A stretch of DNA of 64,000 nt from Photobacterium sanguinicancri. GTDB lineage: Bacteria > Pseudomonadota > Gammaproteobacteria > Enterobacterales > Vibrionaceae. The position numbers and the translations under genes were made by a program. The notes under the pieces are model-generated. The model searched no databases, was not told the DNA's origin, and saw only the letters and a program-made list of their open reading frames with translations. This document shows positions 1 to 64,000 of the stretch, piece by piece. The first letter of the stretch is position 1; every line of letters starts with the position of its first letter. The stretch spans positions 496,001-560,000 of the forward strand of contig NZ_AP024851.1 in the NCBI RefSeq assembly GCF_024346675.1. The letters run 5' to 3'.

Positions 1-1
1 C

Positions 2-1459
2 GATGCGTTAAAAGAAGAATTTATTTACTATATTTCAGATTCACTCGCCAATGGGACGCGTGGCTTCCATAAAATCCCTAGTAGTAAACTGGTATTTGGT
101 ATTCCATCAAGCATTGATGCTGCCGCAACAGGCTATGTACAAGATCCACAAGATCTCTACGATGCATTTGAGCGCCTTAATAAGCAAGGTCAACCATTAC
201 GCGGTGTGATGACATGGTCGGTGAACTGGGATATGGGCACCAATGCGTCAGGCCAAGCCTACAGTGAGACGTTCATTAACGACTATGGTCCATTCGTACA
301 TGGTCAAACACCACCGCCACCAGCAGAAGGCGAACCTGTTTTTAAAGGGGTAGAGAATACTCGCGTATTGTATGGTGAGATGTTTAATGAATTAGCGAGT
401 GTTACGGCGTTTGATAAAGAAGACGGTGACCTAACAGGTTCAATCATTGTTGAGGGCAGTGTCGATGTACGTCAGCTTGGGACATACGTCTTAACTTACC
501 GAGTACAAGACAGCGATGACAACGAAACCGTCAAAGCGCGCAGTATTGAAGTTTATAGCCAAAAGCCGGTATTGAACGGCGTGAAAGATACTAATGTAAT
601 GATTGGTGCAACGTTTGATCCTTTAGCCAATGTCACAGCAACGGATGCGGAAGACGGTGAATTGACCAATCAGATCCGCGTAACAGGGGCTGTTGATACA
701 AACCGTGCAGGTAGCTACACCCTGCAATATTCGGTGACTGATAGCGCCAACCAAACGGTGCGTGCTGAGCGTAAAGTTGTTGTGAGTGACGGCAGTAGCT
801 GTGCAAATGAATGGAATGCAGCCACAACCTACGTAGAAGGTGATCAAGTTTCGCATAATGGTGCGACTTGGGAAGCAGGCTGGTGGACGCGTGGTGATGA
901 ACCAGGCACAACTGGTGAGTGGGGCGTGTGGAAAAAAGTGTCCGACACCACATGTGGCGGTGAAACACCTGACCCGGAGGCTGAACTTAACATTGCAGGT
1001 CTTGCCTCTGAGTATGTGGCTGTGAATGGGGAAGTGCGTTTGTCGCTAACGTTAACCTCGAATGAAGCACTTGATGTCACCGTGATGGCAGCTAATAGTG
1101 CAGGCGTTGTGATGAATCAAGCGAAAGTAAACCTTGTTGATTCCAAAGCGATCACGCTTGATATCTTTAACGCTGATGCAGGTCGCTACACATTAGACGT
1201 CGCGGGTACAACAGCGGACGGTGAAATGGTGGTATTTACCGCGCCATTTACCATTAAAGAAGAAGGCACAGTAACGCCACCTCCAGGTGATTACCCACCA
1301 TATCAAGCAGGTGTTAGTTACCAAGCGGGTGACAAAGTACTAGGTGCAGATAACGGGGTTTATGAATGTAAGCCGTGGCCATATACAGCGTGGTGCGCCA
1401 GTGCATCGTATGCCCCAGCTGATAGCCTGTACTGGCAAGATGCTTGGGCAAAATTGTAA
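2..1459 (+). CDS. Secreted multi-domain GH18 chitinase, 3' part only
   Basis: The reading frame is open from the window edge to the TAA at 1457-1459, so the 5' part lies outside. The first ~98 residues are the end of a GH18 TIM barrel, with the strand-8 motif GVMTWSVNWD. A TPPPP linker follows, then two tandem DUF5011-type Ig-like domains (about nt 340-555 and 563-785, each with a DKEDG/DAEDG motif). Next come a CBM5/12 chitin-binding domain (about 800-943, many Trp), a beta-sandwich like a middle domain of GbpA (about 985-1255), and a second cysteine-containing chitin-binding module of CBM73/GbpA type (about 1285-1456, CKPWPYTAWC). The protein should cleave chitin outside the cell while anchored to the polymer by two binding modules. 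Domain names come from recall of the families. The chitinase assignment is strong; endo or exo action cannot be judged from this part. Confidence 0.88.
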   Translation, partial: DALKEEFIYYISDSLANGTRGFHKIPSSKLVFGIPSSIDAAATGYVQDPQDLYDAFERLNKQGQPLRGVMTWSVNWDMGTNASGQAYSETFINDYGPFVHGQTPPPPAEGEPVFKGVENTRVLYGEMFNELASVTAFDKEDGDLTGSIIVEGSVDVRQLGTYVLTYRVQDSDDNETVKARSIEVYSQKPVLNGVKDTNVMIGATFDPLANVTATDAEDGELTNQIRVTGAVDTNRAGSYTLQYSVTDSANQTVRAERKVVVSDGSSCANEWNAATTYVEGDQVSHNGATWEAGWWTRGDEPGTTGEWGVWKKVSDTTCGGETPDPEAELNIAGLASEYVAVNGEVRLSLTLTSNEALDVTVMAANSAGVVMNQAKVNLVDSKAITLDIFNADAGRYTLDVAGTTADGEMVVFTAPFTIKEEGTVTPPPGDYPPYQAGVSYQAGDKVLGADNGVYECKPWPYTAWCASASYAPADSLYWQDAWAKL

Positions 1460-1506
1460 TGATTTAGAGATAAAACACTTCGATTAGCAAGATGTTGATC
1501 GAGCTA

Positions 1507-1540
1507 TAAGTGCCTAAGCATAGGTTTAGGCACTTAATTT
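1507..1540 (+). terminator. Intrinsic terminator after the chitinase gene
   Basis: A perfect 11-bp stem (TAAGTGCCTAA, 1507-1517, pairing with 1526-1536) has an 8-nt loop and is followed by TTT. It lies between convergent genes and may also stop transcription from the minus-strand gene. Confidence 0.75.
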
Positions 1541-1572
1541 GTAATGCAAAAATCGCTTAATACGTAAACACC

Positions 1573-1917
1573 TTAGTGCTTAAATGTATTGCTTTCATTG
1601 TCACTGGTAGCCGTTAAATCGCCCGCAGGGTTGATCAGGTGCGGTAATATTTTAGCTAGGTTCAACTCTATATCTTGGTCTTGCACCGGATCGATCACCT
1701 CGTTATACCAGCCCAGTAAGCCTAGTACTGAATAGCCAATCGCATCATCGCTTTCGCGGTGCTCTAAAATGATCTGTAGAAAGCGTAGGATTGCTTTGTC
1801 ATTGGATTTCGCTTGCTCACGCGTTTCATGAAAGATCTGCGTGGCTTCAACAATCAAACCTTCGTATTCAGTCTCAATTGCGACCTTAAATGAACCACCA
1901 TCAACGGAAATTTTCAT
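1573..1917 (-). CDS. Hypothetical protein, 114 aa
   Basis: I do not recognise this small acidic protein. It has no signal peptide and no membrane segment, and looks like a soluble cytoplasmic alpha/beta protein. It starts with a short beta-like stretch (MKISVDGGSFKVAIE), followed by helical segments and a polar tail. The gene stands alone between the chitinase terminator and the nemA terminator. An intact frame with typical codon use favours a real gene; no function is proposed. Confidence 0.6.
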   Translation of the reverse strand: MKISVDGGSFKVAIETEYEGLIVEATQIFHETREQAKSNDKAILRFLQIILEHRESDDAIGYSVLGLLGWYNEVIDPVQDQDIELNLAKILPHLINPAGDLTATSDNESNTFKH

Positions 1918-2003
1918 ATCAATACAGCCTGTTATTCTAATTGCTATGAATTTTAACGGATAATTAAAGACTTGTCGCTAAACGGCGAATGAATCGCGGC
2001 ATC

Positions 2004-2038
2004 AAAATAGCAACCTCAGCAATGGTGAGGTTGCTATT
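2004..2038 (-). terminator. Intrinsic terminator of the gloA-nemA unit
   Basis: A perfect 13-bp stem (AATAGCAACCTCA at 2006-2018 with 2026-2038) has a 7-nt loop. On the minus strand it ends in a short T run. It lies about 60 nt after the nemA stop codon. Confidence 0.85.
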
Positions 2039-2098
2039 AAGACTATTATTTATAGCCTTATTTCTGGTCTTACTTAATGTATAAAGTACATAAGAAAG

Positions 2099-3211
2099 CT
2101 AGATAGCCAGTCGATATTGCGCATAAGTTGGGTAATCGGTTAACCCTTTTTCGTCACCGCCAAACAAGGTACTTGGATCGTGTTGTGCTAGTGGATAACC
2201 TTGTTCAATACGGCTAGGCAGATCGGGGTTCGCCACAAATGGGCGCCCAAAACCAACCATGTCAGCCACGCCGTCTTTAATGGCTTGTTCTGCCCGTTCG
2301 TTATCGTAGCGCCCCGCATAAATAATGACGCCTTGATAAGCATCACGTACCGCTTGTTTGAAGCCTTGTGGTGTGTCTGGTGCATCATCCCAATCGACTT
2401 CTGCAATGTGAAGATAGACAATCTTGTAGGTGTTTAGTAAAGCCGCGGCTGCGGTATAAGTGTCTACAGGGGTCGCATCAACAGTGCCGTTTAATGAAGT
2501 GAATGGTGCTAAACGCACACCCACACGATCAGCGCCAATGGCCTCTACCATAGCGGCAACCACCTCGCCTAAGAAACGTAAGCGATTTTCAATCGAACCA
2601 CCGTATTCGTCGGTACGGGTGTTGGCTTCGGAATCAATAAATTGGTTGATCAGGTAACCGTTCGCGGCATGAAGTTCAATGCCATCAAAGCCTGCTTCAA
2701 TCGCATTGAGGGCGGCTTGACGGTATTGTTCTATTACCATGCTAATGTCAGCTTTAGTCATCTCACGCGGTTCAACCACATCAACAAAGCCAGGTTCATC
2801 CGTACCATTGTCGATAAACACTTTTACGTTTTCAGCTTTTAACGCTGAAGATGAAATTGGTTGTTCTCCACCAATGTTGTCAGGGTGGGTTACGCGACCG
2901 ACGTGCCAAAGTTGGGCAAAAATAGCACCGCCTTGTTGGTGAACGGCGTCAGTTACTTTTTTCCAGCCTGTGATTTGCTCTGCCGTGTAGATCCCTGGTG
3001 TCCAAGCATAGCCCTGACCCATAGCTGAAATTTGTGTGCCTTCAGCAACAATAAGCCCAGCAGAAGCGCGTTGTGCGTAGTAAGTTGCCATGATCTCATT
3101 GGCCGCGTTGCTTGGCTGGCTAGCACGAGAACGCGTCATTGGTGGCATGACAATTCGGTTTTTAAGAGAAAGTGTGCCTAGCTGAATAGGTTGAAATAAT
3201 GCATTTTTCAT
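2099..3211 (-). CDS. nemA: Old Yellow Enzyme-family flavin reductase (NemA-like)
   Basis: This 370-aa protein is of full length for OYE/N-ethylmaleimide reductase enzymes, which use FMN and NAD(P)H to reduce activated alkenes, maleimides and nitro compounds in the cytoplasm. Family motifs are present: an N-terminal phosphate-loop region LKNRIVMPPMTRSRA, the WHVGR segment, the substrate-anion pair in HAANGYLINQF, and the C-terminal FMN-binding GFGRPFVANPD. It follows a glyoxalase I gene by only 18 nt on the same strand. That gives a gloA-nemA pair like the nemA-gloA pair of E. coli, but no nemR repressor gene is next to it. A second OYE paralog lies at 36914-38032. The physiological substrate is not known. 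Confidence 0.9.
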   Translation of the reverse strand: MKNALFQPIQLGTLSLKNRIVMPPMTRSRASQPSNAANEIMATYYAQRASAGLIVAEGTQISAMGQGYAWTPGIYTAEQITGWKKVTDAVHQQGGAIFAQLWHVGRVTHPDNIGGEQPISSSALKAENVKVFIDNGTDEPGFVDVVEPREMTKADISMVIEQYRQAALNAIEAGFDGIELHAANGYLINQFIDSEANTRTDEYGGSIENRLRFLGEVVAAMVEAIGADRVGVRLAPFTSLNGTVDATPVDTYTAAAALLNTYKIVYLHIAEVDWDDAPDTPQGFKQAVRDAYQGVIIYAGRYDNERAEQAIKDGVADMVGFGRPFVANPDLPSRIEQGYPLAQHDPSTLFGGDEKGLTDYPTYAQYRLAI

Positions 3212-3229
3212 GTGTTCTTCCTCAGAAAA

Positions 3230-3607
3230 TTAAGCTAGTTGAATCAGTTCGATTTGGTAGCCATCAGGATCGGTAATAAAAGCGATATGGGTTGTGCCAC
3301 CTTTCACCGGTCCTGGTTCGCGGGTGATATTGCCACCTAAGGATCTAATTTTGTCGCAGGCGAGGTAAATATCGTCGACACCGAGCGCTAAGTGACCAAA
3401 GGCATTGCCCATTTCATATTGTTCAGTATCCCAGTTATGGGTTAACTCTATGGTCGTGCCATTTTCTTCATACCCAACAAATACAAGCGTGTAGCGATAT
3501 TCGGGATTGTCAGAACGATCAAGTTCTTTCATTCCAAGTACTTTGGTGTAAAAGGCGATTGATTTTTCTAGGTCAACAACGCGGATCATGGTGTGTAAAA
3601 ATTTCAT
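3230..3607 (-). CDS. gloA: Lactoylglutathione lyase (glyoxalase I)
   Basis: This 125-aa protein aligns end to end with GloA, which isomerises the methylglyoxal-glutathione hemithioacetal to S-lactoylglutathione. The four metal ligands of the E. coli enzyme are all present with a shift of two residues after the first: H5, E54, H72 and E120. The conserved stretch [12 protein letters not shown] is also kept, so a nickel-type active enzyme is expected. It is the first gene of a two-gene unit with the OYE reductase downstream, which suggests joint detoxification of reactive carbonyls and enones. Confidence 0.95.
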
Positions 3608-4021
3608 ATACGACCTTTGTAAATGTGAGTTAGCACTGAGCGGTAGAGATGTGACGAGCTACCTAAGCCTCATTCGATAGGGCAATCTTAATGGTGATAG
3701 GGAATAAACTAAAATTATGGTTTTTTATCAATATAATAATTTTAAGTTATCCTTTCTTGGGAGGATTGAATCGAAGACACATTCAGTTGTGCTCAATAAG
3801 CGGCTATTGATAGGGTGGTTTTTAATGCTATTGGGAATGTGGGAGCCTGTTCACCTTTATTTAAGGTCACATATTTTAAAGTTTGACCGCAAGCTAAACG
3901 GCGATGGTTAAATTGGTTGCCAAAGTAAGCCTAAGCGATATCAAAGAAGGCTATTAGCAAACAAGATTTAACAAATAAGCAGAATCAAAAACTGAATAAA
4001 AAGTAAGTGTGGAGTATGAAG
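3608..4021. other. Intergenic stretch, no supported gene
   Basis: This divergent promoter region serves gloA-nemA (minus) and the acetyltransferase (plus). A 64-codon plus-strand frame (3717-3911) has one hydrophobic stretch. I see no convincing ribosome binding site and recognise no family, so I do not call it a gene. Confidence 0.5.
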
Positions 4022-4576
4022 ATGACTGAATTTGAAAAGATGGTACAAGGGTTGAACTTTGATGGACTCGATCCAGAAATTGTCGAGATCAGAAATCGTT
4101 CCTTTGCGCTCCAGCAAGAGATTAACAAAGTCCCCGTTGGGCATGCTGAGCACCTGTGGCAACAGCTTTTGGCGAGTATTGGTGAGGAAACGCTGATATG
4201 CCCGCCGTTTAATTGTGAGTTCGGCAAAACTATTTCTATAGGCTCAGGGACATTTTTGAATATGGGCGTCACCATGCTCGATAATGCGCCGATAGAAATT
4301 GGTAATAATGTGCTTATAGGTCCGAGTGCCCAGTTTTATACGGCCAGCCATAGTTTAGATTACCGTTCTCGTCGAGCATGGGAAACACACAGTAAACCGA
4401 TCAAAATCGAAGATGATGTGTGGATTGGCGGCAATGTTGTGATTAACCAAGGGGTGACGATAGGGGCGCGTTCAGTGATTGCTTCAGGTTCTGTGGTGAA
4501 TAAAGATGTTCCGCCAGATACGCTTTATGGTGGTATTCCTGCCAAGAAAATTAAAGACATTATCCCACAAGATTAG
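4022..4576 (+). CDS. Maltose/galactoside O-acetyltransferase-like protein (hexapeptide repeat)
   Basis: This is a left-handed beta-helix acyltransferase of the Maa/LacA/NodL group, which moves acetyl groups from acetyl-CoA to sugar hydroxyls in the cytoplasm. The N-terminal helical Mac domain is followed by hexapeptide repeats (IGNNVLIGPS, IEDDVWIGGNVVINQGVTIG). The expected catalytic-loop histidine is in TASHSLDYRSR, and the end GGIPAKKIK is typical. The frame is open from a GTG at 4007, but GGAG at 4011-4014 sits 7 nt before the ATG at 4022 and only 1 nt before the ATG at 4016. I therefore chose 4022, giving 184 aa. The true sugar acceptor cannot be told. Confidence 0.88.
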   Translation: MTEFEKMVQGLNFDGLDPEIVEIRNRSFALQQEINKVPVGHAEHLWQQLLASIGEETLICPPFNCEFGKTISIGSGTFLNMGVTMLDNAPIEIGNNVLIGPSAQFYTASHSLDYRSRRAWETHSKPIKIEDDVWIGGNVVINQGVTIGARSVIASGSVVNKDVPPDTLYGGIPAKKIKDIIPQD

Positions 4577-4700
4577 ATTATCAATGTTTTGTTAAAACTG
4601 TTTTTGATCAGCCGCTAATTATCACGGATGGTAATTAGCAGTATGCTGATAACTCATCTATACAGGGTTCTGTAGCATTTTTTCAAGTTGGGAATACACC

Positions 4701-5516
4701 ATGATAAAAAAAATTCTGGTAACAGGGGCAACGGATGGCATTGGCTTAGAAACGGCTAAAAAGTTGGTTGCTCAAGGGCATCACGTTTTATTACATGGGC
4801 GTAGCCAAGCTAAGTTAGCTACAGCGGAAACTATGCTTGTAAGCCTTGCTCAAGAAGTAGGATCTGATGCGGTAATTGAATCCTTTATTGCTGATTTGTC
4901 TGTAATGAGTGATGTAGTTCAACTGGCTAATGATATTGCCCAAAAACATCCAGCCATCGATGTGGTGATTAATAATGCAGGTGTATTTACCACGCCACAG
5001 CTAGCAACCGCTGACGGATTGGACGTACGTTTTGCGGTGAATACAATCGCTCCTTATTTGTTAACCAAGCACTTAATGCCCTTACTAGGAGCAGAAAGCC
5101 GTGTTGTTAACCTGTCTTCAGCAGCGCAATCACCAGTGGATGTTTCTGCATTGGCGGGTAATGGTCAACTTTCTGATGGTGCAGCGTACGCACAAAGTAA
5201 ATTAGCCTTAACCATGTGGTCTCGCGTGATGGGATTAGCGCTGAAAGATACAGGGCCTATGATTGTCTCGGTTAACCCTGCGTCTATGCTTGGCAGCAAA
5301 ATGGTAAAAGATGCTTATGGTGTCGCGGGTGGGGATCTCACCATCGGTGCTGATATTCTTTGTCGTGCTGCGTTATCGGATGATTTTGCAGGTGCATTCG
5401 GCTTGTATTTTGACAACGATATTGGCCAGTTTAGCCAACCTCACCCTGATGCGCTTAATGAAGCAAAAGCACAACAGGTTGTCGATACGATTGATGCAGT
5501 CTTGGCGTCTATTTAA
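4701..5516 (+). CDS. Short-chain dehydrogenase/reductase
   Basis: This 271-aa classical SDR has the dinucleotide motif TGATDGIG at residues 8-15, an NNAG motif and the catalytic YxxxK as Y163-A-Q-S-K167. It should reduce or oxidise a carbonyl/alcohol substrate with NAD(P)(H) in the cytoplasm. It is a single-gene unit closed by a strong terminator. It resembles the retinol-dehydrogenase-like or WW-domain-oxidoreductase-like SDRs, but I cannot name a substrate. Confidence 0.85.
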   Translation: MIKKILVTGATDGIGLETAKKLVAQGHHVLLHGRSQAKLATAETMLVSLAQEVGSDAVIESFIADLSVMSDVVQLANDIAQKHPAIDVVINNAGVFTTPQLATADGLDVRFAVNTIAPYLLTKHLMPLLGAESRVVNLSSAAQSPVDVSALAGNGQLSDGAAYAQSKLALTMWSRVMGLALKDTGPMIVSVNPASMLGSKMVKDAYGVAGGDLTIGADILCRAALSDDFAGAFGLYFDNDIGQFSQPHPDALNEAKAQQVVDTIDAVLASI

Positions 5517-5522
5517 TAAAAA

Positions 5523-5557
5523 ACACCCTAATAAACGCCTGTTTATTAGGGTGTATC
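5523..5557. terminator. Bidirectional intrinsic terminator
   Basis: A perfect 14-bp stem (5523-5536 with 5541-5554) has a 4-nt GCCT loop. It is flanked by an A run upstream and T-rich sequence downstream, and lies between the convergent SDR and exporter genes. Confidence 0.9.
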
Positions 5558-5582
5558 TAATCAGTTCAGAAAGGTAGAGTCG

Positions 5583-6467
5583 CTACCTTTTTCTCGTTAA
5601 AGCCCAGCATGTTAAAGATGCAATAGTCACCATGACAACCCCTTGCCAAAAGGTCGCGGTGAGTTCGATATCGAGTAGCATCGCCGAAAAGAAAGTCGAA
5701 AAAATAGGGGTGAAATAAGACATAGTCGCTAACATCACCATATTGCCGTTAATGATGGCGATATTCCACAGTGCATAGCCTGCGCCCATTGCAGTTGCCG
5801 CTAGAACCAAATCGATGCTTGCGTTTACCGAGAAAGTTAATGCAGGTTCGTTGCTAAAGGCGTACTTGATCCATAGCGCGATAGCTGTGCCAATGAAGAA
5901 CCAAGTGATCGCATTTTCACCTTTTGCTAAGCGCTTAGTGAGGTTGCAATAGGTGGCCCACAAGAATGCCCCGATAAACGCCAAGCAGTAGCTAACAGGG
6001 TTAGAGGCGATATTTGTCGCAAGTTGAGCGATCGATAAGCCCTCATCGCCGCTTACTGTCCAAGCAACACCAAAGAATGAAAGTGCCATTGCAGGGTAAA
6101 GGGCAGGGTTAATCGATTTTTTGCTGGCTAATACGGCAAGTAAGACCGTTAAACTTGGCCATAAGTAATTAATGACACCCATTTCAACAGCTTGGTGTCG
6201 ATCATTTGCCATGCCAAGTGCTAATGCTAAACACATTTCGTACGAAACAAATAGCGCACCACCTAATGCTAGGTATTTAATTGAAAAGCGTTTAAGGCTT
6301 GGTAAGCCGATAAAAATGGCCAGTAACGTTGAACTGACGGTATATATCATTGCAGCCCCACCAATGGGGCCTAGTTGTTCTGTAACATTACGAATGAAAG
6401 CAACATTTGTGCTCCACAATAAAATGGCCATACAGCCAGCGAGTGTGTATTTATGGGTGGTGTTCAA
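5583..6467 (-). CDS. yddG: DMT-family exporter, YddG-like (aromatic amino acid efflux)
   Basis: This 294-aa inner-membrane protein has about ten hydrophobic segments and the two-fold EamA/DMT plan. It matches the YddG subgroup, which exports aromatic amino acids, in its start (LAGCMAILLWST), the motif VEMGVINYLWPSLTVLLAV and the C-terminal STFFSAMLLDIE. The assignment to YddG is from recalled sequence pattern; other DMT exporters have related motifs. It stands alone, convergent with the SDR gene. Confidence 0.8.
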   Translation of the reverse strand: MNTTHKYTLAGCMAILLWSTNVAFIRNVTEQLGPIGGAAMIYTVSSTLLAIFIGLPSLKRFSIKYLALGGALFVSYEMCLALALGMANDRHQAVEMGVINYLWPSLTVLLAVLASKKSINPALYPAMALSFFGVAWTVSGDEGLSIAQLATNIASNPVSYCLAFIGAFLWATYCNLTKRLAKGENAITWFFIGTAIALWIKYAFSNEPALTFSVNASIDLVLAATAMGAGYALWNIAIINGNMVMLATMSYFTPIFSTFFSAMLLDIELTATFWQGVVMVTIASLTCWALTRKR

Positions 6468-6649
6468 GGTGGATACCGCAATAGTTAAGATAAATAGTAA
6501 AAAGCGCGGCTCTGTAATGCCTAGAAGGCGTCATACCTAGTTAGGTTAAAGGTAGAAGGAAAGTGTTCGGTTTACAGAGCAATAAACATGATGTGTATCG
6601 AAGAGATACTTTTCACCCGCGCACAATACATTAGGACTTGGCCTGGCGA

Positions 6650-6675
6650 AAAGGGAAAATTGCCAAAAGGGCAAT
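6650..6675 (-). terminator. Likely terminator of the ACT-domain gene
   Basis: A short stem (ATTGCC at 6659-6664 with GGCAAT at 6670-6675) is followed on the minus strand by a T-rich tract. It lies about 60 nt after the stop codon. Confidence 0.55.
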
Positions 6676-6735
6676 ATATTTCACCTTGAGGTACAAGTGT
6701 GCATCGCAGGGGGAGATTTATCTTGGTAAGCACGG

Positions 6736-7131
6736 CTAGTCAGAAAACTCAGCCAGCGCAGACATGGCAATATCGATTTTCTCTTCTTGAACAAAAATAT
6801 GGTCATGGTAATAGGCTGCGATCACATTGGCACTGACATCATAGGAGGCTAATTTACTGGCAACTGCAGCGGTTAAACCAACCGCCTCTAAGCTAGAGTG
6901 TACGGTTAGGGTAATCAGCTTAAAAACGCCATCAAAAGGTAAGCTTGCATTGCGTGCATCTTGTTGTTTCAGTACCAGTGTTACACCTTCATCTTCATGG
7001 AAGAAGGCGATAGGTTTGAGTGTGAGGTAATCTTTGATCTCGCCTGTGACGGTACAAAAGACATAGCTATCTGCTTTTACTTTCGGTGACATTGTTTGTA
7101 ATAATTCATTTAAGTCAGTAATTGCAGCCAT
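6736..7131 (-). CDS. ACT domain-containing protein (DUF2241-like)
   Basis: This 131-aa soluble protein has an N-terminal segment similar to DUF2241/ACT_7 (NELLQTMSPKV) and a C-terminal ACT_7-like half. That half carries the family signature FKLITLTVHSSLEAVGLTAAVASKLA, split here only for description. ACT folds usually bind amino acids and act as sensors. No enzyme domain is attached and the partner is unknown. It is a single gene read away from the LacI-family regulator. Confidence 0.75.
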   Translation of the reverse strand: MAAITDLNELLQTMSPKVKADSYVFCTVTGEIKDYLTLKPIAFFHEDEGVTLVLKQQDARNASLPFDGVFKLITLTVHSSLEAVGLTAAVASKLASYDVSANVIAAYYHDHIFVQEEKIDIAMSALAEFSD

Positions 7132-7271
7132 ATCATTTCCTTCCTATTTATTGCGCTACACCCTGTTTTTATTATGGATTAACTTGTGATGATGCGCTGT
7201 TAAAGATATTGAAATCTGGTATCTTTCTTAATTCTATAAGTTGTAATTTTGAATGTTATGCCGAGGGATAA

Positions 7272-8276
7272 ATGGCGACAATTTCTGATGTATCTCGTAT
7301 TGCTGGTGTATCAAAAGCGACGGTATCACGTGTTATTAATGGAACAGGGCAGGTTAAAGAAAGTACGCGTTTATTAGTTAGGCAGGTTATGTCTGAGCTG
7401 GACTACAAGCCCAGTTCTGTGGCGCAAGCATTGGCAACGAAAAGTGGAAATAGTGTCGGTCTGGTGCTCTCTGATTTCACGGGTAGTTATTTCGGCATCT
7501 TGTTGAAGCAGGCATCTGTTAGCGCTGATTTGATGGGAAAGCAGTTATTAATTGCAGATGGGCATAATCACGCGGAATCAGAATTAAAAGCAGTTCATTC
7601 GCTGGTGGAAAAAAAAAGCGATGTGATTGTGTTGTACAGCCGTCAATTATCACCAGATCAGATCATCGCACTGAATCAATCGATTGATATTCCCTTGGTG
7701 AACGTAGGCCGTGAATTGCCTCAAGAAGCGGGCTATTCTATTGCGTTTGATCAAAAGCATGCGGTAGAGATGGCAGTGGATCACCTTGTTCAACTTGGTC
7801 ACCGTTCTATGATGTACCTTGGACCAGAGCCTATTACACCGACATCAATTTCTCGACTAGCAGGCTTTAAAGATGCGATTAGTCATCGAGCTGAATTAGG
7901 AATCTCGACTCAGTTTAGTACATCTGAATTTGGTTACATTGAAGGCTATCAAGCTGGTAAAAAGATAGTAGCAAGTGGCATCTTACCCACTGCCATGGTA
8001 ATTGCTTCGGATGATATTGCGATTGGCTGTATAAAGGCGTTCACTGAATCAGGGATACAGATCCCGCGCGATATTTCTATCGTAAGCATTGATAACGATC
8101 CTTGCAGTCCATTTGTCACCCCCTCACTTACCACGGTTGATGTTCCTATTCAGGAAGTAATGGCACAAGCTATGTTGGTTGCTCAGCAACTGGTAGAAAG
8201 GAAAGGGGCTTTTGAGTCAGACATTATGCGTGGTCAGCTCATTATACGAGATTCAACCCAAGCCGCTTCACCGTAA
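7272..8276 (+). CDS. LacI/GalR-family transcription regulator (AscG-like)
   Basis: This 334-aa protein has the LacI N-terminal helix-turn-helix (TISDVSRIAGVSKATVSRVING, residues 3-24). A periplasmic-binding-protein-like sugar domain (about 60-330) follows, with the usual VIASDDIAIG and ISIVSIDND motifs. It lies directly before a PTS operon. The 8277-8603 gap holds TGAAACCGGTTTCA, which is the AscG consensus operator as I recall it. It probably represses the PTS operon and is released by a sugar phosphate or disaccharide. The E. coli relative AscG controls beta-glucoside genes. The inducer here is inferred, not shown. Confidence 0.88.
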   Translation: MATISDVSRIAGVSKATVSRVINGTGQVKESTRLLVRQVMSELDYKPSSVAQALATKSGNSVGLVLSDFTGSYFGILLKQASVSADLMGKQLLIADGHNHAESELKAVHSLVEKKSDVIVLYSRQLSPDQIIALNQSIDIPLVNVGRELPQEAGYSIAFDQKHAVEMAVDHLVQLGHRSMMYLGPEPITPTSISRLAGFKDAISHRAELGISTQFSTSEFGYIEGYQAGKKIVASGILPTAMVIASDDIAIGCIKAFTESGIQIPRDISIVSIDNDPCSPFVTPSLTTVDVPIQEVMAQAMLVAQQLVERKGAFESDIMRGQLIIRDSTQAASP

Positions 8277-8494
8277 TACCGTTTACTCGCCACACATTCC
8301 TCCTCGATGCTAAATAGGCTGCTTTTTCATAAATGTTATGAGAACACAGCCTATAGAGCGTCTTATCTATTCTTCTAAAGATGCTCACCCTCTCAAACTT
8401 ACCTTTAATACTCACTTTGTTGCATTCAAATAGATTGACTGACTTGGCAATTATAGCCAAATGAGCATGCGTTTTACTGCTTTCCTTAGTATAA

Positions 8495-8524
8495 ATGAAA
8501 CCGGTTTCAGTAACCGGTTTCATT
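8495..8524. promoter_or_regulatory. Tandem LacI-family (AscG-type) operator before the PTS operon
   Basis: A perfect 14-bp palindrome TGAAACCGGTTTCA lies at 8496-8509. A second AACCGGTTTCATT half follows at 8512-8524 and also forms a wider inverted repeat with 8495-8506. The pair lies about 80-110 nt before the first PTS gene. The regulator gene just upstream is of the right family. Confidence 0.8.
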
Positions 8525-8603
8525 AATAAGTAACATGATTAGAATGACGCTATTGAATATCAGATCGTGACGACCAAATTGTGACTACCTAAGGAGAGAC
8601 AGT

Positions 8604-8939
8604 ATGAAAATATTTTTATGTTGTGCTGCTGGCATGTCGACCAGCATGCTCGTGAGTAGGATGGAACAAGCAGCAAAAGAAAAAGGCTTAGTATGCGAAA
8701 TTTCCGCGCATTCAATTTCAGAGTTTGAAGAGTGCATCAAGTGGAGCGATGTTTGTTTAGTGGCGCCACAAGTTAAATTTAAATACGAAGAATTTAAACG
8801 CATCGCGAACGAGCAAGGGAAAGGGTGCGGCCTGATAGATATGATGAATTACGGTTTATTGAAAGGTGATGCGGTGCTCATTCAAGCAGTGAGTTTGTAT
8901 CACGAGCACGCAACAACTACCACAAGTACGGAGGGGTAG
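8604..8939 (+). CDS. chbB: PTS enzyme IIB, lactose/cellobiose/chitobiose family
   Basis: This 111-aa cytoplasmic phosphotransfer protein takes phosphate from IIA on a cysteine and gives it to the sugar entering through IIC. The active-site loop matches ChbB/CelA: CCAAGMSTSMLV, with C7 as the expected phospho-cysteine. GGAGAGAC lies a few bases before the ATG. It is the first gene of a tight operon with IIC (5 nt away) and IIA. The family cannot separate chitobiose from cellobiose; the GH20 gene downstream favours an N-acetylglucosamine-containing substrate, so the symbol is provisional. Confidence 0.85.
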   Translation: MKIFLCCAAGMSTSMLVSRMEQAAKEKGLVCEISAHSISEFEECIKWSDVCLVAPQVKFKYEEFKRIANEQGKGCGLIDMMNYGLLKGDAVLIQAVSLYHEHATTTTSTEG

Positions 8940-8943
8940 TGCA

Positions 8944-10275
8944 ATGGCTATATTTGATAAAGTCCTTAGCTTTATAGAAAACGTTGTGGCCCCTACCGCT
9001 GGAAAAATATCAGCACAGCGACATATTAATGCGATAAAAGATGGTTTTGTCGCGACTATGCCATTTCTTATCGTGGGTTCATTGTTACTTGTCTTAGCAT
9101 TTCCCCCGTCAGAAGGAAATTTCTTCTTTGATGGCTGGCACGGGTTGATCGACATCATTGGTAAAGACAATATCATGGCACCCTTCCAACTAAGCATGGG
9201 TATTTTTGCTTTATACGCCACGTTTGGTATCGGGTTCAGTTTGGCGGAATCTTATAAATTACGTGCGATGAACAGTGGAATGTTGTCGATGTTTGCCTTC
9301 TTACTTGCCGTTGCGCCAATGATCAGCGTGAAAGATGTAGGTAGCGTACTTCCTGGGGCATTTTTAGGGGGAACTGGCGCGTTTACAGCAATAATCTGTG
9401 GTTTATTTGTACCTGAGATGCAGCGATTACTGATTAAATATAATATTCGTATCAAAATGCCAGAAGCTGTCCCACCTAAAATTTCGGCATCGTTTGATCT
9501 TCTTATCCCTATCGTATTTATTTCCGTTATTGTTACAACAATTAACGTTTATCTAGGTCAGTATGATCTGCAGATCCCTTCTGCCATTATGCAATTATTC
9601 CAGCCTTTAGTACTTGCATCGGATAGTTATATTGCTTGTTTAGTCGCGGTGTTAATTGTTCAATTGCTTTGGTTTAGTGGCATTCATGGTGGTTCGGTTG
9701 TAGGCGGTATTATAGGTCCAATGCTATTAATCAACCTTGGCTTAAATCAAGATGCTTTAGCTGCAGGACAACCTTTACCCGCTATATTCATTAACCCTGT
9801 GATGGATTTCTTCATCTTTGTTGGGGGAGCTGGTGGTACTTGGGGTTTGGTTGTATTAATGATGCGCTCTAAATCTACCCAATTGAAAACCATCGGTAAA
9901 ATGTCGATTGTACCGGGCACATTTAATATCAATGAACCTGTGATTTTCGGTACACCGATAGTCATGAATCCTGTCTATTTCATTCCGTGGTTACTCGCGC
10001 CAACATTAAACACAACCATCGTCTGGTTGGCTTTCAAAACCGGCTTTGTTGCTAAAATTATTGCGATTCCACCTTGGACAATGCCTGCACCTATCGGGGC
10101 AATTATTGCGACGAATTCGGGAACAGCGGCGCTGGTTGTATTAAGCAGTGTTGTAGTAAGTAGCATTGTTTTCTATCCGTTCTTGAAAGTGCATGAAAAA
10201 CAATTACTCGCAGAGGAAAAAGCGAATACTTCAACGGATGAAACCGAGGGCCTAGTCCCAACGGAGGCGAACTAA
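8944..10275 (+). CDS. chbC: PTS enzyme IIC, cellobiose/chitobiose-type permease
   Basis: This 443-aa inner-membrane permease (EIIC of the lactose/cellobiose class) has about ten transmembrane segments. Family motifs include the early DGFVATMPFLIVGS, the centre WFSGIHGGSVVGGI and the substrate-site region PGTFNINEPVIFGTPIVMNP. It carries the disaccharide through the membrane while IIB phosphorylates it. The stop codon is followed directly by the IIA start. No fused IIA or IIB domain is present. Confidence 0.92.
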   Translation: MAIFDKVLSFIENVVAPTAGKISAQRHINAIKDGFVATMPFLIVGSLLLVLAFPPSEGNFFFDGWHGLIDIIGKDNIMAPFQLSMGIFALYATFGIGFSLAESYKLRAMNSGMLSMFAFLLAVAPMISVKDVGSVLPGAFLGGTGAFTAIICGLFVPEMQRLLIKYNIRIKMPEAVPPKISASFDLLIPIVFISVIVTTINVYLGQYDLQIPSAIMQLFQPLVLASDSYIACLVAVLIVQLLWFSGIHGGSVVGGIIGPMLLINLGLNQDALAAGQPLPAIFINPVMDFFIFVGGAGGTWGLVVLMMRSKSTQLKTIGKMSIVPGTFNINEPVIFGTPIVMNPVYFIPWLLAPTLNTTIVWLAFKTGFVAKIIAIPPWTMPAPIGAIIATNSGTAALVVLSSVVVSSIVFYPFLKVHEKQLLAEEKANTSTDETEGLVPTEAN

Positions 10276-10653
10276 ATGGACATGGTTATTCACAGTAGTG
10301 AGGATATTTCAGAAGAGTTTCTAATGACCTTACTGTGCCAAGTTGGAGAAGCGCGTGCGGCATGTATGGAAGCGATGGTCGTAGCCCGGCAGGGTGATCA
10401 TCTGAAAGCGCAGTCTTTGCTTAAAGAAAGCGATAAAGCACTCGTTGCGGTTCATAAAACACAAACGTCTTTGATCGGCTTTGATGAAGGGGCTGGAAAA
10501 GTCAAAATGACCTTAATTTTGACCCATATTCAAGATCATATTATGACCACCATGCTTTGCCGAGACTTAGCCGAAGAGATGGTAGCTATTCAACATAAAT
10601 TAACGCAATTAGAAGTTCAAAGGAATGAAAGCTATGCAGAAGCGAATATTTGA
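10276..10653 (+). CDS. chbA: PTS enzyme IIA, lactose/cellobiose/chitobiose family
   Basis: This 125-aa all-helical protein is the IIA subunit that passes phosphate from HPr to IIB. The active-site region THIQDHIMTT gives H84 as the expected phospho-histidine and D87 as the conserved metal-binding aspartate of the trimer core. Three helices are easy to see. Its 3' end overlaps the ribosome-binding region and start of the next gene, which suggests translational coupling. Confidence 0.88.
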   Translation: MDMVIHSSEDISEEFLMTLLCQVGEARAACMEAMVVARQGDHLKAQSLLKESDKALVAVHKTQTSLIGFDEGAGKVKMTLILTHIQDHIMTTMLCRDLAEEMVAIQHKLTQLEVQRNESYAEANI

Positions 10654-11515
10654 TTATACAGCGCATGATTTTAAAACAGCATCTCGCCAGCAATTGGTTG
10701 ATAGTATTAGAAATTCGGAAGGCCGTACCGTTATGGTAGAGAATGTTGTCGCGATAACGCCTCCGATTGACATGGTATCAGGCGCTGAAATAGCGGCAGC
10801 CTTTGGCGCAGATATGATCACACTTAACTGCCTTGATGTGACCAAGCCTGCGATAAAAGTGTTAACTGAAACACCAGATGAAGTCATGACGGTTCAGCAG
10901 GTTAAAGCCGCAACAGGGCGTTTAATTGGTTGTAACTTAGAGCCAGTACCAAGTGATGTAACGCATGTTGATATTGGTCGAACAGTAACAAAAGAAACGG
11001 TAGAGCATGCGATTGAAATTGGGCTTGATTATGTAATGCTTACTGGCAACCCGGGTAATGCTGTTACACAAGAAACCATACTCGAAGCGATTGCATTAGT
11101 ACGTAGCGTCTCGAAGGATATCATCATCATTGCAGGTAAAATGCATGCGGGGGGAGTAGGGAATGATTATAACTTAAGTATTGTTAGCCAGTTTGCAGAG
11201 GCGGGCGCTGATGTCATGATGTTCCCAGCCCCTTATACAACCCCAGGAGTAAGCGCCGAACTGGCAAAAAGCATGATGGATGCTGTACGTGAAAGTGGCA
11301 TGTTAGGCATGCTTGCAATTGGTACTTCACAGGAAGGTGCATCGCAAACCTATATCGAGCAAGTCGCCATGGCGTGTAAAGCCGCTGGCGCTGATATTGT
11401 TCATATAGGAGATGGTGGTTACAGCGGCATTGCACCACCAGAAAATATCATGCAATTAGGATTAACGCTTCGCGGTCGTCGTCATCAATATAAAAGAATG
11501 GCGAATCGACGTTAA
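10634..11515 (+). CDS. PTS-operon TIM-barrel-like protein, DUF7916 type
   Basis: This 293-aa cytoplasmic protein has alternating beta and alpha segments and glycine-rich loops (LTGNPGNAV, IIAGKMHAGG, HIGDGGYSGIAPP), which suggest a phosphate-binding TIM barrel. From memory it belongs to the family now called DUF7916, often labelled wrongly as haloacid dehalogenase-like; I see no DxDxT motif of that superfamily. An in-frame ATG lies at 10625, but AGGA at 10621-10624 sits 9 nt before the ATG at 10634, so I chose the latter. It overlaps the IIA gene by 20 nt. Its place suggests a step on an imported phospho-disaccharide, but the reaction is unknown. Confidence 0.75.
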   Translation: MQKRIFDYTAHDFKTASRQQLVDSIRNSEGRTVMVENVVAITPPIDMVSGAEIAAAFGADMITLNCLDVTKPAIKVLTETPDEVMTVQQVKAATGRLIGCNLEPVPSDVTHVDIGRTVTKETVEHAIEIGLDYVMLTGNPGNAVTQETILEAIALVRSVSKDIIIIAGKMHAGGVGNDYNLSIVSQFAEAGADVMMFPAPYTTPGVSAELAKSMMDAVRESGMLGMLAIGTSQEGASQTYIEQVAMACKAAGADIVHIGDGGYSGIAPPENIMQLGLTLRGRRHQYKRMANRR

Positions 11516-11562
11516 TTAATCTGTTTTAAATAGATACGGAATTTTATAAGAAATAACCTATA

Positions 11563-11590
11563 GGGGCATATGTATTTATATGCCTCTGAT
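11563..11590 (+). terminator. Hairpin after the PTS operon
   Basis: A 9-bp stem with one G-U pair (11563-11571 with 11578-11586) and a 6-nt loop is followed by TGATT. It may stop or reduce transcription into the GH20 gene. The T tract is weak. Confidence 0.5.
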
Positions 11591-11669
11591 TAATGAACAT
11601 TAAAAACAGTTTCAAATAGATTCAAATTAAAATTTTATGTTATATGCGATTTATCATGGAGAAGATTAT

Positions 11670-14450
11670 ATGAATAAGATAAAACTTCCGCTAAAAATAC
11701 TAGCGGTTGCCTTAATGTCGCAGCTTTCCATTAGTAATATTGCTTATGCAGAAACATTTCACCCTAATGCAAACGAACTTGAACTATTGTGGAAGGTCGT
11801 AGACCATGATATTGGCGAGAATATATTTTTAGGTAGCTTAACAATAACAAATAATGGTACAGAAGTTCTTGGGGATAAAGATTGGTCACTCTATTTCAGC
11901 TCGGTAAGGCCGCCAGCATCTGTTCTACCATCAGATAATATTGATGGAATAAATGCTCGAAAACAAATGTTAGCCCAAAACGTATTAATAAAAAATGCTG
12001 ATGCCGCCGCGAGCGGTGACTATTTTGTACTAGAGCCAGTAACAGGATTTGAGCCTATTTTACCAGGTGAATCCAGAGAGATAATGATTACTGCACAGTA
12101 CTGGCAAATGCTGAAGAATGATTCTCCATCAGGTTTTCACATTTCATACAATGGCAAGGCCCCCCAGGCTGTATCTGTCGGTGTGATGATGGACCCGTTA
12201 GATCCTAAGCAAACAAGACAAAGCATTCACGATAACATGCCAGTTCAAACGGCAGAGTTACGCTTTATTGAAAACAACACTGAAAAATCGAGTGTTTTCG
12301 TTCAGCATCAAGTCGTACCGCAGATACAGACAGCGGAACTGAAAGACGGTGCTTTCTTAACCCTGCTTGGTTGGACTGCATCAATCAAAGCACCTGAAAG
12401 CCTAAATAAAGAGGCGTTATATCTGCAAAGTGCGCTAAAAGACTTAATGAAAGGGGCGTTCCCCATTAATGCTACAAATGCAAATGTGGCGGGAATTATC
12501 AACTTGAAAATAACCCCTCAGTTAGACACTGATGTAGACGGTGTTGCTGATAACGAAGGTTACAAGCTAGAAATCGATCCTTTCAATGGCATCACCATTG
12601 AAGGTAAAGACGCTAGTGGTGTGTTCTATGGTATTCAAACACTGCGTCAATTAATTCCGAATGATGTTTACCAAGCATCGGTCAGTGCTAATAAAATGCA
12701 ACATGCCGTACTTCCTGCAATGACATCGCTTGATGCCCCTCGCTTTGAGTACCGCGGTATGATGCTGGATGTTGCGCGTAATTTCCAAAGTAAAGAAACT
12801 TTATTAAAGTTAATTGACTTATTGGCCTATTATAAAATTAATAAATTTGAAATAAATGTAGCTAATGATGAGGGTTGGCGCATAGAAATACCAGGCATTC
12901 CTGAATTAACAGAATTCGGCGCTAAACGAGGTTATGACTTAAACGAAACTAAGATGTTGCATACCTTTATGGGAGCAAGTAATGGCTTCTTACCGGGAGA
13001 TGGAATTGAAGGTAAACCAGCAGATGTTGTTGAAGCAAATAACGGTGTAAAACCGGATTTCCAAGGTTTTGAAACTGCGCAACAAAATTTTCTTGGGCAA
13101 GGCTGGGGATATTATACTGTTGATGACTTTAAAGATATTTTGAAATATGCAGCCGACCGCCATATTGATGTGATATTAGAGTATGACTTCCCAGCCCATG
13201 CTCGGGCTGCAATTAAAGCGATGGAGTATCGATACAATAAATATAAAGATACCGACATTGTTGAAGCAAATCGCTATCGTTTAATCGATCCGTTAGATGA
13301 GTCAAAATATTACACGCCACAGTTTTATACCGATAATATCGTGAATCCATCGTTAGATGGCACGTATGCTTTTTTAGAGAAAGTTATCAGTGAAACCAAG
13401 GCCATGTACGATGCAGTACCGGGCGCTGAAGTTACTCGCTTGCATGGTGGAGGGGATGAACTTCCGCATTTAGATCCCAATGAGTGGTGGGCTAAGTCTC
13501 CTGCAATTCAACAAAACCCAGAAACGGCTGGTAAAACAGATGCAGAGTTGTTTGATTACTTCTTTACTCGCTGGGTATCCATCATTAACCAGAATGGATT
13601 TAAAATGGCGAGTTGGGGCGATGTACTCACTCATAATGGTACAGGTAATATCGACTACGGTGAGTTGTATCCTATTTTTTGGAATAATGTTTGGGGCTGG
13701 GGCAATGAACATCAGTCATATGCGTTTGCAAATAAGGGTTATCAAGTTGTGCTTTCGCATGCGACAAACTTGTATTTTGACTTAGCATACAGCAAGCACC
13801 CAGACGAAATTGGGTATCACTGGGCAGGATATACCGATACCAAGAAGGCGTTCGAGTACCGTCCATTTAACATTTATGCAAACGGTAAAAAAGATAAGCT
13901 TGGTAATCCTGTCGAGTGGAACCCTAACTGGGTAACATTAACAGATGAAGGTAAGAAAAATATTGCCGGACTTCAAGGTCAGCTTTTTTCTGAAAACTCC
14001 AAATCACCTGAAATCATGGAGTATTTGGTTTTCCCTAAATTGCTAGGTGTTGCTGAGCGCGCTTGGGTAACCAAGATGCCTGCAGAATTGCCGATTGATA
14101 AAAATGGTAAATCACCGATGGACCAAGCTTGGGATACGTTCTCGAATACGCTTGGTCAGCATGCTCTTAGTAAGCTTGAATATATTCAGCCTGTCGATGT
14201 TTATGATCAATTAACGCCACAGCATGGTGTCAATTATCGTATTCCTCTTCCTGGTGCCGTAGTAGAAGCGGGCGTATTGAATATTAATACGCGATTCCCA
14301 GGGTTGAGGAGCCAGTATTCATTGGATGGTGGTCAAACTTGGCTACCATATTACGCTCCGGTTAAAGTTGGTCATGCAACTATAGTTAAAACACGTAGTG
14401 TAACGGTTTCAGGAAGAAGTAGCAGAGTGGAGTCAGTCCCGAAATCTTGA
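11670..14450 (+). CDS. chb: Secreted beta-N-acetylhexosaminidase (chitobiase), GH20
   Basis: This ~926-aa enzyme releases N-acetylglucosamine from chitobiose and chitin oligomers. It starts with a signal peptide that ends in IAYA-ET. The N-terminal carbohydrate-binding CHB_HEX domain (about 30-190) is followed by the GH20b domain (about 210-350), the GH20 catalytic barrel (about 360-800) and a C-terminal CHB_HEX_C Ig-like domain. The signature HGGGDE gives the catalytic pair D596-E597 counted from this start. The frame is open from 11637, but GGAGA lies just before the ATG at 11670 and the signal peptide begins there. It follows the PTS operon and likely feeds or competes with it. The domain order matches Vibrio chitobiases. 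Confidence 0.93.
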   Translation: MNKIKLPLKILAVALMSQLSISNIAYAETFHPNANELELLWKVVDHDIGENIFLGSLTITNNGTEVLGDKDWSLYFSSVRPPASVLPSDNIDGINARKQMLAQNVLIKNADAAASGDYFVLEPVTGFEPILPGESREIMITAQYWQMLKNDSPSGFHISYNGKAPQAVSVGVMMDPLDPKQTRQSIHDNMPVQTAELRFIENNTEKSSVFVQHQVVPQIQTAELKDGAFLTLLGWTASIKAPESLNKEALYLQSALKDLMKGAFPINATNANVAGIINLKITPQLDTDVDGVADNEGYKLEIDPFNGITIEGKDASGVFYGIQTLRQLIPNDVYQASVSANKMQHAVLPAMTSLDAPRFEYRGMMLDVARNFQSKETLLKLIDLLAYYKINKFEINVANDEGWRIEIPGIPELTEFGAKRGYDLNETKMLHTFMGASNGFLPGDGIEGKPADVVEANNGVKPDFQGFETAQQNFLGQGWGYYTVDDFKDILKYAADRHIDVILEYDFPAHARAAIKAMEYRYNKYKDTDIVEANRYRLIDPLDESKYYTPQFYTDNIVNPSLDGTYAFLEKVISETKAMYDAVPGAEVTRLHGGGDELPHLDPNEWWAKSPAIQQNPETAGKTDAELFDYFFTRWVSIINQNGFKMASWGDVLTHNGTGNIDYGELYPIFWNNVWGWGNEHQSYAFANKGYQVVLSHATNLYFDLAYSKHPDEIGYHWAGYTDTKKAFEYRPFNIYANGKKDKLGNPVEWNPNWVTLTDEGKKNIAGLQGQLFSENSKSPEIMEYLVFPKLLGVAERAWVTKMPAELPIDKNGKSPMDQAWDTFSNTLGQHALSKLEYIQPVDVYDQLTPQHGVNYRIPLPGAVVEAGVLNINTRFPGLRSQYSLDGGQTWLPYYAPVKVGHATIVKTRSVTVSGRSSRVESVPKS

Positions 14451-14479
14451 TTCTGAAATTTTTTATTGATTGAATAATT

Positions 14480-14515
14480 AAGCCAGCTAAAATCCCCCTT
14501 TAGCTGGCTTTTATT
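14480..14515 (+). terminator. Intrinsic terminator after chitobiase
   Basis: A perfect 12-bp stem (AAGCCAGCTAAA, 14480-14491, with 14499-14510) has a 7-nt loop and is followed by TTATT. Confidence 0.88.
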
Positions 14516-14598
14516 AACGATAAATACGACAGGGAAACAAATAAGATGACATCGGTGGGTGAGTGCCTATACGTAAAATAATATTATCTGTAATGTTA

Positions 14599-15108
14599 TT
14601 ATTTTCCGTTTTCATTACGGATGTACATAAGAGCAACCATCCCAAAACCAAGGAGTTGCCATAAATATTGACCATCACTTGCGCCTGTAATTGTTTGAGT
14701 AAATGCCATACACGATGTTACCAATAAAGAGGCAATACCCGCTCTTATTAGCCACACGCGATCTTTACCTTGCATAAATTCACCTGCAAAAACAGAGCGA
14801 AGAATAAGTAGAAATGGAATACATTGTAGAATGATTAAAATAGGGAACATGAAGTCAAATGTTGGGCTAATAAACAGGTGTCCAATAGCGCTTTTATCCC
14901 AAGTGCCGACAATATATGTTTTCCAACCTACCCAAGTATCGCCTTGATAAGCGGTTTCTGGCGAAATAAACCCGAGGAGCACACCACAGACTTTATCTAT
15001 GAAGCCATTCTTGAACCAAAAGACAAATAAGAATATTTGTACTGGGATAACATTGAATGCAAGTGATTTGATAAAGGTTGATTTTTGAGTGTCTTTCATA
15101 ATGTTCAC
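14599..15108 (-). CDS. Hypothetical integral membrane protein, 169 aa
   Basis: There are four hydrophobic segments: near residues 15-33, 85-105, 120-140 and 147-163. A hydrophilic loop rich in Trp and Gly lies between the first two. The general plan recalls DoxX-like small membrane proteins, but I would not assign it. It lies 187 nt downstream of a CadC-like regulator on the same strand, with a terminator-like hairpin between them, and may be separately transcribed. Function unknown. Confidence 0.65.
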   Translation of the reverse strand: MNIMKDTQKSTFIKSLAFNVIPVQIFLFVFWFKNGFIDKVCGVLLGFISPETAYQGDTWVGWKTYIVGTWDKSAIGHLFISPTFDFMFPILIILQCIPFLLILRSVFAGEFMQGKDRVWLIRAGIASLLVTSCMAFTQTITGASDGQYLWQLLGFGMVALMYIRNENGK

Positions 15109-15250
15109 ATCTATTGGTTGTTAATATGATTTATTGATGTGAAGAGTATGGAATGAACGTGTTTTTTCTGAACTGATGCAAGACAAACTTAGAAATAAAC
15201 ACACAAAAATCAAACAGCAGAAAAACGCATGCTTGATGTGCGATAGAGGT

Positions 15251-15283
15251 GAAAGCACCGTGTAATAAGGGATTCACGGTGCT
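15251..15283 (-). terminator. Terminator of the CadC-like gene
   Basis: A perfect 9-bp stem (AGCACCGTG, 15254-15262, with 15275-15283) has a 12-nt loop. On the minus strand a short TTT follows. It sits just after the stop codon at 15296. Confidence 0.65.
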
Positions 15284-15295
15284 GAGGTAAGCGAG

Positions 15296-16834
15296 TTAAT
15301 CAACTTGTTTTGCTGTAGGGAAAAGGTTTGATTTTTGTAAAGATGCTTTAAGTTCAGCAAGTTGACTCTTTTGTCCCTTGCTCAGACGGTTAAAGCGTTG
15401 GTAATTGTACTCTGCACCTTTAGGGTTGTTTGCTTGTTGATCAGCAATGCTCAGTAAGTAATAGCTAAGTGGGCTTGGTGAGTTCTCAGCAGCATAGAAG
15501 AGATAAGGGTATGCTTGTTCACTTTGATTGTTCACAATCAGTGCGAGCCCTAAGCTTATATTGGCAATATTACAGCGTGGATTCTTTTCAAAAGCTTCTT
15601 TAGCGTAACTAAGTGCCAACCGTTTATCTTCACTGCTGCTGGTATTTAAAGAATTCATCGATGATATGTAAGAAAACAAAGCCTCAAGTAAGTAATTATC
15701 TCTGCCTTGTCTTTTAATCATCTCAAGTTCAGATGATAACCCTTTGAAACTTTCAGCACCTTTACCTTGATAAAAAAGAGAAATACCTTTTGAGATAGCC
15801 TGCCAATCATTGTAATTTTCTACCGAGGTTACCCTGTGGTTAGCAAAACTGTAGTCAGATGTTGTTGGAGATATGGTGGCTTTTAACGAAAGAACAAGAT
15901 CGCCAATTGCTGAAAAGAAATTATCTTTAGTAAAAGTGACATCAAGTTTTTTTATTTCACCTGAGTGTGAAGGTATATCAATAAGAAGCTTAAGGTGATA
16001 TCCCTTTTTAGTCTCTTTAATCCAGCCCTTGAGTGAAATAGCGTCTGGCGTTAACTGTTTTCTTGCCGCAGGCGTAAGCTGAGAATAGTGATAACCCACA
16101 ATATTGTTTGATGAGTTAAGGCCAAAGAAAAGGTAGTTATAGACATTGCGGGCGACAGTGAGATCTTTATTTTGGTCTAATTCAATGTCGTGAAATATAA
16201 CAGGGGTAATTTTATTATTTTCGCTTGCTGTCTGGTTGATGCCTGCATTATTCGATTTTGAAAAATAAGTGATACCCGTTGAGATTGTCAGTATTACAGC
16301 AATAATGATGGAAAAAATCATTAAATGCTTCATTGGCTGTGTTGTTTTTACTGTATTTGTTTTCGCTTTCGGCGGGTATGGCTGGCTGCTTGTTAAAGCT
16401 GGGTCTTTGAGTGATTTTTCAGGCGTATTTTCTTGTAAATTACCTAGTAAATTATCGGGCAAACTGTCAGATGGGGTACGGTTTGGAATTTCTTGCTCAA
16501 TCACTTCTCTATCGAACAAGTAACCTTGTTTGGGAATAGTTTTAATTATTGAATATGGACGTTCTTTATCGTTTAACTGGCTTCTAAGCTGGCTAATCAC
16601 TTGGCGCACTAAGTTGTCTGATACTTGGCTACGATCCCAGACAGCTTCCGCTATTGTTCTGGCATTTTGTACATTGCCTTTATGTTGAATGAAGAAGCTG
16701 AGCATACGCGCTTGAAGCGGTTCGAGATGACGCTCTTCACTGTGACCGTCTTCATCAATAATTAGACGGTTTTGTTCTGGTATAAAAATGACTTTAGAAT
16801 CAGTGCCTAGTCGATAACTTACAGCTGATGGCAT
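15296..16834 (-). CDS. CadC/ToxR-like membrane-bound transcription regulator
   Basis: This ~512-aa protein has a cytoplasmic OmpR-type winged-helix domain at about residues 35-108 (EPLQARMLSFFIQ; the Y-S-IIKTIPKQGY wing). A proline-rich linker follows, then one transmembrane helix at about 170-191 (LMIFSIIIAVILT) and a ~310-aa periplasmic domain. The C-terminal part has helical repeat-like segments that recall TPR (SYAKEAFEKNPRCN, PYLFYAAENS). Such one-component regulators sense a periplasmic signal and bind DNA at the membrane. A longer frame begins at 16897, but GGAAG lies just before the ATG at 16834. The signal and target genes are unknown; the membrane protein downstream is a possible target. 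Confidence 0.85.
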   Translation of the reverse strand: MPSAVSYRLGTDSKVIFIPEQNRLIIDEDGHSEERHLEPLQARMLSFFIQHKGNVQNARTIAEAVWDRSQVSDNLVRQVISQLRSQLNDKERPYSIIKTIPKQGYLFDREVIEQEIPNRTPSDSLPDNLLGNLQENTPEKSLKDPALTSSQPYPPKAKTNTVKTTQPMKHLMIFSIIIAVILTISTGITYFSKSNNAGINQTASENNKITPVIFHDIELDQNKDLTVARNVYNYLFFGLNSSNNIVGYHYSQLTPAARKQLTPDAISLKGWIKETKKGYHLKLLIDIPSHSGEIKKLDVTFTKDNFFSAIGDLVLSLKATISPTTSDYSFANHRVTSVENYNDWQAISKGISLFYQGKGAESFKGLSSELEMIKRQGRDNYLLEALFSYISSMNSLNTSSSEDKRLALSYAKEAFEKNPRCNIANISLGLALIVNNQSEQAYPYLFYAAENSPSPLSYYLLSIADQQANNPKGAEYNYQRFNRLSKGQKSQLAELKASLQKSNLFPTAKQVD

Positions 16835-17003
16835 AACTTCCACGCGATAATAAAAAACAGCAGTGGTGAGGTTATTAATTTTACAGTTCAGAAGCAAGCA
16901 GTAGAGCGGTATCTTGCTTATTGAAACGTCTTTGAGAGGAAGTTAATCCATTTAATTAAATCGCAATTGCCAATTGGGAGCATGAAACTGGTTAGTTAGG
17001 ATG

Positions 17004-18323
17004 TTATTCGGGATAAATTGGCCAGTCTGCAGCGTCGACGGCATCAAGGTTGCCATCGAAGATATCACCTTGCCACTTCCTAATAAAGACACCGTGTGGG
17101 TCGTACTGCTCAGTTTGTTTTTTTAGATTAAAGTGCCGATGTTCACGAGCGTCGGCACCTACGCCTGCAATGTACTGCCAATTACCCCAGTTAGCAGCAA
17201 CATCGTAATCCAGTAAGTGTTGTTCAAAATAGCTAGCGCCATATCGCCAATCGACGCTGAGTTCATTCACTAAACAACTGGCGGCTAACTGCCTGCCACG
17301 ATTCGACATATAACCCGTGAGGTTTAGCTGGTTCATACAAGCATTCACAATGGGATAGGGCGTATTGCCTGAGCACCAGCGGCGAAAACGCTCGCTATAG
17401 TAGCTAGTGTGCGGGGCTTTGTTTTTTATCCCTTTGAAAAGAAATAAATCTTGCTGGTAGCAGTGGGCATACCACTGGAAATACTCACGCCACAACAGCT
17501 CGAATTTGATCCATTCAGTCGATGGATTTCTTTCAACGCGATTGTGGTAGGCATCGAGCGCTTCAATGATCTTTCTTGCAGATAAACAGCCTAACGCGAG
17601 CCAAGGTGAAAATTTAGTGGAACTTTGCCAGTCATCAAGGGCATTTCTTGTTTGTTTATACTGGCTTGGTTGCTGGCTAGCGAAATAGTGTTGCAGATGC
17701 TCAAGACCTGCTGTTTCACCACCATAGAAGCTATGGTGGCTAGGAGCTTGCGGTTCAATTGGTAGATCGACACGCATATCAAGAATTTGTGATGGTGGCG
17801 GCGGAAGACTCGCTGTGTTCACTAAGCAGGGTTGGATGGGTTGATCTTCGACTAATTTCCTAAATTTGGAAAAGCTGACGGGTAACTTTGAAAGTTCAAA
17901 AGACAGTTCAGCTTGATCGAACAAGGTGTGCGTGGCCGTTGTTGTAAAGTGTAGAAATGGGTAACGTTGTTCCAATAATTGCCATTCTTTGTTTTCATAG
18001 TAACCAGCATTCTCGCTGCGATAGATCGCGGTAATATCAAAACGCGTGATAAGCGATGGGAGAGCTGTCAGCGGGGATTCAAACAGTACCAGTAAAACCT
18101 GTTTTTGATTCGCCAGCTGTTTGTTTAAGCAAGCCAAAGATTCTAGCTGAAATTGTTGACGAGCTTGGCCAAAAGAGCGAACTGAAAAGGGCCGTTGATG
18201 GGATTGGTTATAGGGAAAGCAATAGACACAGATTAACCTATCCACTTCTTGTGCGGCGAGTGATAAAGCACGGTTATCGTGCAAACGAAGATCGTTTTGA
18301 AAAAGGAAAAGTCCTGTCAACAT
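17004..18323 (-). CDS. Cryptochrome DASH
   Basis: This 439-aa flavoprotein belongs to the photolyase/cryptochrome family. The N-terminal alpha/beta domain starts with LFLFQNDLRLHDN and carries FSKFRKLVE and PPPPSQ, features of DASH cryptochromes. The C-terminal FAD-binding helical domain has ALGCLSARKI, LLWREYFQWYA, CMNQLNLTGYMSNRGRQ and the Trp-rich DYDVAANWGNWQYIAGVGAD. DASH proteins repair cyclobutane dimers in single-stranded DNA and may act as blue-light sensors. It stands alone. I found no intact small DUF2256 partner gene next to it. Confidence 0.93.
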   Translation of the reverse strand: MLTGLFLFQNDLRLHDNRALSLAAQEVDRLICVYCFPYNQSHQRPFSVRSFGQARQQFQLESLACLNKQLANQKQVLLVLFESPLTALPSLITRFDITAIYRSENAGYYENKEWQLLEQRYPFLHFTTTATHTLFDQAELSFELSKLPVSFSKFRKLVEDQPIQPCLVNTASLPPPPSQILDMRVDLPIEPQAPSHHSFYGGETAGLEHLQHYFASQQPSQYKQTRNALDDWQSSTKFSPWLALGCLSARKIIEALDAYHNRVERNPSTEWIKFELLWREYFQWYAHCYQQDLFLFKGIKNKAPHTSYYSERFRRWCSGNTPYPIVNACMNQLNLTGYMSNRGRQLAASCLVNELSVDWRYGASYFEQHLLDYDVAANWGNWQYIAGVGADAREHRHFNLKKQTEQYDPHGVFIRKWQGDIFDGNLDAVDAADWPIYPE

Positions 18324-18438
18324 GTGTTGTAACCGATAAAAGATCCCTGAGTTGATACGTTACTCGGCGATGTAAGGATCTTTTTCGAAGCAACATGGCG
18401 TTTGGTGAATAAAGAGACTGAGTTTGACGAATGCCTTT

Positions 18439-18466
18439 AAAGGTCTGCCAGCGACAGACCTTTTGT
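18439..18466 (+). terminator. Orphan terminator-like hairpin
   Basis: A perfect 9-bp stem AAAGGTCTG / CAGACCTTT (18439-18447 with 18455-18463) has a 7-nt loop and ends in TTTT. No gene on the plus strand precedes it. Confidence 0.55.
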
Positions 18467-18709
18467 AACGCGTGTATCCCGTTGTTTTCGCATGCACTTT
18501 GATTCTTGGTGGCCTGTTTAGGCGAATTGCCATAGACAAGGGAAATACAAGTAAAGCCAATAGCAAATCCATGGGTAAGCGATGGCGACGAGGAACAATA
18601 GAATCAACTTTAGCAGATTTCGATATAGAAACTGTTTGGTAATCAGCAGCATAAAGCCTCTCATTAAAGAGTTATCATTTGCCGCACATCTTGTGATGTT
18701 TGCTTAGAC

Positions 18710-18744
18710 GGCAGTCAATAGATGTTGTGCTATTCACTGCCTTT
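18710..18744 (+). terminator. Orphan terminator-like hairpin
   Basis: The stem GGCAGTCAATAG / CTATTCACTGCC (18710-18721 with 18730-18741) has one C-C mismatch and an 8-nt loop, and is followed by TTT. Its transcript is unknown. Confidence 0.5.
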
Positions 18745-19034
18745 GCTAAGCGATTTGAGGTTGCTTGAGATAAGCGATTTGATTAACAGCAGTACATTCT
18801 GTTGGACAAGCTGACATCAGTACTCCTGAAAAGAAATGGAATCAATTATGAAACTGTACTCTTAAAAAGCAACGAGTCAATGGGTGTAAAGCCTTAGAAG
18901 CCATTTAGCTCTTAAATATCATCACAATTCTGTGTCTATGCACTATATTGTGACCGCAAATTTTACTAAATCACATATCACTGCTTGAATGGACAGCTAT
19001 AAGTATGGTGTTTATCTTCTATGCAACCATACTA

Positions 19035-19727
19035 CTATTTGAGATCTTGACTAATAATCTGATACAAACGACGTGGTCTGCCGCCAGTATTGTAGTTTAG
19101 CACTAGGCGTATTAAGCCTTCAGACTCTAAGAATTCTAAATAGCGCCTAGCTGTAATTCGGCTTACATTCATTAATTTACCTATTTCATCAGCAGAAAAG
19201 TCATGCAATTTTTTTTGAAGTAGAATTGTTTTTAATGATGCTAGTGTTGTCGCGTCTATCCCTTTTGGCGTTTGCCGTGATTGCTTGGTGGGAACCTTAC
19301 GTAAAATTTGGTCGATCTCACCCTGATCAACAGTAGTGGCACGCGCAAATTGTTGTTTGTATTGCTTGTAATCTTCTAGTGCTTGATTCACACGCGACAT
19401 GCGAATGGGTTTGACTAAGTAGTCAATGACACCGAGTTGAACAGCTCTTTCTACTGTCGTAGTTTCACGCTCAGCTGTTGTCATAATAAAGTCGCATTCT
19501 GCATTTTGTTCGCGAAGCTGGCGGATGACGTCGATGCCATTGCCATCTGGCAAACTGATATCCACAAAGATTAAAGTTGGTTTGTATGTATTATATTGTG
19601 ATAAGGCTTCAGAACAGGTTTCGCTGATCGCGACTACCGTAAAGTCGGGGTGCTGATTAATCGTAGATTCGAGTGTGTAGCTTGCACGAACATCATCTTC
19701 AAGAAGCATTACAGTGATTTTAGTCAT
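19035..19727 (-). CDS. Response regulator, CitB/DcuR family (malate/citrate-type)
   Basis: This 230-aa regulator has an N-terminal receiver domain with phospho-acceptor D56 (LIFVDISLPDGNG) and the switch stretch DYLVKPI. A C-terminal helix-turn-helix (FSADEIGKLMNVSRITARRYLEFLE) is followed by a GGRPRRLY wing. This build is that of CitB, DpiA, DcuR and MaeR, which turn on C4-dicarboxylate or citrate genes. It overlaps the kinase gene by 8 nt, so the two are translated together. The pair faces a 2HCT transporter and malic enzyme, as in the maeKR-maePE arrangement of Lactobacillus casei, so these genes are the likely targets. Confidence 0.9.
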   Translation of the reverse strand: MTKITVMLLEDDVRASYTLESTINQHPDFTVVAISETCSEALSQYNTYKPTLIFVDISLPDGNGIDVIRQLREQNAECDFIMTTAERETTTVERAVQLGVIDYLVKPIRMSRVNQALEDYKQYKQQFARATTVDQGEIDQILRKVPTKQSRQTPKGIDATTLASLKTILLQKKLHDFSADEIGKLMNVSRITARRYLEFLESEGLIRLVLNYNTGGRPRRLYQIISQDLK

Positions 19728-21324
19728 AACGAGCCATTTCTTTTTTATCTAAATAAATACTGAATAGTGTTGTATTTTGTTCTGTACGTTCCCAGTCAAT
19801 ACTTCCCTGAAAGTAATCAACAAGTTGTTTGACAAGATACAAGCCAATACCGCTCTGTTCGTCATGAAGCTTAGAGCTCACACCAAATTCTAAAATATGT
19901 TCGCAAATGTCTTCAGGAACACCCGCTCCGCTATCTTGAATTTCAAAAATGACGTGGTTACTGCGATCGCTCAAATATATATGTATTTCTGGTTCTGCGT
20001 TTTCTCTGTTTTGCCAAGAAGCGAGTAGGGCATTATCAATTAAGTTACCTAGCATAGTGACAAGCTTTTCAGAAATGTTCTTTTCATAGCTTGATAAACT
20101 AGTGTCTACGTCAATCGTATATTTCACTCCAATTTCTGAAGCTTTATTGAATTTTGCGAGCAGCAGGCCTGCAACAGCACTGTCTGTAATAGATAAGACA
20201 ATATTACGGATAACTGATTGGTAACGATCGGTTTCTAGTTGAATAAACTCAATGGCTTCATCGTATTTCTCGATTTGCAGCATACCGGAAATAACGTTGA
20301 GCTTATTGGAGTATTCGTGCGTTTTGCTTCTGAGCAATTCTGTGTAATTTTTGAGGTAAGTAACTTCTCGTTCAAGTTCACTTTGATCAAGGTTTGCAAA
20401 GAATACAATGGCATGACCGAGTAATCCTTTTGGGGTTTGGATTGGGTAGACATTCGCTTTGTATTTTAGCTTCCCTATATTGAATTCTCCCTGATGGAAT
20501 ACGCCTTGGTTTGCTAGAACTAAATGGCTTAATGGCGTGGAATAGCGAGATAAAGGGTGGTTCACATAATCATAACGATCGAGGATACCCATAGAAAGCA
20601 TTTTGATCGCGCTGTTATTGATTGTAGCTATATTCATGTTGCTATCTACAGCTATGATGGCATCACGAATACTGTCTAATACCATTTCATGCTCGCGAAA
20701 CTTATTAACAATAAATTCAGGTTCATAATCTAGAAACGTACGCTTCATTTTGAAGACAAAGGCAATAATAGTGCCTATCCCCAGCAAGTAAACAATACCG
20801 AGAAGCGTACCTATATGGCCATATTGTTGTAATAAAAGAACAGACGTTTTTTCGGATAAATAGCCGATACAAATTGCACCTATTACTTTTTCATTTAAGA
20901 ATATAGGTGAAAAGTTTCGGATTGCTTTACCAAGAGAACCAGATGCAACGCTGCTATATTCTTTGCCTTGCTCTAATGCTTTATAAATATCCTCACCAAT
21001 AAAGTGTTTTCCGACTCTATTAGGATCTGGGTGGCTTAATCGCATTGCATTTTTATCGACGACGACGATAAAGGAGGCGTCTGTACGTGTTCTTATGTCT
21101 TCAATATAGTTTTGTAGGCTGTACGTTTTGTTTTTATTTTTTGCATGAACAGCTTGGATGACAGTGGGGTCATGAGCAATGACGCGTGCAAGTTCTAATC
21201 CTCTTGCTTCAATGCCTTCTTGATGTGAATTTTGCAATAAGAAAAAGATTGCAGTTGTTACAACAATCACAATAGAAGAAGTGGCTGCAACTGTAGTTAA
21301 GGCCAGATAGCTCTTTAGTTTCAT
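19720..21324 (-). CDS. Sensor histidine kinase, CitA/DcuS family
   Basis: This 534-aa membrane kinase has a first transmembrane helix at about 9-31 and a periplasmic PAS-like sensor domain at about 35-165. The family signature DKNAMRLSHPDPNRVGKHF is typical of citrate- or dicarboxylate-binding kinases. A second transmembrane helix follows at about 172-190, then a cytoplasmic PAS domain (about 215-315), the SpoB-like phospho-acceptor segment with THEYSNKLN, and an HATPase domain (NLIDNALLAS, DSGAGVPED, GIGLYLVKQLV). It should sense malate, citrate or fumarate outside the inner membrane. Which ligand it binds cannot be decided by eye. Confidence 0.9.
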   Translation of the reverse strand: MKLKSYLALTTVAATSSIVIVVTTAIFFLLQNSHQEGIEARGLELARVIAHDPTVIQAVHAKNKNKTYSLQNYIEDIRTRTDASFIVVVDKNAMRLSHPDPNRVGKHFIGEDIYKALEQGKEYSSVASGSLGKAIRNFSPIFLNEKVIGAICIGYLSEKTSVLLLQQYGHIGTLLGIVYLLGIGTIIAFVFKMKRTFLDYEPEFIVNKFREHEMVLDSIRDAIIAVDSNMNIATINNSAIKMLSMGILDRYDYVNHPLSRYSTPLSHLVLANQGVFHQGEFNIGKLKYKANVYPIQTPKGLLGHAIVFFANLDQSELEREVTYLKNYTELLRSKTHEYSNKLNVISGMLQIEKYDEAIEFIQLETDRYQSVIRNIVLSITDSAVAGLLLAKFNKASEIGVKYTIDVDTSLSSYEKNISEKLVTMLGNLIDNALLASWQNRENAEPEIHIYLSDRSNHVIFEIQDSGAGVPEDICEHILEFGVSSKLHDEQSGIGLYLVKQLVDYFQGSIDWERTEQNTTLFSIYLDKKEMARYD

Positions 21325-21573
21325 AATAGGCCTTTAGCGTGAACACCTTGGTTAAGGGCAGTATAACGGGCTTTTTATCGTTATTAATATGTGCTACATC
21401 AGAAATTATGATGATCAAGCCCCGTCATATTACTAAACATTCCTATCACATTCCCGCTTACAAAAGTTACAAAAGATAAAGATAGTTACATTAATGATGC
21501 TCTCAATATTTCAACTTGTAAGTGTTGTTAGACTGCAAGCGAATAATAATAACCCTACAAATAAAGGTGAAAT
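21325..21573. promoter_or_regulatory. Divergent promoter region with direct repeats
   Basis: The 249-bp gap between the kinase and transporter genes holds a tandem repeat TTACAAAAG-TTACAAAAG (21458-21475). A related TTACATTAA follows at 21486-21494, 19 nt downstream of the second copy. These are candidate sites for the CitB-type regulator. A weak FNR-like sequence (ATTATGATGATCAA, 21405-21418) has a perfect right half and a degenerate left half. Both are inferences. Confidence 0.45.
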
Positions 21574-22857
21574 ATGTTTACTAATGACGTGATAGATATT
21601 AAAGATAAACGTATGATTAATATAATCTTTGCTTTATCTGCTGCAGTTATCCTTTTTTCAACAATTCAAAATAAAATGCCAACGGGAATCATTGGTGCAA
21701 TTGGTGTCATGGCTGTTGTTGGCTATATATTAAATGTGATAGGCGACAAAACACCGATCGTAAATCAGTTCTTTGGTGGTGGTGCTATTGTTATCATTTT
21801 TGGGTCTTCATACATTTTCCACAGTGGCATTATTCCTCATGAAATAGCGGGTTCGATCACCACGTTTGTAAAGGGTGGGGGCTTTCTTTCTTTTTTCATC
21901 GCCAGCTTGGTAACTGGGTCGATTTTGGGTATGGACACAAACGTACTTAAAAAAGCGGCTTTGAAATATATTCCCGTTATATTTGGCGGTGTTGCATGTG
22001 CATTTTTGTTTGTCGGTATTGTTGGTAGCTTCTTGGGTGAGGGGTTCTTTAATTCGGTTATGCTGATCGCCTTGCCTATTATGGGAGGCGGCATGGGAGC
22101 TGGTGCCGTACCACTTGTCGAAATCATGTCAGGTAACTCCAGTATGTCAGCGGAAATGTTGATGTCGAAAATGGTACCTGCGTTAGCTATTGGTAATGCC
22201 ATCGCTATTGTCATGGCAGGTTTGCTGGACAAACTTGGCAAGTTTTATCCTTCTTTAACGGGTAACGGTAAGTTAATGCGTGATAAAGATGCGCAGCCTG
22301 ATGAACAAACTACAGAGCAAGCTACATCAATTAATGTGTTAGGTATTGGTGCATTACTTGCTATCACTATGTATTTCGTTGGTGCCATTCTGAGTAGCGT
22401 TATTAGTATGCACACTTATGCATTGATGATTATCTTTGTTGCACTTGTAAAAGTAACGGGCTTTATGCCTCGTGAATTAGAAAATGCCGCTCACGCTTGG
22501 TATAAGTTTGTCGTTGATAACTTAACACCAGCGTTATTGGTGGGTATTGGTGTTGCTTATACCGATTTAAACCAAATTATCGCATCTTTGAGTTTGGTGT
22601 ATTTCTTAATGGTATTTGCGACAGTACTTGGTGCCATTGTAGGTACAGCTATTATTGGTCGATTAATGGGTTTCCATCCAATCGAAGCTTCAATTACCGC
22701 TGGGTTATGTATGGCGAATATGGGCGGTACGGGTGATGTTGCCGTACTTGCAGCCAGTAAACGTATGGAGCTAATGCCTTTTGCTCAAATTTCATCTCGA
22801 ATTGGTGGGGCATTTATGTTGATTCTCGCCACTCTTATTCTTGAAATGTTGAAGTAG
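21574..22857 (+). CDS. 2-hydroxycarboxylate (malate/citrate) transporter, 2HCT family
   Basis: This 427-aa inner-membrane carrier has two homologous halves. Each half has the re-entrant loop motif of the family: GGGMGAGAVP near residue 170 and ANMGGTGDVAVL near 390. 2HCT proteins (CitS, MaeN, CimH, MaeP, MleP) move malate or citrate with Na+ or H+, or in exchange for lactate. It is followed by malic enzyme 9 nt later and faces a CitAB-like two-component system, so malate is the most likely substrate. Sodium coupling would fit the NQR genes downstream, but is not proven by sequence. Confidence 0.9.
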   Translation: MFTNDVIDIKDKRMINIIFALSAAVILFSTIQNKMPTGIIGAIGVMAVVGYILNVIGDKTPIVNQFFGGGAIVIIFGSSYIFHSGIIPHEIAGSITTFVKGGGFLSFFIASLVTGSILGMDTNVLKKAALKYIPVIFGGVACAFLFVGIVGSFLGEGFFNSVMLIALPIMGGGMGAGAVPLVEIMSGNSSMSAEMLMSKMVPALAIGNAIAIVMAGLLDKLGKFYPSLTGNGKLMRDKDAQPDEQTTEQATSINVLGIGALLAITMYFVGAILSSVISMHTYALMIIFVALVKVTGFMPRELENAAHAWYKFVVDNLTPALLVGIGVAYTDLNQIIASLSLVYFLMVFATVLGAIVGTAIIGRLMGFHPIEASITAGLCMANMGGTGDVAVLAASKRMELMPFAQISSRIGGAFMLILATLILEMLK

Positions 22858-22866
22858 GATAAGACC

Positions 22867-24453
22867 ATGTCATATATACAACCACACTTAAGTGAAAATA
22901 AAGTCTCTACTAATTATGCTACGCAACATGTGTCACTGGGTAATATTACTAATCAGACGACACAAATTCGTTTTTCAATTGATGTTGCAGGTAATGATTT
23001 ATCAAAATATCTGATGTTAAGGCATGTTCAAGACCAAAATGAGCGTCTGTTTTACCATTATATTCGTAATAATATAAAAGACAGCTTACCGTATATTTAT
23101 ACACCTTCTGTTGGTGATGCATGTGAAAAATACAGTTATCTAAATTTCGCTCCACGCGGGTTGTATTTTTCTTATCGTGGTGATGAAGATGTGAAAGCAA
23201 CGATTGCTAGTATTTCTAATGATATTGATGTGATTGTAGTCACCGACGGGTCCCGAGTGTTGGGGTTGGGCGACCTAGGCATAGGTGGTATGGGGATCTC
23301 GATTGGTAAACTTTCGCTATATACCGCGGTAGGAGGTATTCCTCCAGAACGTACATTACCTGTGTGTATTGATGTGGGCACCAATAATGCCCGCCTCAAG
23401 CAAGATCCCCAGTATTTAGGCGATAAGGAGGATCGCCTTGATGATGAGACTTTCTATAACTATCTTGATGAAATTATGCAGGCTCTTGTCGTTAAGTGGC
23501 CAAAAGCAATTATTCAGTTTGAAGACTTTAGCAATAACCATGCTTACCCCTTGTTAGAAAAATACCGCAATCAATACCGTTGTTTTAATGATGATATTCA
23601 AGGTACAGCTACCGTGAGTGCTGCAACGATTAAGCGGGCGTTACTCAAAGCTGGAAAGGAGCCATCGACATCGCGAGTTTTTGTGGTTGGAGGAGGCTCT
23701 GCAGGTTGTGGCATTGCCCAGTTAATTAAAGATAGTTTTCAGTTTGATAGCAGCCATGGTGTTTGCATTGTCGATCAAGAAGGCCTGTTATTTGATGATT
23801 CTAATGAACTTTCAATTATGCAGAAAAGCCTTGCCCGTCCTTTTTATGAGCGACCATCCGGTAAGTCGACATTGAGTTTGATTGAGGCGATTGAATATTA
23901 CCAACCAGATGTGCTGATTGGTGTTACTGGTGTCGCTGGCTTGTTTACTGAAGAAATCATTAAAGCCTTGGCGAAGCACACCCAAACCCCAATCATAATG
24001 CCATTGTCTAATCCTATTAGCGCTTGTGAAGTAACGCCACAACAAGTTTATGACTGGATTGGCAATGATGTCATTGTCACTACAGGTAGCCCTTTTGCGC
24101 CCGTCCAGTATGACAATCAGAGTTACACCATTTCTCAGTGCAACAATGTGTATGTTTTTCCTGGTATTGGTCTGGGAGCCAAAGTGGCCAGTGCTAAGTC
24201 AGTTTCAAATGGCATGTTATTAAAAGCTGTTGATGCATTAGCAACATTTGAATGTACACGTTGTTCCGACAATGAAGTGTTACCGGCAATTGAGTCCACG
24301 CTAGATGTATCAAAGTCGATTGCGATTGCTGTTGCAAAACAGGCGATGAAAGAAGGCTTATCAGATGTAATGAGGTTGTCTGATGATGCTGATATTACCG
24401 CAATGATTGAACATGCTTTCTGGAATCCTGAGGTTGATAAGGCAAGCCGATAA
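22867..24453 (+). CDS. NAD-type malic enzyme
   Basis: This 528-aa enzyme decarboxylates malate to pyruvate with reduction of NAD(P). Motifs include SLPYIYTPSVGDAC with the catalytic-region tyrosine, the long RVLGLGDLGIGGMGIS segment, the metal-site region QFEDFSNNHAYPLL, RCFNDDIQGTA and the dinucleotide motif GGGSAGCGIA. The large (>500 aa) MaeA/ScfA-like form, rather than the MaeB or short Gram-positive form, suggests NAD as cofactor. Its codons are less optimised than those of the frd genes that follow. It forms a two-gene unit with the 2HCT carrier. Confidence 0.92.
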   Translation: MSYIQPHLSENKVSTNYATQHVSLGNITNQTTQIRFSIDVAGNDLSKYLMLRHVQDQNERLFYHYIRNNIKDSLPYIYTPSVGDACEKYSYLNFAPRGLYFSYRGDEDVKATIASISNDIDVIVVTDGSRVLGLGDLGIGGMGISIGKLSLYTAVGGIPPERTLPVCIDVGTNNARLKQDPQYLGDKEDRLDDETFYNYLDEIMQALVVKWPKAIIQFEDFSNNHAYPLLEKYRNQYRCFNDDIQGTATVSAATIKRALLKAGKEPSTSRVFVVGGGSAGCGIAQLIKDSFQFDSSHGVCIVDQEGLLFDDSNELSIMQKSLARPFYERPSGKSTLSLIEAIEYYQPDVLIGVTGVAGLFTEEIIKALAKHTQTPIIMPLSNPISACEVTPQQVYDWIGNDVIVTTGSPFAPVQYDNQSYTISQCNNVYVFPGIGLGAKVASAKSVSNGMLLKAVDALATFECTRCSDNEVLPAIESTLDVSKSIAIAVAKQAMKEGLSDVMRLSDDADITAMIEHAFWNPEVDKASR

Positions 24454-24504
24454 CAGGGGGTTATTTAAGCCGGAACTCAATACACATTTAAGCAGAAGCT
24501 GTAA

Positions 24505-24530
24505 AGCCGGTTGGAATAATGCCGGCTCAT
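24505..24530 (+). terminator. Weak hairpin between malic enzyme and frdA
   Basis: A 6-bp G/C-rich stem (AGCCGG/CCGGCT, 24505-24510 with 24522-24527), plus one G-T pair, is followed by a poor T tract. It may partly separate the mae and frd transcripts. Confidence 0.4.
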
Positions 24531-24592
24531 ACTTTCACAACAAAAATTCAAGCACTTTTTATTTATACCTTATTGCTTATCGGAGGATAGCT

Positions 24593-26407
24593 GTGAAAAT
24601 TATTACTACAGATATTGCTGTAATCGGTGCAGGTGGCGCAGGCCTACGTGCTGCCATCGCTGCTGCAGAAGCAAACCCAGACTTAGAGATCTCGCTGATT
24701 TCTAAAGTTTACCCAATGCGCTCACACACAGTAGCTGCAGAAGGTGGCTCCGCTGCCGTCATCAAGGATGAGGATAGCTTAGACAATCACTTCAACGATA
24801 CCGTTGGTGGTGGCGACTGGCTATGTGAACAGGACGTTGTTGAATATTTCGTAGAAAACGCGACTCGCGAGATGACCCAACTAGAACAATGGGGTTGTCC
24901 TTGGAGCCGTAAAGAAAACGGTGACGTGAATGTTCGTCGTTTTGGTGGCATGAAAGTTGAGCGTACATGGTTCGCAGCCGACAAAACTGGCTTCCACATG
25001 CTACACACGCTATTCCAAACTTCTATCAAGTACACGCAAATCAACCGCTTTGATGAATACTTTGTGGTTGACCTTCTAGTAGAAGATGGCGAAGTACAAG
25101 GTCTAGTTGCTATTCACATGGCTGAAGGCGAACTGATCTGTATTAAAGCGAAATCTGTTGTACTTGCAACAGGTGGTGCTGGCCGCGTTTACAACTGTAA
25201 TACCAATGGCGGTATCGTAACAGGTGATGGTATGGCTATGGCGTTCCGCCACGGTGTACCACTACGTGATATGGAATTCGTTCAGTACCACCCAACGGGC
25301 CTTCCAGGTACCGGTATCCTGATGACCGAAGGTTGTCGTGGTGAAGGCGGTATCATGCTGAACAAAAATGGCTACCGTTACCTGCAAGACTACGGCATGG
25401 GCCCTGAGACACCAATCGGCCAGCCAAAAAACAAATACATGGAACTGGGTCCACGTGACAAAGTTTCTCAAGCGTTCTGGCACGAGCTACAAAAAGGCAA
25501 CACCATCAAACACCCACTGGGCGATGTTGTTCACCTTGACTTGCGCCACCTAGGTAAAGAATACCTACACGAGCGTCTACCATTCATCTGTGAGCTTTCA
25601 AAAGCCTACGTAAACGTTGACCCTGCGGAAGAGCCAATTCCAATTCGTCCAACCGTTCACTACACCATGGGTGGTATCGAAACAGACAAGAACAATGAAA
25701 CACGCATCAAAGGCCTATACGCTGTTGGTGAATGTTCATCTGTTGGTCTTCACGGTGCAAACCGTCTTGGTTCAAACTCACTAGCAGAGCTTGTTGTATT
25801 CGGTCGCCTAGCGGGCGAAGGTGCAGCAAAACGCGCAGCTGAGTTTACAGGCTGGAACGACGATGCTATCGCTCAACAAGTAGCGGCTGTTCAAGCTCGT
25901 ATCGATACACTTCTTTCTCAAGAAGGTGACGAGAACTGGGCTGATATCCGTACTGAAATGGGTCACTCCATGGAAGCGGGTTGTGGTATCTACCGCCAAG
26001 AAGATCTAATGCAAGCGACTGTCGACAAACTTGCCGAGCTTCGTGAGCGTTACAAGAAAATCAGCATTAAAGACAAAGGCAAAGTATTCAACACTGATTT
26101 GCTATACGCAATAGAAGTGGGTTACGGCCTTGAAGTTGCAGAAACAATGGCTCACTCAGCGATTCTTCGCCGCGAGTCACGTGGTGCACACCAACGTCTA
26201 GATGACAACTGCACAGAACGTGATGACGTGAACTTCCTGAAACACTCGCTAGCATTCTACAACGGTGATAAAGCACCTCGTATTGAATACAGCGACGTGA
26301 AAATCACTAAGTCTCAGCCAAAAGCACGTCTATACGGTGCAGCGGCAGAAGAAGCAGCGGCGGCGGAAGCAGCAGCTGAAGCGAAGAAAGCAGAGGAGCA
26401 GGCATAA
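24593..26407 (+). CDS. frdA: Fumarate reductase flavoprotein subunit
   Basis: This 604-aa subunit reduces fumarate to succinate at a covalently bound FAD. The FAD-linking histidine falls at residue 45 ([14 protein letters not shown]), as in E. coli, when translation begins at the GTG at 24593. The dinucleotide motif is [13 protein letters not shown]; the active-site region [11 protein letters not shown] and the Arg-rich [12 protein letters not shown] are kept. A longer frame runs back to 24407, but it overlaps the malic enzyme gene. GGAGGA at 24582-24587 decides for the GTG. Codon use is strongly optimised, which implies high expression. It is the first gene of frdABCD. Confidence 0.96.
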
Positions 26408-27147
26408 TGTCAGGCAATCGTATCCAAAAAGTTGAAATCCTGCGTTATGACCCAGCAAAAGACGCAGAACCGTACTTCGAAATGTTTGAAGTACCGTTTA
26501 ACGAAACTATGTCTGTGCTTGATGCACTGGGTTACATCAAAGATAACCTAGACAAAGATCTCGCTTACCGTTGGTCTTGCCGTATGGCGATCTGTGGTTC
26601 TTGCGGCATGATGGTTAACAAGGTACCAAAACTGGCTTGTAAAACTTTCTTGCGTGATTACCCGAATGGTCTAAAAATCGAAGCACTGTCTAACTTTGCT
26701 ATCGAGAAAGACTTAATTGTTGATATGACGCCGTTCATCGAACGTCTAGAAGCAATCAAGCCTTACATCATTGGTAACGATCGTACACCAGAAGATGGCC
26801 CGAACAACCAAACACCAGAGCAAATGGCAAAATACAAGCAATTTGCTGGCTGTATCAACTGTGGTCTTTGCTACGCAGCATGTCCTCAGTTTGGTTTGAA
26901 CCCAGAGTTCATTGGTCCTGCGGCGCTAACACTGGCACACCGTTACAACCTAGATAGCCGTGACAACGGCGCGGATGAGCGTATGAAGCTTATCAACGGC
27001 GAAAATGGCGCTTGGGGTTGTACGTTTGTGGGTTACTGTTCTGAAGTTTGTCCGAAGAGCGTTGATCCAGCGGCAGCAGTTAACCAAGGCAAAGTAGAAT
27101 CTTCTAAAGATTTCGTTATTGCCATGATTAAGCCTCAGGAGGCATAA
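26407..27147 (+). CDS. frdB: Fumarate reductase iron-sulfur subunit
   Basis: This 246-aa subunit carries electrons from the membrane quinol to FrdA. It has the [2Fe-2S] cysteines in [10 protein letters not shown] and LACKTF, and two ferredoxin-like groups ([13 protein letters not shown] and [13 protein letters not shown]) for the [4Fe-4S] and [3Fe-4S] clusters. Its ATG overlaps the frdA stop codon by one base, a sign of coupled translation in the FrdABCD complex. Confidence 0.96.
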
Positions 27148-27149
27148 GG

Positions 27150-27533
27150 ATGAGCAACCGTAAACCTTACGTTCGTGAAATGACACGTACATGGTGGAAA
27201 GATCACCCTTTCTACCGCTTCTACATGGTTCGTGAAGCAACAATTTTACCTTTAATTTTCTTCACTATCTGCCTGACTTTCGGTCTAGGTAGCCTAGTGA
27301 AAGGCCCTGAAGCATGGGCGACTTGGTTAAGCTTTATGGCGAATCCAGTTGTTGTTGTGTTGAACATTCTTGCTCTAGCGGGCAGCCTGTTCCACGCACA
27401 AACATTCTTCAGCATGATGCCTCAAGTAATGCCGATTAAGATCAAAGGCAAAGCACTTGATAAGAAAATTGTTGTGCTAGCACAGTGGGCCGCTGTTGCA
27501 GCTATCTCACTATTCGTTCTAGTACTAGTTTAA
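27150..27533 (+). CDS. frdC: Fumarate reductase membrane anchor subunit C
   Basis: This 127-aa membrane protein has three transmembrane segments and the FrdC start pattern [12 protein letters not shown] and a conserved Glu in [10 protein letters not shown]. With FrdD it anchors the catalytic subunits to the inner membrane and forms the menaquinol site. It starts two bases after frdB. Confidence 0.94.
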
Positions 27534-27543
27534 GGAGAACCAC

Positions 27544-27909
27544 GTGGTCAATCTAAATCCTAAACGTTCTGACGAGCCAGTATGGTGGGGTCTGTTCGGT
27601 GCTGGTGGTACTTGGTTCGCAATGCTAACACCAGTAACAGTACTTGTGCTTGGTATCATGGTACCGCTGGGCATGATCGATGCTGAAGCAATGAGCTACG
27701 AGCGTGTAACAGGCTTTGTAACGAGCATCATTGGTGCGCTATTCACTATCGCGACATTAGCACTACCAATGTGGCATGCAATGCACCGTTTACACCACGG
27801 TATGCATGACCTTAAATTCCACACAGGCGTTGCTGGTAAAATTGCGTGTTACGCAACAGCATTCCTAGTGTCGGCGCTGGCTGTTATTTTCATTATTCTC
27901 ATTATTTAG
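27544..27909 (+). CDS. frdD: Fumarate reductase membrane anchor subunit D
   Basis: This 121-aa membrane protein has three transmembrane helices. The start [18 protein letters not shown] and the motif [14 protein letters not shown] match FrdD closely. It begins with a GTG preceded by AAGGAG (27533-27538). It closes the frdABCD operon ahead of a terminator. Confidence 0.94.
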
Positions 27910-27919
27910 GTAAATCGTT

Positions 27920-27952
27920 TGGCTATCCGCCCTGGGTAGCCATGTCGTTATT
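27920..27952 (+). terminator. Terminator after frdABCD
   Basis: A 9-bp stem with one G-U pair (27920-27928 with 27934-27942) has a 5-nt loop and is followed by TGTCGTTATT. It separates frd from the dcuB gene. Confidence 0.65.
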
Positions 27953-27985
27953 CAACGAATAAGTGTTTCAATATAAGGGTTAAAA

Positions 27986-29308
27986 ATGTTTTATGTTCAT
28001 ATGATGCTACTGCTTGCCGTAATATTCATTGGTATTCGGCATGGTGGAATTGCGTTTGGTCTTTTAGGTGGTTTAGGCGTTTCTGTATTAGCCTTTGTGT
28101 TTGGCGTGACACCCGGAACGCCGCCTATTAGCGTAATGCTAATTATTTTGGCTGTGGTTGCAGCTTCTGCGACTTTAGAGGCAACAGGAGGACTTAAATT
28201 ACTTGTTAAATATGCAGAAAAAGTATTGCGTAAACATCCAAATAAGATTGTCTTTCTTGGGCCGCTGAGTACTTATTCATTAACGGTTCTTGTGGGGACT
28301 GGTCACTCTGTTTACCCACTTCTTCCTGTTATTTATGATGTGGCCTATAAAAAAGGTATTCGTCCTGAGCGTCCAATGGCGATGGCGTCAGTCGCGTCAC
28401 AAATGGGTATAACGGCCAGCCCAATTGCGGCTGCGGCGGCAGTGGTGATGGCGACAGCCGTTGATAATAATCTTGATGTTGGTTTGTTAGATGTACTGAT
28501 GGTGACGATCCCTGCAACATTAACGGGTTTACTTGTTGCTTGTACTTGGAGTTTAAATAGAGGGAAAGATCTGGATAAAGATCCTGAATTTAAAGCTCGT
28601 TGTGAAGATGAAGAATTCCGTAAAGAGTTACTCGATACCAGCGCGGAAACACAAGAAGGTTCAACAGAAGATAAGAAAGCTAAAACTGGACTGACTGTTT
28701 TTGTGTTGGGTATTGCGTCAGTTATTTTTGTAGCCATGTTTGGAAAGGGACTCGGTTTATTACCTGATGGCGTCAAAATGTCTGTAGCAATACAGTTTCT
28801 AATGTTGTCTGTCGGTGCGATAATTTTATTAACAACAAAAGTTCAGCCCAAGAAAATTGTAACTAGCAATGTGTTTATTGCGGGTATGACAGCGGTTGTT
28901 ATTATTTTTGGTATCGCTTGGATGAGTGACACGATTATTAGTTTCCATAAACCATATTTAATTAGTATGGTCAGCGATATTGTTAATGTTCACCCATGGA
29001 CTTTTGCTATTGCGATGTTTGTTGTTTCAGTTTTTCTGAAAAGTCAGGCCGCAGTTCTTACGATTATGTTACCTCTTGGTTTTTCTCTTGGGATCCCCGC
29101 AGAAGTTATTATTGGTGTATTACCAGCATGTTATGCATATTTCTTCTTTCCTTTTTATCCTAGTGACCTTGCTGCAATTACATTTGACCGCTCTGGCACG
29201 ACCCGAATTGGGAAATATATACTAAATCATAGCTTTATTATTCCTGGTTTCATTGGTGTAACAACTGCAACCGTTGTCGGCTATTTTTTGTCGATGGCAA
29301 TTAATTAA
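27986..29308 (+). CDS. dcuB: Anaerobic C4-dicarboxylate transporter, DcuB type
   Basis: This 440-aa inner-membrane carrier exchanges fumarate, malate or aspartate for succinate during fumarate respiration. It follows DcuB along its whole length: AVVAASATLEATGG, VGTGHSVYPLLPVIYDVA, GIRPERPMA, and the C-terminal FPFYPSDLAAITFDRSGTTRIG with the NHSFIIPG end. It lies between frdD and the fumarase gene, which is the functional order of the pathway. The fumB-dcuB pairing of E. coli is similar. Its codons are less optimised than those of frd. Confidence 0.92.
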   Translation: MFYVHMMLLLAVIFIGIRHGGIAFGLLGGLGVSVLAFVFGVTPGTPPISVMLIILAVVAASATLEATGGLKLLVKYAEKVLRKHPNKIVFLGPLSTYSLTVLVGTGHSVYPLLPVIYDVAYKKGIRPERPMAMASVASQMGITASPIAAAAAVVMATAVDNNLDVGLLDVLMVTIPATLTGLLVACTWSLNRGKDLDKDPEFKARCEDEEFRKELLDTSAETQEGSTEDKKAKTGLTVFVLGIASVIFVAMFGKGLGLLPDGVKMSVAIQFLMLSVGAIILLTTKVQPKKIVTSNVFIAGMTAVVIIFGIAWMSDTIISFHKPYLISMVSDIVNVHPWTFAIAMFVVSVFLKSQAAVLTIMLPLGFSLGIPAEVIIGVLPACYAYFFFPFYPSDLAAITFDRSGTTRIGKYILNHSFIIPGFIGVTTATVVGYFLSMAIN

Positions 29309-29318
29309 CGCACGATAA

Positions 29319-29343
29319 TTATGTTGTTGAAATAACAACATAA
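29319..29343 (+). terminator. A/T-rich hairpin after dcuB
   Basis: A perfect 10-bp stem (TTATGTTGTT, 29319-29328, with 29334-29343) has a 5-nt loop. It has few G-C pairs and only CTTT after it, so it may be a weak terminator or an RNA-stabilising end. Confidence 0.4.
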
Positions 29344-29370
29344 CTTTACACAACATCCGTAAATAATATT

Positions 29371-29410
29371 AATGACACCTATCATAGTGGGGCATTGACT
29401 GGGTGTCATT
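29371..29410 (+). promoter_or_regulatory. Inverted repeat in the fumarase leader
   Basis: AATGACACC (29371-29379) pairs perfectly with GGTGTCATT (29402-29410) across a 22-nt loop. The repeat ends 24 nt before the start codon. It could be an operator or an RNA structure in the leader. No T run follows, so it is not a standard terminator. Confidence 0.45.
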
Positions 29411-29434
29411 TAATAAAAACAAATAACGAGGGTA

Positions 29435-30946
29435 ATGATGACAGTTATTAAAAAGCACGATGTAATTGAGAGTGTTGCCGATGCATTACAATATATCTCA
29501 TATTATCACCCTTTGGACTTTGTACAGGCTTTAGAAAAAGCCTATAACAAGGAACAAAGCGCTGCGGCCAAAGATGCCATTGCACAGATCTTGATTAACT
29601 CACGCATGTCGGCAGAAGGTCGCCGTCCAATTTGTCAGGATACGGGGATTGTGACCTGTTTCGTGAAGATCGGTATGGATATACAGTGGGACAGTGATTT
29701 GACTGTTCAAGAAATGATAGATGAAGGTGTCCGCCGCGCCTATACCAATCTGGATAATCCGCTGCGAGCTTCCGTGGTAGCAGATCCTGCGGGCTTACGA
29801 AGTAACACGAAAGATAATGCACCTGCTGTTGTTCATATAGAAATGGTGCCAGGCAACAAGCTTGATATTCAGATTGCAGCCAAAGGTGGCGGCTCTGAAA
29901 ATAAAACGAAAATGGTGATGCTCAATCCTTCCGATGACGTTGCAGAGTGGGTTGAAAAAACGGTTCCCTTGATGGGGGCAGGCTGGTGTCCTCCGGGCAT
30001 GCTAGGCATAGGTATTGGTGGTACAGCTGAAAAAGCGGCCGTGTTAGCCAAAGAATCCTTGATGGAATCTATAGATATTCATGAGCTTGAGGAACGAGGC
30101 GCTCAAAATGCTGAAGAAGCCTTACGGCTAGATATTTATAACCGAGTTAATCAACTGGGTATTGGGGCGCAGGGGCTGGGTGGTTTGACAACGGTTGTTG
30201 ATGTCAAAATTAAAACAGCGCCAACCCATGCGGCCTCCAAGCCTGTATGTATGATCCCTAATTGTGCTGCAACCCGCCATGTTCACTTCACATTAGATGG
30301 TACAGGGCCTGCTAAATTGACGCCACCTAAGCTAGATGATTGGCCAGAAGTTACGTGGGAAGTTGGGGAGAATACGCGTCGTGTGAATGTCGATGAAATC
30401 ACTAAGAGTGATGTTCAAGAATGGAAATCAGGCGAGACAGTATTACTGTCGGGTAAAATCTTGACGGGGCGTGATGCGGCGCATAAACGTATTCAAGACA
30501 TGTTGGCGAGAGGGGAAGATTTTCCTGTTAATTTTAATAATCGCTTTATTTACTTTGTTGGCCCTGTGGATGCGGTGGGCGATGAAGCTGTAGGTCCTGC
30601 GGGTCCAACCACATCAACACGTATGGATAAATTTACAGAGATGATGCTTGGTCAGGCTGGTCTAACTGGCATGATTGGCAAAGCCGAACGTGGGCCAATG
30701 GCGATAGAGTCAATTAAAAAGCACAAAGCTGTGTATCTGATGGCTGTGGGTGGCGCTGCTTACCTTGTAGCCAAAGCGATAAAGAGTGCGCGTGTTGTCG
30801 CATTTGCTGATTTGGGCATGGAGGCGATTTATGAATTTGAGGTCGAAAATATGCCTGTCACAGTTGCTGTTGATGCTGAAGGTGTGAATGCGCACCAAAC
30901 GGGCCCTGATACTTGGAAGATTAAAATAGCAGAAATGGAAGCGTAA
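29435..30946 (+). CDS. Fumarate hydratase, class I (iron-sulfur)
   Basis: This 503-aa enzyme interconverts malate and fumarate with a [4Fe-4S] cluster. Cluster and active-site segments are visible: RRPICQDTGIVTCF, GAGWCPPGMLGIGIGGT, KPVCMIPNCAATRH and the C-terminal GPVDAVGDEAVGPAGPTTSTRMD. It fuses the alpha and beta parts as in FumA/FumB, and is about 45 residues shorter than the E. coli enzymes, as I recall for other marine homologues. ATG-ATG at 29435-29440 makes the first codon uncertain by one. It probably makes fumarate from imported malate for FrdABCD. The nqrA gene begins about 31 nt after its stop. Confidence 0.93.
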   Translation: MMTVIKKHDVIESVADALQYISYYHPLDFVQALEKAYNKEQSAAAKDAIAQILINSRMSAEGRRPICQDTGIVTCFVKIGMDIQWDSDLTVQEMIDEGVRRAYTNLDNPLRASVVADPAGLRSNTKDNAPAVVHIEMVPGNKLDIQIAAKGGGSENKTKMVMLNPSDDVAEWVEKTVPLMGAGWCPPGMLGIGIGGTAEKAAVLAKESLMESIDIHELEERGAQNAEEALRLDIYNRVNQLGIGAQGLGGLTTVVDVKIKTAPTHAASKPVCMIPNCAATRHVHFTLDGTGPAKLTPPKLDDWPEVTWEVGENTRRVNVDEITKSDVQEWKSGETVLLSGKILTGRDAAHKRIQDMLARGEDFPVNFNNRFIYFVGPVDAVGDEAVGPAGPTTSTRMDKFTEMMLGQAGLTGMIGKAERGPMAIESIKKHKAVYLMAVGGAAYLVAKAIKSARVVAFADLGMEAIYEFEVENMPVTVAVDAEGVNAHQTGPDTWKIKIAEMEA

Positions 30947-30977
30947 TCCTTAACAAGGTCTATGTTGTGAAGTGCGT

Positions 30978-32318
30978 ATGATTACAATAAAAAAGGGTCT
31001 GGATATCCCAATTTCAGGGACTCCTACCCAGGCGATAAATGATGGTAATGCCATCACACGTGTTGCCTTGCTTGGCGAAGAATATGTTGGTATGCGTCCT
31101 ACCATGCATACCCGCGTAGGGGATGTAGTGAAGAAAGGTCAGGTTCTTTTTGAAGATAAAAAGAATCCTGGCGTTAAATTCACTGCTCCAGCCGCTGGTA
31201 AGGTTACTGAGATTAATCGTGGTGCTAAACGTGTTCTACAATCGGTTGTTATCGATGTAGAAGGCAACGAGCAAATCACATACAACCGCTATACCGCTGA
31301 TCAACTAGCACAACTCGATCGTGATGTTGTGGTTGAACAGTTAGTTGAATCTGGCATGTGGACAGCGCTTCGTACCCGTCCATTCAGCAAGGTGCCGGCT
31401 ATTGATTCAGAAACAAAGGCTATCTTTGTTACTGCAATTGATACCAATCCTCTAGCTGCAAGCCCTGAGCTAATCATCAACGAACAAAGCGATGCGTTTG
31501 TTGCTGGTCTAACTCTACTTTCTCGCTTAACTAGCGGCAAAGTCATGGTTTGTAAAGCAGGTTCGAGCTTACCGCGTAGTTCTGAAGCTAACATTGAAGA
31601 ACACGTATTCAACGGTCCACACCCTGCTGGCCTAGTTGGTACTCACATCCACAAACTATTCGGTGCTGATGCAGCGAATGTTGCGTGGCACATTAACTAC
31701 CAAGACGTTATTGCGTTCGGTCAGCTTTTCTTAACAGGTGAGCTATACACTGATCGCGTTGTTGCCCTTGGTGGTCCTGTTGTGAACAACCCACGTCTTG
31801 TGCGTACTCAAATCGGTGCTTCTATTGAGCAGCTAACTGATTCTGAGATGATGCCAGGTCAAATTCGTGTGCTTTCAGGCTCTGTTCTGAACGCGACGAA
31901 AGCGGTTGGTCCACTGGCTTACCTTGGTCGTTACCACCTTCAAGTAACGGCGCTTCGTGAAGGCTATGAGAAAGAATTCTTAGGCTGGATCGCACCAGGT
32001 AAAAACAAATTCTCTGTAACGCGTTCGTTCTTGAGCCAATTCTTCCCTGGTCAGTTGTTTAACATGACAACCACGACTAACGGTAGTGAGCGTTCAATGG
32101 TGCCAATTGGTAACTACGAAAAAGTAATGCCACTAGACATCGAACCAACACTGTTACTTCGTGACCTTTGTGCTGGTGATAGCGATAGCGCGCAACTACT
32201 GGGTGCGCTTGAGTTAGATGAAGAAGATCTGGCTCTATGTACGTATGTATGCCCAGGTAAGTATGAGTTTGGTCCATTGCTACGTGAGTGCTTGGACAAA
32301 ATTGAGAAGGAAGGGTAA
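30978..32318 (+). CDS. nqrA: Na+-translocating NADH:quinone reductase subunit A
   Basis: This 446-aa subunit belongs to the six-subunit sodium pump that oxidises NADH and reduces ubiquinone. It matches Vibrio NqrA throughout: [70 protein letters not shown] two codons upstream (30972) is possible, but ATG-ATT-ACA is the family start. The gap to the fumarase stop is about 31 nt, and I see neither a terminator nor a clear promoter in it. Codons become highly optimised along the gene. Confidence 0.96.
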
Positions 32319-32321
32319 TTC

Positions 32322-33566
32322 ATGGGTCTCAAGAATTTCCTCGAAGATGTTGAACATCACTTTGAACCTGGTGGTAAACACGAAAGATGGTTTGCGCTTT
32401 ACGAAGCATTCGCCACTCTTATGTACACTCCAGGCCAAGTGACGCGTACTGGTTCACACGTTCGCGATAGTATTGACCTTAAACGTATCATGATCATGGT
32501 ATGGTTTGCGGTATTCCCAGCAATGTTCTGGGGCATGTTCAATACGGGTCATCAAGCAATCACTGCACTAAACCACATGTACGTTGGTGAACAACTGGCG
32601 ACTGTACTTGCAGGCGATTGGCACTACTGGCTAACGCAAATGTTAGGCGGCACACTCACAGCTGATGCTGGGTGGGGTAGCAAAATGCTACTCGGTGCGA
32701 CTTACTTCCTCCCTATCTACGCAGTGGTATTTGCTGTAGGTGGTTTCTGGGAAGTGCTTTTCTGTATGGTGCGTAAGCATGAAGTTAACGAAGGTTTCTT
32801 TGTAACTTCTATCTTGTTCGCATTGATCGTTCCAGCAACACTTCCACTTTGGCAAGCTGCACTAGGTATTACCTTTGGTGTTGTTGTTGCGAAAGAGATC
32901 TTTGGTGGTACTGGTCGTAACTTCCTTAACCCTGCGCTTGCAGGTCGTGCCTTCCTGTTCTTCGCATACCCAGCTCAGATCTCTGGTGATCTAGTATGGA
33001 CTGCGGCTGACGGTTTCTCAGGTGCAACTGCGCTAAGCCAGTGGGCTAACGGTGGTCAAGCTTCTGTACTGAATACAGTGACAGGCGAAGCGATCACTTG
33101 GATGGACGCGTTTATCGGTCGTATTCCAGGCTCTATCGGTGAAGTTTCTACACTCGCTATCATTCTTGGTGGCGCAATGATCGTTTACATGGGCATCGCT
33201 TCATGGCGCATCATCGCGGGTACTATGATTGGTATGGTTGCAGCAGCGACTCTGTTTAACATCGTTGGTTCTGACACCAATGCAATGTTCAGCATGCCAT
33301 GGCACTGGCACCTAGTTCTAGGTGGTTTTGCATTCGGTATGATGTTCATGGCAACTGACCCTGTATCAGCGGCATTTACCAATAAAGGTAAGTGGTGGTA
33401 CGGTGCGTTAATTGGTGCAATGGCAGTGATGATTCGTGTAGTTAACCCAGCTTACCCTGAGGGTATGATGCTGGCGATTCTATTCGCGAACCTCTTCGCG
33501 CCTCTATTTGACAACCTAGTTGTTCAGGGCAACATCAAACGGAGACTAGCTCGCCATGGCAAGTAA
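32322..33566 (+). CDS. nqrB: Na+-NQR subunit B
   Basis: This 414-aa membrane subunit carries covalently bound FMN on a threonine in the S-G-A-T motif. Here the motif is at residues 233-236, so T236 matches the known residue in Vibrio cholerae NqrB. About ten hydrophobic segments are present. It starts 3 nt after nqrA and overlaps nqrC by 11 nt. Confidence 0.96.
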
Positions 33567-34350
33567 TAACGATAGCATTAAAAAAACGCTGATTGTTGTT
33601 GTCGCGCTGAGCCTAGTCTGCTCGATCGTGGTATCAACTGCAGCTGTTGCACTGCGTCCTCTACAGCAAAAAAATGCGGTAGAAGATGTTCAGCGTAACA
33701 TCTTGTCTGTTGCTGGCCTGCTTGACGGTGCTGCAAACATTCAAGAAGCATACGGTCAGTTCATCGAGCCTAAGCTTGTTGACTTAAACACTGGCGAGTT
33801 TGTTGATCAAACTGAAGCGGGTCAAACACCTGCACAGTACAACCAACGTTCAGCTGCGAAAGATCCAGCACAATCTGTGAAGCTAAACGCTGAGCAAGAT
33901 CTGGCTAAGATCATTCGTCGTGCAAACGTGGCGACTGTTTACCTCGTTAAAGACGCGAACGATAACATCGAGAAACTGATCCTACCGGTTCACGGTAACG
34001 GTCTGTGGTCTATGATGTACGCATTCGTTGCGGTTGAGACTGATGGTAATACTGTTTCTGGTATCACTTACTACCAGCAGGGTGAAACCCCTGGACTGGG
34101 TGGTGAAATCGAAAACCCGAACTGGCGTGCACAGTTTGAAGGTAAGAAACTGTTTGATGACAACAACCAACCTGCTATTCGCGTAGTGAAAGGTGGTGCA
34201 ACCCCTGGTGATATCCACGGTGTTGACGGTCTTTCTGGTGCGACGCTAACTGGTAACGGTGTACAACACACCTTCGATTTCTGGTTAGGCGACATGGGCT
34301 TCGGTCCTTTCCTAGCTAAGGTTCGTAAGGGAGGCCTGAACAATGGCTGA
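33556..34350 (+). CDS. nqrC: Na+-NQR subunit C
   Basis: This 264-aa subunit has one N-terminal transmembrane helix (about 11-33) and a periplasmic FMN-binding domain. The covalent FMN site is the S-G-A-T motif at residues 227-230 (T230). The FMN is attached by the ApbE transferase, whose gene is not in this window. It overlaps nqrD by 8 nt. Confidence 0.96.
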
Positions 34351-34975
34351 TGCTAAAGAAATGAAAAAGATCTTGTTTGCGCCGTTTCTCGACAACAACC
34401 CGATCGCGCTTCAGGTTCTTGGTGTATGTTCTGCACTAGCGGTTACTACGAAACTAGAAACAGCGTTTGTAATGACGCTAGCGGTAACGTTTGTTACAGC
34501 ATTTTCTAACTTTTTCGTATCGTTAGTTCGTAACCATATTCCTAACAGTGTACGTATCATCGCGCAGATGGCGATCATTGCATCACTAGTAATCTTGGTT
34601 GACCAAGTACTAAAAGCATTTGTTTACGATATTTCTAAACAGCTTTCTGTATTCGTTGGCCTGATCATTACTAACTGTATCGTAATGGGTCGTGCTGAAG
34701 CATACGCAATGAAGTCTGCACCACTACCGTCGCTTATTGATGGTATTGGTAACGGTCTTGGTTACGGTTTCGTACTAATCACTGTTGGCTTCTTCCGTGA
34801 ACTACTAGGTTCAGGTAAGTTATTTGGCATCGAGGTTCTACCTCTAGTATCTGACGGCGGTTGGTACCAACCAAACGGCATGATGCTACTCGCGCCATCA
34901 GCTTTCTTCCTGATCGGTTTCATGATCTGGGCTATCCGTATTATTCGTCCAGAACAAGTAGAAGCGAAGGAGTAA
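34343..34975 (+). CDS. nqrD: Na+-NQR subunit D
   Basis: This 210-aa membrane subunit has six transmembrane segments and the NqrDE/RnfAE motifs, including [13 protein letters not shown], whose cysteine helps hold the intramembrane iron-sulfur centre together with NqrE. The [13 protein letters not shown] segment is typical. Confidence 0.96.
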
Positions 34976-34982
34976 GGGGAAC

Positions 34983-35579
34983 ATGGAACATTATCTAAGC
35001 CTTTTAGTTCGTTCGATTTTTATCGAGAACATGGCACTTTCGTTCTTCTTAGGTATGTGTACATTCCTTGCGGTATCTAAGAAAGTAAAAACCTCTTTTG
35101 GTCTGGGTGTTGCGGTAATCGTTGTACTAACGATTGCGGTACCTGTAAACAACCTTGTTTACAACCTACTACTAAAAGATGGTGCGATTGTTGAAGGTGT
35201 GGACTTAAGCTTCCTTAACTTCATCACGTTTATCGGTGTAATTGCAGCACTTGTTCAGATTCTAGAAATGATTCTGGACCGCTTCTTCCCACCGCTATAC
35301 AACGCACTTGGTATTTTCCTTCCGCTGATCACAGTTAACTGTGCAATCTTCGGTGGTGTATCTTTCATGGTACAACGTGACTACAACTTCCTTGAGTCTG
35401 TAGTGTACGGTTTCGGTTCAGGCACCGGTTGGATGCTTGCAATCGTAGCCCTAGCGGGTATTCGTGAAAAGATGAAGTACTCAGACGTACCTCCGGGTTT
35501 ACGTGGTTTGGGTATTACATTCATCACTGTTGGTCTTATGGCGTTAGGCTTTATGTCTTTCTCTGGCGTACAGCTGTAA
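34983..35579 (+). CDS. nqrE: Na+-NQR subunit E
   Basis: This 198-aa membrane subunit is homologous to NqrD in inverted topology. The cysteine in the early [12 protein letters not shown] segment and the one in [13 protein letters not shown] match the conserved iron-site residues of the family. It lies 8 nt after nqrD. Confidence 0.96.
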
Positions 35580-35600
35580 TCAGGATAATAGGAATAGTCA

Positions 35601-36824
35601 ATGGATATTATTCTTGGCGTAGTCATGTTCACTCTGATTATCCTGGCTCTAGTTTTAGTGATTCTTTTCGCTAAATCTAAGCTAGTACCATCAGGCGACA
35701 TTACTATCTCAGTAAACAACGATCCGGAAAAAGCGATTACAACCGCTGCCGGTAGTAAACTACTTAATGCTCTTTCAGCAAGTGGTATCTTCGTTTCTTC
35801 TGCTTGTGGTGGCGGTGGCTCTTGTGGCCAGTGTCGCGTTAAAGTGAAATCGGGTGGTGGTGACATCTTACCGACTGAACTTGACCACATCACAAAAGGT
35901 GAAGCACGTGAAGGCGAGCGTCTAGCATGTCAGGTTAACGTTAAATCTGATATGAACATCGAGCTTCCAGAAGAAATCTTTGGTGTTAAGAAGTGGGAAT
36001 GTGAAGTTCTTTCGAATGACAACGAAGCAACGTTCATCAAAGAACTCGTGCTTAAAATCCCAGAAGGCGAGGAAGTTCCTTTCCGTGCGGGTGGTTACAT
36101 TCAGATTGAAGCTGAACCGCATCACATCAAATACGCTGACTTCGATGTTCCTGAGGAATACCGTGGTGATTGGGACAAGTTCAACCTGTTCCGTTACGAG
36201 TCAGTTGTTAAAGAGCACTCAATCCGTGCTTACTCTATGGCGTCATACCCAGAAGAGAAAGGCCTGATTAAGCTTAACGTGCGTATCGCAACGCCGCCGC
36301 CAAACAACCCAGATGTACCACCAGGTGTGATGTCTTCATACATTTGGTCTCTGAAGTCTGGCGATACATGTACTATTTCTGGTCCTTTCGGTGAGTTTTT
36401 CGCGAAAGAAACGGATAACGAAATGGTATTCATCGGTGGTGGTGCTGGTATGGCACCTATGCGTTCACACATCTTCGACCAGCTTCTACGTCTTAAATCT
36501 AAGCGTAAGATGACTTACTGGTACGGTGCTCGCTCTAAGCGTGAAATGTTCTACATTGAAGATTTCGATACGCTAGCTGCGGACAACGAGAACTTCGAGT
36601 GGCATGTTGCACTGTCTGATCCTTCTCCAGAAGATAACTGGGATGGTTACACAGGCTTCATCCACAACGTGATCTACGAGAACTACTTGAAAGATCACGA
36701 AGCACCAGAAGACTGTGAATACTACATGTGTGGTCCACCAATGATGAATGCCGCTGTTATCGGCATGCTGAAAGATCTTGGTGTAGAAGACGAAAACATC
36801 CTTCTGGATGACTTCGGTGGCTAA
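35601..36824 (+). CDS. nqrF: Na+-NQR subunit F (NADH dehydrogenase subunit)
   Basis: This 407-aa subunit accepts electrons from NADH. One N-terminal transmembrane helix is followed by a [2Fe-2S] ferredoxin domain with C69, C75, C78 and C110, an FAD domain (RAYSMASYP) and an NADH domain ([19 protein letters not shown]). It ends in the conserved LLDDFGG. It is the last gene of the operon; no apbE or nqrM follows before the terminator. Confidence 0.97.
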
Positions 36825-36848
36825 TTAGCCCTTCGAGCACAATACATT

Positions 36849-36880
36849 GGCTGACCCTGTTAAGGGGCAGCCTTTTTTCA
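36849..36880 (+). terminator. Intrinsic terminator of the nqr operon
   Basis: The stem GGCTG-A-CCCT / AGGG-G-CAGCC (36849-36858 with 36863-36872) has one mismatch and a GTTA loop and is followed by six T. Confidence 0.88.
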
Positions 36881-36913
36881 TTTTGGTGCTCGTTATTTTA
36901 TTATGGTGTTGAA

Positions 36914-38032
36914 TTACTCTACTGCTTCTGCAATCTGCATCGCGGGGTAATCTGTGTAACCACGTTCATTTCCACCAAACAAGGTTGCACCGTCTAAATC
37001 GGCTAGCTCATAACCGTGTTCTAAACGAGACACCAAGTCTGGGTTAGAGACAAATGGGCGCCCGAAGGCCACTAAATCCGCATAACCTTTGCTAAGAACC
37101 TCATCGGCGCGTTCTTGGGTGTAACTACCTGCCACAATGATGGCGTTGGTGAAAATTTCGCGTAGTTCAATGCGGAAACTCTCAGGAATAACGGGTGCAT
37201 CGTCCCAATCAGCTTCAGATAGGTGCATGTAAGCAATATCTCGCGCTTGTAATTGACGAGACGCTTCAAGAATTGTTGGCACAATATCAGGGCAGTTCAT
37301 GTCTTTGAATGTAATGAAGGGCGCTAAGCGAACGCCTACTTTATCTGCGCCAATTGCATCAATAACGGCATCTACCACTTCAATTAAGAAACGAATACGA
37401 TTTTCACGTGTGCCGCCGTAGTTGTCGGTTCGTTTGTTGGAATTGGTGCGGAGGAATTGGTCAATGAGATAACCGTTACCGCCGTGAATTTCCACACCAT
37501 CAAAGCCTGCTTCAATGGCTCGTTTTGCTGAATAGGCAAAGTCTTTAATGACACGATCGATATCACTTTGATCCATTTCACGAGGTTGAATACAGTCCAC
37601 CATATTGCCATTACCTTGGTCATCAGAAATCCAAACTTTGGTTTCGATTGGCGCTAAGGCTGAAGGACCCATTGGCAGCTCACCTTTTTGGAACGTGGGG
37701 TGAGAAACACGGCCTACATGCCATAGCTGACAGAACATGGCTGCCCCTTGCTCGTGCGCTGCTTTCGTGACAGGTTGCCAGCCTTCGACTTGCTCGTCCG
37801 TGTAAACACCTGGGGTGAATGAGTAACCTTGTGAGTCGTCAGAAATCTGAGTGGCTTCAGAGATGATTAAACCCGCCGTGGCACGTTGTTGGTAGTAGGT
37901 CGCCATCATATCATTGGGAATATTACCGGGTTGGCTAGTGCGCGCTCGTGTCATGGGTGCCATAACAACACGGTTTTGTAAATCTAGGCTTTTAAGTTGT
38001 GCTTTTTCAAATAATTTTTTCATGGTCTTCAT
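36914..38032 (-). CDS. Old Yellow Enzyme-family flavin reductase, second paralog
   Basis: This 372-aa FMN enzyme is of the same family as the protein at 2099-3211. It shares the motifs LQNRVVMAPMTRARTSQPG, WHVGRVSHP, the anion pair in HGGNGYLIDQF, and AFGRPFVSNPD. At the anion-binding site it has HGGN where the paralog has HAAN. It is the last gene of a minus-strand group with glutaredoxin 2 (1 nt apart) and an SDR. A second ATG at 38023 could also be the start. A role in clearing electrophiles such as quinones or maleimides is inferred. Confidence 0.88.
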   Translation of the reverse strand: MKTMKKLFEKAQLKSLDLQNRVVMAPMTRARTSQPGNIPNDMMATYYQQRATAGLIISEATQISDDSQGYSFTPGVYTDEQVEGWQPVTKAAHEQGAAMFCQLWHVGRVSHPTFQKGELPMGPSALAPIETKVWISDDQGNGNMVDCIQPREMDQSDIDRVIKDFAYSAKRAIEAGFDGVEIHGGNGYLIDQFLRTNSNKRTDNYGGTRENRIRFLIEVVDAVIDAIGADKVGVRLAPFITFKDMNCPDIVPTILEASRQLQARDIAYMHLSEADWDDAPVIPESFRIELREIFTNAIIVAGSYTQERADEVLSKGYADLVAFGRPFVSNPDLVSRLEHGYELADLDGATLFGGNERGYTDYPAMQIAEAVE

Positions 38033-38033
38033 C

Positions 38034-38663
38034 TTATTTTAGTAATCGAACATTCGCTTCTTTACTGACAAGTTCCATCCATTCTTTTACAGATGGCTCC
38101 CAATCAATTTCAGCTGCACTAAAGAAGCCACGAAGAATAGAGAACAGGATGGCTTCATCGACGATAGCGATAGGGATTGTGGAATCAAGTTTCAGTAAAA
38201 TGCCGGCTTCACGGATCAACGTTTCCACTTCTTTTGCAATAGTGGGGGTCTCTGTTAACAGCGCATCAAAGTTAAGTGCTTCGGTTTCTTTTTTACTGCG
38301 CCATGCACGTTGAGATGATGCGGTTGTGAATTCAGCGAGATCCATCGAAGACCATCGTGGGTAACCAATTTTTTGTAATGGTAAGAAGGCGCGACGTTGC
38401 CATTCTAGAATTGCCTCAGATGGAATATTGGTTTGAATTGAGTCCGCAATAGATAGAAAGTGATCAATAATATCTAAGCTTTCAGCGATTGCCGTGCCAT
38501 CATCTTTTACAAGTACTGGGACTTGTTTGCTACCCACGATGTCAGTGGTTGTTTTGTCATCATCGTAAGCAATGGTTACTACATCAAGCGGTAAATTCAG
38601 CATGCCAGCAACAAAGCGTACACGTGCACTGAATGGGCAATGTTCATAAATATAGAGTTTCAT
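38034..38663 (-). CDS. grxB: Glutaredoxin 2-like protein with monothiol site CPFS
   Basis: This 209-aa protein has the GST-like plan of glutaredoxin 2: an N-terminal thioredoxin domain (MKLYIYEHCPF, cis-proline in SKQVPVLV, SLDIIDHFL) and a helical C-terminal domain. In E. coli Grx2 the active site is CPYC. Here it is C9-P-F-S12, so the resolving cysteine is missing. The protein may act as a monothiol or glutathione-transferase-like enzyme. It sits between an SDR and an OYE gene, which suggests use of glutathione in the same detoxification unit. Confidence 0.82.
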   Translation of the reverse strand: MKLYIYEHCPFSARVRFVAGMLNLPLDVVTIAYDDDKTTTDIVGSKQVPVLVKDDGTAIAESLDIIDHFLSIADSIQTNIPSEAILEWQRRAFLPLQKIGYPRWSSMDLAEFTTASSQRAWRSKKETEALNFDALLTETPTIAKEVETLIREAGILLKLDSTIPIAIVDEAILFSILRGFFSAAEIDWEPSVKEWMELVSKEANVRLLK

Positions 38664-38740
38664 GTGAATTCCTGTTTATAGCTCTAGCGAAGGGCTGAGT
38701 GGTTATATTTGTTCTGCTATTAAGTAAGTTGAGATTTGAA

Positions 38741-39409
38741 TCAGTTAATTAATGCGCCGCCATCAACATCGATGATAGAGCCTGTCATATAGGGGTTAGT
38801 GATAGCCATAACATAGGCATGAGCGACATCTTCGGCAGTGCCAACACGGCCAGCAGGAAGGTTATTGCGTGCGTTTTCATACATGGACTCACGGCTTTGT
38901 TCATCCAGACCTTGATAGGCGGTTGTCATTGTTAAACCGGGGCTAACTGCATTAACGCGAATAGGGGAGAGTTCTTTAGCCAATACTTTTGTAACGGCTT
39001 CTAGCGCGGCGTTAATGGCTGTTTTTGTATAGGTATTTGCAACCACTTTACGTGATAGCATTCCTGTGGTTAACGTAATCGTGCCATTCGGTTTGATATA
39101 ACGGCTAGCATGTTTAGCAGCGTTAATTGATCCCCAGAACTTAATATCAAAAGCGGCTTTAGCGTCTGGAATTTTTACGTCTACCACTTTACCTGCTGGT
39201 GCCGCAGAGCCTGCTGTAACGATGAGATGATCAAAAGCACCAATGGATTCGAAGTAAGCGTGCACAGATTTCTCATCACTGATATCAAGGCCTGTTTGGC
39301 GGCTTGCAACATGGATGATGTTTTCTCCATTATCAAATTGTGTTGCTACCGCTACGCCGATACCTGATGTGCCACCTAAAATGACATAGCTTGTTTTATC
39401 CTGACTCAT
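38741..39409 (-). CDS. Atypical short-chain dehydrogenase-like protein
   Basis: This 222-aa Rossmann protein has an SDR dinucleotide motif GGTSGIG (residues 12-18). The SDR C-terminal stretch PIRVNAVSPGLTMT and an end motif MTGSIIDVDGG are present. The catalytic YxxxK is not in its usual form: the segment reads TYTKTAINAALEA, with Tyr and Lys only two apart. This recalls the divergent SDR subgroup without a standard Tyr-Lys pair. It leads a three-gene group read away from a LysR regulator. The substrate is unknown and catalysis may be altered. Confidence 0.78.
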   Translation of the reverse strand: MSQDKTSYVILGGTSGIGVAVATQFDNGENIIHVASRQTGLDISDEKSVHAYFESIGAFDHLIVTAGSAAPAGKVVDVKIPDAKAAFDIKFWGSINAAKHASRYIKPNGTITLTTGMLSRKVVANTYTKTAINAALEAVTKVLAKELSPIRVNAVSPGLTMTTAYQGLDEQSRESMYENARNNLPAGRVGTAEDVAHAYVMAITNPYMTGSIIDVDGGALIN

Positions 39410-39542
39410 AATCTGTCTCTCTCTGGCTGCTCTGATTTATCTATTTTTCTTCGATGTTTGTTATTATATTTATTCGATTTATTTTGATAATTGGGTAAAA
39501 TTCGAATTCATTATTTCATTTGTCTGAATAATTGAGGTATGA
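39410..39542. promoter_or_regulatory. Divergent SDR/LysR promoter region
   Basis: This 133-bp A/T-rich gap lies between the SDR-grxB-OYE group and its likely LysR regulator. It contains the palindrome AATTCGAATT (39499-39508), a possible part of a LysR-type site. Confidence 0.4.
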
Positions 39543-40484
39543 GTGGATAAATTCTCTGATATGAACATGTTCGTGAGTATTGTGAAGCGTCAGGGGCTGG
39601 CAGCTGCTGGCCGTGACCTAGGACTTTCTCCCGCGACAATGACGGCAAGGCTTCAATCGTTAGAAGAAAGGTATGGTGTTAAGTTACTGAATCGAAGTAC
39701 AAGACATGTTGGGTTAACCGATGCTGGTGAACTGTATTACAAAGCGTGTCTCGACATTTTGGATAATGTTAGCGAGGTAGAGAACCTTATCCAGAATGGT
39801 ATGAAGGAAGTTAAAGGTGCGCTCCGAGTTTCTGCTCCTAAAGATATAGGCAAGCAATATATCATGCCTATTTTGAATGAGTTTGTAGCGCAGTATCCAG
39901 ATGTTGTGCCTTATTTATACCTTGATGATCGTATTTCAAATATTGCGGAATCTGGTCGGGATATTGTTATTCGCTACGGTGAATTGGTTGATAGCAGCCT
40001 GATCTCACGCCGTTTATCGCCTAGCCGACGGGTTTTGTGTGCCTCACCTGAATACCTTGCTAAGCACGGTACACCCTTGAAGCCTGAAGATCTGGCAGCG
40101 CATGATTGTTTGGTGATGCTACGCAGTAATGAAGAGCTGAAAACCTGGCATTTTCAAGAACAAGACAAAAAAGTCTCGATAACGGTGTCGCCAAAGCGCT
40201 TTTCTGACGATGGTGAAATCATCAGGCAATGGGCACTAGAAGGGGCGGGAATTGCGCTTAAATCTGTACTGGATGTTCAAGCGGATATTAATAGCCAGCG
40301 TCTTGTGACCGTACTTAATGGTTACATGAAGAACTTCAATACTTCAACCATGGTCTCTAGTGCTGATTTGAACGTGGTGTATATCAGTAAGCAGTTTCAA
40401 CCAAAGCGAATTAGACTATTTTTAGATTACTTGTTTAAGCGCTTTCCAGAGCTGATAGAGAAATCAGGCGATGTGAGTAACTAA
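39543..40484 (+). CDS. LysR-family transcription regulator
   Basis: This 313-aa regulator has an N-terminal winged helix-turn-helix (residues 1-60; GLAAAGRDLGLSPATMTARLQSLEERYGVKLLNR) of the CrgA/DsdC-like short type. A LysR substrate domain follows. It starts with GTG preceded by GAGG. It faces the SDR-grxB-OYE group and probably controls it, as LysR proteins often control divergent neighbours. A reactive electrophile or quinone is a plausible but unproven signal. Confidence 0.88.
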   Translation: MDKFSDMNMFVSIVKRQGLAAAGRDLGLSPATMTARLQSLEERYGVKLLNRSTRHVGLTDAGELYYKACLDILDNVSEVENLIQNGMKEVKGALRVSAPKDIGKQYIMPILNEFVAQYPDVVPYLYLDDRISNIAESGRDIVIRYGELVDSSLISRRLSPSRRVLCASPEYLAKHGTPLKPEDLAAHDCLVMLRSNEELKTWHFQEQDKKVSITVSPKRFSDDGEIIRQWALEGAGIALKSVLDVQADINSQRLVTVLNGYMKNFNTSTMVSSADLNVVYISKQFQPKRIRLFLDYLFKRFPELIEKSGDVSN

Positions 40485-40519
40485 TACCTAAATTTTGTTA
40501 ATTTATTGGATTTTGTCTG

Positions 40520-40996
40520 ATGGAAGAAATGTATTTTGCGGGTGGGTGTCTCTGGGGCGTGCAAGAGTTTATGAAGCACCTGCCTGGCGTGATCTCGACA
40601 GAAAGTGGCCGTGCGAATGGAACCACAAACGCCACCCAAAGTGATTATGATGGCTACGCTGAATGTGTTCGCACTCAGTTTAACCCTCAGCTGGTGACGA
40701 TTACGCAGTTGATGGATTATTTCTTTGAAATTATTGACCCTTATAGCTTAAATAAGCAGGGCGATGATGTTGGTGAAAAGTACCGAACGGGCGTGTACAG
40801 TGTTAACCCTTCACATCTTGAGCAAGTAAAGGCGTATATCTCTGCGAGAGATGATAGCGATAAAATTGTGGTTGAAGTATTTGCTCTGACTAACTACGTC
40901 AAAAGTGATGACGAGCACCAAGATAGGTTGACGCGCTTCCCTAATGATTATTGTCACATTCCTTTCGAGTTATTGAATAAATACAAGAAAAAATAA
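40520..40996 (+). CDS. msrA: Peptide methionine sulfoxide reductase MsrA
   Basis: This 158-aa enzyme repairs methionine-S-sulfoxide. The catalytic motif is AGGCLWGVQE with C10 as the expected nucleophile; the usual motif is GCFWG, so the aromatic residue is replaced by Leu. SGRANG, DYDGYAECV and KYRTGVY are family segments, as is the DDEHQDRL stretch. It is shorter than E. coli MsrA (about 212 aa), as in the compact forms. It follows the LysR gene by 35 nt and ends before a strong terminator. Confidence 0.88.
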   Translation: MEEMYFAGGCLWGVQEFMKHLPGVISTESGRANGTTNATQSDYDGYAECVRTQFNPQLVTITQLMDYFFEIIDPYSLNKQGDDVGEKYRTGVYSVNPSHLEQVKAYISARDDSDKIVVEVFALTNYVKSDDEHQDRLTRFPNDYCHIPFELLNKYKKK

Positions 40997-41025
40997 TGAA
41001 GTGCCATTCGTTGTATCAAAAAGCG

Positions 41026-41055
41026 AAGCCCAGCAGGTTGTTGCTGGGCTTGTTT
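41026..41055. terminator. Bidirectional terminator between msrA and the OCD gene
   Basis: A perfect 10-bp stem (AAGCCCAGCA, 41026-41035, with 41042-41051) has a 6-nt loop and is followed by TGTTTC. It lies between convergent genes. Confidence 0.8.
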
Positions 41056-41077
41056 CACGAGCAAATGGATAAAGCGT

Positions 41078-42016
41078 TTATTGTTTGATGACGGCATTTG
41101 CGATGGCAATGTCTTGCGGGGCGATCCCCGTAAAATCAGCGATGGTCAATCCTGAAGTGCTAAAGCGTGCTTGGTCCTTAAAGAAGGTGCCAAACTCTGT
41201 GCTTTTACGCTTGATGTGCTGCTGACTTCTATCATTGTACAGGTACTGCAATTCACCATGGTGTGAGCATTGCGCAAGGCTATCAGCCAAAATAAGGCTC
41301 GCATTCTGAAGCACGTTTTCAGTAAGCTCTTGCTTACCTTCGGTATCACAGCCAAAGGCGTTAATATGTGCATTCGGTTTTAACCAGTCATATATGATAT
41401 AGCCGCTAGTGGCTGGTGTGACGGTTGTTATCACATCGCAAGATTCACACAAGGCTTTTATCGACTTACAAGGGACAAGCTCAATGTCATGTTTGGCTAA
41501 TTGCTCTGTGAGTGACTGGATATTCTCTGGCTTGATGTCATAGGCTAACACTTGATTAATTCCAAGAGCGTGGCAGGTGTAAACGCTTTGAAAATACCCT
41601 TGAATACCGCACCCCACAATGCCGAATGTACGCGCTGAATTATCACCGATCATGGTTTGAGCCATAAGGGCGCCAGCGGCTGCTGTTCTGTGGTCGGTGA
41701 GTATGCCTTCATCTTGTAGCATGTATTCAGGAAAGCCCGTATTCGCGTTAATAACCATGATGCAACCGTATGAGTTAGGTAAGCCTATTTCGTGGTTGGT
41801 ATAGCTGCCTGATGCTATTTTTATCGCTGCATACTTTTGAACGTCACTAATGCCATATTTAATGTGCAGCTCACCGTTAGGTAATGGCATATGGCCAACA
41901 GGGGGGACAACATATTTTTTGTCACTGAAATCGATATAGCACTGTTTGATGATTGCCATCAGCGTAGACATGTCAGGTAAGTTTGCTTCGATTGCTTGTT
42001 TGTTGATGATTTTCAT
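41078..42016 (-). CDS. Ornithine cyclodeaminase/mu-crystallin-family reductase
   Basis: This 312-aa NAD(P)-binding protein belongs to the OCD/mu-crystallin family. It has the substrate-site segment HIKYG, the DEGILTDHRTAAAGALMAQ stretch and the Rossmann motif GIVGCGIQG. Members include ornithine cyclodeaminase, ketimine reductases, alanine dehydrogenase and iminosuccinate reductase (BhcD). The gene starts at the base next to the stop codon of a PLP-dependent dehydratase, so the two form one unit. That pairing is seen in the beta-hydroxyaspartate route (BhcB-BhcD) and in hydroxyectoine use (EutB-EutC). A reductase acting on the imine made by its partner is the best inference. Confidence 0.85.
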   Translation of the reverse strand: MKIINKQAIEANLPDMSTLMAIIKQCYIDFSDKKYVVPPVGHMPLPNGELHIKYGISDVQKYAAIKIASGSYTNHEIGLPNSYGCIMVINANTGFPEYMLQDEGILTDHRTAAAGALMAQTMIGDNSARTFGIVGCGIQGYFQSVYTCHALGINQVLAYDIKPENIQSLTEQLAKHDIELVPCKSIKALCESCDVITTVTPATSGYIIYDWLKPNAHINAFGCDTEGKQELTENVLQNASLILADSLAQCSHHGELQYLYNDRSQQHIKRKSTEFGTFFKDQARFSTSGLTIADFTGIAPQDIAIANAVIKQ

Positions 42017-43003
42017 TTATTTCACCATTGCCATTGCTGAGTTAAAGGTTTCGTCGGTCACGTTGCTGCCGCAAAGTACGACACATACATTCTTATTTTT
42101 ATAGGCTTCTTTATTTTTAATGAGTGTCGCGACAGCTACGCCTGCTGCGCCTTCAATGATCATGGCGTGATTTTCTTTAATCAGCTTCATCGCTTCCGCT
42201 ATTTCGTATTCAGTGACAGTTTCTGTGCTATCAATAACATCCATACAGAGTGCTAGCGTGATACTGCCTTCTTCGATTCCGCCCGCAGTACCATCAGATA
42301 AGGTATCGGATTCAGGAACTTCAATGATTTCCTGTGCTTCCATACAGACTTTCATTACTGGGGCATTTTCAGGAAAGGCGCCGATAATCTGAGTTTCAGG
42401 TTTATGCGCTTTGATGTTAGAACCAATACCACTGATGAGACCACCACCGCCAACACTAGCGATAACAGCGTCTACACTTGGCGTTTGCGCTAAAATTTCT
42501 AAGCCAATCGTGCCCTGCCCAGCAATGATATCTTCATGGTTATAAGGGCTAATGTAGGTTGCGCCAGTTTCTTTAGCATCAGCTAATGCGACGGTTTCGG
42601 CATAATCAGCGCTGCCGTCAACCTTAATAAGGGTTGCGCCAAGTTTGCTTATTTTTTTCTCTTTTTTACTACTGATCTTAGCGGGAACATAGATGGTAAC
42701 AGGTATCCCTAATGCTTTTGCCGCCGCTGCAGTACCAGCCCCATGGTTACCTGAGCTGGCTGTTAATACGCCAGTGTTTTTTAGTTCTTGAGGCAAGTTG
42801 AGTAGGGCGCTTGATGCACCTCTGATTTTGAAACTACCTGTTGTTTGTAAGTTTTCGCATTTTATATATACATTACCACTGCAAAGATTTGATAACGCTG
42901 GGGAGTAAAGCATTGGCGTTTTATATACGCCTTCTTTTGTATAGAAGTTATTTTCCAATAAATTTGCAGTCTTCTCTACAATAATATTTTTATTATTCTT
43001 CAT
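42017..43003 (-). CDS. PLP-dependent threonine/serine/hydroxyaspartate dehydratase-like enzyme
   Basis: This 328-aa fold-type II PLP enzyme has the Schiff-base lysine K59 in TTGSFKIRGA, the cofactor loop SSGNHGAG and the glycine-rich phosphate loop SVGGGGLISGIG. It has no C-terminal ACT regulatory domain, so it is of the short catabolic or serine-racemase-like type. Candidate substrates are threonine, serine or beta-hydroxyaspartate. Coupling to an OCD-family reductase makes hydroxyaspartate or hydroxyectoine-derived compounds worth testing. A palindrome (43060-43073) lies 57 nt before the start. Confidence 0.86.
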   Translation of the reverse strand: MKNNKNIIVEKTANLLENNFYTKEGVYKTPMLYSPALSNLCSGNVYIKCENLQTTGSFKIRGASSALLNLPQELKNTGVLTASSGNHGAGTAAAAKALGIPVTIYVPAKISSKKEKKISKLGATLIKVDGSADYAETVALADAKETGATYISPYNHEDIIAGQGTIGLEILAQTPSVDAVIASVGGGGLISGIGSNIKAHKPETQIIGAFPENAPVMKVCMEAQEIIEVPESDTLSDGTAGGIEEGSITLALCMDVIDSTETVTEYEIAEAMKLIKENHAMIIEGAAGVAVATLIKNKEAYKNKNVCVVLCGSNVTDETFNSAMAMVK

Positions 43004-44828
<1,825 letters not shown>

Positions 44829-44944
44829 TAAAGAACTGGATTGAGTTTGATACTGTGTTAACCCGTCAGATGAAATGATGGTTTCAGTATCTGCTCAATT
44901 ATATGTGTTCACTATTTCTAGAACGATGTTTCTTCTCCTAGCTG

Positions 44945-45895
44945 TTAACTAGCAATAGTGAATTTGCTCTTAATTGATTCAATAATCAATGATTTTAACC
45001 ATTGATGAGGCGGACTACTCGCTGTTCTTTTATGTTCAACAAGGTAAATATTGACGGCGAAATGTGCGAGGTTAAATGACGTTATAGCCTTGAATTTTGA
45101 ACCTAAAATTGCGTCTTGCTCTAGCAAATGCCCCCCAATAATAAGTCTATTAGTTCCTTCAATTGATTCTAGTAAGGTTGATAGTTGGCCCGATCTAAAT
45201 GCAATTTTCCTGCTTTTTCCTTGCTTTAATAACTCAACATCTAATGGATTGAGGTATTCACCTATAGAGCGAATATCGAGAGATAAGTCTACAAATGAAT
45301 ATTCGAGGCAATCATCAATACTGACTTGCTTCTTTTTCAATAAAGGGTGATCTGCTACGCCATAGATAACTGGGTAAGTATGACCAATTTTTTCAGAAAG
45401 GTATTCATTCCCGATAGCGGTGTCTTTTATATGTATCGAAAAATCAACGTGATTCTCTTTTAGCAATAGTGTTGGATCTGCCGCTGAAGGATATTCCTCT
45501 AATGTAACGCTTGGTGCAAGGTCATAGATTTTTTTTGCTAATGGGGCCGTAAGCAGCTTACTCATCAAGGGCGGTGTTGAAATCCTAAATGCTTTTTCGC
45601 ACGTTTTTGGGGAAAAATTGGTGCTGTTTACTAAGCTATCGATGGAAAACAAAATTCGGTCTAAATGCGTTTCTAACTCTAAGGTTTTGGCTGTAGGTTG
45701 CAGTCCGTTGGATTCACGGTAAAAAAGAGGATCATCGAATAGGTCTCTCAATCGTCCTAAAATTCGGCTCATAGCGGGCTGAGAAAGAAACATTTTTTCG
45801 GCGGCGCGTGAAACGTTTTTCTCTTTGATTAAAACACTTAGAGATACAAGTAGGTTGAGATCAATGCGGGAGAGTTCTTGTTCAAGTGTTTTCAT
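44945..45895 (-). CDS. LysR-family transcription regulator
   Basis: This 316-aa protein has an N-terminal HTH (DLNLLVSLSVLIKEKNVSRAAEKMFLSQPAMSRILGRLR) of the NodD/LeuO-like subgroup. A ligand domain follows. It is read away from the DUF1254/DUF1214 gene with a 144-bp gap, so that gene is the natural candidate target. The ligand is unknown. Confidence 0.87.
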   Translation of the reverse strand: MKTLEQELSRIDLNLLVSLSVLIKEKNVSRAAEKMFLSQPAMSRILGRLRDLFDDPLFYRESNGLQPTAKTLELETHLDRILFSIDSLVNSTNFSPKTCEKAFRISTPPLMSKLLTAPLAKKIYDLAPSVTLEEYPSAADPTLLLKENHVDFSIHIKDTAIGNEYLSEKIGHTYPVIYGVADHPLLKKKQVSIDDCLEYSFVDLSLDIRSIGEYLNPLDVELLKQGKSRKIAFRSGQLSTLLESIEGTNRLIIGGHLLEQDAILGSKFKAITSFNLAHFAVNIYLVEHKRTASSPPHQWLKSLIIESIKSKFTIAS

Positions 45896-46039
45896 TCTAG
45901 CCTATCTTCTTTTCGCCAAGGGTACTGATATTACAAAATAGCATATCAGGTATTTGATTTTATGATTTTCACTAATAATACGATCTGTATATTATTCGCT
46001 CAAACCTTAAGAATAGATTGTCAGCTGAGGAGCTATAAG

Positions 46040-47104
46040 ATGAAGTTATCTCAAATTACTAAAAGTGTTTTATTGAGTACTGTTTTAGCCGCTAGTTGTG
46101 TATCTGCTGCGCAACCAGCAAATAGTTTGGATACCTTTTTTACGGCTGATGGATCGGTTGTAACGCCAGGTACTTACCCAACAGATGAGACATCTCATCA
46201 GATCCTTAAGAATCAAGATTTGGTGGGGGTAAATAAGTTTCTGCATAAACGCCAACTAACTCCCACTGATGAGCAACCTGTGGTACGAATGAATCGTGAT
46301 ACCTATTACTCGATGGCTGTGGTTGATGTATCAAAAGGGGCAACCGTCACTATGCCTGAACTACCTGAAGGCAAGTACATATCGGTTCAGCCGGTAACAG
46401 AAGACCATCGCATTCAACCAATGTACTACGGTGGTGGTACATTCGAGTTGTCTACTCATACTGGTGATCACTTGTATTTGGTTATTCGTCTCGATGCGAC
46501 GTTTACTGAAAAAGAAGCAGCGATGTATCAAGATAAAATGCAGATCAATGCCAATAGCGCGAAGTTGTTTACATCCGAACCTGTAAACGAAGCATCTTTC
46601 AAACGTGTTGAAGATGAGTTGAAAGCTAAAATGCCGATGTTAAATGAACGTGATGGCAGCAATGCATTAACGGGCATGTTTACAGGCTTTAATGATGAAT
46701 CTAGTAAGTTATTTACGCAAGAAAAGTATGAAGTTGGGGCTGCGATCGGTTGGGGGGGCGCACAAATGATAGATAATATCTATGAAGTTTCAGGTAATTA
46801 CCCAGCAGATCTGTGTCACCAAGCGACGTTTAAAGACCCCGAAGATAAAGCGTTCTGGTCTATTACTGTTTATAACAAATCTGGCTTCATGTTTAATGAT
46901 GTTGCGAACGTTAGTTCTAATACCGCGACAGTCAATAAAGATGGTACTTATACTGTGAGTTTTGGTTGTGGTGCTGATGCCCCTAATAACATTGAAACAG
47001 CCAATGAGTCAGGTGTGTTTAACTTAGGTATCCGTCATTATCAACCGAGTGATATGGTGCGTATCGATGGTTACCGTATTTTACCTATGGTCAAACCGCA
47101 ATAG
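46040..47104 (+). CDS. Exported DUF1254/DUF1214 protein
   Basis: This 354-aa protein has a signal peptide (MKLSQITKSVLLSTVLAASCVSAA). The DUF1254-like part has the family segment VVRMNRDTYYSMAVVDVS, and the DUF1214-like C-terminal part has KAFWSITVYNKSGFMF and IRHYQPSD-type motifs. The frame is open from 45962, but GAGGAG at 46027-46032 lies 7 nt before the ATG at 46040, and the signal peptide begins there. The biochemical role of the family is unclear. It faces a LysR regulator. Confidence 0.82.
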   Translation: MKLSQITKSVLLSTVLAASCVSAAQPANSLDTFFTADGSVVTPGTYPTDETSHQILKNQDLVGVNKFLHKRQLTPTDEQPVVRMNRDTYYSMAVVDVSKGATVTMPELPEGKYISVQPVTEDHRIQPMYYGGGTFELSTHTGDHLYLVIRLDATFTEKEAAMYQDKMQINANSAKLFTSEPVNEASFKRVEDELKAKMPMLNERDGSNALTGMFTGFNDESSKLFTQEKYEVGAAIGWGGAQMIDNIYEVSGNYPADLCHQATFKDPEDKAFWSITVYNKSGFMFNDVANVSSNTATVNKDGTYTVSFGCGADAPNNIETANESGVFNLGIRHYQPSDMVRIDGYRILPMVKPQ

Positions 47105-47414
47105 TTTAGATTTGCTTAAATGCAGCCACAGTGTCGATAGTAAAAATAGTGCTAAGTAAGTAAAAATAAGCCGCTAGGGTAAAAGCTAGCAGCTTTGCTG
47201 TTCCATTCCATATTGGTAGTTATTGATGGCAACAATATGCTGAAAAGCAGATCAGTGAGTTTCGTATTCTCTTCTTTAAATCAATTAATTGCGAAAGGCG
47301 GTTAGCCGCAAAATTAGATTCCACTCGATATAGGGTATGGTTTATGGCATATGCCAATAACTAGGCGTATAAATGCGCTATACCATGATGGGTATTGAGC
47401 AGAAAGAGTGGAAA
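47105..47414. other. Intergenic stretch, nothing recognised
   Basis: About 310 bp between the DUF1254/DUF1214 gene and the thioesterase gene hold no clear ORF, RNA gene or strong hairpin. It probably contains the promoter of the thioesterase gene. Confidence 0.4.
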
Positions 47415-47891
47415 ATGGATAACCCAAACAAAAGCTTGTTACAAGCAGATATAGATAAGTGCGAGTCATTTAACGCGATACGTTTAGTCGAGAAAGTGGC
47501 TAAACACCAAAGTCATCAACATTGTATGCTGTGTGGTACTGAGCCAACTTTTGGCTTAAAACTCGACTTTTATAATGATCAACAAGGGGCTGTTTGGAGC
47601 AAAGCAAAAGGCAGCATCCATCAACAGGGCTATCAAGGTATTTTACATGGTGGCTTTATCGCATCATTGTTAGATGCTGGTATGTGCCAAGCGATATTTA
47701 ATCAAAGAATTGAAGCTGTTACTGGCGATATGAATATTCGTTATCTTGCAGAAATTCCCCTTAATGCAGAAATGCTTATTCGAGGTGAAATAAAATCGTC
47801 TTGTTTAACACTCTATAAAGTTGAAGCAGGAATTTATGTTGAACAGCAACTCATGGCAAAAAGCACTGCTCGTTTTATGAAGCGTCAATGA
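47415..47891 (+). CDS. PaaI/hotdog-fold thioesterase-like protein
   Basis: This ~158-aa protein has a hotdog fold with the active-site helix start GILHGGFIASLLDAG. An N-terminal segment HCMLCGTEPTFGLKL carries a CxxC that may bind metal or be structural. Hotdog proteins of this type hydrolyse acyl-CoA thioesters. Upstream in-frame ATGs exist from 47373, but GTGGAAA lies before the ATG at 47415. The acyl substrate is unknown. Confidence 0.78.
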   Translation: MDNPNKSLLQADIDKCESFNAIRLVEKVAKHQSHQHCMLCGTEPTFGLKLDFYNDQQGAVWSKAKGSIHQQGYQGILHGGFIASLLDAGMCQAIFNQRIEAVTGDMNIRYLAEIPLNAEMLIRGEIKSSCLTLYKVEAGIYVEQQLMAKSTARFMKRQ

Positions 47892-48068
47892 GTATTTACA
47901 TAAAGTATCAAAAATTAAGCATCAATCGCGTCTTGTGATACTTAATGGTAGGTGGTTGTCGTTTGGAGCTAATATACTTATTTCGAACTCAACACTTTCG
48001 AAGCGCTATACCTTAAAGTGACATACCTCGAAGTGGTTTACCTCTCTTAAACAACGAAGGACTCCATC

Positions 48069-48605
48069 ATGAAATTTTTGATTAAACCGGTTCTCGCACT
48101 CAGCATATTTGCCCTTGTAGCGCCAGTGTATGCATTCGAAGTTAGCAGTAAAGATATTCAAGAAGGTCATCCAATGGCTAAGACTTTTGAATATAAAGGC
48201 TGGGGGTGTGATGGCGGTAATCTGTCACCGCAATTAATGTGGAAAGATGCCCCTGAAGGGACGAAAAGCTTTGCCATTACAGCGTTTGATCCTGATGCGC
48301 CTACTGGCAGTGGTTTTTGGCATTGGGTTGCGATTAATATTCCCGCCTCGGTGAGTGAGCTACCCCGTGGTGTGAACATTGAAAAATTGGGGGGCCAGAA
48401 TCTACGGATTGATTACGGTACTGTCGGGTTTGGTGGTGTTTGTCCGCCAGAAAATGATGGCATGCATCGCTATCAATTTACGGTTTGGGCACTACCGACA
48501 GAAAAGTTAAATTTGAATGAAGATACATCGGCTGCCGTTGCAGGATTTACGTTGAACAGCATGGCACTGGATAAAGTAACCTTAACTGCGACTTATACGC
48601 GTTAA
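48069..48605 (+). CDS. Exported YbhB/YbcL-family (PEBP) protein
   Basis: This 178-aa protein has a signal peptide ending in VYA-FEV. The phosphatidylethanolamine-binding-protein fold shows the usual motifs CDGGNLSPQLMWK, AFDPDAPTGSGFWHW and the ligand-pocket stretch CPPENDGMHRYQFTVWAL. Bacterial members are of unknown role; a small-ligand or protease/kinase-modulating function has been proposed. An AraC-type gene follows 28 nt later, probably in the same unit. Confidence 0.88.
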   Translation: MKFLIKPVLALSIFALVAPVYAFEVSSKDIQEGHPMAKTFEYKGWGCDGGNLSPQLMWKDAPEGTKSFAITAFDPDAPTGSGFWHWVAINIPASVSELPRGVNIEKLGGQNLRIDYGTVGFGGVCPPENDGMHRYQFTVWALPTEKLNLNEDTSAAVAGFTLNSMALDKVTLTATYTR

Positions 48606-48633
48606 ACTTAGATATGAAACATCAGGGGAAGTG

Positions 48634-49407
48634 ATGAATAACCAATACCAAGTCACTATATTTAGGGCTGAACAGCTCCAGCAGTTGCGTAATGTTAGGA
48701 TTCACTCCCCAAGTATTATCCAAATTATTTCGGGCAGTAAGCAGTTATATTGGAAAGAGTCGACGATTGCGCTCTCTCCATCTCAACTTTTATTGTGTGA
48801 AGCATCGGCTTGCTTAAGCTTTGAAAACCTGCCCCAAAAAGGACACTTTCTTTCTAGAGTCTTTAGTTTTCACTGTGCGCCGGCTGAGGCTATGCTAACG
48901 CTGAGCCAATCAATAGCAAGCGATCTAGATGCACCTATGATCAATGCTGATCGTGCTTTGCAATCGACATTAGATGCATTGTTTTCGTTTGAATTAAGTC
49001 AATTAAGCAAAGAAACGCAAACATTTTTGGTGATGGGGCTCTATCAACAACTGGCTGAGAGGGGAGTATTACATTTGTTATTTCCCAGTGCTAATACGCG
49101 CTTTAGTCATAGGTTGAGCCAGTATTTATCACACTCCCCAGGGGAAGATCATCCGCTAGAATCTGCAGCTGATCACTTTGCGATGAGCCGCGCCACCTTA
49201 ATACGCAAGTTGAAGCATGAAGGGATGCAGTATCGCGAATTGCTGGCAGAGGTAAGGTTAAATCATGCGTTATACCTGATGCAAAATGAACAATGTAGCG
49301 TCGCATTGTTATCGCAATTATGTGGTTATCAATCCGAAGAAAGATTTAGTCAGCGCTTCAAGCGAAAGTTTGGTTTAACCCCAAGTGCTTATATGAAAAC
49401 GCTATAA
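48634..49407 (+). CDS. AraC-family transcription regulator
   Basis: This ~257-aa regulator has an N-terminal ligand-type domain without a close match. The C-terminal double helix-turn-helix (about 160-255) has the AraC signatures FAMSRATLIRKLKHEGMQYRELL and LCGYQSEERFSQRFKRKFGLTPSAY. AGGGGAA at 48624-48630 supports the ATG at 48634; a GTG at 48631 is the other choice. It may regulate the PEBP gene upstream or itself. Confidence 0.87.
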   Translation: MNNQYQVTIFRAEQLQQLRNVRIHSPSIIQIISGSKQLYWKESTIALSPSQLLLCEASACLSFENLPQKGHFLSRVFSFHCAPAEAMLTLSQSIASDLDAPMINADRALQSTLDALFSFELSQLSKETQTFLVMGLYQQLAERGVLHLLFPSANTRFSHRLSQYLSHSPGEDHPLESAADHFAMSRATLIRKLKHEGMQYRELLAEVRLNHALYLMQNEQCSVALLSQLCGYQSEERFSQRFKRKFGLTPSAYMKTL

Positions 49408-49519
49408 ATTGATATTTACCAATAAGTCTTAAATATTTTTGGCAACTTTTCGAAGATAACGTCTAAGTATTTAAAGTGGCGGCGTATTTCATGAGAGTGG
49501 CAGAATTATCCTCCCAAAA

Positions 49520-49556
49520 AAACGACGAAAGCCTCGACATTTCTGTCGAGGCTTTC
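49520..49556 (-). terminator. Strong minus-strand intrinsic terminator
   Basis: A perfect 13-bp stem (GAAAGCCTCGACA, 49527-49539, with 49544-49556) has a TTTC loop. On the minus strand it runs into GTCG and then seven T (49514-49522). It lies about 185 nt after the stop of the TrmH-family gene. Confidence 0.85.
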
Positions 49557-49739
49557 TGAATATGGCGGAGTGCTACGTGTAGTGGATTATTCAATTTCGC
49601 CTCCTTATGGGAGGCTGATAACCTGAACTCGGAGAGAAGCCGATATAGCTTCAAACAAGTAAACTCTGCTGTTAAGTCTGGTTTTTGATATTAACTCTTA
49701 TAGGGGGAAATCAACTTATGCCCAGTTGTAATCGTACGT
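49557..49739 (-). ncRNA. Possible small RNA or 3' UTR with tRNA-like end
   Basis: The 183 nt between the methyltransferase stop and the strong terminator on the minus strand hold no ORF. They contain a stable GCCTCC-GGAGGC hairpin (near 49598-49616). The 14-mer CTCCGCCATATTCA is identical to the 3' end and trailer of tRNA-Ser at 60674-60687. No full tRNA can be folded. It may be a small RNA, a long 3' UTR or a tRNA remnant. Confidence 0.35.
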
Positions 49740-50480
49740 TTATATCGACAACTGATAAGCGCATATATTAACAGCGCTAGCCAAGTTTAATGAATCAATC
49801 TTACCGCTACCTGCGATAGTAAAAGGCTGCGCGTTACAATCAGCTAAGGCTTGTTTTGGTACGCCACGAGCTTCGTTACCAAATAGGTAACAATCATAGT
49901 CGGAAAATTGGGGAGTGTTAACCTTATCACCCTGCATATCAAGATAAGCAAAACGATTAAAACGCTGATTTAACTCAGTAATTTCAACGCCTTGCTCTAG
50001 AGGCAAGTGAAAAATGGCTCCCATGCTAGAGCGCACTACTTTTGGATTGTAGGGATCGACACTGTTGTTACTTAATAACAAGCGAAAGTGCCCAAACCAC
50101 GCTAGGCTACGCAAAATAGTGCCCAGGTTACCGGGATCTTGTACCTCATGTAAGTAGATACAGCGCTCACCGTCTTGCAGAGGTGATCTCTCTGTTTGAG
50201 TCGGTAAAGGAACGCAGGCGATGATACCTTGTGGTGTTTTGGTATCACTCAGTCCAGCCATCTGGTTTTTATTAATCTCAATGATCGTGTAAGAGTGATT
50301 GAGCTGCTGTGCCCATGCTTGATACTCATCAGTCACATATAAAATGGTGTTTTTTAGATAGGGCTGAGCCAGTGCTGCTTTATCCAGTTCGAGGATCAGG
50401 TGCTCCCCTTCAACTAAATAGTGGCCAAACTGCTCACGATATTTTTTTTGATGCAGCTTCTTTGCATTATCCAATTTCAT
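49740..50480 (-). CDS. TrmH/SpoU-family RNA 2'-O-methyltransferase
   Basis: This 246-aa protein has an N-terminal RNA-binding L30e-like domain (about 1-85) and a SPOUT methyltransferase domain. The SpoU motifs are kept: HEVQDPGNLGTILRSLAWFG (motif 1), LFGNEARGVPKQAL (motif 2) and IDSLNLASAVNICAYQL (motif 3). It should methylate a ribose 2'-OH in rRNA or tRNA with SAM. The exact target cannot be told. It is divergent from an FtsJ/RlmE-type methyltransferase gene 160 nt away. Confidence 0.88.
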   Translation of the reverse strand: MKLDNAKKLHQKKYREQFGHYLVEGEHLILELDKAALAQPYLKNTILYVTDEYQAWAQQLNHSYTIIEINKNQMAGLSDTKTPQGIIACVPLPTQTERSPLQDGERCIYLHEVQDPGNLGTILRSLAWFGHFRLLLSNNSVDPYNPKVVRSSMGAIFHLPLEQGVEITELNQRFNRFAYLDMQGDKVNTPQFSDYDCYLFGNEARGVPKQALADCNAQPFTIAGSGKIDSLNLASAVNICAYQLSI

Positions 50481-50640
50481 AGATGGTCCAGTTTAATATA
50501 TTGTGCCTTACCAAGTTTTCGCAGGGATTGTACTCTTTTGTTTGGCAAAATGTCACCACTGGAAGTCAGGAGATATTTGCAAAACAACGGGACATGATTA
50601 CAATAGCGCTCCTATATTTTACCAGCACGGCGAACAACCT

Positions 50641-51261
50641 ATGGCACGTTCAAAAACCAGTAAGAAATGGCTCGATGAACACGTTAACGATCCTTATGTA
50701 AAAAAAGCTCAAGTCGATGGTTATCGATCACGAGCAAGCTATAAGTTGATTGAAATTAACGAAAAAGATCAGCTTATCAAGCCGGGAGATATCGCTATGG
50801 ACCTTGGTTCGGCACCGGGCGGTTGGTCACAGATTGTCGCTCCGATCGTTGGGGATAATGGCAAGGTGATTGCCTCTGATATTTTACCTATGGATAGCCT
50901 AATGGACGTCACCTTTATTCAGGGCGATTTCACTGATGAAGCTGTGTATGAGCGTATCGTGGAAACCATAGATGGCAAAGGGGTTGATGTGGTGATCTCG
51001 GATATGGCACCTAACTTGAGTGGCGTAAAAACGACTGACCAATACAGCTCAATTTATCTGGTTGAGTTGGCGTTAGATATGGCGCGTAATGTCCTAAAAC
51101 CGGGCGGTAACTTTTGTGCTAAAGTTTTCCAAGGCGTTGGGTACGAAGAGTATGTGAAAGATGTTCGAACTTCTTTTAACAAAGTCATTATTCGTAAGCC
51201 TTCAGCTTCACGTCCACGTTCTCGAGAAGTCTATGTGGTAGGCAAAGGATTTAAAGGCTAG
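50641..51261 (+). CDS. rlmE: FtsJ/RlmE-type rRNA (uridine-2'-O) methyltransferase
   Basis: This 206-aa protein matches RrmJ/RlmE, which methylates U2552 of 23S rRNA. The catalytic tetrad is K35, D121, K161 and E196, an exact shift of three from E. coli K38, D124, K164 and E199. The SAM motif is [11 protein letters not shown]. The frame is open from 50503, but the conserved start [10 protein letters not shown] fixes the ATG at 50641. The N-terminal half ([23 protein letters not shown]) resembles Pseudomonas-type RlmE more than Vibrio RlmE as I recall them. The usual downstream ftsH gene is missing. It may be an extra, transferred copy. Confidence 0.88.
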
Positions 51262-51343
51262 CACGAGCCAATTAACTCCCCTTTACATTTTTGTACCATG
51301 ATAAATGTGCCGAGGGGAGAAATCTTATTTCACTTTCTTAATT

Positions 51344-51597
51344 TTACTTTTCCAGCATTGGACGTTTGTTTTCTACGCCATTCTATTCATCTGCATCCTC
51401 AGGTGGCGCTATAACTTCAACACTATTCGCCAAATCGTATAGAGCTTTGCATTGAGCTCGATAAACTCAATTTAATCCGGCGGAATTTCCGTATTCTGAA
51501 AAATGGCATCGGCAGTACATTCGGGCGCACATAATGAGCAACCGATGCATATATCTGGATCGTTCACTAAAAAGTTAGTGTTTTCAAAAAAGCGCAG
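51344..51597 (-). pseudogene. fdxA: Decayed 7Fe ferredoxin gene (fdxA remnant)
   Basis: On the minus strand the frame from 51597 encodes FLVNDPDICIGCSLCAPEC and then TADAIFQNTEIPPD. This matches the second cluster half of FdxA-type ferredoxins. A TAA stop at 51472-51474 interrupts IEFIELNA. The end (PPEDADE-stop-NGVENKRPMLEK, TAA at 51344-51346) is in another frame and has TAG where the family has Trp. The first ~30 residues, with the first cysteine group, are absent; the kinase gene end occupies that place. With two stops, a frameshift and a lost 5' end, it is a pseudogene. Confidence 0.85.
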
Positions 51598-52945
51598 CTG
51601 TTGTCTTTTTCAACATTAAGCTAAACGCTGTTACTCGCTGGATTGAGCTAACGCTGATATCCCCACCGTGCGCTTGAACTATCGACTTGGTGATAGCAAG
51701 CCCCAACCCAGCACCTACACTACTCGTATGTTTACGGGATTTATCGGCGCGATAGAAACGGTCGAAGAGATAAGGCAGAGAGCTAGCAGGGATTGGCTCG
51801 CCAGTATTGATGATTTTTATTGCGTTGTAGTCGTCATCAGATGATAGCTGAATTGTGATTACCGAATTTGAGTCACAATGGCGTAAAGCGTTAGACAGTA
51901 TATTGCTGATTGCACGTTGCAGCATTTGTTTGTCGCCAAGCTGAATACCATCTTCAGTCAAATTAAGTTCGACTATATCAATAGTCACATTTTTATCTTC
52001 AGCTAATAATTCGTAGAATTCGATCAGAGGTTGGATAATTGTCGTTAATTTAAGTGGCTCTTTATTGCTATGGAGTAGTTGATTCTCTGATTTAGCGAGA
52101 TATAAGGTATCTTTGATTGTTTTATTTAGCCGCTCAATTTCTTCTGCGTTTGAACCTAGAACATCTTGATACTCAACGGGGGTACGGGCTGCTGATAAAG
52201 CAACCTGAGTTTGCGTCATCATATTGGTGAGCGGTGTTTTGAGTTCATGAGCGATATCAGAAGAGAATTCACTGAGTCGGCTAAAACCACACTGTAAACG
52301 ATCAAGCATCTTGTTCTGCGTTGCGACTAGCTGAGAGAGTTCTACCGGGAGCTTGTTGTTTGGCACTCGAACATCAAGGTGTTGGATACTCACCTTGTCG
52401 AGGTAGCTTTGTAGTTCCTGTAAAGGCGATAATCCTTTTTTGACCGTGAAGATGGCGTAAGCACCTGAAATCAGGTTACTGATAAGAAACGTCCAAAGTA
52501 GCACTATATCTAATTCGTTAATAAAGCTTTTGTGGTAATCCATGTTTATTGCTAGCACGATAGCGTCATATTGTGGGTGCTGCATTTTGAATCGGAATCC
52601 TCTATAACTGTGCCCGTTATCCTTCCATTCTAATGCATTTTGAACTGAAAGCGCTGGTGGTAAAGCCAGTGTAGAGTTGCTATAGGTAAGTTTGCCATCA
52701 TGGTTGATAACCCAAAGAAATGCGAAGTTTTCAGTAAGTACTGGGGATGAATTACTTTGAAGATCGTCTAACGTTGCTGCTACGGTTAAGAACTTACTAT
52801 TGAGCAGCTGATAATCTTGAGCATAGAAGTGATGCTTGATGGCGTATTGGACGATTAATGTAAAAGAAGCGAGAACAATAAAGGAAGAAGCCATGTACAT
52901 TGCTATCAACTTTGTCGCCATTGAGTTTTTCAATGCCAGCTTCAT
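51584..52945 (-). CDS. Sensor histidine kinase, CusS/heavy-metal type
   Basis: This 453-aa inner-membrane kinase has transmembrane helices at about 13-34 and 155-178 around a periplasmic sensor domain. A HAMP domain (about 180-230), HisKA ([19 protein letters not shown]) and HATPase ([25 protein letters not shown]) follow. The build and RR partner are of the CusS/PcoS group, but metal sensing is not proven; I see no Cys-rich or Met-rich sensor site. Its start overlaps the end of the regulator gene by 4 nt. Its last codons run into the fdxA remnant, so its C-terminus may be rearranged. Confidence 0.87.
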
Positions 52946-53625
52946 GCGGTTAACTCTTCAAGTTTGTAACCCATGCCACGTACCGTGTGGATGAGTTTGA
53001 TTGGATAGGGTTTATCTATCTTGGCACGTAACCTTTTAACAGCGACATCGATGACGTTCGTATCACTATCAAAATTCATATCCCAAATTGTTGAAGCGAT
53101 AAGTGTGCGAGAGAGGACTTCCCCTTTTTTGTTCAAAAAAAGCTCAAGCAGCGAAAACTCTTTTGCTGTGAGAGATATAGTATCGCCACCTCGGCGCACA
53201 GTGCGTTTTAATAAATCCAATGATAAGTCAGCGATGGATAAGCTTGTTTCGGTTTTTGTGTGACCAATTTGGTGTCTGAGTGCATTTTTGACTCTGGCGA
53301 GAAGCTCAACAAAAGCAAAGGGTTTGACGACGTAATCATTGGCGCCTAGCTCGAGTCCTTTTACTTTATCCTCAACCTGATCTTTAGCTGATAGCATGAT
53401 AATGGGAGTACCTAGCTGGCTACCACGTATTGTTTGTAATATCTGCCAGCCGTTTAACTTAGGGAGCATGATATCGAGAATGATAAGGTCATAGTCATTA
53501 CTGGTTGCTTGATATAGCCCATCGACACCATCTTGCGAGAGATCGACAATATACCCTGATTCAGTAAAGCCTTTTTTTAAATAGCCGCCAGTTTTGGGCT
53601 CGTCTTCTACGATTAATATTTTCAT
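52942..53625 (-). CDS. OmpR-family response regulator, CusR-like
   Basis: This 227-aa regulator has a receiver domain with phospho-acceptor D51 ([14 protein letters not shown]). A C-terminal winged helix with [28 protein letters not shown] and the DNA-recognition segment [18 protein letters not shown] follows. The close match to CusR/PcoR/HprR suggests similar DNA sites. A TGACA-N4-TGTCA repeat stands before the DUF3316 gene upstream, fitting a CusR-like box. It is followed by the kinase gene with a 4-nt overlap. Confidence 0.9.
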
Positions 53626-53776
53626 TCTTTAACTATTTAAATGGGTGAGGACTTTATTGTCATGAATACTAAACTAGGAATTATCTTATCTCATCAGACT
53701 TGATAAGGTCATTGATTTTGTGGCTGTTTGAAGGGATTGATTGTTATGTCAGGCAGCATAACGCTTCTATATGTAA

Positions 53777-53801
53777 CCAGAGGCTTACCGCTTGCCTCTG
53801 G
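53777..53801 (-). terminator. Hairpin after the DUF3316 gene
   Basis: A perfect 8-bp stem CCAGAGGC/GCCTCTGG (53777-53784 with 53794-53801) has a 9-nt loop. It lies 18 nt after the stop codon on the minus strand, with a poor T tract. Confidence 0.5.
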
Positions 53802-53819
53802 CTAATTTGGCTGAATAAA

Positions 53820-54200
53820 TTAGTTATTTGAATCACGCTCAGGATAATGGAAGCTGACGTTTATTTTGCCTTTGTAATTTATTTGACCATCCGTATTCAT
53901 AAATTCTTCTACTGTTACGTAACCACCTTCATTAAGGTGTATTTGACGTCGATCTATGTTTACGCCTGAGATTTTGAGCTTTTTACTAAGCTCTACAGGT
54001 TCATCTTTACTGAGTTGGTGAAGTTGGTTTAACCCAATTTGATAGGCTTCTTGCTTTGTTTGAACCGCATCAGTTTTAATGGTTCGCACACCCAATCTTT
54101 CCACTATATTTCCTGCAGAGTAGCCAAATTGGCTTGCAAATACACTTGTGCTTAATAGAGTCAGTGTTGTAGTGACTAAGGCTGCTTTGATCAGTTTCAT
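53820..54200 (-). CDS. Exported DUF3316 protein
   Basis: This 126-aa protein has a signal peptide ending in VFA-SQFG. The mature part has a DUF3316-like pattern: a Tyr/Gln-rich helix (KQEAYQIGLNQLHQL), then beta strands ending in YKGKINVSFHY. It is probably periplasmic. It lies 194 nt upstream of the CusRS-like genes, and its promoter region holds a TGACA-N4-TGTCA repeat. It is a likely target or accessory of that system. The molecular function is unknown. Confidence 0.8.
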   Translation of the reverse strand: MKLIKAALVTTTLTLLSTSVFASQFGYSAGNIVERLGVRTIKTDAVQTKQEAYQIGLNQLHQLSKDEPVELSKKLKISGVNIDRRQIHLNEGGYVTVEEFMNTDGQINYKGKINVSFHYPERDSNN

Positions 54201-54279
54201 TTGTTTTCCTTTAAGGGCTCTCTAGTTAACTTGAGCTCATTCTATTCCTTAGATGATGACTTAAAGGGGGACTAAAACA

Positions 54280-54293
54280 TGACATTTTTGTCA
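54280..54293. promoter_or_regulatory. CusR-like inverted repeat before DUF3316
   Basis: TGACA-TTTT-TGTCA lies 80 nt before the DUF3316 start codon. CusR/HprR sites in E. coli have TGACA-N4-TGTCA arms, as I recall. The CusR-like regulator gene is next to it. Confidence 0.6.
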
Positions 54294-54314
54294 GAATTAA
54301 GAGGGGGGAAATAG

Positions 54315-55037
54315 CTAACGCTGTGATGCTTTTATTAATACCTCTAGCTTGGCGGGAGCAGAACCAAATAAGCCATGCAGCTGAGCGAGATAAAGTTCAG
54401 CCGTGGCAATCGCGTCCATCAAGGCGTGATGGGCGGGGTAGTCAGGAAGGTGATAGCATTTACGCACAGATGCCAAGCGCCAATCAGGCTTGGTTGAGCG
54501 GATCTGGCTACGATATTGTTCTATTTTCAGCGTATCGAGCCATAGTATAGGCAGTGATGATAAGTGGTAATGCTGGTTGATATAGTGTTCTAAGAACCCT
54601 TTTTCGATAACGCTACCATGAGCAATAACTATCTTTCCTACCATGGCTTTCAATAATTGTGAAAAAGCCCGATGTTCATCTAACCCAGCTTTATTCAGTT
54701 GTTCAGGTAATAGGTGATGAATCATGGCTGAATCACCTGTGATAGCAGTTTCACTGCGGATTAAATAGTGCCGAGCAGAGCCTAGGTTAATGATGCCATT
54801 CGTTATTTCTACCCAACCCATGCTCAAGACATTGTGTACCTGCGGGTTAAGTCCATTCGTTTCAAAATCGAGCACAATGACATCGAGTAATCGGGCATCT
54901 GTCAGGGTATCCGCAAGGGGTGTACTTACCAATGATTGCAATGGTTCAGGGTAAACCTGTGTTGCAATCCTATCCCGCTGTGCCTCAAGTTGCTTTAGTG
55001 GCGTCGATTTGAACCAAGCTAACATCTTAGGCTCCAA
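54315..55037 (-). CDS. DnaQ-like 3'-5' exonuclease
   Basis: This 240-aa protein has a DEDDh exonuclease domain: Exo I as VLDFETNGLNP, Exo II within IVIAHGSVIEKGFLEHYI and Exo III as HHALMDAIATAELYL, with the histidine of the DEDDh class. It is a stand-alone relative of the DNA polymerase III epsilon subunit. It overlaps the DUF294 gene by 11 nt, a pairing I recall in many gammaproteobacteria. It may process nucleic acid or nucleotides together with that protein. The substrate is not known. Confidence 0.87.
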   Translation of the reverse strand: MEPKMLAWFKSTPLKQLEAQRDRIATQVYPEPLQSLVSTPLADTLTDARLLDVIVLDFETNGLNPQVHNVLSMGWVEITNGIINLGSARHYLIRSETAITGDSAMIHHLLPEQLNKAGLDEHRAFSQLLKAMVGKIVIAHGSVIEKGFLEHYINQHYHLSSLPILWLDTLKIEQYRSQIRSTKPDWRLASVRKCYHLPDYPAHHALMDAIATAELYLAQLHGLFGSAPAKLEVLIKASQR

Positions 55038-56886
55038 ACTTCATTTTTACAGCATCTTGAAATCCACTCACAATACGGAAAGCATCTTTCAAATGCTGTC
55101 GGCTAAAACTACCGAAATGATCAGGATTTAAGGTGTTTGATAGTGGCTTGCCACTTCGTAAACAGCGAAGGTGGTGGCTATAGCGTAACTGCATCATATA
55201 TTGGTATGTGCCGCTGAGGTCCTGATATGAGCTTTCATTGATGGATTGATGGTCTAAAGCAAAACGCAGACGAGCTTCGGTTGCCAGCATTTCGCCGCCA
55301 TCGTGTAGCGCATAGATCCGCGCTAAATCAACCAAGTGACCAATAGCCGCTTTCTTTATATTCAGTCGTTTGCCATTTTTTCCTTCTTTTTCTAGCACAA
55401 GGTTATTGAATATTCCTAACGGTGGTCGAGTTTGCAGGGCATTTCGCACTAATGCTGATATCAAGCGTGTATTACCTTTCACTTGGACGACACGTTGTTT
55501 TTCAAGGATATCAAATAAAGTATTATCACCAGCGAGTGGGCGAATCTCTAAAAATACCGTTAAGCTGAGTAACATGTCATATTCAGGGTTGTTGGCCCAT
55601 TTTCGGTAATATTGCAGCCATACGTTAAGAGGTTGGCACCATTTGGGAGTCGCAGCCATAAAACGGCCAGTACAGAGCGCGTAGCCACATTCAGCAAGAC
55701 CTTTACAGACATACATAGCGAAGTGATTGAAATAAACGCGGTCACTGTCTGTCGCATTATTCTCGAGTACTAGCGCATTATCTTGGTCGGAGAGGAGATG
55801 GATTTCACTTCTAGCATGTGAGCCTGCAGCAAGCCAGACATAGCGACAAGGTATGGGGCCGAGTGCTTTCTCAGCTATATAAATCAGGCGTTGAGTGAAA
55901 GCATCATAAATCATTGTTAACACTTGACCGATCAGGTGTGAGGGCAGGTTAGCTTCAGCCATGGCTTCAAAGATTGCTTGTCGCTCAAGCGCTAATGCGG
56001 TTAACTCTTCCAATGATTGGCATCGACCAATTTTCTCTATTAAGAAGACGGCTTGTACGCTGTGCTTTTGTACTAAAAGCTGTGGTGTTATTAAACCGAC
56101 GACTTGTTTATTGGCATCTAAAACGGGCACATTCTGAATATTGTGTTTCATCATGACATGGACAGCGGATAGCACAAGTTCATCATTGCCAACTGTCCAA
56201 GGGTGTTCGGTCATCACGTGAGTGATCGGCAAAGTGACATCGACAGCATCCGCAACAACGCGCTTTGTCATGTCTTTATCTGTCACCATCCCGACTAAGG
56301 TGTTGTTTAAGCTGCTGTTATCAACAATCACAGCGCAAGAGCAGCCTGTCTCATGACGCATCAGACGAGCAACCTCCTGAATGGTCATTGAGGGAGGGAC
56401 TTGAACAATTCGAGTACTCGCCACCTCTTTTACTGACTTGAAGAACAGTCCTTTTTCGCCTTCAGACCATTGCACATTCACACTTGATTGCAATCGACGG
56501 TTTGCACTTAGCGCTAATTGTTCAGTGACGATAGGGTAGTCGGCAACACAGTGCAATAAAGCCGCATAATCAAAGCGGTAAATCAGACTGTTTTCTAATG
56601 CATTTGCTTGATAGTTTTCATTTTCGAGACTGAAACCAAAAATGTCTTTTTCACCTAATCGCGATCGTAAGCTCCCATCGGGTAGCCGTTGTTCGATAAC
56701 ACCAGAGCGAATAATAAAGAGGTTTTGCTTTTGAGTAAGGAGAGGGGCGAGTGACTCGCCTTTACCTAGAAATTGAATCTCCATATTAATAGCGATGCTG
56801 TCTAATACAGCATTAGGTAGTTGATTAAATGGCTCTATTGCGCCAAGGAAGGCCACAATATTGGGCAGTAATGTTGAGTCCATCAT
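55027..56886 (-). CDS. cNMP-binding/CBS/DUF294 nucleotidyltransferase-like protein
   Basis: This ~619-aa cytoplasmic protein has a cyclic-nucleotide-binding-like domain (about 10-130), a CBS pair (about 160-280, GMVTDKDMTKRVVA and GLITPQLLV) and a DUF294 nucleotidyltransferase-like domain with GSHARSEIHLLSDQDNALVLE. A C-terminal DUF294_C helical domain follows. The longer frame starts at 56922, but a terminator hairpin of the upstream gene covers 56914-56940, and CGGAAA precedes the ATG at 56886 (56883 is another ATG). It is coupled to the DnaQ-like gene. It may be a ligand-controlled nucleotidyltransferase; the target is unknown. Confidence 0.87.
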   Translation of the reverse strand: MMDSTLLPNIVAFLGAIEPFNQLPNAVLDSIAINMEIQFLGKGESLAPLLTQKQNLFIIRSGVIEQRLPDGSLRSRLGEKDIFGFSLENENYQANALENSLIYRFDYAALLHCVADYPIVTEQLALSANRRLQSSVNVQWSEGEKGLFFKSVKEVASTRIVQVPPSMTIQEVARLMRHETGCSCAVIVDNSSLNNTLVGMVTDKDMTKRVVADAVDVTLPITHVMTEHPWTVGNDELVLSAVHVMMKHNIQNVPVLDANKQVVGLITPQLLVQKHSVQAVFLIEKIGRCQSLEELTALALERQAIFEAMAEANLPSHLIGQVLTMIYDAFTQRLIYIAEKALGPIPCRYVWLAAGSHARSEIHLLSDQDNALVLENNATDSDRVYFNHFAMYVCKGLAECGYALCTGRFMAATPKWCQPLNVWLQYYRKWANNPEYDMLLSLTVFLEIRPLAGDNTLFDILEKQRVVQVKGNTRLISALVRNALQTRPPLGIFNNLVLEKEGKNGKRLNIKKAAIGHLVDLARIYALHDGGEMLATEARLRFALDHQSINESSYQDLSGTYQYMMQLRYSHHLRCLRSGKPLSNTLNPDHFGSFSRQHLKDAFRIVSGFQDAVKMKFGA

Positions 56887-56904
56887 CGTTTCCGAAATAA
56901 ATCC

Positions 56905-56940
56905 AAAAAGAAAAAGCTCCAACCTTAATGGCTGGAGCTT
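56905..56940 (-). terminator. Terminator of the sglT gene
   Basis: The 8-bp stem AAGCTCCA/TGGAGCTT (56914-56921 with 56933-56940), plus a short inner stem, is followed on the minus strand by a run of T. It lies 22 nt after the symporter stop codon. Confidence 0.8.
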
Positions 56941-56961
56941 AGATTATAGGGGGAAGTATAA

Positions 56962-58593
56962 TTACCAGAACAGAGTATACAGAACGGCTAGCACAATCAT
57001 GATGCCGTAGGCGGCTAGGTTGAAGCTGCGGTCTGTCGTGAACATCGCGGCTGTTACTGAAATACCTTTTGGATCATCATCGTTCACCGATGTGCTTAAG
57101 CTGGTGAAGGCTATGACAACCAGAGTGAACAGTAATGTGTATAGCATTTGATCCATGAATGGCATTGCTAATGGCATCATTTTTAGGAAAAGAGCGAATG
57201 GTATGGAAGCAACTACGCCAGTAATTGCACCTTTGCTGGTGGTTTTCTTCCAGAAAAGACCCAGTAGGAACACTGCAAGAATACCTGGGCTCACTAGGCC
57301 TGTATATTCTTGAATATATTGGAATGCTTGGCCAATACCACCCAGCATAGGGGCAACTAGACACGCAATAATCAGAGCCGCAATTGCAGCCATACGGCCC
57401 ACATTTACCAGTTTGTGGTCACCTGAGTTAGGTGCAATGTACTCTTTGTAGATGTCCATCGTAAAGATGGTTGCCGTTGAGTTCAGCATCGATGCTAAAG
57501 AAGAAACAATAGCAGCAGCTAATGCAGCAAACACAATGCCTTTCATACCCACAGGTAGGAACTGAGTTAGCCAAGGGTATGCTTTGTCTGCGTGAACGGC
57601 ACTAGGCATGTTGTTTTGTGCAACGCTACCTAGGTTTGCCATCAATTCAGGGTCATTGGTGATGACATAGGCTGCAATGCCTGGCAGTACCACAAGGAAA
57701 GGAACAATCAGTTTAAGGAATGCTGCAAAAACAATCCCTTTTTGTGCTTCGGCAATAGATTTCGCAGCCAAAGTACGTTGGATGATGTACTGGTTGAAGC
57801 CCCAGTAGTATAAGTTAGCTACCCACAAGCCACCGATAAGTACTGCGATACCCGGTAGGTTCATGTACTGCGGATTGCTCTGATCGAGGATCATCTCAAA
57901 GTGTGAAGGTGCAGCTTCCACCATTTTAGATAAACCGCTAAACCAACCGTCATCACCACCAATATAACTTACCGCCATAAAGGTTGTCATGAAGCCGCCC
58001 AATACCAAGAAGAATACTTGGATTACATCGGTCCAAACGACGGCTGAGAGGCCACCGTAGATAGAGTAAACAAGGGCGAAGAGTGCAAGGCCAAGGATAG
58101 AGTACATCAGTGGGATGCCTAGAATGGTTTCCAGCGCCAAGCCACCAAGGTAAAGAACTGACGTTAAGTTAACGAAGATATACAGAGCAATCCAAAAGAT
58201 CGCCAAAATGGTTTTTAACTGTTTATTAAAGCGCTTTTCGACGAATTCAGGGATGGTATATATTCCCTTGTCGATAAAGATCGGCAGGAAATACTTACCG
58301 ACAATAATCAGCGTAATGGCAGACATCCATTCATAAGATGCGATAGCAAGGCCAATCGAGTAGCCAGAACCTGACATCCCAATAAATTGCTCAGCAGAAA
58401 TATTGGCAGCAATCAGTGACGCACCAACCGCCCACCAAGGTAGAGACTTACCAGCAAGGAAGTAATCCTCAGTACTTTTTTGTGCCCCTTTCTTATCACG
58501 AGATACCCAAAGGCCTACACCAATAATAATGACGACATAAAGTGCAAAGACTGTTATGTCGATAAAGCTCAGACCATTTTCCATATTCAACAT
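56962..58593 (-). CDS. sglT: Sodium/sugar symporter, vSGLT type
   Basis: This 543-aa inner-membrane symporter is of the same length as vSGLT of Vibrio parahaemolyticus and matches its sequence closely. The sugar-site residues of the vSGLT structure are all in register: Q69, E88, S91, N260, K294 and Q428, with the inner gate Y263. The sodium-site residues A361, S364 and S365 are also present. It should take up galactose or glucose with Na+. Its promoter region has two GalR/LacI-type operators (58629-58644 and 58767-58782). It is a single-gene unit. Confidence 0.95.
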   Translation of the reverse strand: MLNMENGLSFIDITVFALYVVIIIGVGLWVSRDKKGAQKSTEDYFLAGKSLPWWAVGASLIAANISAEQFIGMSGSGYSIGLAIASYEWMSAITLIIVGKYFLPIFIDKGIYTIPEFVEKRFNKQLKTILAIFWIALYIFVNLTSVLYLGGLALETILGIPLMYSILGLALFALVYSIYGGLSAVVWTDVIQVFFLVLGGFMTTFMAVSYIGGDDGWFSGLSKMVEAAPSHFEMILDQSNPQYMNLPGIAVLIGGLWVANLYYWGFNQYIIQRTLAAKSIAEAQKGIVFAAFLKLIVPFLVVLPGIAAYVITNDPELMANLGSVAQNNMPSAVHADKAYPWLTQFLPVGMKGIVFAALAAAIVSSLASMLNSTATIFTMDIYKEYIAPNSGDHKLVNVGRMAAIAALIIACLVAPMLGGIGQAFQYIQEYTGLVSPGILAVFLLGLFWKKTTSKGAITGVVASIPFALFLKMMPLAMPFMDQMLYTLLFTLVVIAFTSLSTSVNDDDPKGISVTAAMFTTDRSFNLAAYGIMIVLAVLYTLFW

Positions 58594-58628
58594 TATTTTG
58601 TTCCTGTTGTATTGTTATCTGGGCTGGA

Positions 58629-58644
58629 TTGTAAACGTTTACCC
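58629..58644. promoter_or_regulatory. GalR-like operator, proximal to sglT
   Basis: The 12-bp palindrome GTAAACGTTTAC (58631-58642) fits the GalR consensus at all but two of its fixed positions. It lies 36 nt before the sglT start codon. Confidence 0.65.
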
Positions 58645-58766
58645 TTGTTGAATTTGTTAAGATTGTCACATCTGCTAATTTTACCCTGAGAAATACGCAA
58701 TCTTGTTAGTGCTGCTGCTGCGTATCCCTGTGTTTATTCTTCTGTAGTATTGGTTTTATTCTCGCT

Positions 58767-58782
58767 GTGGTAACGCTTACAC
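58767..58782. promoter_or_regulatory. GalR-like operator, distal to sglT
   Basis: GTGGTAACGCTTACAC fits the GalR consensus (GTGKAANCGNTTNCAC) with one mismatch. Its centre is 138 bp from that of the proximal site, about 13 helical turns, which would allow looping. Confidence 0.65.
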
Positions 58783-59057
58783 TTGTCGCTTGGATAAGTA
58801 ACATTAGGTTTCAATAAAAAAAACGTTCACTTTCTTAAGGAGTGGTGATGGGCTCGTGTAAGTACCCCCTGATTAGGAAGTATTATTATCTAGGTAAAGA
58901 GATAAGGAAGGTCTGCATTTTTTGTGTTTTTAATCCAAGTGCTTTGCATACAAAGCACGGATGACAAAAGCACTAACAATTTAGCGCCTTGCATTACTAT
59001 GACGGAGTTTTAGTGGGTTATCCGCAGGTAATTCCCCACTGTAAGTAGTTTGTGGGG

Positions 59058-60416
59058 TTAGTCTTTAATACAAACTCGATTACGCCCTGTTTTTTTTGCT
59101 TCATAGAGCGCTTCGTCGGCATCGCTTAAAGCGCTCTTCATCGTATCTGTACCATTAAAGTAAGCGATACCAATGCTAACCGTGATGTTAATGTGTAGGT
59201 GTTGAATGAAAAACGGTGCTTTTGCCACGCTTTCTCTGAGCTGGTCACAATACTGCTTAGCTTGAACTTGGTTAAGATGAGGCATCAGCATCATAAACTC
59301 TTCCCCTCCTGTTCGTGACAAAGTGAATTCTGAATTTACTTTGGCAGCACACAGCTTTGAAAATTGCATTAAAACCTTATCACCAACTTCATGCCCATAA
59401 GAATCATTAACGTTTTTAAAAAAATCGATATCAAAGATCGCGATAGAACCAGATGTATTTTCTTTTTTTAAAGTTTCAAACCTGTTTTCGAATCCTCGGC
59501 GGTTGAGAAGTTCCGTCAGGAAGTCGGTGTGCGCTTCATTTTGTAAGTCACAGCGCTCTTTCTCTGAACGACGGTATTTATTAAAGTATTTTATCGGTGA
59601 AATTATTAGAAATAAAATCAATAAAAGCGCAAAAAAACTCAGTAGTCTAAATTCTATACCAGTGTCACCTGATGATATTGATATTTGCCAATTAGTGTTG
59701 AAAATGTTGATTATGTCTTTATGGGCTCTACAGTTAACGATACCTTTTGAACTAATCACTTTCTCGTAATAGTTTGCGTTATCTGGGTCATAGCCGATGA
59801 TAGAATAGTTATTTACATTCTCGCTTTTCAATGTTTTTTCAAGAGTATTTAATATGGACTCTAAATAGATAACAGAAGCCGAGAAGCCGATAAAACCATC
59901 TTGATTTGAAATGCTTTTACGTAGAATAAAAGCTTGTTTGCCATTTTGAACAAGCTTCACTGGTCCGATAATGACGTTTTTTTTGCCAATAATTGACTGG
60001 TTAGCACCCAGTGTTCTGTATTTATCTTGTGAAACGTTATGGCCAATAGCCCGTTTGTGTTCTTCATACGGGTAGACAAGTGTGACAATACCATTTGGTA
60101 GAAATAACAAAGAATCCACATTGTTATAGGTTGATAATAGCGTCTGACTCAACTTATGAAATGCATCTAAAGATACAGAGTTATTATCAGAAATTAAGAT
60201 CATTTCTTTTAATACTTCAGCGGTAATCAAGACATCATTAAAGATGGCTTTCATTTCTTTATTTATTATATTAACTGTTTTAGCAGATTCTATATTGTTT
60301 TTTACTGTGCTTAATTCAGAGGCAAGCAACTCAGTTAACATGAATAATAAAATGATTAATATTGCTTTTATTGTTCTATTCATTTCGACTACCACAGCTA
60401 AGTTCTTTTTCCACAC
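59058..60416 (-). CDS. Diguanylate cyclase with periplasmic sensor domain
   Basis: This ~452-aa membrane protein has an N-terminal transmembrane helix (about 15-34), a Cache/PAS-like extracytoplasmic domain (about 35-255) and a second transmembrane helix (about 257-277). A C-terminal GGDEF domain follows with HTDFLTELLNRRGFE and the active motif RTGGEEFM, so cyclic di-GMP synthesis is expected. No RxxD inhibitory site precedes the GGEEF motif. The start may be the GTG at 60416 or the ATG at 60383; neither has a clear ribosome binding site. The signal is unknown. Confidence 0.88.
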   Translation of the reverse strand: MWKKNLAVVVEMNRTIKAILIILLFMLTELLASELSTVKNNIESAKTVNIINKEMKAIFNDVLITAEVLKEMILISDNNSVSLDAFHKLSQTLLSTYNNVDSLLFLPNGIVTLVYPYEEHKRAIGHNVSQDKYRTLGANQSIIGKKNVIIGPVKLVQNGKQAFILRKSISNQDGFIGFSASVIYLESILNTLEKTLKSENVNNYSIIGYDPDNANYYEKVISSKGIVNCRAHKDIINIFNTNWQISISSGDTGIEFRLLSFFALLLILFLIISPIKYFNKYRRSEKERCDLQNEAHTDFLTELLNRRGFENRFETLKKENTSGSIAIFDIDFFKNVNDSYGHEVGDKVLMQFSKLCAAKVNSEFTLSRTGGEEFMMLMPHLNQVQAKQYCDQLRESVAKAPFFIQHLHINITVSIGIAYFNGTDTMKSALSDADEALYEAKKTGRNRVCIKD

Positions 60417-60640
60417 CCTTAGTTAACGTCTAAAAACTTGTTTAAGCCCTATATATACGTGTTAACCATTATGCTTAATGAGAATTAAGAGTTGGGAATT
60501 ATACACATAATTGAATAACGAATGATGAGGATATGATGTATATACAACTAAAGATTTTTATCGATCGAATTAACTGATCGAGTTGATTTGTGTTTTCGTT
60601 CGATGGGTTTGCTTTAAATGCGGTTAACATAGCTTAAACG

Positions 60641-60670
60641 TAAAAAAGGCGCTAATAAATTAGCGCCTTT
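60641..60670 (-). terminator. Terminator of the tRNA-Ser gene
   Basis: A 10-bp stem AAAGGCGCTA/TAGCGCCTTT (60645-60654 with 60661-60670) has a 6-nt loop and is followed on the minus strand by TTT and more T. Confidence 0.88.
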
Positions 60671-60678
60671 CTTGAATA

Positions 60679-60768
60679 TGGCGGAGAGATAGGGATTTGA
60701 ACCCTAGGACGGGATAAACCGCCGCCGGTTTTCAAGACCGGTGCTTTCGACCACTCAGCCATCTCTCC
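60679..60768 (-). tRNA. serT: tRNA-Ser, anticodon TGA
   Basis: The 90-nt minus-strand sequence starts GGAGAGATGGCTGAGTGG and ends CTATCTCTCCGCCA. It has a 7-bp acceptor stem, a D loop, an anticodon stem CCGGT/ACCGG with loop CTTGAAA (anticodon TGA), the long variable arm of a type II tRNA, and a T arm with GTTCAAAT. The CCA is encoded and the discriminator is G, as for serine tRNAs. Confidence 0.97.
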
Positions 60769-60953
60769 GTAAGTGCGGTGAATGATATAGATGTTAGTTG
60801 GGGGTGTAAATAGTGAGGGGAGTTGACTGTTGTGGTTTTGAACGTTTTGTGTGTTATGTGAGAGGGTCGGTTTGGGATTGATCACTGCGCTGTGGCTTAT
60901 TTGAACAAAGTCAGCATGTTAGCGGTAACATGCTGACAATAAAGCCATTCAAA

Positions 60954-61268
60954 TTAGTAGGTTTCATCTAAAATGATGAGCTTTTTCATAAAGGCTTGGA
61001 TTTGAGTTTCATTATTGCTGTGAAAATCTGTGGTTGTTTGATTAATAATACCTTCAGGATCTTCATTGGCAGTATGGAAGTGGTAAGTATTGTGGAAATT
61101 AATGTCTAAGCTGACATTATCATCGGCAAGCGTAATGCTATAGCCGTCATAGCTTTCCTGACAGGTTATACCGTCTAATTGGCTTCCTTTCTCACCTATG
61201 GTTTGACCCTGTGATTTTATTTTTTCGCATACACTTAGCAGCGTGCGAACGTCTGCATTGTTTCTCAT
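60954..61268 (-). CDS. DUF3081-family small protein
   Basis: This ~104-aa soluble protein follows the DUF3081 pattern known in Vibrionaceae: DVRTLLSVCEKIKSQG, YDGYSITLADDNVSLDINFHNTYHF and a C-terminal LIILDETY. An upstream ATG lies at 61289, but a perfect AGGAGG stands 5 nt before the ATG at 61268, so I chose the latter. The function is unknown. Confidence 0.78.
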   Translation of the reverse strand: MRNNADVRTLLSVCEKIKSQGQTIGEKGSQLDGITCQESYDGYSITLADDNVSLDINFHNTYHFHTANEDPEGIINQTTTDFHSNNETQIQAFMKKLIILDETY

Positions 61269-61507
61269 TACTGCCTCCTGACTGTGCATATTTTCATTTA
61301 TCTACTCTTACTGTAGAACGTTGCTGCTTCCTTTCCAGTGTAAGTTGAATTTTCATTAATTAAGATCAAACAGCATGCCTTCTGATGTCACACTTTCTTG
61401 CTTTTATGCACCCCAATAGTCGTTATTAACAGTGAATAACACCGTGATATTTTTAATGAGTGTGATACTTTGAAGATATTACCAGCCTGAAATGGAATTT
61501 TTACGCA

Positions 61508-62689
61508 ATGTTTAAACAACTTAGCCCTGCACAATTAGATCCTATATTGTCACTTTCATTAGCGTTCCGTGAAGATGCGCGAGCAGATAAAGTAGATTTA
61601 GGTATTGGTGTTTACCGTAATACTCAGGGTGAAACCCCCATCATGTTGGCTGTTCAAAAAGCACAGCAACAATTGTTGGCCGAACAAACCACTAAGGCTT
61701 ACGTAGGTTTAGCGGGCGACGAAGTATTTAACCAATCCATGATGGATCTTTTGCTGACTGGGACATCAGCTCATAGTCGCTCGGCAGCAGTGCAAACACC
61801 AGGTGCGAGTGGTGCGTTACGTATGCTGGCTGATTTAATGCATATTGCGCAGCCAGATACGACAGTTTGGCTCACCAATCCAAGCTATGTTAACCACAAA
61901 CCAGTGATGGAAGCGGCAGGTTTGAAAGTAAAGTTTTACCCCTACTTTGATACAGCCACTAAACAAGTGAACAGCCAAGCCATGCTGGCTGAAATAGCGA
62001 AAGCTGGGCCGAATGATGTCGTGTTATTACATGGTTGTTGCCACAACCCGACGGGTGCTGACATAACATTTTCAGATTGGCAGGCTATTACTGAGCTTGC
62101 CAATAAAAACGGCTTTTTGCCATTTGTTGATATTGCTTACCAAGGTTTCGGTGATGGCCTTGAAAAAGACGCCGCTGGCTTACAGCACTTAGCGGATAAT
62201 GTCGAAGAGATGATTATTGCTACCTCGTGCTCTAAGAACTTTGGTTTATACCGCGAGCGTACTGGTGCCGCCATTATCGTCAGTGACTCTTTGAAAGAGG
62301 CGCAAAAAGCGAAAGGGCGAATTTTGAATTTAGCGCGTTCAACTTACACTATGCCGCCAGATCATGGTGCTGCTGTTGTTGCTAAGATTTTACAAGATGA
62401 AGCGTTAACGAAAGATTGGAAGGCAGAGCTTTTAACGATGAATCAGCGTTTGTTGAATTTGCGTAGTGGCTTAGTGAAAGCGATTCAAGCGGTAGGATCG
62501 AATGAGTTTGATTTTATTGAGAAGCACAAAGGGATGTTCTCTGTTACGGGTTTATCACCTGAGCAAATTGGACGTTTGCGTGATGAATTTGCGATCTATG
62601 CCGTTGCTGATGGTCGTGTGAACATTGCAGGCTTACAAGAACAGAAAATAGATTACCTTGCGAATGCATTGGTGACGGTGTCACGTTAA
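61508..62689 (+). CDS. tyrB: Aspartate/aromatic amino acid aminotransferase
   Basis: This 393-aa class I PLP aminotransferase is of the AspC/TyrB group. The PLP lysine lies in ATSCSKNFGLYRERTG; YVGLAGDEVFN, HGCCHNPTGAD and the end GRVNIAGL with the carboxylate-binding region are typical. It moves amino groups between aspartate, tyrosine or phenylalanine and 2-oxoglutarate. The AspC versus TyrB choice is uncertain; the symbol follows the usual annotation of Vibrio homologues. It is a single-gene unit. Confidence 0.9.
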   Translation: MFKQLSPAQLDPILSLSLAFREDARADKVDLGIGVYRNTQGETPIMLAVQKAQQQLLAEQTTKAYVGLAGDEVFNQSMMDLLLTGTSAHSRSAAVQTPGASGALRMLADLMHIAQPDTTVWLTNPSYVNHKPVMEAAGLKVKFYPYFDTATKQVNSQAMLAEIAKAGPNDVVLLHGCCHNPTGADITFSDWQAITELANKNGFLPFVDIAYQGFGDGLEKDAAGLQHLADNVEEMIIATSCSKNFGLYRERTGAAIIVSDSLKEAQKAKGRILNLARSTYTMPPDHGAAVVAKILQDEALTKDWKAELLTMNQRLLNLRSGLVKAIQAVGSNEFDFIEKHKGMFSVTGLSPEQIGRLRDEFAIYAVADGRVNIAGLQEQKIDYLANALVTVSR

Positions 62690-62699
62690 GGTTTTTAAG

Positions 62700-62735
62700 A
62701 TGGGGATTACATATTATCTATAGTCCCCATTTCTC
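62700..62735. terminator. Hairpin between convergent genes
   Basis: A 7-bp stem ATGGGGA/TCCCCAT (62700-62706 with 62724-62730) has a 17-nt loop and is followed by TTTCTC. It overlaps the end of the histidine kinase gene. Confidence 0.5.
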
Positions 62736-64000
62736 TATCATGCTTCTTAATTCTGATGACTGGTAAGGCTTACACAGAATATCGTTCATGCCTGCATTCA
62801 GACAATCTTCTCTTTCTGCTGTTGTTGTGCCAGCGGTTAATGCAACGATCGGCCTGATGTAGCCTTGTTCACGTAATATTTTAGTTGCACTATAACCATC
62901 CATGATTGGCATTCGGCAATCCATTAAAATAAGGTCGAATTCACAGTGTTCTAGCGTATCAAGAGCAATTTGACCGTTGTCTACTATTGCTGGTTCTATG
63001 CCCATTTTGTTGAGCATTAGTTTGATGATCATCTGATTGGTCTTTAAATCTTCGACGACAAGGATTGATAGCTTATCGAGTGGTTTACTTATTGATTGTG
63101 AAGCTGCTTCTTGCACGATAGGTTGGTCATGAATGGCAAGAGGGAGCATCACTGTGAAAGTAGAGCCTATCCCGAGATCGCTATCAAGCGTAATTTTTCC
63201 GTTCATTTGTAAGGTAAGTTGGCGACAAATAGCGAGCCCTAACCCTGTACCTTCATGACTTCGTTTACTCGAAATGTCTACCTGACTAAAGGGTTTGAAC
63301 AGCTTACACTGTTGTTCGATGGCGATTCCACAGCCTGTATCCGTTACGGAAAAAACAAGTTGTTCGTCTTGCCAATCAATGTACGTATTTACACAGCCAT
63401 CTTGAGTAAACTTAATCGCATTACCTATTAAGTTCACGAAAATTTGTTTAATTCGGTCTTCGTCACCAATTAAATAAGAGGGAACCTTGTCGCTAATCGT
63501 TACTTTGAAATCGAGCTGTTTTTCAGAAGCGCGGTGCATGAATACTGCTTGGAGCTTTTCGGCAATAGAATTACTATTAAAGGGATTATTAATAAGCTCT
63601 AGCATTCCTGCGTTGATCTTACTGTAGTCCAACAGATCATTAATGATCGCGCGGAGTAATTCGCCAGAATGGTTTAAAGTTGTTAGCAATTTGCGTTGTT
63701 CGATATCAAGAGTGCTTTCACCTAACAGTTCGGCAGTGCCTAGTAAGCCATTGAGCGGGGTGCGAAGTTCATGGTTTATCATCGCAAGGAAATCACGAGT
63801 GGCTTGTTCAGATGCTTCTGCACGCTCTCGTGCTTGAATAGCAAGTGCCAGAGTAATATGACGGCCAATTGTGGTTCGAAGCATTTCGCCAAATAATGCG
63901 ACGTGCTTTTGAATCGTTGTGAGCCAAGACCCCGAAGCTTTTATACGAGCGGCAAAAAAACCAACATTGTCATCTCTTATATTTAGCGCGACCCAATATG
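62718..64000 (-). CDS. Hybrid sensor histidine kinase, 3' part only
   Basis: The frame is open to the window edge, and the ATG at 63884 is internal: the upstream codons read WVALNIRDDNVGFFAARI, part of a sensor domain. The visible part has HisKA (RDFLAMINHELRTPLNGLLG), an HATPase domain (NLIGNAIKFTQ, DTGCGI, GTGLGLAICRQL) and a C-terminal receiver domain with the acceptor Asp in LILMDCRMPIMDG. No Hpt domain follows, so a separate Hpt protein is expected. The signal is unknown because the 5' part lies outside. Confidence 0.9.
   Translation of the reverse strand, partial: YWVALNIRDDNVGFFAARIKASGSWLTTIQKHVALFGEMLRTTIGRHITLALAIQARERAEASEQATRDFLAMINHELRTPLNGLLGTAELLGESTLDIEQRKLLTTLNHSGELLRAIINDLLDYSKINAGMLELINNPFNSNSIAEKLQAVFMHRASEKQLDFKVTISDKVPSYLIGDEDRIKQIFVNLIGNAIKFTQDGCVNTYIDWQDEQLVFSVTDTGCGIAIEQQCKLFKPFSQVDISSKRSHEGTGLGLAICRQLTLQMNGKITLDSDLGIGSTFTVMLPLAIHDQPIVQEAASQSISKPLDKLSILVVEDLKTNQMIIKLMLNKMGIEPAIVDNGQIALDTLEHCEFDLILMDCRMPIMDGYSATKILREQGYIRPIVALTAGTTTAEREDCLNAGMNDILCKPYQSSELRSMIEKWGL

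Follow-up and report, generated by a model that had tools for sequence, protein, structure and literature searches.

Does a stretch of the second chromosome of Photobacterium sanguinicancri, on which genes for malate uptake, malate conversion, fumarate reduction and NQR stand side by side, encode a single malate-respiring unit, and how did it come to hold second copies of two respiratory operons? The present study analyzes this malate island of approximately 18 kb within the window, i.e. the whole stretch of 64,000 nucleotides that was analyzed. We consider it probable, judging from sequence, that the island is a composite malate-respiration operon, laterally variable, whose frd and nqr genes have been converted with the chromosome 1 operons of the host. 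An operon that brings in whole membrane complexes runs the risk of clashing with the subunits and maturation factors of its new host. In this island the frd and nqr sequences appear to be overwritten with the host versions through conversion while the island control region is kept, which gives a testable case in which what is gained would be regulatory context and not protein. The island is also a candidate for Na+-coupled malate dismutation from a single locus among marine gammaproteobacteria. No description of the cluster was found in the open literature among the matches listed, and the available text of a paper on nqr evolution contains neither "two copies" nor "copies of" and does not name Photobacterium (PMC4014512).

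Gene content and carrier specificity

The original prediction had named a two-component regulator, a 2HCT carrier, malic enzyme, frdABCD, dcuB, a class I fumarase and nqrABCDEF, and each identity was borne out by open frames and profile matches. On the minus strand lie a response regulator of the DcuR/DpiA family (19035-19727; NCBIfam DcuR 130 bits, cut-off of 262 not reached) and a sensor kinase of the DcuS/MalK/CitA family (19720-21324; NCBIfam PRK11086 336 bits, cut-off of 520 not reached), the nearest models for both being those of the DcuSR/CitAB family and both falling under the curated cut-offs. The Cache sensor domain of the kinase is sCache_3_2 by Pfam profile, and the regulator has matches of 83-84% at the amino acid level in the islands of P. 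alginatilyticum, P. chitinilyticum, and P. frigidiphilum. On the plus strand follow the 2HCT carrier, probably for Na+ and malate (21574-22857; Pfam 2HCT 487 bits), malic enzyme (22867-24453; PRK13529 563 bits, above the cut-off of 326, with the malolactic-enzyme model at 392 bits under its cut-off of 850), a second frdABCD (24593-27909, start GTG at 24593; FrdA-D above NCBIfam cut-offs), a DcuB-type C4-dicarboxylate carrier (27986-29308; PRK12489 607 bits, above the cut-off of 396), an Fe-S fumarase of the class I type in a fused short form (29435-30946; Pfam Fumerase and Fumerase_C), and a second nqrABCDEF (30972-36824; all six subunits NqrA-F above NCBIfam cut-offs). The fumarase passes TIGR00722 and TIGR00723 without passing the FumA models and at 503 aa is of the shorter fused type. 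All island reading frames are intact. The GC content of the kinase, dcuB, carrier, and malic enzyme is 0.38-0.41 compared with 0.425 for the window, which is not decisive.

The first part of the island has the layout of a malate locus, with a citrate-family two-component system (its kinase and regulator below cut-offs) divergent from the carrier and malic enzyme. This resembles maePE/maeKR of Lactobacillales, where such a system is divergent from and beside a malate carrier and malic enzyme; the maePE/maeKR description, in the part available, names those four genes only and mentions neither fumarase nor Dcu, Frd, or NQR (PMC5457438). The carrier aligns with CitS structures, in which citrate is coordinated in SeCitS by Asn186, Arg402, Ser405, Arg428, and Tyr348 (PMC4718727), and at these positions it has Met, Met, Thr, Arg, and Tyr. 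Identity as the citrate carrier CitS was rejected, as Asn186 and Arg402 are replaced by Met and Ser405 by Thr and the CitS model scores 375 bits where its cut-off demands 600; these residues argue against citrate as the likely substrate.

Island borders and distribution

The whole island spans approximately 18465-36911, somewhat wider than the 19035-36824 originally assigned to the cluster, which is itself real. The left border near 18465 was read by eye against a relative in which the BLAST match stops at 18361, and the right border was placed at 36896-36912, about 16 bp away from where the nqr repeat ends. The island is missing from this site in one genome of the same species and in the nearest complete relative. 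In G023 (C2) window position 18361 is joined to 36914 with 142 bp between, and in G070 position 16882 is joined to 36912 with 183 bp between, both being empty sites. The left flank is single copy in the genome. A mobile element was rejected, integrase or transposase and end repeats both being wanting: profiling of 20 window proteins gave no integrase, none was found in a search for integrase or transposase among ten neighbor proteins profiled from other hosts, and the longest direct repeat common to both end regions was 9 bp and lay away from the borders. Plasmid carriage of the island malic enzyme was also rejected, the 145 matching plasmid records all having less than 60% identity.

The composite gene order with alignable junctions was found in P. 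chitinilyticum, P. alginatilyticum, and P. frigidiphilum, the islands of the latter two being known in contig pieces within which single contigs read frdD-dcuB-fum-nqrA. Vibrio cincinnatiensis has the composite order in outline, the dcuB-fum part not having been found there. That the order recurs across species with junctions that can be aligned indicates that the island was not assembled in the window strain. Universality of the order in the genus, raised in the original prediction as an objection to a functional unit, was not observed: the carrier was detected at 82% or above in 13 of 52 Photobacterium genomes, with malic enzyme within 1.5 kb on either side of the carrier in 3 of the 13, and the G023 site is empty. 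With empty sites in close relatives and the same gene order at differing chromosomal sites in other hosts, the island is laterally variable. In the carrier tree and the kinase tree it is not separable from the P. frigidiphilum/indicum/profundum group (p-AU 0.18 and 0.35), so that its proposed lateral entry rests on the empty sites and differing flanks.

Related but smaller loci of the form 2HCT-frdABCD-dcuB-HK-RR occur in V. ruber and Vibrio sp. MEBiC08052, sharing with the island an extra frd, a 2HCT carrier, dcuB, and the same type of regulator; malic enzyme, fumarase, and nqr were not found in these loci.

Control region and proposed function

A conserved operator candidate, consisting of a GTTACA repeat 19 bp apart (core 21466-21491), was identified from pattern conservation at 21460-21494 on the plus strand, ending 79 bp 5′ of the carrier start codon. 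With three or fewer mismatches allowed, its core occurs nowhere else in the window, and the chance expectation is 0.00. The 35-base pattern, with two two-fold positions, was matched in 16 of 328 loci, representing 8 species; its best match lay upstream of the carrier in all 15 of 15 Vibrionaceae loci with 0-6 mismatches, and in each of the five composite loci one such candidate precedes the carrier. The site differs from that of MaeR, which consists of TTATT(A/T)AA repeats (PMC5457438). Scans with consensus strings for FNR, CRP, and ArcA gave two palindromic Fnr-like sites with 2 mismatches in the region between kinase and carrier (4 strand hits compared with 0.58 expected), a perfect CRP-consensus match at chromosome 1 frd with none at two or fewer mismatches in the four island intergenic regions scanned, and weak ArcA matches. 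Hairpins found 3′ of frdD could stop transcripts before dcuB; these, and the presence of weak Fnr-like sites in the kinase-carrier region and not at chromosomal nqr, count against the reading preferred below, and the CRP difference counts for it. Promoter-like sites numbered 27 compared with 35.9 expected and terminator-like sites 19 compared with 17.3.

The reading we prefer is that a C4-dicarboxylate would be sensed by the DcuSR-like two-component system, acting at the one conserved site before the carrier, and that the genes would be expressed together. Malate would be taken up through the 2HCT carrier, probably together with Na+, and also through DcuB in exchange for succinate. Malic enzyme would convert part of it to pyruvate by decarboxylation, with formation of NADH, and the other part would be dehydrated by fumarase to fumarate; NQR would pass the NADH electrons to quinone with export of Na+, and FrdABCD would use the quinol to make succinate, so that one malate would be oxidized for each one reduced, a scheme that would suit anaerobic life on malate. 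Malate dismutation of this kind is known from helminth mitochondria, in which part of the malate is oxidized and part reduced to succinate via quinone. There complex I and rhodoquinone are used, in place of which the island would have Na+-NQR and bacterial quinol. The SNFR supercomplex also pairs NQR with fumarate reductase and links the Na+ gradient to succinate formation; SNFR has been shown biochemically as a supercomplex whereas the island offers gene linkage, with malate genes and second copies (PMC8516057). The joint functional unit originally proposed gains support from recurrence of the order in three or more further Photobacterium species and, as an outline, in V. cincinnatiensis, and from the single operator candidate, while the second half of that proposal, that NADH oxidation by NQR is coupled to fumarate reduction, stays a plausible suggestion.

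Alternatively, the locus and its malate control could be common to all these genes while NQR serves oxygen respiration of the NADH from malic enzyme, Frd and DcuB serving fumarate respiration with other donors and no coupling of NADH to fumarate. Candidate Fnr and ArcA sites have been reported for chromosomal nqr in Vibrionaceae (PMC1805755); in our own scan no Fnr match at two or fewer mismatches was present upstream of chromosomal nqr or frd, and chromosomal nqr had one weak ArcA match. The near-identity of island NQR to the housekeeping enzyme is also consistent with this explanation, but it does not account for the contiguity of frdD, dcuB, fum, and nqrA in four Photobacterium species or for the start of nqrA 25 bp after the end of fum, and we regard it as rather unlikely. 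Malic enzyme and fumarase are reversible and succinate export is possible by DcuB, and on these grounds the flow could instead run in reverse and act as an anaerobic redox sink, turning pyruvate and CO2 into malate, fumarate, and succinate, with NADH used at malic enzyme and NQR and succinate exported. This is improbable given that the first gene is a 2HCT carrier, that the regulator is a two-component system of C4-dicarboxylate type, and that the same trio in lactic acid bacteria, maeKR-maePE, breaks malate down (PMC5457438). Still less probable is that the copies are neutral or dosage-only passengers whose genes do not act together: the island is missing from most relatives examined, including one genome of the same species, but its frames are all intact, its gene order is found at differing chromosomal sites, and its operator candidate is conserved.

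Second copies and gene conversion

The island frdABCD and nqrABCDEF are near-identical duplicates, with sharp ends, of operons on chromosome 1. The frd repeat (24556-27890) has 99.5% and the nqr repeat (30962-36896) 99.8% DNA identity with the chromosome 1 copies. At the protein level FrdB, FrdC, and NqrB-F are identical between the copies; FrdA has 1 and NqrA 3 changed residues, and FrdD departs at its C-terminus. The original prediction placed the frd of vibrios beside epmA and nqr elsewhere, and this holds for the chromosome 1 copies of the window genome as well, where frd adjoins epmA and nqr is followed 3′ by an apbE-like gene (under the PRK10461 cut-off) and nqrM. The cluster is not a rearranged home of frd and nqr, as first supposed, both being extra copies with the chromosome 1 operons intact. 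Compared with the canonical Vibrionaceae frdABCD by epmA and nqrABCDEF-apbE-nqrM, the island proteins are near-identical but the genes are in another cluster, without apbE, nqrM, or the chromosomal upstream regions, and nemA follows nqrF on the opposite strand. In V. cholerae apbE and nqrM are likewise downstream of nqr (PMC12174285); this is a feature of the operon, outside the NQR enzyme itself.

The two frd copies differ at 16 columns (one gap) in 3335 bp, with 12 of the 16 at 24562-24616 and 5 of the 16 carrying the base of the P. chitinilyticum island, and a mismatch-free conversion tract of 2524 bp runs from 25313 to 27836 on the plus strand. For nqr there are 13 differing columns (one gap) in 5936 bp, all of them off a mismatch-free tract of 4999 bp on the plus strand (31857-36855) and with edge differences at 36856-36887. 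Differences are clustered near the module edges with interiors of 2.5 kb and 5.0 kb identical, and runs this long were obtained in 0 of 20000 random placements for either module. Identity within the genome exceeds that obtained when the chromosome 1 operons are compared between two genomes from this species (98.8% for frd, 99.1% for nqr). The within-genome excess over between-strain identity, the sharp-edged mosaic, and the older common gene order show gene conversion between the paralogues.

Phylogenetic analysis paired the window copies in the frdA tree (100/97) and the nqrA tree (98/89), and the V. cincinnatiensis frdA copies also paired (100/100), with 6 differences in 1368 nt of frdA and 1 in 365 at the nqr end. 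A single frdA clade of four islands was rejected at p-AU 6.5e-101 and one of three islands at p-AU 4.0e-05. Pairing of island frdA with the host's own copy in both the window genome and V. cincinnatiensis points to conversion having recurred in several lineages. The smaller Vibrio loci are mosaic with chromosomal frd, clearly so in MEBiC08052 (3 differences in one 1.5 kb stretch, diverged otherwise) and weakly in V. ruber (43 differences across the same 1.5 kb); their island frdA genes pair together on the tree apart from the host copies, which counts against the conversion reading. In P. chitinilyticum the island frd matches the chromosomal copy from a near relative at only 89.5%, indicating no recent conversion in that species. 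Homogenization of paralogues by conversion is known as concerted evolution in rRNA operons and methanogen mtrA (PMC6002687, PMC4632066), but the present case involves two respiratory complexes and two chromosomes, with one partner a variable island.

Conversion would keep the island enzymes near-identical to their housekeeping counterparts, with mainly regulation differing. A tentative extension is that the operon is portable with regulation as its cargo, placing second copies of Na+-NQR and fumarate reductase under a malate switch, with conversion between the chromosomes re-fitting the copies to the complexes and maturation factors of the host. Gain and loss of the island may also use the converted modules as homology arms, and NQR together with Frd may make up an SNFR-like unit, here in a gammaproteobacterium. 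That frd and nqr were newly duplicated from chromosome 1 into a malate locus in the window strain, although consistent with the near-identity of the copies and with at most one full copy each of frd and nqr, as assembled, in 35 other Photobacterium genomes, is already largely refuted and very improbable, being rejected by the alignable junctions common to other species, by differences clustered at edges rather than spread, and by breaks in the draft assemblies of P. alginatilyticum and P. frigidiphilum at the frd and nqr modules, each of which has two flanks there. These breaks suggest long identical interiors in both species, and draft genomes may conceal such second copies as contig breaks. 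The fumarase paralogue on chromosome 1 (C1:1274608) was not homogenized with the island gene, the two having 79% DNA and 91% protein identity.

Results

The genes of the island are of the kinds and in the order originally predicted, with reading frames open throughout and profile hits for a minus-strand pair of response regulator and sensor kinase, followed on the plus strand by a 2HCT carrier, malic enzyme, frdABCD, dcuB, an Fe-S fumarase and nqrABCDEF. The genome totals 5.55 Mb in two contigs, the window being part of contig 2 (about 1.85 Mb), and both respiratory modules recur on chromosome 1 (C1), at 99.5% DNA identity for frd (window 24556-27890) and 99.8% for nqr (30962-36896). Besides the window genes, chromosome 1 encodes one NqrA (C1:2817933-2819276) and one full-length FrdA (C1:3402017), making two of each in the genome. 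The paired proteins differ by one residue in FrdA, three in NqrA and at the C-terminus of FrdD, the remaining subunits being identical; a fumarase paralogue on chromosome 1 has 79% DNA identity. The chromosome 1 frd adjoins epmA, with efp further along, and behind the nqr operon of that chromosome lie an apbE-like gene and nqrM. The island nqr has neither, so that its NQR must borrow such maturation factors, which in V. cholerae are reported to be co-transcribed with nqr (PMC12174285).

Comparison of the two copies shows a pattern of gene conversion. The frd copies differ at 16 columns, one of them a gap, at 24562-24616 (12), 25054-25312 (3) and 27837 (1), and the nqr copies at 13, again with one gap, at 30966-31856 (7) and 36856-36887 (6), leaving identical interiors of 2524 bp and 4999 bp, respectively, each matched in none of 20000 random placements. 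Identity within the window genome (99.5% for frd, 99.8% for nqr) exceeds that between the respective chromosome 1 operons when both genomes of the species are compared (98.8% and 99.1%). Five of the 16 differing frd columns show the P. chitinilyticum island base in the window island, one of these bases being shared by the chromosomal copy of G070, a genome labelled as the same species; ten others are unique to the island copy, and one is a chromosome 1 change. Because the interiors resemble the chromosome 1 copies of relatives lacking the island, conversion likely ran from chromosome 1 to the island.

Phylogenetic analysis of frdA (1368 nt, 29 rows, the chromosomal copies of P. frigidiphilum and P. 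chitinilyticum themselves being left out) paired the two window copies (100/97) and the two V. cincinnatiensis copies (100/100), and grouped the P. frigidiphilum island copy with chromosomal copies of near relatives and that of P. chitinilyticum beside the chromosomal copy of G016, another compared genome. The window copies also paired in the nqrA tree (98/89), with G070 nearly as close. Against conversion, the island frdA copies of V. ruber and Vibrio sp. MEBiC08052 paired with each other. A clade of four frdA islands (window, V. cincinnatiensis, P. frigidiphilum and P. chitinilyticum) was rejected (p-AU 6.5e-101), as was one of the three Photobacterium islands (p-AU 4.0e-05).

Elsewhere, the V. 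cincinnatiensis copies have 6 differences over 1368 coding positions of frdA and unrelated upstream regions, and the P. frigidiphilum copies have 5 differences over 289 positions. The MEBiC08052 copies are diverged over frdA and have 3 differences in a 1.5 kb stretch downstream, over which the V. ruber copies have 43. Set against a close relative's chromosomal frd in place of its own, the island frd of P. chitinilyticum has only 89.5% identity, so it has not undergone recent conversion. The MEBiC08052 island frdB (L244:7134-7851) aligns as two pieces in different frames and looks frameshifted, and a genome assigned to Vibrio salinus (G086, C9:1111808-1113504) carries two complete frdA genes plus a third that is fragmented.

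The island is, judging from sequence comparison across species, older than the window strain. In P. chitinilyticum the gene order is shared from the response regulator gene as far as the first part of nqrA, at which point the contig stops; a single alignment covers window 19057-31205 at 81% identity, and the intergenic junctions are alignable at 60–80%. In both P. alginatilyticum and P. frigidiphilum, frdD-dcuB-fum-nqrA lies on one contig and regulator-kinase-carrier-malic enzyme-frdA on another; contigs break within the frd and nqr modules, and all four module ends occur with two different flanks, the paired ends having 96–100% identity over 127–337 bp, as expected of long near-identical repeats. 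In V. cincinnatiensis, carrier, malic enzyme and frdA are contiguous, a second contig has nqrF and then kinase and regulator genes, and the frd start and nqr end have two flanks while the other two module ends have one; the dcuB-fum part was not found in this species. At L324:461-4479, V. cincinnatiensis has the regulator pair, inverted, after the nqrF end and then a gene for cytochrome bd oxidase subunit I; two tRNA-Val genes precede the carrier (L240:4623-4794). Malic enzyme at 67–71% identity occurred in 5 of 227 genomes of that genus, and the other four, V. cincinnatiensis aside, keep the carrier and regulators together with malic enzyme, yet have one frd and one nqr. Neighboring genes are unlike among the window, P. 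frigidiphilum, V. cincinnatiensis and P. alginatilyticum; the left neighbors of P. alginatilyticum and P. chitinilyticum, of similar lengths, may be the same genes. A tRNA-Ser(tga) gene adjoins the island end in P. frigidiphilum (L237:11757-11847).

The order is not universal in the genus. A carrier at at least 82% identity was present in 13 of 52 Photobacterium genomes, 3 of the 13 with malic enzyme in the 1.5 kb examined on either side of it, and the window's own genome was, as assembled, the one among 36 genus genomes (itself counted) with two full copies of both frdA and nqrA. G023, the closest two-contig relative as judged by NqrA and FrdA proteins, has the island flanks joined (window 18361 to 36914) with 142 bp in between. 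In G070, which has one frdA and one nqrA, the flanks are likewise joined, and a search of the genome found no carrier of this kind. These empty sites may instead reflect an island present in the common ancestor and then deleted twice, although this requires more events. The DASH cryptochrome gene (phr) left of the island (17004-18323) is also missing at the matching site of G070.

Discussion

Na+/malate uptake and malate/succinate exchange would probably supply malic enzyme, yielding NADH and pyruvate, and fumarase, yielding fumarate, with NQR and Frd linking both halves through quinone and exporting Na+ that could power further uptake. The carrier belongs to the CitS family, with Met in place of two citrate-coordinating residues and Thr in place of one Ser in the alignment; from these changes, the adjoining malic enzyme and the regulator family, we infer that its substrate is malate. 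The left half of the island resembles maeKR-maePE malate loci (PMC5457438), and NQR coupled to fumarate reduction is known from Prevotella (PMC8516057). The composite cluster was not found described in the open literature searched, in titles and abstract openings and, for longer result lists, in part of the list. Given how little the island enzymes depart from their housekeeping counterparts, the simplest reading of the gain is control or dosage.

A 35-base pattern with two two-fold positions ends 79 bp upstream of the carrier start codon and is matched in eight species, including the five composite hosts. The core of 26 bases is found a single time in the window and, in each of the 15 Vibrionaceae loci compared, gives the best match ahead of the carrier gene (0–6 mismatches); one of these loci, that of V. 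injensis, is already counted among the eight species. Best core matches had 8–9 mismatches in three loci from Shewanella and Marinomonas, one match being at the corresponding place, and 9–10 at the chromosomal frd, nqr and fum loci of the window genome. The region upstream of chromosomal frd, which contains a perfect match to the CRP consensus, is wholly missing from the island frd. The plus-strand genes would presumably be co-transcribed, and hairpins 3′ of frdD in the predicted folds of the window, P. chitinilyticum and P. alginatilyticum suggest that read-through into dcuB may be partial; the fold of P. frigidiphilum is unlike these. In the window, two hairpins lie between frdD and dcuB (27910-27985), possibly an attenuator or processing site. 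By eye, the stem of the first is kept in P. chitinilyticum with both sides changed.
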